IMG/VR virus record: IMGVR_UViG_3300021068_000245
Span: 1 to 26,095 of that record
Source of the DNA: a virus
DNA: 26,095 bases
Reading direction: 5' to 3' (one strand)
The position numbers and the translations under genes were made by a program. This document shows, piece by piece, positions 1 to 26,095 of this stretch (its first letter is position 1; each line of letters starts with the position of its first letter). The notes below the pieces were generated by a model. The model was not told the origin of the DNA. It ran no database searches and was given only the letters and a program-made list of their open reading frames with translations.

Positions 1-619
1 AGTAAAAATCATTGTACGTAGTTGTAGCATTAACTACATAATCACCTTGTGCACCAAATGAAGTTTTAGGAATTGAACCTGCTCCACCTGAAAGATGTGT
101 AGTATCAGTTAATACTGTTGGAATAATGTTTGTAAATGTTTGACCACCTGTAGTAGATGATGCATTACTATTCCAAGTAAATATACCATATTTTGTAGTT
201 GCAGTATCCATCCAGTAAGTTCCTGATTCAGGATTTGCAGTTGCCGTTGTAGCACTTGCTTCTAGTTCAGCTGTATTAATTGCCGCTCTTGTTACATATG
301 CTCTATTGGCTACACCTAAGTATGAGTAAGCCGCTTGTAAACCGTATTCGTTAAGTTCACCTGCGTGTATAGGATTATTATTTGCATCTTTTTTGAAAAT
401 TGGATCACCAAATGTTTCAGCTAATTCTCTTTGTGATGTCATAAGATAAACTGTACCACTGTTTGCGGCTAATGTACCTTGTGCTGTACCTGTACCTGAA
501 CTTGATGTTTTATCTTGTGCTGTTGCCACAAATATCATTGGCACCGTGCCTGGTTCGGCCGGTGTATAGAAACTTTCGTCTATTACGCTTACTTGTACTC
601 CTGGTGAAACTAATGCCAT
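1..619 (-). CDS. gp18: Tail sheath protein, gp18-like (N-terminal part, cut by window edge)
   Basis: The reading frame is open from the ATG complement at 617-619 to base 1, giving about 206 residues of the N-terminus; the rest lies outside the window. The protein begins MALVSPGVQVSVIDESFYTP, the characteristic start of T4-like contractile tail sheath proteins of marine myophages, followed by a segment resembling the family's conserved early domain (TSQRELAETFGDPIF, then NEYGLQAAYSYLGVANRAYV). The sheath polymerises around the tail tube and contracts to drive the tube through the host envelope. A good ribosome-binding site (AGGAG) lies about 8 bases upstream of the ATG, and a perfect T4-type late-promoter box lies about 37 bases upstream. 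The family assignment is from recalled sequence similarity; the start is well supported. Confidence 0.92.
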   Translation of the reverse strand, partial: MALVSPGVQVSVIDESFYTPAEPGTVPMIFVATAQDKTSSSGTGTAQGTLAANSGTVYLMTSQRELAETFGDPIFKKDANNNPIHAGELNEYGLQAAYSYLGVANRAYVTRAAINTAELEASATTATANPESGTYWMDTATTKYGIFTWNSNASSTTGGQTFTNIIPTVLTDTTHLSGGAGSIPKTSFGAQGDYVVNATTTYNDFY

Positions 620-655
620 TTTATAATCTCCTGCTTATAATTCCTTTGTTAACGT

Positions 656-663
656 TATTTATA
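656..663 (-). promoter_or_regulatory. T4-type late promoter box for the tail sheath gene
   Basis: The minus strand reads TATAAATA, identical to the T4 late-promoter -10 element recognised by the phage sigma factor gp55. It lies 37 bases upstream of the sheath ATG, leaving room for a short leader that contains the AGGAG ribosome-binding site. Late expression is expected for a tail sheath gene. Confidence 0.75.
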
Positions 664-733
664 CTATATCAAAGAAATGTAAGCTATAATTAAGTCTACA
701 AAAGGGTCTGAAAAGGGCAGGTAAATACGTTAT

Positions 734-1075
734 ATGAGACCTTTATGTAACCATTGTCGTAAGAATCCTTGTGCAATTAACTATCATAAAAAGGATATAA
801 CGTTTTATAGAAAAAAATGTGAGGCTTGTATTAGGTATGGCGGAACAAGTCATGGAATGCCTAAATGGTTTAATGCAGGATATCGTATGAAAGCAAAATG
901 CGATAAATGTGGATATAAAAGTGATCTATCAGAGCAGTTTAACGTCTATCATATAGACGGACATTTAACTAATTGTAATTTTAAAAACCTTAAAACGGTA
1001 TGTGCTAACTGTCAAAGAACTTTACACAAACATGGATTTAAATGGAAACAAGGTGATCTTGTACCTGATTTCTAA
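734..1075 (+). CDS. Small zinc-binding HNH-like endonuclease domain protein
   Basis: A 113-residue basic protein with paired cysteine motifs (CNHC near residue 5, C..C near 30, CDKC near 55, CANC near 90). The C-terminal half, YHIDGHLTNCNFKNLKTVC, has the shape of an HNH/treble-clef nuclease: an HxDGH-type motif, an asparagine about ten residues on, then CxxC and a histidine. Such proteins occur in T4-like marine phages as HNH-type hypothetical proteins; nuclease activity is inferred. It is divergent from the tail sheath gene and converges with the nucleotide kinase gene, overlapping it by 38 bases. A perfect TATAAT (685-690) with no good -35 lies upstream, and two AAAAGGG repeats occur in the leader, so the promoter is uncertain. 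Alternative: a non-catalytic zinc-finger DNA-binding protein. Confidence 0.7.
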   Translation: MRPLCNHCRKNPCAINYHKKDITFYRKKCEACIRYGGTSHGMPKWFNAGYRMKAKCDKCGYKSDLSEQFNVYHIDGHLTNCNFKNLKTVCANCQRTLHKHGFKWKQGDLVPDF

Positions 1076-1631
1076 GATTATCTACAGTAGAATCATTGTC
1101 TAAAATTTTATCAAAATTAGCTTTTGCCCAAGACCATTCACTAGGATGTACGTCTTTAGGTTCAACACCTATGTCTTGATAAACTCTAAACCATGTAGGT
1201 AATTCACCTCTTTTTACCCACCATACTTGACCACTAATACTTTTAATCATTTTAACTTCATTTTCAAATCTAACATCAGGAACAACCCAGTTAGTATTAG
1301 GATTATCTAAAATTTTCTTTTTAGTCATACTAACCCATATACCGTCATAAAAATTATCACGCATACATTCTGTACCAAATTTTTGTAATACAAATCTTGG
1401 AGTAATAGATTGACCTACTTCTTTAGACCAATATTCATCTGGTTTTTCTCGCCATTGTCTACTTTCATCTGTTTGACCGTCAAGCATAGTTCTATCCCAA
1501 TCAAACATTGTAGCAACAGATTCTTTTAATTTATCTGCGAATGAAATTTTTTTAAATTGATGTTTTTGAATAAGATGGTTAGCTATTGTATCTTTACCAC
1601 TACCCATTAATCCACAAATACCGATGATCAT
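1038..1631 (-). CDS. Deoxynucleoside monophosphate kinase (T4 gp1-like)
   Basis: A 197-residue P-loop kinase. The Walker A loop GLMGSGKDT is at residues 7-15, which fixes the start at the ATG complement at 1629-1631. Later it carries SFADKLK (a lid/base-binding region of the dNMP kinase fold) and VVPDVRFENE near residue 117, matching VVPDTR in T4 gp1 as I recall it. T4 gp1 phosphorylates dTMP, dGMP and hydroxymethyl-dCMP to diphosphates for phage DNA synthesis; substrate range here cannot be read from sequence. At 197 residues it is shorter than T4 gp1 (241). No Shine-Dalgarno is visible; a near-consensus sigma70 promoter places the transcription start at the ATG. The 3' end overlaps the convergent HNH-like gene by 38 bases. 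Confidence 0.85.
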   Translation of the reverse strand: MIIGICGLMGSGKDTIANHLIQKHQFKKISFADKLKESVATMFDWDRTMLDGQTDESRQWREKPDEYWSKEVGQSITPRFVLQKFGTECMRDNFYDGIWVSMTKKKILDNPNTNWVVPDVRFENEVKMIKSISGQVWWVKRGELPTWFRVYQDIGVEPKDVHPSEWSWAKANFDKILDNDSTVDNLRNQVQDHLVSI

Positions 1632-1637
1632 TTTAAT

Positions 1638-1666
1638 ACTATAACGGATAATAGTACTAATGTCAA
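1638..1666 (-). promoter_or_regulatory. Sigma70-type promoter of the dNMP kinase gene, leaderless arrangement
   Basis: On the minus strand a perfect -35 TTGACA (1661-1666) is separated by exactly 17 bases from a -10 TATAGT (1638-1643, five of six consensus bases). Seven bases downstream of the -10 element is the A of the kinase ATG, so transcription would start at or next to the start codon. The spacer contains an 8-base palindrome, TAGTACTA (1652-1659), that could be an operator or chance. Confidence 0.7.
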
Positions 1667-1675
1667 ATGTTTTTA

Positions 1676-2434
1676 TTAACCAATTGTGAAGTGATATCCT
1701 TGACCGCCAGCAACTTGTAATTTAAGTTCTTCGTCAAGTTTTTCTATTTCGGATTGTCCTTCTGCGATTAGTGCCGTACCATTTAAAGCGGCTCCACCTT
1801 GTGGGCCTGCAATTGTGGTAAATTTAGATCTTGCTTGTCCTAGCGCCATTTTGCATAATGCTAGAGTATATCTTTTAAGCCATTCTTTAGCAAGATAATC
1901 TCTTAATAATTCTGTAGCTGGTCTATAATTGTAGCAATATAATAGAATTTCTTCTTCTGCTCTAGGTCTTTGTAGTAATGTTAATTCTTTAGTAGTAGTA
2001 TTCCATTTAAATTCAATAAAGCTACCAAACATTCTTCCTACAAGTTCTTGATATTGTGTAAACAAGTTATAAGTTGATAACCCACCCATATTTGTACTTG
2101 CTAGTAAGTAGGTATTTGTATATGCTAAATTAAATGGTTCAAATAATGTACCACCGTCTCCACCGCCTGTTCTAGAACCAATTGATCGTCTGTATATCTT
2201 TTTAACTTCTATTACTTCTTGCCCTAAAGTATATGCGTTTTGGTCTATTACAGTAGGGAGAAACATATAGCTTTCTTCTACTGAATTGTCGGATCTTTGT
2301 CTAAATCTATCAAGAGAATCTTGTAAAGCTGTTTCATAATGTGGTGGATCTAGCTCTACTTCTACCATGCCACCACCTAGCATATTGTATACGTAGTCAA
2401 AGATTTCCTGTTTTTGTGTAGCTAAATCTGCCAT
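1676..2434 (-). CDS. gp13: Neck protein, gp13-like
   Basis: A 252-residue protein matching the marine T4-like neck protein family. The N-terminal segment has LGGGMVEVELDPPHYETAL, like the gp13 opening (short helix, then a VELTP-type strand). A middle segment (YQELVGRMFGSFIEFKW) and the C-terminal segment (WLKRYTLALCKMALGQARSKF, then GGAALNGTALIAEGQSEIEKL) align with the T4 gp13 C-terminus (KDYATALAKELNGQI then GGVTIDGQRLIEEA), as I recall it. In T4, gp13 and gp14 form the neck ring joining the head portal to the tail. It is transcribed away from the gp14/gp15 run, which in T4 follows it on the same strand. A late-promoter variant GATAAATA lies 19 bases upstream. Confidence is high for a T4-like neck/structural protein, moderate for the exact gp number. 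Confidence 0.8.
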   Translation of the reverse strand: MADLATQKQEIFDYVYNMLGGGMVEVELDPPHYETALQDSLDRFRQRSDNSVEESYMFLPTVIDQNAYTLGQEVIEVKKIYRRSIGSRTGGGDGGTLFEPFNLAYTNTYLLASTNMGGLSTYNLFTQYQELVGRMFGSFIEFKWNTTTKELTLLQRPRAEEEILLYCYNYRPATELLRDYLAKEWLKRYTLALCKMALGQARSKFTTIAGPQGGAALNGTALIAEGQSEIEKLDEELKLQVAGGQGYHFTIG

Positions 2435-2452
2435 ATAATACTTCTCTATAGA

Positions 2453-2460
2453 TATTTATC
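2453..2460 (-). promoter_or_regulatory. Late promoter box (GATAAATA) for the gp13-like gene
   Basis: The minus strand reads GATAAATA, one base from the T4 late consensus TATAAATA, ending 19 bases upstream of the gp13-like ATG. The same octamer recurs upstream of two other minus-strand virion genes (18333-18340 and 23321-23328), which supports a genuine phage late-promoter variant. Confidence 0.6.
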
Positions 2461-2475
2461 AAGTACCTGCCTATG

Positions 2476-2483
2476 AATAAATA
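2476..2483 (+). promoter_or_regulatory. Possible late promoter box (AATAAATA) for the gp14-gp15 run
   Basis: The plus strand reads AATAAATA six bases upstream of the gp14-like ATG at 2490. If used, transcription would start at or beside the start codon. It is back to back with the minus-strand box at 2453-2460 within a 55-base divergent intergenic region. AT-rich sequence makes chance occurrence possible. Confidence 0.4.
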
Positions 2484-2489
2484 TAACAT

Positions 2490-3647
2490 ATGCCAAGAAT
2501 AAGTCTATATAAACCAGAGAAGGGTCATGACTATGCGTTTCTAGATAGGACGGTTAATGAGATGTTTACCGTGGGAGGTACTGACGTATTTGTACACAAA
2601 TACCTTGGTCCTAAGAATCCTGAAGAAGCAGACGCAACATCTAGCCAACCAAGGTATGATGCTGTTAAAGAAACAAATATTCAAGATATGTTATTCCTTG
2701 AAAATAGGGATAGAAAATATGATTCTAGCATTTATCAATTAAGAGGCATTTACAACGTACAAGATATTGACTTTGATATGAGTCAATTTGGATTATTTTT
2801 ACAAAATGATACGTTGTTTATGACTATTCCTATATCTACATCTGTAGAAACTTTAGGTAGAAAAGTCATGCCAGGAGATGTATTCGAATTACCACATCTT
2901 AAAGATGAACACGCTCTTAATGATTTTAATTTAGCGTTAAAAAGATACTATGTAGTAGAAGATATAAGTAGGGCGGCAGAAGGATTTAGTGTATCGTGGT
3001 ATCCTCATTTATATAGAGTAAAATTAAAACAAATAGTAGACAGTCAAGAATTTAAAGGTATACTAGATTTACCTGCAGAAGAAGGATCTAGTCAAACATT
3101 AAGAGATGTATTATCCACTTATGAAGCAGAAATGCAAATTAATACTGCCGTTGTTGCTCAAGCAGAAGCAGATACTAAAAAAAGCGGATACGAAACTAGC
3201 CATTTATATACATTACAAGTAGATAAACAAGGAAGAACAGAACTTGTTACAACAGATACAAATACACTAGATGCTAGTACACAAAATGAATTAGCAGATA
3301 GAGTACAACAAACACCTGAAAGAGAAGGATATGATGGATACTTAATAGGTGATGGACTTGCACCTAACGGAGAAGTGTTTGGTCATGGAATTACTTTCCC
3401 ATTAGGATCTATTAATGGTGACTATTATTTAAGAACAGACTTTTTACCAAATAGATTATTTAGATTTGATGGTGCTAGATGGGTTAAAATGGAAGATTCA
3501 TTACGTATGACATTAACAAATACAGATACAAGAAATACTATGAAAACTGGTTTTGTTAATAATACAGCAACTAATACAATAGGTGGAAAAGATGTAACTG
3601 AAAGACAAAGTTTATCTAAAGCACTTAAACCTAAGGCGGATGGTTAA
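2490..3647 (+). CDS. gp14: Neck protein, gp14-like
   Basis: A 385-residue protein starting MPRISLYKPEKGHDYAFLDR, typical of marine T4-like gp14 neck proteins. Diagnostic segments are VGGTDVFVHKYLGP (about residue 28), MLFLENRDRKYD (67), QFGLFLQNDTLF (98), a PGDVFELPHLKDE block (128) and SVSWYPHLYRVK (168). T4 gp14 (256 residues) shows the same order; the extra C-terminal part here includes DYYLRTDFLPNRLFRFDGARW, a short beta-rich motif common in marine phage neck and tail completion proteins. gp14 caps the portal complex and provides the docking site for the tail. No Shine-Dalgarno is evident. Its stop overlaps the next ORF's ATG (TAATG), suggesting translational coupling. Confidence 0.82.
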   Translation: MPRISLYKPEKGHDYAFLDRTVNEMFTVGGTDVFVHKYLGPKNPEEADATSSQPRYDAVKETNIQDMLFLENRDRKYDSSIYQLRGIYNVQDIDFDMSQFGLFLQNDTLFMTIPISTSVETLGRKVMPGDVFELPHLKDEHALNDFNLALKRYYVVEDISRAAEGFSVSWYPHLYRVKLKQIVDSQEFKGILDLPAEEGSSQTLRDVLSTYEAEMQINTAVVAQAEADTKKSGYETSHLYTLQVDKQGRTELVTTDTNTLDASTQNELADRVQQTPEREGYDGYLIGDGLAPNGEVFGHGITFPLGSINGDYYLRTDFLPNRLFRFDGARWVKMEDSLRMTLTNTDTRNTMKTGFVNNTATNTIGGKDVTERQSLSKALKPKADG

Positions 3648-3805
3648 TGAGAATTAAAGAATTTTTTGGAATACCTATACCTGGTACAGAAAAAGCAGTA
3701 GGACTTAAAAAAGTTACTCGAAATTGGATGGGTAAAGTTAGAACTTTTTATGAGCCAGTGAAAAAAAATTATCCATCTAAACTAGAAAAAACAGAGAAGA
3801 AATAA
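3647..3805 (+). CDS. 52-residue ORF between gp14 and gp15
   Basis: A small basic protein starting MRIKEFFGIPIPGTEKAVGL and ending in a Lys/Glu-rich tail (KLEKTEKK). I do not recognise a family. It is supported as a real gene by geometry: its ATG shares a base with the gp14-like stop (TAATG), and its own stop shares a base with the gp15-like ATG (TAATG), so three genes form an overlapped chain with no spacer. No signal peptide or membrane segment is apparent. A small neck/tail-associated or assembly protein is an inference from position only. Confidence 0.7.
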   Translation: MRIKEFFGIPIPGTEKAVGLKKVTRNWMGKVRTFYEPVKKNYPSKLEKTEKK

Positions 3806-5265
3806 TGCAATTTTTTTACGACGGACAAATTAGACGATACATAACTCAAATTATTAGACTAATGAGTAATTTTAGCTATAAAGATGGCGATGGTGTTTTA
3901 AGACAAATACCTGTTATGTACGGTGATATGACTAGACAAGTTGCTCATATTATTAGAGATAATTCAGAAAATAAAATTCCATCAGCTCCAAGAATGGCAA
4001 TATACATTACTAATTTAGAAATGGCTAGAGATAGATTAGCAGATGCTACTTATATTAGTAAAATTCATGTAAGAGAAAGACAATATGATGAAGCAGGAAA
4101 AGAATACCTAAATACACAAGGACAAAATTATACAGTAGAACGTTTAATGCCTACACCTTATACATTAGGAGTAAGTTGTGATATATGGTCTACAAACACA
4201 GAACAAAAATTACAAATTTTAGAACAAGTTATGATGTTGTTCAATCCAAGTTTAGAAATACAAACTACAGACAATTATGTTGATTGGACTAGTTTAAGTG
4301 TAGTGGATTTAACAAGTGTGCAATTTAGTGGAAGAACAATTCCAACTGGAGCAGATAGTGAAATAGATGTAGCTACTTTAGGATTTACAACGCCTATTTG
4401 GATAAGTCCTCCAACTAAGGTTAAAAAATTAGGAGTAGTAACACAAATTATTACTAGTATATATAATGAAAAAACAGGTAACATTGACCTTAGTCAGTCT
4501 ATGCCTGAATTACAAGCATATCAAGACGATTATTCTAAAAGTATTAAAGCAGACATTGTTAAAACAGCAGATGGAACAATTGATACTAGTGAAACTTTCA
4601 AAGCAGATGTTGATAGTGTTGTAGGAACTACAGGTATTCAATATGATATACTTGTAATGAATAATATTGCACAAATAATACAAAAAGGTGTTGTTGGAAA
4701 TGTGAATTGGAATTCTTTATTAGAAAGATTACCAGGTAGTTACCAAGCAGGAATTAGTACAATATATCTGAATAGAAAAGATGTTAGTACAAGAATTACT
4801 GGAACGTTTGCAGTAAACACTTTAAATGAAAATCAATTAATTATAAATTGGGACACGGATTCTATTCCTACTGATTCCGTTATTCAAGGCTATGCAGATG
4901 CAAGAGGTACAGTAGATTTTGTAATAGATCCTATTTCTTATAATCCATCAACTACAAAAGTAGCAGGTCAAAGATTATTGTTATTAGGACCTATAGGCGA
5001 TACAGAAAATACAGACGGACCAGATGCATGGAAAGGTGGTGCAGGAGACTTGATAGCTCAAGCTAATGATATTATAGAATGGAATGGAACAGATTGGACA
5101 ATAATTTTTAATGCAAGTGCTAATAATTTAGACGATTCTACAGCATTTTCACCTACCTATATTACCAATCTCAACACAGGTATTCAATATAAATGGGATG
5201 GTATAAATTGGTTATTAAGTTTCGAAGGCGAATATCGTAAAGGAACCTGGAACATCTCTCTTTAA
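3805..5265 (+). CDS. gp15: Tail completion / sheath stabiliser, gp15-like
   Basis: A 486-residue protein. The N-terminal segment FFYDGQIRRYITQIIRLMSNF matches the T4 gp15 opening (YFYNSSFRRYATLMGDLFSN) in spacing and key residues. The following regions, PVMYGDMTRQVAHII, VERLMPTPYTLGVSCDIW, ILEQVMMLFNPSLEIQTTDN and GFTTPIWISPPTKVKKLG, are the conserved gp15 core seen in marine T4-like phages. gp15 forms the hexameric terminator of the tail tube and sheath that binds the neck. It is much longer than T4 gp15 (272 residues); the extra C-terminal half includes a beta-rich module ending YKWDGINWLLSFEGEYRKGTW, resembling modules in marine phage homologues. It is followed after 13 bases by the auxiliary metabolic run on the same strand, so late transcription may continue into it. 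Confidence 0.82.
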   Translation: MQFFYDGQIRRYITQIIRLMSNFSYKDGDGVLRQIPVMYGDMTRQVAHIIRDNSENKIPSAPRMAIYITNLEMARDRLADATYISKIHVRERQYDEAGKEYLNTQGQNYTVERLMPTPYTLGVSCDIWSTNTEQKLQILEQVMMLFNPSLEIQTTDNYVDWTSLSVVDLTSVQFSGRTIPTGADSEIDVATLGFTTPIWISPPTKVKKLGVVTQIITSIYNEKTGNIDLSQSMPELQAYQDDYSKSIKADIVKTADGTIDTSETFKADVDSVVGTTGIQYDILVMNNIAQIIQKGVVGNVNWNSLLERLPGSYQAGISTIYLNRKDVSTRITGTFAVNTLNENQLIINWDTDSIPTDSVIQGYADARGTVDFVIDPISYNPSTTKVAGQRLLLLGPIGDTENTDGPDAWKGGAGDLIAQANDIIEWNGTDWTIIFNASANNLDDSTAFSPTYITNLNTGIQYKWDGINWLLSFEGEYRKGTWNISL

Positions 5266-5278
5266 GATAATTATTTAC

Positions 5279-5713
5279 ATGACCCAGAGAATAATTGGTT
5301 GCGGAGCACTTTTCTATACTTTAGACACCCAACGTTTTTTATTATTACATAGAACACAAAGTAAACAAAATCACGTATGGGGTTTAGTTGGTGGAACAAC
5401 TACTACTGATTCTAATGCGTGGGAAGGTTTGAAAAGAGAAATTAAAGAAGAAATAGGCGATCAAAAAATTATTAAAACAATTCCTATGGAAACTTTTATC
5501 AGTAATGATGAAAATTTCTTATATCACACATATCTCTGTTTAGTTAAAAATGAATTTATACCTAAATTAAATCAAGAACATGATGGTTATTCTTGGGTAA
5601 CTTTTGGTAGATGGCCTAAACCTTTGCACCAAGGATTAAGAAAAACACTACAAAATAAAACTAATCAAACAAAATTAGAAACAGTTTTTAAAATGATTAA
5701 ATTTATAACATGA
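5279..5713 (+). CDS. Nudix hydrolase
   Basis: A 144-residue Nudix-fold protein. Residues 34-61 contain WGLVGG and a Nudix box with the catalytic REIKEEIG block (53-60) intact. The box is imperfect: the glutamate expected at residue 45 (eight before the REUxEE arginine) is serine, and the last hydrophobic position is Asp61. The metal-binding glutamates of the REIKEE block are present, so activity is plausible. Nudix enzymes cleave nucleoside diphosphates linked to another moiety; here a nucleotide-sugar, damaged nucleotide or capped RNA is possible and the sequence does not decide. It is the first gene of the heptose run; its TGA overlaps the HldE start as ATGA. No clear Shine-Dalgarno precedes the ATG. 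Confidence 0.82.
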   Translation: MTQRIIGCGALFYTLDTQRFLLLHRTQSKQNHVWGLVGGTTTTDSNAWEGLKREIKEEIGDQKIIKTIPMETFISNDENFLYHTYLCLVKNEFIPKLNQEHDGYSWVTFGRWPKPLHQGLRKTLQNKTNQTKLETVFKMIKFIT

Positions 5714-6951
5714 TTAAAATAATAGGCGATATTATGCTAGATGTATGGATAGAAGGTCAAGCTAACAGAGTTTCACCTGAAGGTCCTGTATTAGTTTTAA
5801 AAGAACATAATAAAAGATATAGTATAGGTGGTGCTGGAAATGTTGCAGTTAATATTGCAAATTTAAAAGTACCTTGCGAATTATATGGTGCAGTAGGGCA
5901 AGATGAAGCAGGTAAAAAATTAATAAAATTATTTTTGAATAAAGATATACATCCTAAATTAAATTATAACCATTCTATTACAACTACTAAAACAAGAATA
6001 ATAGGTCAAGGTGGTAAACACGTTTTAAGATTAGATAAAGAAGAAAACTATTCTAATGAAATTACCGTTGATTGTAATGAAAATGATATAGTAATTGTTA
6101 GTGATTATAGTAAAGGTGTTATTAAAAAAGATACAATATCTAAATTATTAGAAAAAACAAAATATGTAATAATAGATCCAAAACAAAGTGCAGATACCTA
6201 TGATGGTGCCTATATTGTTAAACCTAATATGAAAGAATACAAAGAATGGAATGGTGTATTTTCAATTAGTGATGCTCTTAAATTTATGCGAGATCATCAA
6301 TGGACATGGTTAATAGTTACAGATGGTAGTAATGGTGCTCATGTATTATCTACTACAGGTGAATATCAATTATTAAAAGAAAAAGCAAAAGATGTTGCTG
6401 ATGTTACAGGCGCAGGAGATACATTTTTAAGTGTATTAGCTTATGGTATATCCAAAGATATTAATATATTTGAATGTTGTAAATTGGCGTGTATGGCATC
6501 AGCTAGAAATGTAGAACAACGTGGTGTTGTTCCTGTTACTTTAAATGATTTACAAAAAGGAGTTATTTTTACTAATGGAGTATTTGATATTTTACATATA
6601 GGTCATTTAGAGTTATTAAAATATGCAAAAAGTTTAGGTAAAAAATTAATTGTTGGAATTAATAGTGATGCTAGTGTTAAAAAAATAAAAGGTCCTGATA
6701 GACCTATTAATGATGTTGATAAAAGAATTAAACAATTAATGATGTTACCGTGGGTAGATGAAGTTAAAGTTTTTGAAGAAGATAATCCACACAATCTTAT
6801 GCAAGAAATTATGCCAGATATTATAGTAAAAGGTGGTGATTGGACTGTAGAAACAGTAATAGGAAATGAACTTGCAGAAGTTAAAATTTTTTCAAGAATA
6901 GAAGGACATTCTACAAGTGATATAATAGAGAAAATTAAAAATGAAAGATAA
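5710..6951 (+). CDS. hldE: Bifunctional heptose-7-phosphate kinase / heptose-1-phosphate adenylyltransferase HldE
   Basis: A 413-residue two-domain enzyme. Residues 1 to about 280 form a PfkB/ribokinase-like kinase: GDIMLD (6-11), RVSPEGPVLV (20-29), GGAGNVAVNIA (40-50), SDYSKG (131-136) and the catalytic DVTGAGDTF (231-239). Residues 285-413 form a nucleotidyltransferase: FTNGVFDILHIGH with the HxGH-type motif at 296-299, NSDASVKKIKG (318-328), KGGDW near 374 and STSDIIEKI near the end. All match cellular HldE as I recall it. The enzyme makes heptose-1,7-bisphosphate and then ADP-heptose in the cytoplasm. It is shorter than the E. coli protein (477 residues), through trimmed loops and linker, with both catalytic sets retained. 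It overlaps the Nudix gene by 4 bases and the oxygenase gene by 11. Confidence 0.93.
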   Translation: MIKIIGDIMLDVWIEGQANRVSPEGPVLVLKEHNKRYSIGGAGNVAVNIANLKVPCELYGAVGQDEAGKKLIKLFLNKDIHPKLNYNHSITTTKTRIIGQGGKHVLRLDKEENYSNEITVDCNENDIVIVSDYSKGVIKKDTISKLLEKTKYVIIDPKQSADTYDGAYIVKPNMKEYKEWNGVFSISDALKFMRDHQWTWLIVTDGSNGAHVLSTTGEYQLLKEKAKDVADVTGAGDTFLSVLAYGISKDINIFECCKLACMASARNVEQRGVVPVTLNDLQKGVIFTNGVFDILHIGHLELLKYAKSLGKKLIVGINSDASVKKIKGPDRPINDVDKRIKQLMMLPWVDEVKVFEEDNPHNLMQEIMPDIIVKGGDWTVETVIGNELAEVKIFSRIEGHSTSDIIEKIKNER

Positions 6952-7540
6952 AATTATAACTGTTAATGATGTATTAAGTACTGAAGATTTTGAAAAATTA
7001 AGAAATAGAATAATGGATAAAAGTTTTCCTTGGTATTACTATGATTATGTTGTAGGTGAGGCCACTGCAAAACCAGGTACATCAGAATATCAACAACAAT
7101 TTGTACATCAATTTCAAGAATTTAGTAAAATTGTTACACAAGGAGAAAATTGGGAAATTTTAATGCCAATTTTTGCAGTTTTAGATCCAATAAACTTTGT
7201 TAGAATTAAAGCTAATCTTGTTCCAAAAGCCGATAAAGTAGTTGTTCACGGATACCATGTAGATACTATTCATCCTTGCTCACTTACAGCAATATTTTAT
7301 GTTAATACTAATAATGGATATACTGAATTTAAAAATGGTGTACAAATACCTAGTGTTGCAAATTCAATGGTTATTTTTCCTAGCTATCTAAATCATTCAG
7401 GTTCTACTTGTACAGATGAAAAAGTTAGAATAGCAATTAATATTAATTTTGTACCAATTCCAGATAGCAAATATTCTTATTTGTCTATACCAGAAGAAAT
7501 ATGTAAATTAACTAGAGATTGGCAAACAGACGGATACTAA
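6941..7540 (+). CDS. 2-oxoglutarate/Fe(II)-dependent oxygenase
   Basis: A 199-residue protein with the iron-binding facial triad of the double-stranded beta-helix dioxygenases: His106-x-Asp108 (GYHVDT) and distal His152 (LNHSG). Arg163 (KVRIAININF) is in the position that binds 2-oxoglutarate. The intervening strand TAIFYVNTNNGYTEF and the FPSYLNHSG turn are typical of the prolyl-4-hydroxylase-like group common in marine T4-like phages. Substrate is unknown: candidates are an amino acid side chain of a virion protein, a sugar or a nucleotide. It sits between hldE and hldD with an 11-base overlap upstream and a one-base overlap (TAATG) with hldD downstream, so it is probably co-translated with the heptose enzymes. 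Confidence 0.87.
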   Translation: MKDKIITVNDVLSTEDFEKLRNRIMDKSFPWYYYDYVVGEATAKPGTSEYQQQFVHQFQEFSKIVTQGENWEILMPIFAVLDPINFVRIKANLVPKADKVVVHGYHVDTIHPCSLTAIFYVNTNNGYTEFKNGVQIPSVANSMVIFPSYLNHSGSTCTDEKVRIAININFVPIPDSKYSYLSIPEEICKLTRDWQTDGY

Positions 7541-8361
7541 TGAATATTTTAATAACAGGATATAAAGGATTTATAGGACGTAATTTGTTTGCACATTTAC
7601 AAACCAAAGGACATACTGTAGAAGGTTATGATTATATAGAAAATTCTTTTCCAGATCCATCAAAATATGATTGGATAATTCATTTAGGAGCAATTTCTAC
7701 AACTACTGAAACCGATGTAAACAAAATAATGAAACAAAATTATGATTTCAGTATGAGATTATTACAATTATGTGATAGTATGGGAACAAATTTTCAATAT
7801 GCCAGCTCTGCTAGTGTATATGGAACTACAGGTAATTTTAATGAAGAAGGTCCTGTGTACCCAATGAATGCTTATGCATGGAGCAAATATTTCTTTGATC
7901 GTTTTATAGAATCTGTAGATAAAGATGGATTTCAAATTCTTGTACAAGGATTTAGATATTTTAATGTGTATGGTCATCATGAAGAAGATAAAAAAGATCA
8001 AGCATCTCCTATAACTAAATTTACAAAACAAGCTAAAGAAAATAAATCAATTAAAATTTTTGAAAATAGTGAAAATTATCTTAGAGATTTTGTTTGTGTT
8101 AGTGATGTATGTAAAGTACATCAACAAATGTTAGAGCAAGATATTAGTGGTATTTTTAATGTAGGTACTGGTAAATCTACTAGTTTTTTAAGAGTAGCTA
8201 AAATTATTGCTGAAAAATACAATGCCAAGTTAGAAACAATACCTATGCCATTAAATTTAAGCAAACAATATCAAACTTATACTTGCGCCGATTTAACAAA
8301 ATTAAATAAACATATAAACATTAATTGGAAAACAATTAAGGAATTTATTGATGATCAATAA
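7540..8361 (+). CDS. hldD: ADP-L-glycero-D-manno-heptose 6-epimerase HldD
   Basis: A 273-residue extended SDR-family epimerase. The NAD(P)-binding GYKGFIG loop is at residues 7-13, the catalytic serine region is YASSASVYG (87-95), and the Tyr112-x3-Lys116 pair is in NAYAWSKYFFD. GFRYFNVYG (about 137-145), ENYLRDFVCVSDV and IFNVGTGKSTSF also match E. coli HldD closely as I recall it, more specifically than generic sugar epimerases. It converts ADP-D-glycero-D-manno-heptose to ADP-L-glycero-D-manno-heptose. The start is the ATG at 7540, overlapping the oxygenase stop as TAATG; an upstream in-frame TTG at 7519 is unlikely. The 3' end overlaps the cupin gene by 11 bases. It acts directly after HldE in the pathway. 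Confidence 0.92.
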   Translation: MNILITGYKGFIGRNLFAHLQTKGHTVEGYDYIENSFPDPSKYDWIIHLGAISTTTETDVNKIMKQNYDFSMRLLQLCDSMGTNFQYASSASVYGTTGNFNEEGPVYPMNAYAWSKYFFDRFIESVDKDGFQILVQGFRYFNVYGHHEEDKKDQASPITKFTKQAKENKSIKIFENSENYLRDFVCVSDVCKVHQQMLEQDISGIFNVGTGKSTSFLRVAKIIAEKYNAKLETIPMPLNLSKQYQTYTCADLTKLNKHININWKTIKEFIDDQ

Positions 8362-8740
8362 ACTAGGTAAAAGAGAAATGGGTTGGGGCTATGAATTAAT
8401 ATGGGCTTCTAGCGACAAATACTGTGGAAAAATTATGGTGTTTACTAAAAAAGGTGCAAAATTTAGTATGCATTTTCATAAAGATAAAGATGAAACATGG
8501 TTTTGCAATAGTGGAACATTTAAATTACATTGGATTGATACTAAAGATGCAACTTTATATACTAAAGATTTTAAAGAAGGAGAAACTTGGTATAATCCAC
8601 CATTAATGCCTCACCAATTAGAATTAGTATCTGATCATGGTAGCGTATCCGAAGTTAGCACACCTGATCATTCCGAAGATAATTATAGAGTTATAAAAGG
8701 CGATAGCCAATCAAAAAAAGACAATCCTGAAAAGAAATAA
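8351..8740 (+). CDS. Single-domain cupin protein
   Basis: A 129-residue small cupin. Motif 1 fits the consensus exactly: Gly35-x5-His41-x-His43-x4-Glu48-x6-Gly55 (HFHKDKDETWF). Motif 2 is Gly77-x5-Pro83 followed by His88 (NPPLMPHQLELV), so the metal-binding HHEH set is present. Stand-alone cupins of this shape resemble the C-terminal domain of type II mannose-6-phosphate isomerases and often lie with sugar nucleotide genes; an isomerase, epimerase or lyase role in the same sugar route is inference. The start is taken at ATG 8351 rather than the TTG at 8348. It overlaps hldD by 11 bases and ends exactly where the giant virion protein gene on the other strand ends (no spacer at 8740/8741). Confidence 0.8.
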   Translation: MINKLGKREMGWGYELIWASSDKYCGKIMVFTKKGAKFSMHFHKDKDETWFCNSGTFKLHWIDTKDATLYTKDFKEGETWYNPPLMPHQLELVSDHGSVSEVSTPDHSEDNYRVIKGDSQSKKDNPEKK

Positions 8741-11700
8741 TTACGCTTGAGCTTCTGACCAACGCAGTGTAACTGTACCGTTAACTGCTCCAGTTCCACC
8801 TGTTCTATATACGTTAATTGCTAACACATCTGGACCATTAGGAAATGTTCCTCTTCCACCTAATGTAGTATTAGTCAATTCCTTGATCGGAGCAAGAGAT
8901 AATGTTGCTCTTTCACCTGGTTGTGCAACGAATGAAAAGATCATTTCACCTGGTTGTGCATATGGTGGATTACCAAATAAGAACGTTACACTTGCACCTG
9001 CGGCAATAGCCGCTGTTGATGTTTGTGAAAACGTTACTTTATAATAAGTTGTACCAGTAGCAACTGGACCATATCTTCCTAATGGGGCTACACTAATAAC
9101 AGATGTACCAGATGGAAAATTAGTGTCTTGTAATTCTGTACCTTGTGTGGCATTTGAAGCTTCCCATGAAGTTGGATCCATGTACAAGTAGTTTGTATTA
9201 GTTAATGTACCTCCCATAGAAAACGTAATTGCTGTTCCCATCGGAATACCACCGTGATTATTACTGTAGTATGCTAGATAGTAATAAGAATATTCATAAA
9301 GCTCTGTAATAATTGTGCCTGCTGGGAAACTACCACCACTTACTGAATCTCCTACTTTAATATCTCTGCCATCAAAACCATTGTTGTTTCCTGGACCATC
9401 TTCTTTTAACCAGTATGAATAATTGTTATACCAACTACCCATATTCCACCAGTTGTTTGTAACTTGAGTTGAAATTGCCGCCGATGTGTCTGCTGTTGCA
9501 GTAACCTGAGTAGCTCCACCGTTCCAGTTAACCGAACCACCTGCCGCTATTTGAGCAAACGATGGTTGACCACCTTGTGCAGTTCCTGACAGTCCCGTCC
9601 AACCTATATCACTTGGATCTAATGGATAGTTTTGAGGATTAAGCACTCCTTGTAAGACCAGTGAACCTGGGTTACTAGCCATAGGTTCTGTTGTAATTTC
9701 TATACCTTCAAGTAGCAACTGGGCTCTGTTAAGCAAGTCTCTATCTCCAAGGTCTCCTGTTAAAGCGTTAGCAACTGATGGTGCTAATCTTATTAGGAAC
9801 ACAGTTTTTTTCGTAGTTTCTAATTCTGTATTCGTTGCCGCATAACTAAACAAATATCCACGTTCTTCATCAAAGTCACCATCTGTTATGTAAGATGATC
9901 CCCAGTGAGATATAATTGGACTTGCCGTGTTACTAATTAATACAACTCCAGTATTTCTATAGTGTTCAGCCGCCGGACCTGCTGTATATGATCTAGTGGC
10001 TCCTGAAGAAAAGTTAGTTAATTGAGTTGCTCTAGTAACACCTGTTAATTTATTACCAGTAACAGTTGTGTATGTTATAATTTCATTATCTATATAAAGC
10101 GTTCCGCCATTTGGTGGAAAGAAAGAAGCATCTACTAATCTTATTGTTGTATCTCCAGCATTTATATTATCTGAAAGTTTACCATTTGGACCTTCATTAG
10201 TAACTTCATAACGCACAGGTTGGTTACCTGTTCTCATATATGCTTCTGTATTAATGTTAGAATTTCTCATTCTGTGACAGAAAATAAAGTTACCATCACC
10301 ACCTCTTGTCATGTAATCGATAAATCCTGCTCCGTACCAGGACATTTGTAGACCTATCATCTGCATCTTAGATACATTTAAATCATATCCACTAGGTCCA
10401 GTTCCATTGACAGGGTCTAAATTCCAATTTTCTTGTTTAACTTTTTTATCAAATACTAAACAACTTTTAACACCAGCGGCTGGATTAACTCCTCTATAGT
10501 CTGGAGTAACATTCATTGTTAAATTATCTGCAACATTAGATACAACGTGAGTCATACCTCTTATTACTATTCTATCACCTGCTTTTAATTGTTCTCTAAA
10601 TCTTGTTCCTAGTCCTGTAATTGTATTAGAATCAGGATTTACTGAAATTGTTCCTGCTAATTGTCTTGTAGCTGTTCTTTGACAAAGATTTAAGTTTACA
10701 CCATCATATTCCCAGAAAATTCCATTTTGATCATCAAATATACCTGATCTTACAGTTGCACCATTCCAATATTTTAATGATACTTGTGGTTGATCTTTAA
10801 ATTCTGGAGTTAACATACTTAAAGAACTATTAGCAGTAACTTTAAATGTTCTTTCATTTACAATTTGAATTACTATATAATCATCATTAAATTCTTGTTG
10901 TGCTATTCCAATTAATGTTATAGTTGCACCAACTTGTAATCCGTGGTCAACTTCATCTGTAGTAACAGATATTACAGATCCAACTGTTTTACCATCTGCT
11001 ACAACATTTAAAATATCATAAGATGGAGCAAACAAGGCACCTGTTGTATACATGATACCTTTACCTGATTGATATCTAATATATTTTTTAGATTGTCTTA
11101 TTGCCTGTGCACCGTGTTGTGGTCCACCTGTTCCTAATTGTACTCCTCCATCAAATGGTCTATGTACAAAGAATGAATCTGGTCTAACATATACGAATCC
11201 AGACCAGTTAAGATCTGTAATTTGTCCTGGTGATCTAGCTTGAAATCTTAATTGATTAGTTGCTGGAAGTTCTGTAACAAGGAATGGTCCTGATGCTAAT
11301 AAGTGATTATTACTTCCATCATCAGATCCAATAGTTACTAAGAAACCATCTCCTGGAACTAAACCATGTGGAGTTAAAAATTGTACTTGTATAGTTGCTA
11401 TTGCACTATAAGTTATTGTAGATGATGCTGGTAAAACTTGCGTAGTTACATCTGATAAAGTAAGAGATGAATAAACTGTTACACCTGTTCCTGTTACTGC
11501 ACTACCTGAGTGAGTACATTGTGATATACCACCTGATGAATTTATAGCTTGAACAGTAACATTACAATCATGTGCAGGAGTTCCTCCGCCTAATGCTGTT
11601 CCACTAACAACAATTTGATCTCCTACATTATAACCTGTTCCTAAACTAGAAACTGTTGCTTCTGTATATGTAGTTGATGAATCGTCTGTGTATGATCTAG

Positions 11701-14700
11701 TTATATAGAATACTGCTCCAATACCTGTTTGTGGTCTATTAGTACCAATTAACATTGTTCCTGCGGCACCTGTACCAGTGTTAGCACTTCCAGTTACAGT
11801 TGTACCTGTAATTCCACCAGTTGATACTGCATCTACTGATGTAATTTCTATTGAACAATCATTTGCTGGTGAAGAACCAAATAAAGATGTTCCAGGAATT
11901 ACTACTATTTGTCCTACCCAGAAATTTGTACCTGCCTGTGAAATTTGATCTACAGTATAATTTCCACCTGTGATACTAATATCAAATGCTTCACCTTGAC
12001 CTACTCTTTTTTCTGTAGGTGCGTTTGTGTATAATTGAGTATTAGCCGCTGTTCCAGTTACTGCACTTATAGTAGCAACTGCTCCTGCATTAACAGTATC
12101 AATTGTAAATGAAGCATCATTGGCTGGTGTTGCACCACCTAAATGTGTTCCTAAAATTGTTATTGCTTCTGTCCCTACAAATCCCGAACCTGTTGCTACT
12201 ACTGTAGCTGTATAAGCCGTTCCTATTCTTTGAATTGTAAATGTTGCACCTGTTCCTGCTAAACTTGTAGTCCATCCTGGTATAGTTGATCCATCCCATT
12301 CTGGTACTTCTGTATATGTTACATCACCATCTGTTCCGGTTCCAGTGACAGCTACTCCTGTAATCGACCCTTCTGCGTCTACGCTAGACACCCTAACGTA
12401 TGCATCATTTGTAATATTAGCTCCGCCTAATGCTGTACCGTTAATTTTTAATATGTCATTTGCTACATAATTTAATGTACCGGGACCATCTGTAGCATTA
12501 CCAGAAATAGTCCAATTACCTTGTACAATTGCATCATTGGCTCCTAACGCTGTTGCCAATGTAATTGTTAAATCGTGTGTAGGAGATAAACCTCCTAATT
12601 GTGTTCCTAATATTGTTAATTCTTGACCTAATGTATAATGTTGTCCTACATTTGTTGCTGTAATACTAGTATAGCTACCACCCACTGGATTAGTAACACT
12701 AAATTGAGCATTTGAACCTACGTAGTTATTACCTGATGTTATTCCAGCAATAGTCTTTGTATTAACAGCTAAACCAGTAGGAGTTACACTTGTTATTCCA
12801 CCTGAACCATCAATAGTTGCAACGGTTAATGTACAGTCATTTGTTGTTGATGCACCACCTAAATTTCCACCATCAATTGTTATAGTATCAGAAACTCCAT
12901 AATTAGTTCCTGGCGCTGTAATAATTGCTGTATAAGCCGTTCCTGTTCTAGTTACGCTAAATGTTGCTAATGTACCTGAACCACTTGTAGTAAATGCTGG
13001 ATTTGTATATATTACTGTTGCATCTGGAGCCGTACCTGCAGATGAATGACTTGTTATTACTCCTGAACTTACACCAGTAACTCTAATTAATAATTCATTC
13101 AGATCGCCTTGTCCACCAAATTCTGTTCCTGCAATTCTAATTGTATCATTAACAATAAAACCAGATCCACCGTTTGACATTGTAACAGTATTATAAACAC
13201 CATTTGTGAATGTTATGTCCCAAATAGATCCAGTACCACCGCCACCTGCATATTGAGGATTTAAAAGTGTAAAGGTTTGACTTGCTAATGCTACCGCATA
13301 TGAAGTATTAGTTTTAGTAATATTAAATTCTCCACCTGTGCCTACGCCACCTGGTACGCTACCAGTAATGTCTGAAGCTGATCCTGTACCATCAAATGCA
13401 GTTCCTGAATAACTGAAAGTAAGAATTTCTCCTCCAGTATCTACACTGTCTATATTAATTGTTACATCATTTGCTGGAGATGATGCACCTAAAGCCGTTC
13501 CAAGAATTGTTATTGCATCACCAAGTTGATAATTTGTTCCAGTTATTCCTTGTACAACAGTATAAGCACCACCTGTCCAACTTATTTGCCAAGTTGCACT
13601 TGTACCATTTGGTGATCTGTTTAATCCAGCAACATTTGAATAAACTGTTTGATCACCTACTAAACTTGATTGTAAAGGACTTGATAAAGTTAATACTGCT
13701 CCATTAACGTTTATAATATTTGTACCAAAACCATCTCCTCTATCCAATACAGAATTTTGTAATATACCTGCCGGATCTACAACTTCAACTTGAGTTACAC
13801 CTGAAGCATAATCTCCTTTAATTTTTGGACTAACTAAAGCTCCACCTGTACCAGTAATTGCTGTAATTTGAGTACCTGTTGCGATACCTGTTCCTGTAAC
13901 TGGAGCTCCTGTTGGAGGAGTTGCTCCTGTAAATGGAACAATTGATTGTCCTGCTAATACTTTTAATGAAGTTGCAACTGCTCCACTTGATCCTTGTGAT
14001 ACAACAGAGAACGATGGTTCTCCTAAATCTGCTCCAGTATAAAATGCACCTTTACGCATTTGAGTAAATTTAGTTGATATTGTTTGACCGTTTGCTGTTC
14101 CTACTTTTGCTTTTGCATAGTAAGTAAAAATTTTATTAGATGTTACAGAATTTACAACAAATGAACCTTGTGCTCTACCTGCCCCTTCTACACCTGATCC
14201 TGCAAAACCTATAATAGTTAAAGGATCACCTGATAACATGGCGTGAGGGCCAACTGTTGTTACAGTTATTAATGATGCACCTATTCCTGCTGTACCAGTT
14301 GATGCGTCAGTTGTTACTGATGCGATATCTATATCTGTTCCCGGTACTTCGTAAATTGATGGATAACCTCTTTGTGTTCCAATTGCTTGCCACTTGGTTG
14401 GCTGAAGACCATATTCAAAGTCAGCATCTATCATTGATTGTGGTTTTGCAATTCTAAATCTTTCAATTGCGTCAGTACCAAAATCAAATGGTCTTGTTCT
14501 AAGTTCGCCGCCTTCTACAAAAATTGATACTGCATCATCAACTGTATGGCTAGAAGTATCAGCATTTAAAAATATTGTAGTTACAGTATCACTACCGTGT
14601 AAGAATGCTTTAAAATCATCGTCAGTTTCTTTTTCATATTCAACTGTACAGCCAAGACTTGCATCAGCAAAATTATATAATACAGTATTTCTTGTAGTGT

Positions 14701-16453
14701 TAGTAATTAATAAAATATCTTCATGATTAATTTGTCCACCTGGATTAACAACTTTTAAACTAGATACTTCATTTTTTTCTAATGCTGGTAAATTATCTAA
14801 ACCATTTGCTTTTACATCAGAAATAATATTTGACAATGTTACTATTCTATTTGTCGCGTTTGATTCAGAATTATTTCCATCTGTAAATTGAGTAGTAACA
14901 ACTGGATTTTGTTTTGATTGTGTTACTGCACCTGTAGTAGCACTTATAAAAGTATGTGCTGATGTATTAGTTGATGTTCCTACGTTTACAGTAATTGATG
15001 TTGCACTTACTGATGTAATTTTAACTGGTTCATTATAGGCATAGTCAGCCCCACCTGGTGCATTTGATCCAGACGCTCTAGGATATGTATGGTTAGTCGC
15101 ATGACTATCCATTGCACAAGTAAATGTTAAACTGTTTGTATTAATTCTAATATATTCATTAACCAACATAGGATGAGATCCAATAGTTAATACCATTACT
15201 CCAGTTGTCGGAGTGTATACTACATTTGTTGGTGTGAAAGTTACAGATTTATTTGGTAAAACGTAATTAATTAATAAATCTCTAACCCAATCTGTTGCGG
15301 CAACTTCTGGTTGTCTATCTCCATCTATTTGAGGAGTTGTTCCTACCCAGAATTTAGAAGCAATAAATCTTGTTTGTTTGTTACCATTGTAACGTAAATC
15401 ATTAAGATATGCATCAAGAATAAAATCATAATCTCTATCGCACTTATCTGAATTATAAGTAAAATTTTCAAATACATAAGAACTACTTGTAAGAGCAGGT
15501 AATTGAACAATTCCATTGTCAACTGTTTCAATTAATTGTCCTAATTTTGTATCAAAGTCAGTAACACCGGCACTTTCAGCATTTGTTCCTGTTAAATCTT
15601 GTACTGTTCCACTTTGTACACTACCAGAAGTAGCACTTACAAAAGTATGTGCTGTTGTATTACTTGATACTCCTACGTTTATAGTAATTGATACTGAATC
15701 TTTAGCTGTAACTTTAACTGGTTTATTATAAAAAAAATCAGCACCACCGGGTGCGGCTGAACCAGATGCTCTTGGATAACTGTGATTTGTTGCATTGTTG
15801 TCCATTGCACACGTAAAAGTTAAACCAAGTGTACTAATTCTAACAGATTGTCCAACTGTTAAAGTGTGAGCACCAATAGTTAAAATCATATCACCAGTTG
15901 TTGGCGTATATGTTGCTCCTGTAGGAGTGTAAGATGTACTAGTTTGTAAAGTACCAAATGCACCTCCAGGTAAAATAGAATCTTTTATAAGTGTTCGCAT
16001 ATAACCCCAATATGCGATTTCAGGATCTCCACTGTTAGCTAATTGGAGTACACCATCTATAAAATATGTACCTGATTGAAGTCTTAAATTTTCATTTCCA
16101 CCATATCTAACGTCACGTGCAATAGCTTCTACTACTGCTTCTACATCTGTTTCTACAGTGTCTTCAGTTTTAGTATAACCGGCAAATGGAGCAATGTTAC
16201 CTGCAACTTGTGCCGCCACCCAGGCCCATACTTCATCTTTAATAAAAGTTTTATTGTTTGTAATTCTGTTAGATATATTAGGATATAAATCAGCGGCTGT
16301 ATCTTGAGATGTTTTCTCAGCGATATAACCCATCATTTCATCTTTAATCCACTCTTTATTTTTATCGATAAGATTATGAGCTACAGGATAATTATTCCCG
16401 TTTTTAGGAATTCCTGTTTGAAATATATAATTGTTTAATTTCTTTTTAGCCAT
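8741..16453 (-). CDS. Giant repetitive virion structural protein (2570 residues)
   Basis: An unbroken 2570-codon gene. The N-terminal region (about 100-525) holds two copies of a segment with RYGGN/RYNGN, a beta-rich stretch, then FTCAMD..ATNH.YPRASGS.APGGAD, a module I associate with giant virion proteins of T4-like marine phages. Residues about 950-1660 hold eight tandem beta-rich modules with signature ITILGT.LGG.SPANDC. The region around residue 2028-2090 (MSWYGAGFIDYM, NSNINTEAYMRTGNQPVRYE) is a strongly conserved block of marine T4-like giant structural proteins. The C-terminus is Gly/Thr/Asn-rich. No enzymatic motif is visible. Role: distal tail, baseplate or long fibre component, inferred from composition and family. 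TATAAAAA (16458-16465), one base from the late consensus, precedes the ATG. Its last codons abut the convergent cupin gene. Confidence 0.85.
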   Translation of the reverse strand: MAKKKLNNYIFQTGIPKNGNNYPVAHNLIDKNKEWIKDEMMGYIAEKTSQDTAADLYPNISNRITNNKTFIKDEVWAWVAAQVAGNIAPFAGYTKTEDTVETDVEAVVEAIARDVRYGGNENLRLQSGTYFIDGVLQLANSGDPEIAYWGYMRTLIKDSILPGGAFGTLQTSTSYTPTGATYTPTTGDMILTIGAHTLTVGQSVRISTLGLTFTCAMDNNATNHSYPRASGSAAPGGADFFYNKPVKVTAKDSVSITINVGVSSNTTAHTFVSATSGSVQSGTVQDLTGTNAESAGVTDFDTKLGQLIETVDNGIVQLPALTSSSYVFENFTYNSDKCDRDYDFILDAYLNDLRYNGNKQTRFIASKFWVGTTPQIDGDRQPEVAATDWVRDLLINYVLPNKSVTFTPTNVVYTPTTGVMVLTIGSHPMLVNEYIRINTNSLTFTCAMDSHATNHTYPRASGSNAPGGADYAYNEPVKITSVSATSITVNVGTSTNTSAHTFISATTGAVTQSKQNPVVTTQFTDGNNSESNATNRIVTLSNIISDVKANGLDNLPALEKNEVSSLKVVNPGGQINHEDILLITNTTRNTVLYNFADASLGCTVEYEKETDDDFKAFLHGSDTVTTIFLNADTSSHTVDDAVSIFVEGGELRTRPFDFGTDAIERFRIAKPQSMIDADFEYGLQPTKWQAIGTQRGYPSIYEVPGTDIDIASVTTDASTGTAGIGASLITVTTVGPHAMLSGDPLTIIGFAGSGVEGAGRAQGSFVVNSVTSNKIFTYYAKAKVGTANGQTISTKFTQMRKGAFYTGADLGEPSFSVVSQGSSGAVATSLKVLAGQSIVPFTGATPPTGAPVTGTGIATGTQITAITGTGGALVSPKIKGDYASGVTQVEVVDPAGILQNSVLDRGDGFGTNIINVNGAVLTLSSPLQSSLVGDQTVYSNVAGLNRSPNGTSATWQISWTGGAYTVVQGITGTNYQLGDAITILGTALGASSPANDVTINIDSVDTGGEILTFSYSGTAFDGTGSASDITGSVPGGVGTGGEFNITKTNTSYAVALASQTFTLLNPQYAGGGGTGSIWDITFTNGVYNTVTMSNGGSGFIVNDTIRIAGTEFGGQGDLNELLIRVTGVSSGVITSHSSAGTAPDATVIYTNPAFTTSGSGTLATFSVTRTGTAYTAIITAPGTNYGVSDTITIDGGNLGGASTTNDCTLTVATIDGSGGITSVTPTGLAVNTKTIAGITSGNNYVGSNAQFSVTNPVGGSYTSITATNVGQHYTLGQELTILGTQLGGLSPTHDLTITLATALGANDAIVQGNWTISGNATDGPGTLNYVANDILKINGTALGGANITNDAYVRVSSVDAEGSITGVAVTGTGTDGDVTYTEVPEWDGSTIPGWTTSLAGTGATFTIQRIGTAYTATVVATGSGFVGTEAITILGTHLGGATPANDASFTIDTVNAGAVATISAVTGTAANTQLYTNAPTEKRVGQGEAFDISITGGNYTVDQISQAGTNFWVGQIVVIPGTSLFGSSPANDCSIEITSVDAVSTGGITGTTVTGSANTGTGAAGTMLIGTNRPQTGIGAVFYITRSYTDDSSTTYTEATVSSLGTGYNVGDQIVVSGTALGGGTPAHDCNVTVQAINSSGGISQCTHSGSAVTGTGVTVYSSLTLSDVTTQVLPASSTITYSAIATIQVQFLTPHGLVPGDGFLVTIGSDDGSNNHLLASGPFLVTELPATNQLRFQARSPGQITDLNWSGFVYVRPDSFFVHRPFDGGVQLGTGGPQHGAQAIRQSKKYIRYQSGKGIMYTTGALFAPSYDILNVVADGKTVGSVISVTTDEVDHGLQVGATITLIGIAQQEFNDDYIVIQIVNERTFKVTANSSLSMLTPEFKDQPQVSLKYWNGATVRSGIFDDQNGIFWEYDGVNLNLCQRTATRQLAGTISVNPDSNTITGLGTRFREQLKAGDRIVIRGMTHVVSNVADNLTMNVTPDYRGVNPAAGVKSCLVFDKKVKQENWNLDPVNGTGPSGYDLNVSKMQMIGLQMSWYGAGFIDYMTRGGDGNFIFCHRMRNSNINTEAYMRTGNQPVRYEVTNEGPNGKLSDNINAGDTTIRLVDASFFPPNGGTLYIDNEIITYTTVTGNKLTGVTRATQLTNFSSGATRSYTAGPAAEHYRNTGVVLISNTASPIISHWGSSYITDGDFDEERGYLFSYAATNTELETTKKTVFLIRLAPSVANALTGDLGDRDLLNRAQLLLEGIEITTEPMASNPGSLVLQGVLNPQNYPLDPSDIGWTGLSGTAQGGQPSFAQIAAGGSVNWNGGATQVTATADTSAAISTQVTNNWWNMGSWYNNYSYWLKEDGPGNNNGFDGRDIKVGDSVSGGSFPAGTIITELYEYSYYYLAYYSNNHGGIPMGTAITFSMGGTLTNTNYLYMDPTSWEASNATQGTELQDTNFPSGTSVISVAPLGRYGPVATGTTYYKVTFSQTSTAAIAAGASVTFLFGNPPYAQPGEMIFSFVAQPGERATLSLAPIKELTNTTLGGRGTFPNGPDVLAINVYRTGGTGAVNGTVTLRWSEAQA
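11480..13620 (-). repeat. Eight tandem coding repeats in the giant virion protein
   Basis: Eight copies of a degenerate module recur with anchors (signature LGG.SPAND and variants) near 13480, 13110, 12853, 12590, 12421, 12133, 11876 and 11580. Spacing is mostly about 257-300 bases (86-100 residues), with one short interval of about 170 and one long one of about 370. Each module contains a GTxYT strand, a GTxYxVGDxITI strand, the LGG..P.ND turn and a TIxxVD...GxIT strand. Copies have diverged at the DNA level, so the array is old or under diversifying selection. Confidence 0.8.
14930..16150 (-). repeat. Two-copy internal duplication at the N-terminus of the giant protein
   Basis: Two related segments of roughly 190-200 residues each (about 16150-15590 and 15450-14930). 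Both pass through a DLRY.GN or DVRYGGN motif, a YTPTTG strand, the FTCAMD...ATNH.YPRASGS.APGGAD block (near 15800 and 15110) and a SITVNVG strand ending AHTF.SAT.G. Boundaries are approximate because they were set by eye from the translated protein. Confidence 0.7.
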
Positions 16454-16460
16454 TTAATTT

Positions 16461-18317
16461 TTATACCCCTAACGCAATAGAATATGCCATACTAGTTGCG
16501 TCTACATAAGTTTTATTGGTCAAGTGTTTACCTGTTGTAGGCGTACTTTCGCCCGTTGCGGATAAAAATCCAGCATTGGCAGGTGTCGTTGTACCAATTG
16601 TAGTACTATTTAACGTTCCTGACGTCGAAATGAGAGTAGTAAAAGCTCCTGCTTTAGGAACAGATTGTCCAACGGACACATTATTTAAAGATCCTGTTGC
16701 TGAAGGGTTTACTGTTAGTGTACCACTTAATTGTGGGCTTATAGTTACATCTGAATTAGGTGTTATAGATACTTCACCAGATGTTGTTAAATTTGTTGCA
16801 TTAATATTTACATTGTTTATAGTACCACCACCAGCTGGATTAATATTTACTGTACCAGTACCTGTAGGACTAATTGTTATAATTGCATCTGCACCTGAAC
16901 TTATTAAATTTCCTGTATTAAGAATAGAACTAAATGATCCAATTCCTGTTACTGTAGGATTAGTTATATTAATTGCCGCACTAGGAACTCTATCTGCATC
17001 ACCATAAAATAGTTTATCTGGAGCATCAATTGGTACTACAAAACTTAAAAGTCCTTTAGATTTTGCTAAAGCATCTTCTCCAGTTACAGTAGAAGCTGTT
17101 GGAATATCTACATATGAAGAAGGAGTAGCTGTCTCATTTACTCTTGTTTGAACGCTTGTTAATACACTTCCTTCCCAAGTTTGTGCTACATTAGAATAAG
17201 CATATAGCGACACATTACCTGAATTATAAGAATATAAATTAGAACCATCTAATTGAAGTACACCAGATAATAATTTATTTTCTATAGTACTATTTGCTTT
17301 TGCCCAGCCATATATTGTAGATGCCGCTGTTAAAATAGTTTGACCAGCTACAACTCCACCATTAAATGGATATGCTAAATCTTCTTCACCATGAAACATT
17401 ATAACTTTTGCTTTAGATAAAGGCGTTACTGGTGCCCAAGAAACTGCTGTTGAATCTCCTAAATTAGCTAAAGCCATTTTGTAAAAAATACCTGTATTTT
17501 CTCTGTATTGGTCTTCATTGAATAATGCTGATTCAATGATTACATTTTTAATATTTGTTTTTGTTGTTTGTAAAGCGTATTGGTGTGCCATTTGTCCACC
17601 AAGTCCTTTACCATGAATTGAAATTTCTCTTAAATCTACATTGTCATAATCCGCTAACTTATCTATTATTGCATCAAGGTATGCTATATCATCTGCTTTA
17701 GTAGTAGTATATCCTGTATTCCATTCTTTACTGTAACCCTGAGGAGCAATTATAATTTTATCTGTTAGATAATTTAAATTTGTAATAGCATTTCCAGCCG
17801 ATTGATTTGCATTGTGTAAAGTTATAATTACTGGAATTTGTTTGCCTTGTAATGGTGTTCCGGTAGTATTAGGAACAACAACAGTTACAGGTCTACTATA
17901 AGATGAAGATTCTTGTTGCCAAGTTTGTGCAACTGTCCATGTATCAGTTGCAAGGTTTTGTCCATTGATACTTGTAGTATGCGATAACCCAGTACTATAA
18001 GAAACTCCAGCAACTGCATTATTATTTGTATCTGGTGAAAAAATATTCCATGTAATAGATGTAGTATTAAGGTCAAAAACATAAGTTGTACCTCTTTTTA
18101 AATCAAGAGCTGGGTTTGATCCTAAATTATTACTATCTTTATCTACAATAGAAAAATTATTGGTTTGTTCTGTAACTGTATAATCTATGGAATCAGATGC
18201 AGTCGGAGTATATGTATTAGTAATTGTTCTAACAGATACATTACCAAGATTATCAACCGTAAATCCTGGGCTTTTAAATCCGTAGTTTGCTTCAAACTGT
18301 TTATAATTTACTGCCAT
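16461..18317 (-). CDS. Tail fibre protein with embedded inactive esterase-like domain
   Basis: A 618-residue protein. Residues about 140-390 align with the LpqC/poly-hydroxybutyrate-depolymerase-like esterase fold: PVIITLHNANQSA, KIIIAPQGYSKEWNTG, DIAYLDAIIDKLADY, then ISIHGKGLGGQMAHQYA at the nucleophile elbow and VIMFHGEEDLAYPFNGG. The nucleophile of GxSxG is Gly238 (codon 17604-17606), the acid Asp313 is present, and the expected histidine is Gln379 (17181-17183, in NVAQTWEGS). The C-terminus (about 440-618) is a repetitive Thr/Ser/Asn/Gly beta-structure ending in GKHLTNKTYVDATS, typical of phage fibre proteins. The N-terminus (MAVNYKQFEANYGFKSPGF) resembles marine phage fibre starts. A late promoter box lies 15 bases upstream. 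It is adjacent to the giant virion gene, 7 bases apart. Glycan binding without hydrolysis is inferred. Confidence 0.78.
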   Translation of the reverse strand: MAVNYKQFEANYGFKSPGFTVDNLGNVSVRTITNTYTPTASDSIDYTVTEQTNNFSIVDKDSNNLGSNPALDLKRGTTYVFDLNTTSITWNIFSPDTNNNAVAGVSYSTGLSHTTSINGQNLATDTWTVAQTWQQESSSYSRPVTVVVPNTTGTPLQGKQIPVIITLHNANQSAGNAITNLNYLTDKIIIAPQGYSKEWNTGYTTTKADDIAYLDAIIDKLADYDNVDLREISIHGKGLGGQMAHQYALQTTKTNIKNVIIESALFNEDQYRENTGIFYKMALANLGDSTAVSWAPVTPLSKAKVIMFHGEEDLAYPFNGGVVAGQTILTAASTIYGWAKANSTIENKLLSGVLQLDGSNLYSYNSGNVSLYAYSNVAQTWEGSVLTSVQTRVNETATPSSYVDIPTASTVTGEDALAKSKGLLSFVVPIDAPDKLFYGDADRVPSAAINITNPTVTGIGSFSSILNTGNLISSGADAIITISPTGTGTVNINPAGGGTINNVNINATNLTTSGEVSITPNSDVTISPQLSGTLTVNPSATGSLNNVSVGQSVPKAGAFTTLISTSGTLNSTTIGTTTPANAGFLSATGESTPTTGKHLTNKTYVDATSMAYSIALGV

Positions 18318-18332
18318 TTTATCTATACTCTA

Positions 18333-18340
18333 TATTTATC
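18333..18340 (-). promoter_or_regulatory. Late promoter box (GATAAATA) for the fibre gene
   Basis: The minus strand reads GATAAATA with its downstream edge 15 bases before the fibre ATG, the same variant seen before the gp13-like and 217-residue genes. It may drive both the fibre gene and the giant virion gene downstream. Confidence 0.6.
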
Positions 18341-18356
18341 AAAATTTAATTTCATA

Positions 18357-18779
18357 TTATACACCACCTAATAAAGCATTCATTGTTTGAAAATATGTTG
18401 CCTTAAAGATAGCTTTTGAACCGTTATATTTTGTTGTTGCTGTTTTATTTTCTGGATCTAGTTTTAATTCTACAAAAGAATCAGTAACTGTACTAGTTAA
18501 TTTTACTAAATTATTTCCCAAATTTGATCTACCGTAAATTGTAACAGAACTATTTAATGGAGCACCTACTACTAATGCTCTAATAATTTCTTTATTATTA
18601 GTATCATAGTCTATAGATATTGTATATTCTGCAGAACAAAAAGTTGCAAGGTGAAATCTGTCTAAAACTAATCCTTCTTCTACAGTGGCAGATGGGCCAT
18701 TGTATGAAAAATTTAATCCATTTTTCATTAATAGCGTATTTTTATCGCCTTTTCCAAAGAGTTTTGATACATCAAACAT
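18357..18779 (-). CDS. Small probable virion protein (140 residues)
   Basis: The protein starts MFDVSKLFGKGDKNTLLMKN and contains a beta-rich middle (CSAEYTISIDYDTNNKEIIRALVV) and an ATYFQTMNALLGGV end. I do not recognise a named family, but small proteins with an AEYTISIDY-like strand occur next to fibre genes in marine T4-like phages, so a fibre- or baseplate-associated protein is the best guess. A clear Shine-Dalgarno (GAAGGA) lies about 9 bases upstream of the ATG. A GGTAAATA box (18802-18809), a weak match to the late promoter, precedes it. No signal peptide or membrane segment. Confidence 0.65.
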   Translation of the reverse strand: MFDVSKLFGKGDKNTLLMKNGLNFSYNGPSATVEEGLVLDRFHLATFCSAEYTISIDYDTNNKEIIRALVVGAPLNSSVTIYGRSNLGNNLVKLTSTVTDSFVELKLDPENKTATTKYNGSKAIFKATYFQTMNALLGGV

Positions 18780-18845
18780 ATAAAGATTCCTTCTTTAAGT
18801 GTATTTACCAATTTTATTAGGATAGAGTTTCTGTAGATATTGGGC

Positions 18846-19793
18846 TTATTGGGTATTTTTACCGTGTTTTATCATTCTATTGACTGATGCAATAACTTGT
18901 TGCTCTTGTTGGTCATCCATCTCCATAATACCCTCATTTATACGGTCTGAGAACTCATCTACGGTAACTCTTATAGGACTATAAACACGATCTTCTTTAC
19001 CTAAATCAATAATATTGAATTTTTCATTGTTTGGGAATGATACATTAATAGGAAATGTAGATCCTATTACTGATGTTGTAGTTGTGTCGAAAACATAAGC
19101 CATATGTTGCCCTACACTATCACAACCTAAAAAGTGATCACATTGTTTAATTACACCCATCCATATTCTTATATGTACATTTTGTGGCGTAGCCACTGGT
19201 GCTGACATATGCTTATTAAATTCTAATGGTGTTTCAGTCATAATCATTACAGCATATTTTTTAGATAACTTTCTTACTATATTATAAAGATTTTTAGTTT
19301 CCATACTTCTACCTGTAATGTCAACTATGTCTTTATCTTCTTTTCTAACACCTCTTCCAAAGGGTTGAATAACAATTAATTTGTCTTTTTTGCATTTTTC
19401 TTTTACTTCTGATAACATTTTTCGAGCATATAATAATTCATCTTTGCTTAATTTTATTGTAGGTTTTTTTAATTCTCTTATACCTTTATTATTAATTGCA
19501 ATATCATATGCTTGAGCAAGACTACACTTTTGAGTGTAGTATTCCCATACTCTATATGGCTCAGGATTAATACAATTTCTATCTTTTATTAATTCTTTAA
19601 AAAGTCCTTTATGCCAATTGTCATATGTTTTATAATATAATGTTGGATGACCTTTTAAAACATCCGTACCGCCTTCACAAATTATTACAAAATCATCATT
19701 GGGATTTTCTTTTGCAAAATTTTCTAATGCAGGTATAGAACTAATCATTCTTCCTGCTCCACCATTTAAAAAGATAGCACTATTTCTTGACAT
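18846..19793 (-). CDS. GT9 (heptosyltransferase-like) glycosyltransferase, copy B
   Basis: A 315-residue protein with the layout of ADP-heptose:glycan heptosyltransferases (GT9, GT-B fold). The N-terminal FLNGGAGRMISSIPALENF (8-26) matches the GxGD-type acceptor loop, with Arg at the Asp position. VIQPFGRG (141-148) and ITGRSMETKNL open the donor domain. DHFLGCDSVGQHMAYVF (219-235) corresponds to the GT9 donor-site D-S-G-x-x-H motif, here D-S-V-G-Q-H. It is a clear paralogue of the protein encoded at 21584-22561. Its start overlaps the carbamoyltransferase gene by 14 bases and has an AGGTGA ribosome-binding site. Donor is probably ADP-heptose given hldE/hldD nearby, an inference; acceptor unknown. 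Confidence is high for a GT9-like fold, moderate for heptose specificity. Confidence 0.75.
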   Translation of the reverse strand: MSRNSAIFLNGGAGRMISSIPALENFAKENPNDDFVIICEGGTDVLKGHPTLYYKTYDNWHKGLFKELIKDRNCINPEPYRVWEYYTQKCSLAQAYDIAINNKGIRELKKPTIKLSKDELLYARKMLSEVKEKCKKDKLIVIQPFGRGVRKEDKDIVDITGRSMETKNLYNIVRKLSKKYAVMIMTETPLEFNKHMSAPVATPQNVHIRIWMGVIKQCDHFLGCDSVGQHMAYVFDTTTTSVIGSTFPINVSFPNNEKFNIIDLGKEDRVYSPIRVTVDEFSDRINEGIMEMDDQQEQQVIASVNRMIKHGKNTQ

Positions 19794-21591
19794 TTTTCAC
19801 CTTTAACATTTTTCCATATTCTGGAAGATACAAATATTCTAAAAGAGATTCTTCAAGAGTCCATATAGCGTCTTCTAATGTTTCTACAAGTGGTTCTCCA
19901 GCCAAATTAAATGACGTATTAAACACAATTGGTATTTTTGTTTGATTATAAAACTCTTTAATTAATTTATAATACAATGGATTTTGTTCTTCTTTAACTG
20001 TTTGTATTCTACAAGTACCATCTACGTGTATAATACTAGGAATTTTTTCTGCTATTCCTTCTTGACAATTTACAGCATACATCATATAAGGACTTTCTTC
20101 CATTCCTCTTAAATCAAACCATTCGTGTACGTGTTCATGTAATATAGATCCTGCAAAAGGTCTAAAATATTCTCTACGTTTAACTATATTAACAAAATCT
20201 TTACCATCTTTAAATGTAGGATCAAATAAAATACTTCTGTTACCTAATGCCCTTGGACCACTTTCTGATTTTCCTTGAAACATAGAAATAATATTTTTTT
20301 CTATCATTAATTTAACTACATCTTTATCATTTGCGTCCATTAATTCAATGCCTGATTTATTTGCTAATTTTTCTATTTCTTCTAATGTATATTTTCTTTC
20401 TAGACCTTGACATAATGTAGTAAGTGGTCTTTTTGTCATATCTTCTGTTATACCATAATAAAATAAAAGAGCCGCTCCAATGGCTGTTCCGGCGTCATTT
20501 GATACTGGTTCAACAAATAAATTAATTCCATCTTTTCTTAAAGACTCAAGATACCAATAATTTGCTACACAATTTAATCCATATCCACCAGATAATACAA
20601 CATTTTTTTGACCTGTCATTTCTACAGCTTTATAAATTAATTTTAAAACTTCTGCTTGAGTTTCTGTTTGACAAGAATATGCTAAATCTCTTCTATTATC
20701 TAGTTTAGTAACATCAGGACAATCTGCAGGTGTATCATCTAAGTAATCATAAATGCCTTCATTTACTATTGCCGCATTAGGATATGTAGGAATTATTAAA
20801 TGTCTATTAGACAAAGACATATATTTTACTTCATCATGAAATAATGGAGGAATTCTATCATTAGCTTTTCCATAAGGAAATAATCCCATTGTTTTTCCTG
20901 CTTCAATGGCAGAGAATCCACAGTATTGAGTAATTGCTTCATAAACTTTAACAATTCCTGCTACATCTGAAAATAAACATTCATGAGTTTTACCTGGTTC
21001 TCCCATTTTATCTGAAGGATGTTTTTTTATAAATGCTCCTGGAGATGCAGAACCAGTACCGTAATGTTTCCATACAGTTGTTATATTATTAGGATATGAG
21101 CAATCAAAAATAGATTCAATTTCAAACATCCATAAATCTCCTGTAAGTTGATTATTAACAGGCATAAAAGTTCCTGCTCCATCAACAATAACTGAACAGG
21201 CTTTATCAAATCCTGATCTATAAAAAGCACAACCGGCGTGTAACTTATGATGGATATGACTTAGGTCAATTACTTGTGGGTGTTGTTGTAAATCTGCTTT
21301 TCTATCTATTAAACCTAATTTTCTTGCTAACCCTGTGTATACATCATCATGAGTATAATCAACTTTACCAGTAGTAGGATCATCTAATGGTTGTGTATGA
21401 GCTACAACTAGATAATCTATTTTGTCCGTATATTTTAATATTTCCATCATTGAACGATATGGACCACCATCGTATTTGTGTCTAGATAATCTTTCTTCTT
21501 CTATTGCAAAAACAATTTCTCCATCTTTTAATAGACATATACCTGCATTATGTCCTCTGGCTATTGCCGCAATATAACCTGATTTACTCAT
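19780..21591 (-). CDS. O-carbamoyltransferase, NodU/CmcH/TobZ family
   Basis: A 603-residue protein with the two-domain architecture of the family. The N-terminal TsaD/Kae1-like domain has GHNAGICLL (from residue 13), EEERLSRHK, the metal-binding SHIHHKLH segment (about 111-118), VDGAG, and LSGGYGLNCVAN near 333. The C-terminal signature SGPRALGNRSIL is at about 444-455, and FNTSFNLAGEP at 557-567. The family uses carbamoyl phosphate and ATP to form carbamoyl-adenylate and then carbamoylate a sugar hydroxyl, as in nodulation factors and antibiotics. I start it at the ATG complement 21589-21591, preceded by GAGGAAG, rather than the upstream TTG at 21609. It overlaps the upstream GT9-like gene by 8 bases (ATGAGTAA). 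It is flanked on both sides by GT9 paralogues, implying a carbamoylated glycan product. Confidence 0.92.
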   Translation of the reverse strand: MSKSGYIAAIARGHNAGICLLKDGEIVFAIEEERLSRHKYDGGPYRSMMEILKYTDKIDYLVVAHTQPLDDPTTGKVDYTHDDVYTGLARKLGLIDRKADLQQHPQVIDLSHIHHKLHAGCAFYRSGFDKACSVIVDGAGTFMPVNNQLTGDLWMFEIESIFDCSYPNNITTVWKHYGTGSASPGAFIKKHPSDKMGEPGKTHECLFSDVAGIVKVYEAITQYCGFSAIEAGKTMGLFPYGKANDRIPPLFHDEVKYMSLSNRHLIIPTYPNAAIVNEGIYDYLDDTPADCPDVTKLDNRRDLAYSCQTETQAEVLKLIYKAVEMTGQKNVVLSGGYGLNCVANYWYLESLRKDGINLFVEPVSNDAGTAIGAALLFYYGITEDMTKRPLTTLCQGLERKYTLEEIEKLANKSGIELMDANDKDVVKLMIEKNIISMFQGKSESGPRALGNRSILFDPTFKDGKDFVNIVKRREYFRPFAGSILHEHVHEWFDLRGMEESPYMMYAVNCQEGIAEKIPSIIHVDGTCRIQTVKEEQNPLYYKLIKEFYNQTKIPIVFNTSFNLAGEPLVETLEDAIWTLEESLLEYLYLPEYGKMLKVKNVKK

Positions 21592-22561
21592 CTTTATCTT
21601 CCTCGTCAATTTTTTGTTTTCCTAATACAACATTTATAATATAATTTTCTACTTCATCTGTCATCCACATTAATTTTTCATTATGTCTACTAACTTGTTC
21701 ATCGTTTGTTATTCTTATTGGATCATATTCTCTATCTATTTGTCCCATATCTATAATATTAATTCCTTTTGTTTTAGGATATGATGTATTAACTGGGAAC
21801 GTTGCACCAGTTACTACTGTTGCATCTGTTTCACCTATATAGGCTAAATGTTGACCTACACTATCACAACCTAAAAAATGATCACTATTTTTTATAATTG
21901 CTAACCATTTTCTTAAGTCAATTCCTTCAGGCATTGCTATTTCATCTGGATATTTTTCACCTTTTAAATCAATTCCAAATTCTGCCATTAATATAATTGC
22001 ATAATCTTCTGCTTGTAATTTTCTTATTAAGTTTTTTATATTTTTAAATTCCATACTTCGACAAGTTTTATCTACAAAACTATTGTCTATTTGTTGAATC
22101 CCTCGTCCAAATGGTTGTAAAACAATTACTTTTTCTTTTTTAAGTTTATCTTTAATATCTTTAACTGCTTTTTTTCCTGCAAGTAATTCTTCTTGACTTA
22201 AATTAATTGTAGGTTTAGGTAATTCTCTAACACCTTTATTATTAATTAAAATATCAAACGCTTGAGTTATATTACATTTTTGATTATAATATTCCCATAT
22301 TCTATATGGTTCTAAACTTACCACATCCATTTTTACAAGTTTAGTGTGGAATAAATTTTTATGACCATAGTCAAATGTTTTAGAATCTAATGTAGGATGA
22401 CCATCTAAAATATTTTGAATACCTTCTACTACTATTATAAAATCTTTGTCGATAGATTCTTCATAGTATTTTTCAAGGGCCGGAATAGCACAGATAATTC
22501 TACCCATTCCCCCATTTAAAAAAAATGCTTTTGGTCTTGTTATAGGATTATTTTCAGTCAT
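21584..22561 (-). CDS. GT9 (heptosyltransferase-like) glycosyltransferase, copy A
   Basis: A 325-residue paralogue of the gene at 18846-19793. Shared blocks are FLNGGMGRIICAIPALE (14-30), EPYRIWEYYNQKC (84-96), ILINNKGVRELPKPTI (104-119), VLQPFGRG (147-154) and DHFLGCDSVGQHLAY (227-241), the last being the GT9 donor-site motif. Identity to the other copy looks high (my estimate by eye is 40-50 percent). It is the first gene of the glycosyltransferase-carbamoyltransferase cassette. No Shine-Dalgarno is visible; instead a 15-base-pair hairpin ends two bases before the ATG. It has a Lys/Glu/Asp-rich C-terminal tail. Likely role: transfer of heptose (or another nucleotide-activated sugar) to a glycan later carbamoylated; inference from family and context. 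Confidence 0.75.
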   Translation of the reverse strand: MTENNPITRPKAFFLNGGMGRIICAIPALEKYYEESIDKDFIIVVEGIQNILDGHPTLDSKTFDYGHKNLFHTKLVKMDVVSLEPYRIWEYYNQKCNITQAFDILINNKGVRELPKPTINLSQEELLAGKKAVKDIKDKLKKEKVIVLQPFGRGIQQIDNSFVDKTCRSMEFKNIKNLIRKLQAEDYAIILMAEFGIDLKGEKYPDEIAMPEGIDLRKWLAIIKNSDHFLGCDSVGQHLAYIGETDATVVTGATFPVNTSYPKTKGINIIDMGQIDREYDPIRITNDEQVSRHNEKLMWMTDEVENYIINVVLGKQKIDEEDKDE

Positions 22562-22563
22562 AG

Positions 22564-22608
22564 TTAGATTAACACTATTACTTATTAGGTACCAATAGTG
22601 TAACCTAA
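22564..22608 (-). promoter_or_regulatory. Long hairpin abutting the start codon of the GT9 copy A gene
   Basis: Arms at 22564-22579 and 22594-22608 pair over 15 positions (core ACACTATT/AATAGTGT perfect, one G-U pair, one single-base bulge) around a 14-base loop. In the minus-strand transcript the 3' arm ends two bases before the AUG. There is no following U-run, so it is not a standard terminator; a translational switch, processing site or DNA operator is possible. Confidence 0.6.
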
Positions 22609-22643
22609 AATTCTTGAGTTATAATTTGAAAAGTATTAGTTTA

Positions 22644-23297
22644 TTATATTTTAGGCATTGGTAAGAATGGAATCTTCCAATGGTCAACTGCCGCATATTT
22701 TGTAGAAATATTGTCTACGTATGTTTTATGATCAACAATTGCTTGTCTTTCAGCCGCTGTATAAACAGTATTTGCATCATCTGCCGTAAGAGCGTCTGTT
22801 AAACCTTGTGACATAGGTGCTAATGAATCTAAGAACATTTGTCTAGTTAGTGCGTGTGTTCTCATTTGTGGCGCAACGAAAGCCCCGTCTACGTATTTCA
22901 ATGTACCATGTAAATAAATTTGGTTTAAAACGCCATCTTCTCCCCAAGTATATGTCCAAACTTCTGGGTCACCGTTAGCATCATTTGTTCCTAATGATTC
23001 TTCATAAGCCGCAACTGCACCAGTTGTATATCTTCCTGTAATAAAAGCCGCTTCAAAAGGATTTGCTGAACCGTCTACTACAACTGCACTGCAACCTGCT
23101 GGAACTGGACTAGCTTGAGCGTTTATTTCATCCATAGTATCAGCTTCTGAAACTGCATTTACTACCCAGCCATTAGCATCTACTATTACTTTAATAAATT
23201 TAAAACCAACATAATTTGAACCATGAACAGTATTATCTGAAAAGTTGTCCACGTATGGTTTATTTGGTAATGCTATGTTAAACGCTGTTGTTATCAT
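22644..23297 (-). CDS. Phage structural or tail-assembly protein (217 residues)
   Basis: The protein begins MITTAFNIALPNKPYVDNFS. The middle holds a pair of beta-rich stretches (VGFKFIKVIVDANGWVVNAV; WTYTWGEDGVLNQIYLHG). The C-terminal 70 residues (RQMFLDSLAPMSQGL, then AERQAIVDHKTYVDNI, then a WKIPFLP end) resemble the C-terminal helix-plus-Pro/Trp pattern of phage tail-assembly chaperones of the Phage_tail_APC type, but the similarity is weak. The gene has a GATAAATA late box and an AAAGGA ribosome-binding site, and lies directly downstream of the Cys-rich virion protein genes, so a virion component or fibre chaperone is reasonable. Function is not established. The 82-base gap after it holds the hairpin before the glycosyltransferase gene. 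Confidence 0.6.
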   Translation of the reverse strand: MITTAFNIALPNKPYVDNFSDNTVHGSNYVGFKFIKVIVDANGWVVNAVSEADTMDEINAQASPVPAGCSAVVVDGSANPFEAAFITGRYTTGAVAAYEESLGTNDANGDPEVWTYTWGEDGVLNQIYLHGTLKYVDGAFVAPQMRTHALTRQMFLDSLAPMSQGLTDALTADDANTVYTAAERQAIVDHKTYVDNISTKYAAVDHWKIPFLPMPKI

Positions 23298-23320
23298 AAT
23301 CTTTGTTCCTTTGTTTTAAC

Positions 23321-23328
23321 TATTTATC
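23321..23328 (-). promoter_or_regulatory. Late promoter box (GATAAATA) upstream of the 217-residue gene
   Basis: The minus strand reads GATAAATA 23 bases upstream of the ATG, followed by an AAAGGA ribosome-binding site. It could drive the 217-residue gene and, by read-through, the glycosyltransferase-carbamoyltransferase cassette. Confidence 0.6.
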
Positions 23329-23343
23329 CTACTCCTGCAATTA

Positions 23344-24315
23344 TTATGCCGAAGCTATAAACTTAATTCTAACTCCTCCGTGTCCTCCACGGATTCCATG
23401 GTCTCTAACTTCTGGACAAGCATTTGGTGGTAGTCCACCTGATCCTGTTGGTAAGAAATTAGCACATCCTTGTGATTCATAACAACCGCAAGATCTGTCT
23501 GATCTCCAACAATAAGATCTTGGGTTACCTTGTCTTGGTGATTTAGTAGCCAAATTAAGAGCCGCATAATATTGGAATAATTGGTTACCTGACCATTGCG
23601 ACATAGGTGTTCCATCTGATTCTGTTTGGAACGTAATTAATGCTCCATTTTCTGCAAAAAGTCCTGAAGGTACAGGAGCGTGTCTTTGGAAGAAACATTT
23701 ACAGTGAGGGCAACAGCCGAACCAACTAGTACAGCCAATTTCTCCACAACAATTTATATCTCCACCATATGCTAAGGCTTCCCATGCACCATTACACCAG
23801 TTACAAGTCATTCCACAATTATCATTGTTACATCTTACAGTACAAAAACCTTCTGCATTGTAACAACAGTAGAAAGATGTACCAGTTGTACACATAGATT
23901 TTCCACCATATCCACCTCTTGCACACATACAACCATGCGTACTTGCAGTAGTTGTTATATAACATATTTGAGTTGGATCACTACATCCTACGTGACATAG
24001 TGGGTGAGCATTACAAGCCATTCCTAAAGTACCTGTCAACGTATCACCTTGATTAACTTGAATTGTTTTTTTAGAATATGCTCCTGCATTACCTGGTAAT
24101 CCATCTCCGCAACAACACATACGAGAACCAGATCCACCAGCTCCCCAAATTTCTATAATAGCTTTTCCATCTGCAAGGGCTGTCCAACAAACACCATTAC
24201 AAAAATTGGCAAACTGAGTACCCGGAGAATATGCATAAATGTAACCTTTTTCTAGGTTATCTTCTGACATACTTGCCGGTTGTCTTGTTGTCAATATTGA
24301 TTTTAATGATGCCAT
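23344..24315 (-). CDS. Glycine- and cysteine-rich probable tail adhesin, copy 1
   Basis: A 323-residue protein with 31 cysteines by my count (about 10 percent), many in CC, CCC and CxC clusters. After a short N-terminus (MASLKSILTTRQPAS, then NLEKGYIYAYSPG), residues about 53-100 form IEIWGAGGSGSRMCCCGDG and a GAYSKKTIQVNQGDTL strand, the layout of the glycine-rich domain of phage tail-tip proteins (WGAGG, GGxGxY.KK, GDT). The rest alternates Cys and Gly/aromatic residues, with a conserved RDHGIRGGHGGVRIKFIAS end. No signal peptide or membrane segment. Sequence and spacing match the next two genes, so this is a tandem paralogue family. An AAGGAG ribosome-binding site precedes the ATG. Disulfide- or metal-stabilised receptor-binding protein is my inference. 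Confidence 0.72.
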   Translation of the reverse strand: MASLKSILTTRQPASMSEDNLEKGYIYAYSPGTQFANFCNGVCWTALADGKAIIEIWGAGGSGSRMCCCGDGLPGNAGAYSKKTIQVNQGDTLTGTLGMACNAHPLCHVGCSDPTQICYITTTASTHGCMCARGGYGGKSMCTTGTSFYCCYNAEGFCTVRCNNDNCGMTCNWCNGAWEALAYGGDINCCGEIGCTSWFGCCPHCKCFFQRHAPVPSGLFAENGALITFQTESDGTPMSQWSGNQLFQYYAALNLATKSPRQGNPRSYCWRSDRSCGCYESQGCANFLPTGSGGLPPNACPEVRDHGIRGGHGGVRIKFIASA

Positions 24316-24330
24316 AATACTATTTACTCC

Positions 24331-25335
24331 TTATGAAGCTATAAATTTAATCCTTAATATTCCGTTTCCACCTCTCCATGCGTGATCTCTATATCCATCG
24401 CACGGTGTTGGTCCTTGTCCTGGTATTCCTCCTGGAAAGAAGTGAGTACATCCTTGGAAATCATAACAACCACAAGAGTCATTACCTGTCCAACAAGCAT
24501 TATAAGGTGAACCTTGAGTTGGTTGTCTTGTCATTAAATTAAGTGGTTCCATAACTCCCATAATTCCGCCTGAACCTGAGTGATAAACTTTTTCACTATC
24601 TTCATCTTGTGCGTACTGAACTTCTCCACCGCACTCTGAAACCATTCCAGGTGGAACTTTAATTACTGTAATATATCTACAGTTACAGTTTGGTTGACAT
24701 CCTCTAAAGTAATGACAACTAAATCCACCATAACAGTTTACATCTCCGCCATAAGCAAATGCACAATAATCTGCACCGTCATAACTGTTTCCACCATCAT
24801 CTCTATAATTACAAATTATTCCACAATAAGTGCTTCCACCTTGTGTATGACAATAATTTTGTGCTACAAAACAACAATACAATGCATTACCAGTAGAACA
24901 AATAGAACATCCTCCTTGTCCACCTTCAGAACAAATACATCCATCTGCGTCGTTGGCAAACCAACAAACTTGAGTTGGTTCTGAACGTCCTCTGTGACTT
25001 AAAGTATCTGAGTTACCGCATGATAAACCAATAACTGAACAAACAAAACAATCTGTCCAACTTGCACCAAAAGCCGCTAGTTGTTTTTTAGCATAACCGC
25101 CTGGGTTACCTGGTAATCCTCCACCGCAACAACACATTTCTGCACCTGATCCAGCCGCTCCCCACACTTCTAATTGTGCTGTACCGTTGGCAGGTGGTTT
25201 CCAACATATGTGACATTGGAAGTTTGTATAATCGTTGGCAGGATAAAAAGTATAAATTGTACCTTTTTCCAGGTTAGTTTCTCCAGCCGCTATCCCATCA
25301 TATTTTGTTTGCAATAATGTTGTTAATGATGCCAT
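24331..25335 (-). CDS. Glycine- and cysteine-rich probable tail adhesin, copy 2
   Basis: A 334-residue paralogue of the preceding protein with about 30 cysteines. It shares the start pattern (MASLTTLLQTKYDG, NLEKGTIYTFYPA), the glycine-rich core LEVWGAAGSGAEMCCCGGG, GNPGGYAKK, the EPTQVCW segment, the YCCF cluster, AFAYGGDVNC, DSCGCYDFQGC, and the C-terminal RDHAWRGGNGILRIKFIAS. Loops between the cysteines differ strongly from copy 1, for example an added GGNSYDGADYCAF region, while the Cys frame is largely kept. It follows copy 3 by 8 bases and precedes copy 1 by 15, so the three form one transcription unit. A weak TAGGAT ribosome-binding site is present. Confidence 0.72.
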   Translation of the reverse strand: MASLTTLLQTKYDGIAAGETNLEKGTIYTFYPANDYTNFQCHICWKPPANGTAQLEVWGAAGSGAEMCCCGGGLPGNPGGYAKKQLAAFGASWTDCFVCSVIGLSCGNSDTLSHRGRSEPTQVCWFANDADGCICSEGGQGGCSICSTGNALYCCFVAQNYCHTQGGSTYCGIICNYRDDGGNSYDGADYCAFAYGGDVNCYGGFSCHYFRGCQPNCNCRYITVIKVPPGMVSECGGEVQYAQDEDSEKVYHSGSGGIMGVMEPLNLMTRQPTQGSPYNACWTGNDSCGCYDFQGCTHFFPGGIPGQGPTPCDGYRDHAWRGGNGILRIKFIAS

Positions 25336-25343
25336 AATTTATC

Positions 25344-26095
25344 CTATGCTGTTATCCATTTAATTCTAACTCCACCATGGCCACCTCTGTTACCGTGATC
25401 TCTTACTCCATCACAAGGCATTGGTCCGTGACCTCCCATTCCTACTGGAACGTGTGGTATACATGGATCTGCTTCATAACAGTTACAAGCCTTACTTGCT
25501 CCCCAGCAAGTTGACCAAGGTATTCCACCAGTTGGAAATCTTCCAGCACCTAGTGCCGCTTCTAATTGGTGACCTCCGTTGCCTGACCATTCTGAAAATC
25601 CATTACCATTTTCTGTATTGTAAGTAATATATGCTCCGTCTTCACTAAACATTCCTGCTGGAGTTGGATTGTGCCAAGTAAATTGACAAGGACAACTTGG
25701 GTGACAGCCAAATGCTGATACACAAGAAGTTCTTCCTGGACACATTACATTTCCGCAATATGCCGAAGCTATATGTTTTCCATCACACATATTACATACA
25801 ATACCGCAGTGATCGTTTTCAGTTTTTGTAATACAAAAACCGTTTGCTTTATAACAACAATAAAATGATTCGTTTGTAGAACAATAAGAAACTCCACCTG
25901 CTCCACCTTGAGCACAAATACAAGTACATCCACCTGCTGTGCCATCTTTGGAAATATTCATGAAAGTTGGTTCAGAGCAACCTCTGTGACATAATGTATC
26001 TCCATTACCACATGATTGACCAGTACATCCGCAAACATAACCATTAGCCGCTAATGATATAGTTCTTTTGGCGTATGCCGCAGAATTACCTGGTA
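25344..26095 (-). CDS. Glycine- and cysteine-rich probable tail adhesin, copy 3 (5' end outside window)
   Basis: The frame stays open to the window end, so the start lies beyond 26095; about 250 C-terminal residues are visible. The first visible residues (PGNSAAYAKRTISLAANGYV) correspond to the position after the WGAGG core in copies 1 and 2. It keeps the shared Cys frame (CGNGDTLCHRGCSEPT, YCCYKANGFC, CGIVCNMCDG, ACNCYEADPC) and the RDHGNRGGHGGVRIKWITA end. A methionine at 25961 is internal and not the start. It shares with copy 1 a segment of the type FSEWSGN, absent from copy 2, so copies 1 and 3 look closer in that loop. Confidence 0.72.
   Translation of the reverse strand, partial: PGNSAAYAKRTISLAANGYVCGCTGQSCGNGDTLCHRGCSEPTFMNISKDGTAGGCTCICAQGGAGGVSYCSTNESFYCCYKANGFCITKTENDHCGIVCNMCDGKHIASAYCGNVMCPGRTSCVSAFGCHPSCPCQFTWHNPTPAGMFSEDGAYITYNTENGNGFSEWSGNGGHQLEAALGAGRFPTGGIPWSTCWGASKACNCYEADPCIPHVPVGMGGHGPMPCDGVRDHGNRGGHGGVRIKWITA

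Follow-up and report, generated by a model that had tools for sequence, protein, structure and literature searches.

A putative two-part modification system in the fibre cluster of a T4-like marine phage

Introduction

So-called "LPS genes" of phages are a long-standing observation, and their products could act on either the host or the virion. Genes of the cassette described here were partly reported under that name in 2010. LPS clusters of cyanophage P-SSM2 have been described (available portion of PMC2984593), and T4-GCs 304, 305, 307, and 308 (with 260, 265, and 266) were described as co-occurring in P-SSM2, S-SM2, and S-SSM7 and as perhaps functionally linked (available portion of PMC3037559). 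For TibC, the accessible text gives a catalytic D110 and a four-Cys iron site (PMC4358343), and one metagenomic member of the carbamoyltransferase family considered below acts on 5hmC, according to the accessible part of that report (PMC8670742). In a literature search, cyanophage, heptose, and carbamoyltransferase were not found reported together.

The window analyzed here comprises 26,095 nucleotides (positions 1 to 26,095 of IMG/VR virus record IMGVR_UViG_3300021068_000245), in which genes for HldE, HldD, two GT9-fold proteins, and a NodU/CmcH-type O-carbamoyltransferase (CT) flank a putative 2570-aa fibre gene on both sides (Table 1). Our best reading is that this DNA represents the host-recognition (fibre) cluster of a marine T4-like phage and encodes a modification system in two parts.

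Results

Table 1. Positions of the predicted genes in the window
Feature	Position	Strand	Remarks
NUDIX hydrolase	5279..5713	+	gp15-side backbone; kept with or without Hld genes
HldE, heptose-7-phosphate kinase and heptose-1-phosphate adenylyltransferase, fused	5710..6951	+	
2OG-Fe(II) oxygenase-like protein, within Hld operon	6941..7540	+	
HldD, ADP-glyceromanno-heptose 6-epimerase	7540..8361	+	ATG at 7540
Small metal-site cupin, candidate sugar-phosphate isomerase	8351..8740	+	Near-invariant HldE/HldD partner
2570-aa putative fibre protein, between both modules	8741..16453	-	Called fibre from size and context
p618 (label used here), fibre-cluster protein, phrog_2576	16461..18317	-	Weak alpha/beta-hydrolase matches
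p140 (label used here), small conserved protein	18357..18779	-	In 73/80 GT9-centred loci
GT9-like protein b, paralogue of GT9-like protein a (48% identical)	18846..19793	-	
NodU/CmcH-type O-carbamoyltransferase, phrog_1601	19780..21591	-	First ATG at 21591
GT9-like protein a, phrog_8954	21584..22561	-	GT-B/GT9 fold; Arg21 at catalytic-Asp position
217-aa conserved protein, upstream of GT9a	22644..23297	-	In 74/80 GT9-centred loci
Cys/Gly-rich fibre-cluster protein, phrog_4205	23344..24315	-	9.6% Cys
Cys/Gly-rich fibre-cluster protein, phrog_4205	24331..25335	-	9.0% Cys
Cys/Gly-rich fibre-cluster protein, cut by window end	25344..26093	-	10.4% Cys; no own PHROG match

The five enzyme genes lie where an earlier note on this DNA had placed them, within two runs of overlapping genes, GT9a-CT-GT9b and NUDIX-HldE-OG-HldD-cupin. 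The window also holds genes that the note had not mentioned, namely the 2OG-oxygenase-like gene, the cupin, the NUDIX gene, and the tandem Cys-rich genes (23344-26093). In some relatives, p140 is a portion of larger proteins. The idea that the phage is a typical cyanophage was weakened by the resemblance of gp13 and a neighbouring structural gene to those of jumbo phages, mostly of Proteobacteria, and by the finding of no psbA-type gene in the 50 contigs searched, which are fragments.

The GT9-like proteins and the CT form, together with the tandem Cys/Gly-rich proteins (phrog_4205), one of two separable modules. Among 80 GT9-centred IMG/VR loci, which include related contigs and so do not count as independent events, the CT was present in all 80, at most 150 nt from the GT9-like ORF in 68 and 0.8 to 1.8 kb away in 12; the Cys-rich genes, p140, and the large fibre were matched in 74, 73, and 68 of them, respectively. 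When only loci with at least 3.5 kb upstream are considered, Cys-rich genes occur in 67 of 69, and the contigs of the two misses end inside the CT, on the side where close relatives carry Cys-rich genes. Conversely, GT9 and CT were found in all 35 Cys-rich-gene loci (of 41) that have at least 3.5 kb downstream. A tblastn search of phages with the Cys-rich protein gave no match, perhaps owing to low-complexity masking; phrog_4205, used instead, was found in all four phages with the GT9-CT pair and in none of 13 others, four of which are HldE-positive and have no GT9-like gene. Neighbouring genes may nevertheless be inherited jointly for a variety of reasons.

The Hld genes behave as an optional insertion between the fibre and NUDIX-gp15, present in 30 of the 42 contigs with room for them; the other 12, themselves fragments, carry GT9-CT but lack Hld genes over the sequence available. 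Of the 30 sets of Hld genes, 28 lie 10.6 to 15.4 kb downstream of GT9, one is contiguous with the CT, and one is 94 kb off. Whole-contig searches covered 50 of the 80 contigs, chosen as the longest. Their raw tallies, 36/50 for HldE and 39/50 for HldD, include weak HldD matches and weak adenylyltransferase matches to other proteins (G031, G033, and G035, E ~1e-9 to 1e-11), all of which were manually removed before the Hld genes were counted. Among named phages, 23 of 24 records with a GT9-like gene (many being isolates or duplicates of the same phages) also had an HldE-type match within that record, and P-SSM2, S-SSM7, S-CAM3, and Sf-FS3 carry the same genes in one cassette. HldE modules occur without a GT9-like gene in P-TIM68, S-T4, Sf-CH5, and S-SM2. 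The earlier note had proposed a make-transfer-cap route split across two cassettes and suggested a co-occurrence search; the co-occurrence was borne out, but a single five-gene route was rejected, and the interpretation is just partly supported because its parts form two separable modules.

An alternative is that two independent modules share one hypervariable region, with the Hld product used elsewhere and the GT9-like proteins using another donor or serving as non-catalytic fibre-assembly factors. The contigs with GT9-CT alone and the phages with HldE alone speak for such an arrangement, whereas the HldE-type matches in nearly all GT9-like phage records and the 10.6 to 15.4 kb spacing between Hld and GT9 in most Hld-bearing contigs speak against it.

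Within the Hld module, HldE has a PfkB domain (Pfam, E 2.4e-31) followed by a CTP_transf_like domain (3.1e-20) and matches heptose kinase 4e84 in the PDB (E 3.3e-27). Its best NCBIfam name is HldE, yet it scores below the equivalog cut-off (326 versus 521 bits), as do its single domains (225/345 and 151/181.5 bits). For HldD, TIGR02197 is by far the best family (E 7e-70), at 235.7 bits against a cut-off of 274.6; the closest PDB match is E. coli HldD (1eq2), and S90, Y112, K116, and K151 occupy the places of S116, Y140, K144, and K178 of the E. coli enzyme, active-site residues with a catalytic role. The two enzymes had been described as consecutive; because the HldE domains act before and after the GmhB step of the heptose pathway, they are not. 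Neither GmhA nor GmhB was matched among the window proteins scanned, and some relatives also have a HAD phosphatase in the Hld module. A NUDIX assignment to this module was rejected because the gene is retained where Hld genes are absent. The PHROG name "DNA endonuclease V" for the oxygenase-like gene looks wrong, and the PHROG names "phosphoheptose isomerase" and "cysteine dioxygenase" for two Hld-module genes appear to be misleading.

Nearly every set of Hld genes comes with the small cupin. A GmhA-family isomerase (TIGR00441) was found in none of the 50 contigs, which are fragments, while controls including E. coli were detected; the cupin may therefore replace GmhA, as a candidate sugar-phosphate isomerase. 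It matches D-lyxose isomerase 2y0o (E 3.5e-7), with oxalate decarboxylases scoring better (2.8e-8), and among its best 50 fold matches CapF, KdgF, phosphomannose isomerase, and many others are near-tied (Z 12.4-14.4, 2.0-3.9 A). Cellular relatives were found in 15 of 398 genomes of one phylum at E<=1e-10, with additional hits in one MAG; small stand-alone cupins are found among them, as are domains of ~500-aa proteins, the latter presumably NeuB-like.

The two GT9-like proteins matched no Pfam or NCBIfam model singly at E<=0.001, and at E<=1 one of them gave only two unrelated weak Pfam hits. Searched singly against PDB sequences, they returned nothing useful (one search gave only two fibre chains, E 0.02-0.05), and the family profile gave no PDB result. 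PF01075 was matched by 45 of 52 family members at E<=1 (best 6.5e-7), with its curated cut-off reached by neither window protein nor the P-SSM2 homologue (16.2 versus 22 bits). The GT9-type GT-B fold expected for both proteins was confirmed through an AlphaFold2 model of one family protein (pLDDT 89), which matched 3tov in Foldseek (E 3.3e-10). GT9 structures ranked first, with Z 18.5-22.8, ahead of subunits of the chloroplast NDH supercomplex (18.3-18.4); the next matches lay at 11.6 or below. VIA values (Z/RMSD/aligned) were 22.8/3.6 A/280 for 3tov, 20.9/3.6 A/266 for WaaF, 20.3/3.4 A/270 for TibC, and 18.8/4.0 A/255 for WaaC. GT9-like hits in a genome collection were CT-linked in seven of eight cases and resemble phage contigs.

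In all 117 members of an alignment from which none was dropped, global hhalign to WaaC places Arg at the position of the catalytic Asp that follows strand 1 (WaaC D13, TibC D110). Likewise, Arg168, invariant in 52 and in 117 members, occupies the beta-phosphate Lys position (WaaC K192, TibC K230). D233 and H238 are invariant and align with WaaC D261 and H266; C96 and C232 are the only invariant Cys in 52 members, and the TibC-type four-Cys iron site is absent. With the catalytic Asp of known heptosyltransferases missing throughout, use of ADP-heptose as donor by these proteins, which the note had inferred from knowledge of the family, cannot be assumed. The invariant Arg and the fold shared with NDH-supercomplex subunits favour two independent modules; the many charged and aromatic residues invariant across 52 members, a pattern typical of active enzymes, argue the other way, and we regard that alternative as unlikely.

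The CT carries PF02543 and PF16861, both above cut-off, and TobZ (E 1.2e-43) and GdmN are among its PDB relatives, in agreement with its original identification as an O-carbamoyltransferase. Known members of the NodU/CmcH/TobZ family act on small molecules. CTs also occur in phages without a GT9-like gene (P-RSM4, S-MS29, HTVC008M, and XacN1). A CT tree as proof of separate function was weakened, as GT9-linked CTs are not cleanly monophyletic, with three others inside (support 0.49). A shared family with the 5hmC enzyme (available portion of PMC8670742) raises the alternative that the CT carbamoylates a hydroxymethylated base. The CT adjoins a thymidylate synthase gene in S-RIM44 (noted as ThyX), Sf-FP1, and S-SCSM1, and P-SSM2 has an annotated td gene ~7.6 kb past its CT, but PF00303 (thymidylate synthase/dCMP hydroxymethylase, ThyX not included) was absent from all 50 contig fragments, and in GT9-centred loci the CT accompanies GT9 and fibre-cluster genes. 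DNA carbamoylation is very unlikely.

Discussion

The position of the GT9-CT pair beside Cys-rich fibre-cluster genes suggests that it may decorate the phage's own fibres. Tentatively, and with slightly less than even confidence, we propose that the GT9-CT/Hld system modifies the fibre cluster of the phage itself. The co-occurrence counts, the overlapping genes, the retained D233 and H238, and the occurrence of TibC, a protein O-heptosyltransferase, among the best fold matches were counted in favour; the Arg residues at the catalytic-Asp and phosphate-Lys positions, the contigs with GT9-CT and no Hld genes, the CTs of phages without a GT9-like gene, and the Cys content of the Cys-rich family, which is partly conserved as if structural, count against. 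In the proposed mechanism, the Hld module (HldE, HldD, and cupin) probably makes ADP-heptose, with the GmhA and GmhB steps supplied by the cupin, HAD enzymes, or the host. The GT9-like proteins would then, at about even confidence, move a sugar onto an adjacent fibre-cluster protein, most likely Cys/Gly-rich, and the CT would carbamoylate a hydroxyl of the sugar or protein. It is an equally balanced call that the donor would be ADP-heptose where the Hld module is present and a host-made nucleotide sugar elsewhere. Heptose is the likely sugar added to the fibre cluster, and carbamoylated heptose would be the product; the modification could shape fibre stability, receptor binding, or recognition. 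A bolder version, which we consider doubtful, is a phage-specific system in which a dedicated CT and a GT9 subfamily whose active site has been rebuilt put a carbamoylated sugar on the Cys/Gly-rich family, the sugar being heptose where the phage has its own ADP-heptose module, in which the cupin has replaced GmhA.

Alternatively, phage ADP-heptose could alter the LPS or capsule of the infected cell and exclude other phages; the fibre-cluster location would then reflect a joint exchange of receptor-related genes. Host remodelling is the view taken of the P-SSM2 LPS clusters (PMC2984593) and of the glycosyltransferases and rfaE of the pelagimyophage host recognition cluster (PMC7029224), in the available portions of both reports, and the HldE modules of P-TIM68 and S-T4 sit among annotated glycosyltransferases; these phages and S-SM2 have no phrog_4205. 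However, GT9-CT is bound to one fibre-cluster family and not to other glycan genes. Furthermore, the available part of a study of Synechococcus WH8102, the marine strain listed as host of Sf-FS3 with its whole cassette, describes an LPS with no heptose and no Kdo (PMC4515613), so a normal heptose core is not an obvious target there, though addition of a novel sugar by a phage is conceivable. Remodelling of the host surface appears somewhat unlikely.

The two-way link between GT9-like/CT genes and one Cys-rich family, separable from the sugar-making genes, provides a concrete, testable substrate in the cultured cyanophages P-SSM2, S-SSM7, and S-CAM3 and a candidate function for phrog_8954. The cupin, in turn, may represent another kind of enzyme catalysing the initial step of heptose synthesis.

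Compared with known systems, the window shares the common GT-B/GT9 fold and the C-terminal-motif Asp and His of the GT9 heptosyltransferases WaaC, WaaF, and TibC (BAHT); unlike them, its family has Arg at the catalytic-Asp and phosphate-Lys positions and is CT-linked. With the NodU/CmcH/TobZ O-carbamoyltransferases, its CT shares both domains and strong TobZ/GdmN matches. The LPS clusters of P-SSM2, S-SM2, and S-SSM7 (T4-GC 302-308) contain the same genes; in P-SSM2 and S-SSM7 these form one cluster with HldE split in two, and GC302 (GT9-like) is annotated merely as hypothetical, whereas the window has a fused HldE, two GT9-like genes, and a fibre gene that splits the cassette. The pelagimyophage/cyanomyophage host recognition cluster is likewise a variable fibre region adjoining a neck gene, and rfaE is among its glycan genes; its enzymes are interpreted as host O-chain modifiers in the available text (PMC7029224), whereas those of the window belong to a fixed unit with Cys-rich fibre-cluster proteins.

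Gene neighborhoods and separability of the Hld genes

The 26,095-base virus record derives from a T4-like myovirus, and all positions proposed in an earlier note for HldE, HldD, the O-carbamoyltransferase (CT), and both GT9-like genes were borne out. The record is mosaic: its fibre cassette most resembles those of cyanophages, but the nearest relatives of gp13 and a neighboring structural gene are in jumbo phages (Sinorhizobium Phosso, Agrobacterium Atu_ph07, and the Pseudomonas PA5oct group).

Features of the window and of two related loci (L002, L003)
Feature	Position	Strand	Remark
Tail sheath gene			Start only; T4-like structural gene
HNH-endonuclease-like ORF, deoxynucleoside monophosphate kinase	734-1631		Between sheath and gp13
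gp13 (head-tail adaptor Ad2) and neighbor	1676-3647		
gp14			Structural protein; our label, by position
gp15			T4-like structural gene
HldE	5710-6951	+	
2OG-Fe(II) oxygenase-like	6941-7540		phrog_274; its label, "DNA endonuclease V", looks wrong
HldD	7540-8361	+	
Cupin	8351-8740	+	PHROG name "cysteine dioxygenase"
Large fibre	8741-16453	-	2570 aa
p618	16461-18317	-	Fibre cluster
p140	18357-18779	-	
GT9b	18846-19793	-	
CT	19780-21591	-	NodU/CmcH-type
GT9a	21584-22561	-	
Three Cys-rich genes	23344-26093	-	phrog_4205 (first two genes)
Cupin	L002:17637-17993		
Small HAD protein	L002:17312-17656; L003:19055-19390		Cyanophages

Among the best 80 of 436 IMG/VR relatives of the GT9-like gene, every locus carries the CT (80/80), lying at most 150 nt from a GT9-like ORF in 68 loci and 0.8-1.8 kb away in 12. 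Two GT9-like ORFs occur in 33 loci, and Cys-rich genes, p140, and the large fibre were matched in 74, 73, and 68, respectively. Whole-record searches of the 50 longest contigs (E<=0.001) matched HldE in 36 and HldD in 39, or 33 and 35 without weak hits to other proteins. Of the 42 contigs with room for these genes (17.5 kb or more on the downstream side of GT9), 30 have them: 28 at distances of 10.6-15.4 kb, one (L122) contiguous with the CT, and one 94 kb off; the other 12 have GT9 with no Hld genes on the contig. Gene maps revealed a common backbone, GT9a-CT-(GT9b)-p140-p618-fibre facing NUDIX-gp15-gp14; Hld genes, where present, lie between fibre and NUDIX. Nine of the 11 Hld-less contigs fetched (12 in all), L088, L089, and L091-L097, retain this backbone minus the Hld genes, and L090 and L098 are arranged differently. 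The split across two cassettes noted earlier is therefore a conserved architecture, and its parts are separable rather than one unit. Contigs in archaeal and bacterial MAG bins (L104-L110), probably misplaced virus contigs, also pair the GT9-like gene with the CT (7/7), mostly with fibre-cluster or Cys-rich genes.

GT9-like fold and altered active site

Both window GT9-like proteins are members of phrog_8954, a family of "unknown function" (E 2.4e-125 and 8.6e-136), and neither matched GT9 models on its own. At E<=1, PF01075 matched 45 of 52 family members (best 6.5e-7), and the family profile matched that of WaaC/WaaF/WaaQ over the C-terminal part (probability 91, E 9e-7). The predicted model of one member (P0001, pLDDT 89.1) resembled 3tov (GT9), WaaF, TibC, and WaaC (Z 22.8, 20.9, 20.3, and 18.8; rmsd 3.4-4.0 Å across 255-280 residues), as well as chloroplast NDH-supercomplex subunits (Z 18.3-18.4), with later matches at or below 11.6. 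Taken together, these matches make the earlier designation "GT9-like" correct as a fold.

In a global profile alignment, Arg21 and Arg168 occupy the positions of WaaC Asp13 and Lys192, and Asp233 and His238 align with WaaC Asp261 and His266. Arg21 is kept in all 117 homologues from the 80 IMG/VR loci and four cyanophages (none dropped), in the distant relatives L109 and L110, and in Aeromonas phage HJ05; a Bdellovibrionales MAG protein sharing the GCDSVGQH motif has Asp there. At the equivalent position, TibC Asp-110 is described as the candidate catalytic base, its alanine mutant being among those with heptosylation abolished or largely diminished (PMC4358343). Since Arg replaces Asp across the phage family, its active site is altered, so that use of ADP-heptose, given in the earlier note for GT9 enzymes generally, cannot be assumed. 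Both this Arg and the Hld-less contigs would be explained if Hld and GT9-CT were independent modules, which we consider unlikely.

A cupin accompanying HldE and HldD

Strong HldD and cupin matches were concordant in 48 of 50 contigs (both in 34, neither in 14; HldD alone in one, at a contig edge, and cupin alone in one; Fisher p 2e-10, ignoring relatedness of contigs). In all 31 complete Hld cassettes located on these contigs, and in 5/5 from L002-L005 and L106, HldE, HldD, and the cupin occur together; a HAD-type gene is present in 14 of the 31 and all five, and is absent from the window type. Among 80 cupin-centred loci kept of 398 relatives found, HldD occurs in 80 and HldE in 79, and both in 49/49 full-length loci, making the cupin a near-invariant partner. 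The distant HldE loci L263 and L264 are without it. The GmhA family (TIGR00441) had no match in the 50 contigs. The cupin keeps its metal residues (HxH, Glu, His), and its profile matched D-lyxose isomerases (3.5e-7) and, better, oxalate decarboxylases (2.8e-8). By fold, CapF, KdgF, phosphomannose isomerase, and many others scored almost equally among the matches listed (Z 12.4-14.4), favoring no one function. Replacement of GmhA is a possible and attractive candidate role.

Cys-rich proteins as candidate acceptors

The Cys-rich family contains 7.2-11.8% Cys (median 9.6%; 205 members, 80 loci), whereas the median for 490 other ORFs >250 aa is 0.9%. Across 78 non-redundant members, 18 alignment columns have Cys in 80% or more of the sequences and together account for about half of all Cys, so some of this content is probably structural. 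A Cys level of about 10%, as in these tandem Cys/Gly-rich proteins conserved across GT9-CT phages, is unusual for products of a reducing cytosol.

Counting related contigs rather than independent events, Cys-rich genes occur in 67 of 69 GT9 loci having at least 3.5 kb upstream; the two exceptions, L081 and L082, stop inside the CT, and their GT9 proteins are 77% and 100% identical to those of L083/L085, where Cys-rich genes lie beyond the CT. Reverse searches from the Cys-rich gene found GT9 and CT in 35/35 loci having at least 3.5 kb downstream (GT9 in 38 and CT in 36 of all 41). phrog_4205 was present in 4/4 whole phage records with the GT9-CT pair and in 0/13 others (four with HldE and eight with CT, all lacking a GT9-like gene, plus HJ05). 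At the equivalent location, the Cys-rich ORFs of the divergent relatives L109 and L110 are different ones.

The Cys-rich family is the best candidate acceptor. The favored, though tentative, reading is that the GT9-like pair and CT act on fibre-cluster proteins of the phage itself, using ADP-heptose as donor in phages that have the Hld module. Host-surface remodelling, the published reading of such genes (PMC2984593, PMC7029224), seems somewhat unlikely; Synechococcus WH8102, the listed host of Sf-FS3, has LPS lacking both heptose and Kdo (PMC4515613), although a phage could add a new sugar. DNA carbamoylation, which a td gene ~7.6 kb beyond the CT of P-SSM2 and a metagenomic 5hmC carbamoyltransferase of the CT's family (PMC8670742) could favor, is highly improbable, being disfavored by the CT neighborhood and by the lack of any PF00303 match in 50 contigs (a search that does not extend to ThyX). 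Separately, p618 has weak alpha/beta-hydrolase matches (Peptidase_S9 0.0017, Chlorophyllase 0.0026) and could be an enzyme incorporated in the tail.

Comparison with known phages

By tblastn, 24 of 50,697 phage records carry a GT9-like gene, many being isolates or duplicates of S-CAM1, S-CAM3, S-SSM7, and P-SSM2. In the co-occurrence search suggested earlier, 23 of these records also contained an HldE-type match, with HJ05 (27% identity) as the sole exception. P-RSM4 and S-MS29, which lack the GT9-like gene, have a CT in the company of several 2OG oxygenases and tandem genes that are uncharacterised. HldE accompanies cupin and HAD in P-TIM68, S-T4, Sf-CH5, and S-SM2, with weak HldD matches in S-T4 and Sf-CH5.

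The order in P-SSM2, S-SSM7, S-CAM3, and Sf-FS3 is Cys-rich genes, GT9-like, CT, adenylyltransferase, kinase, small HAD protein, cupin, and HldD (on the opposite strand), with extra genes inserted in some. The small HAD protein is annotated "phosphoheptose isomerase", probably a misannotation; its DIDGT motif and weak HAD-like matches make a GmhB-type phosphatase more likely. No paper describing the GT9-like/CT/Hld combination was recognised in searches of the open-access literature. Sullivan et al. 2010 (PMC3037559) had already observed T4-GCs 260, 265, 266, 304, 305, 307, and 308 together in three phages and raised the possibility of a functional link among them; T4-GCs 304, 305, 307, and 308 correspond to the adenylyltransferase, kinase, cupin, and HldD.
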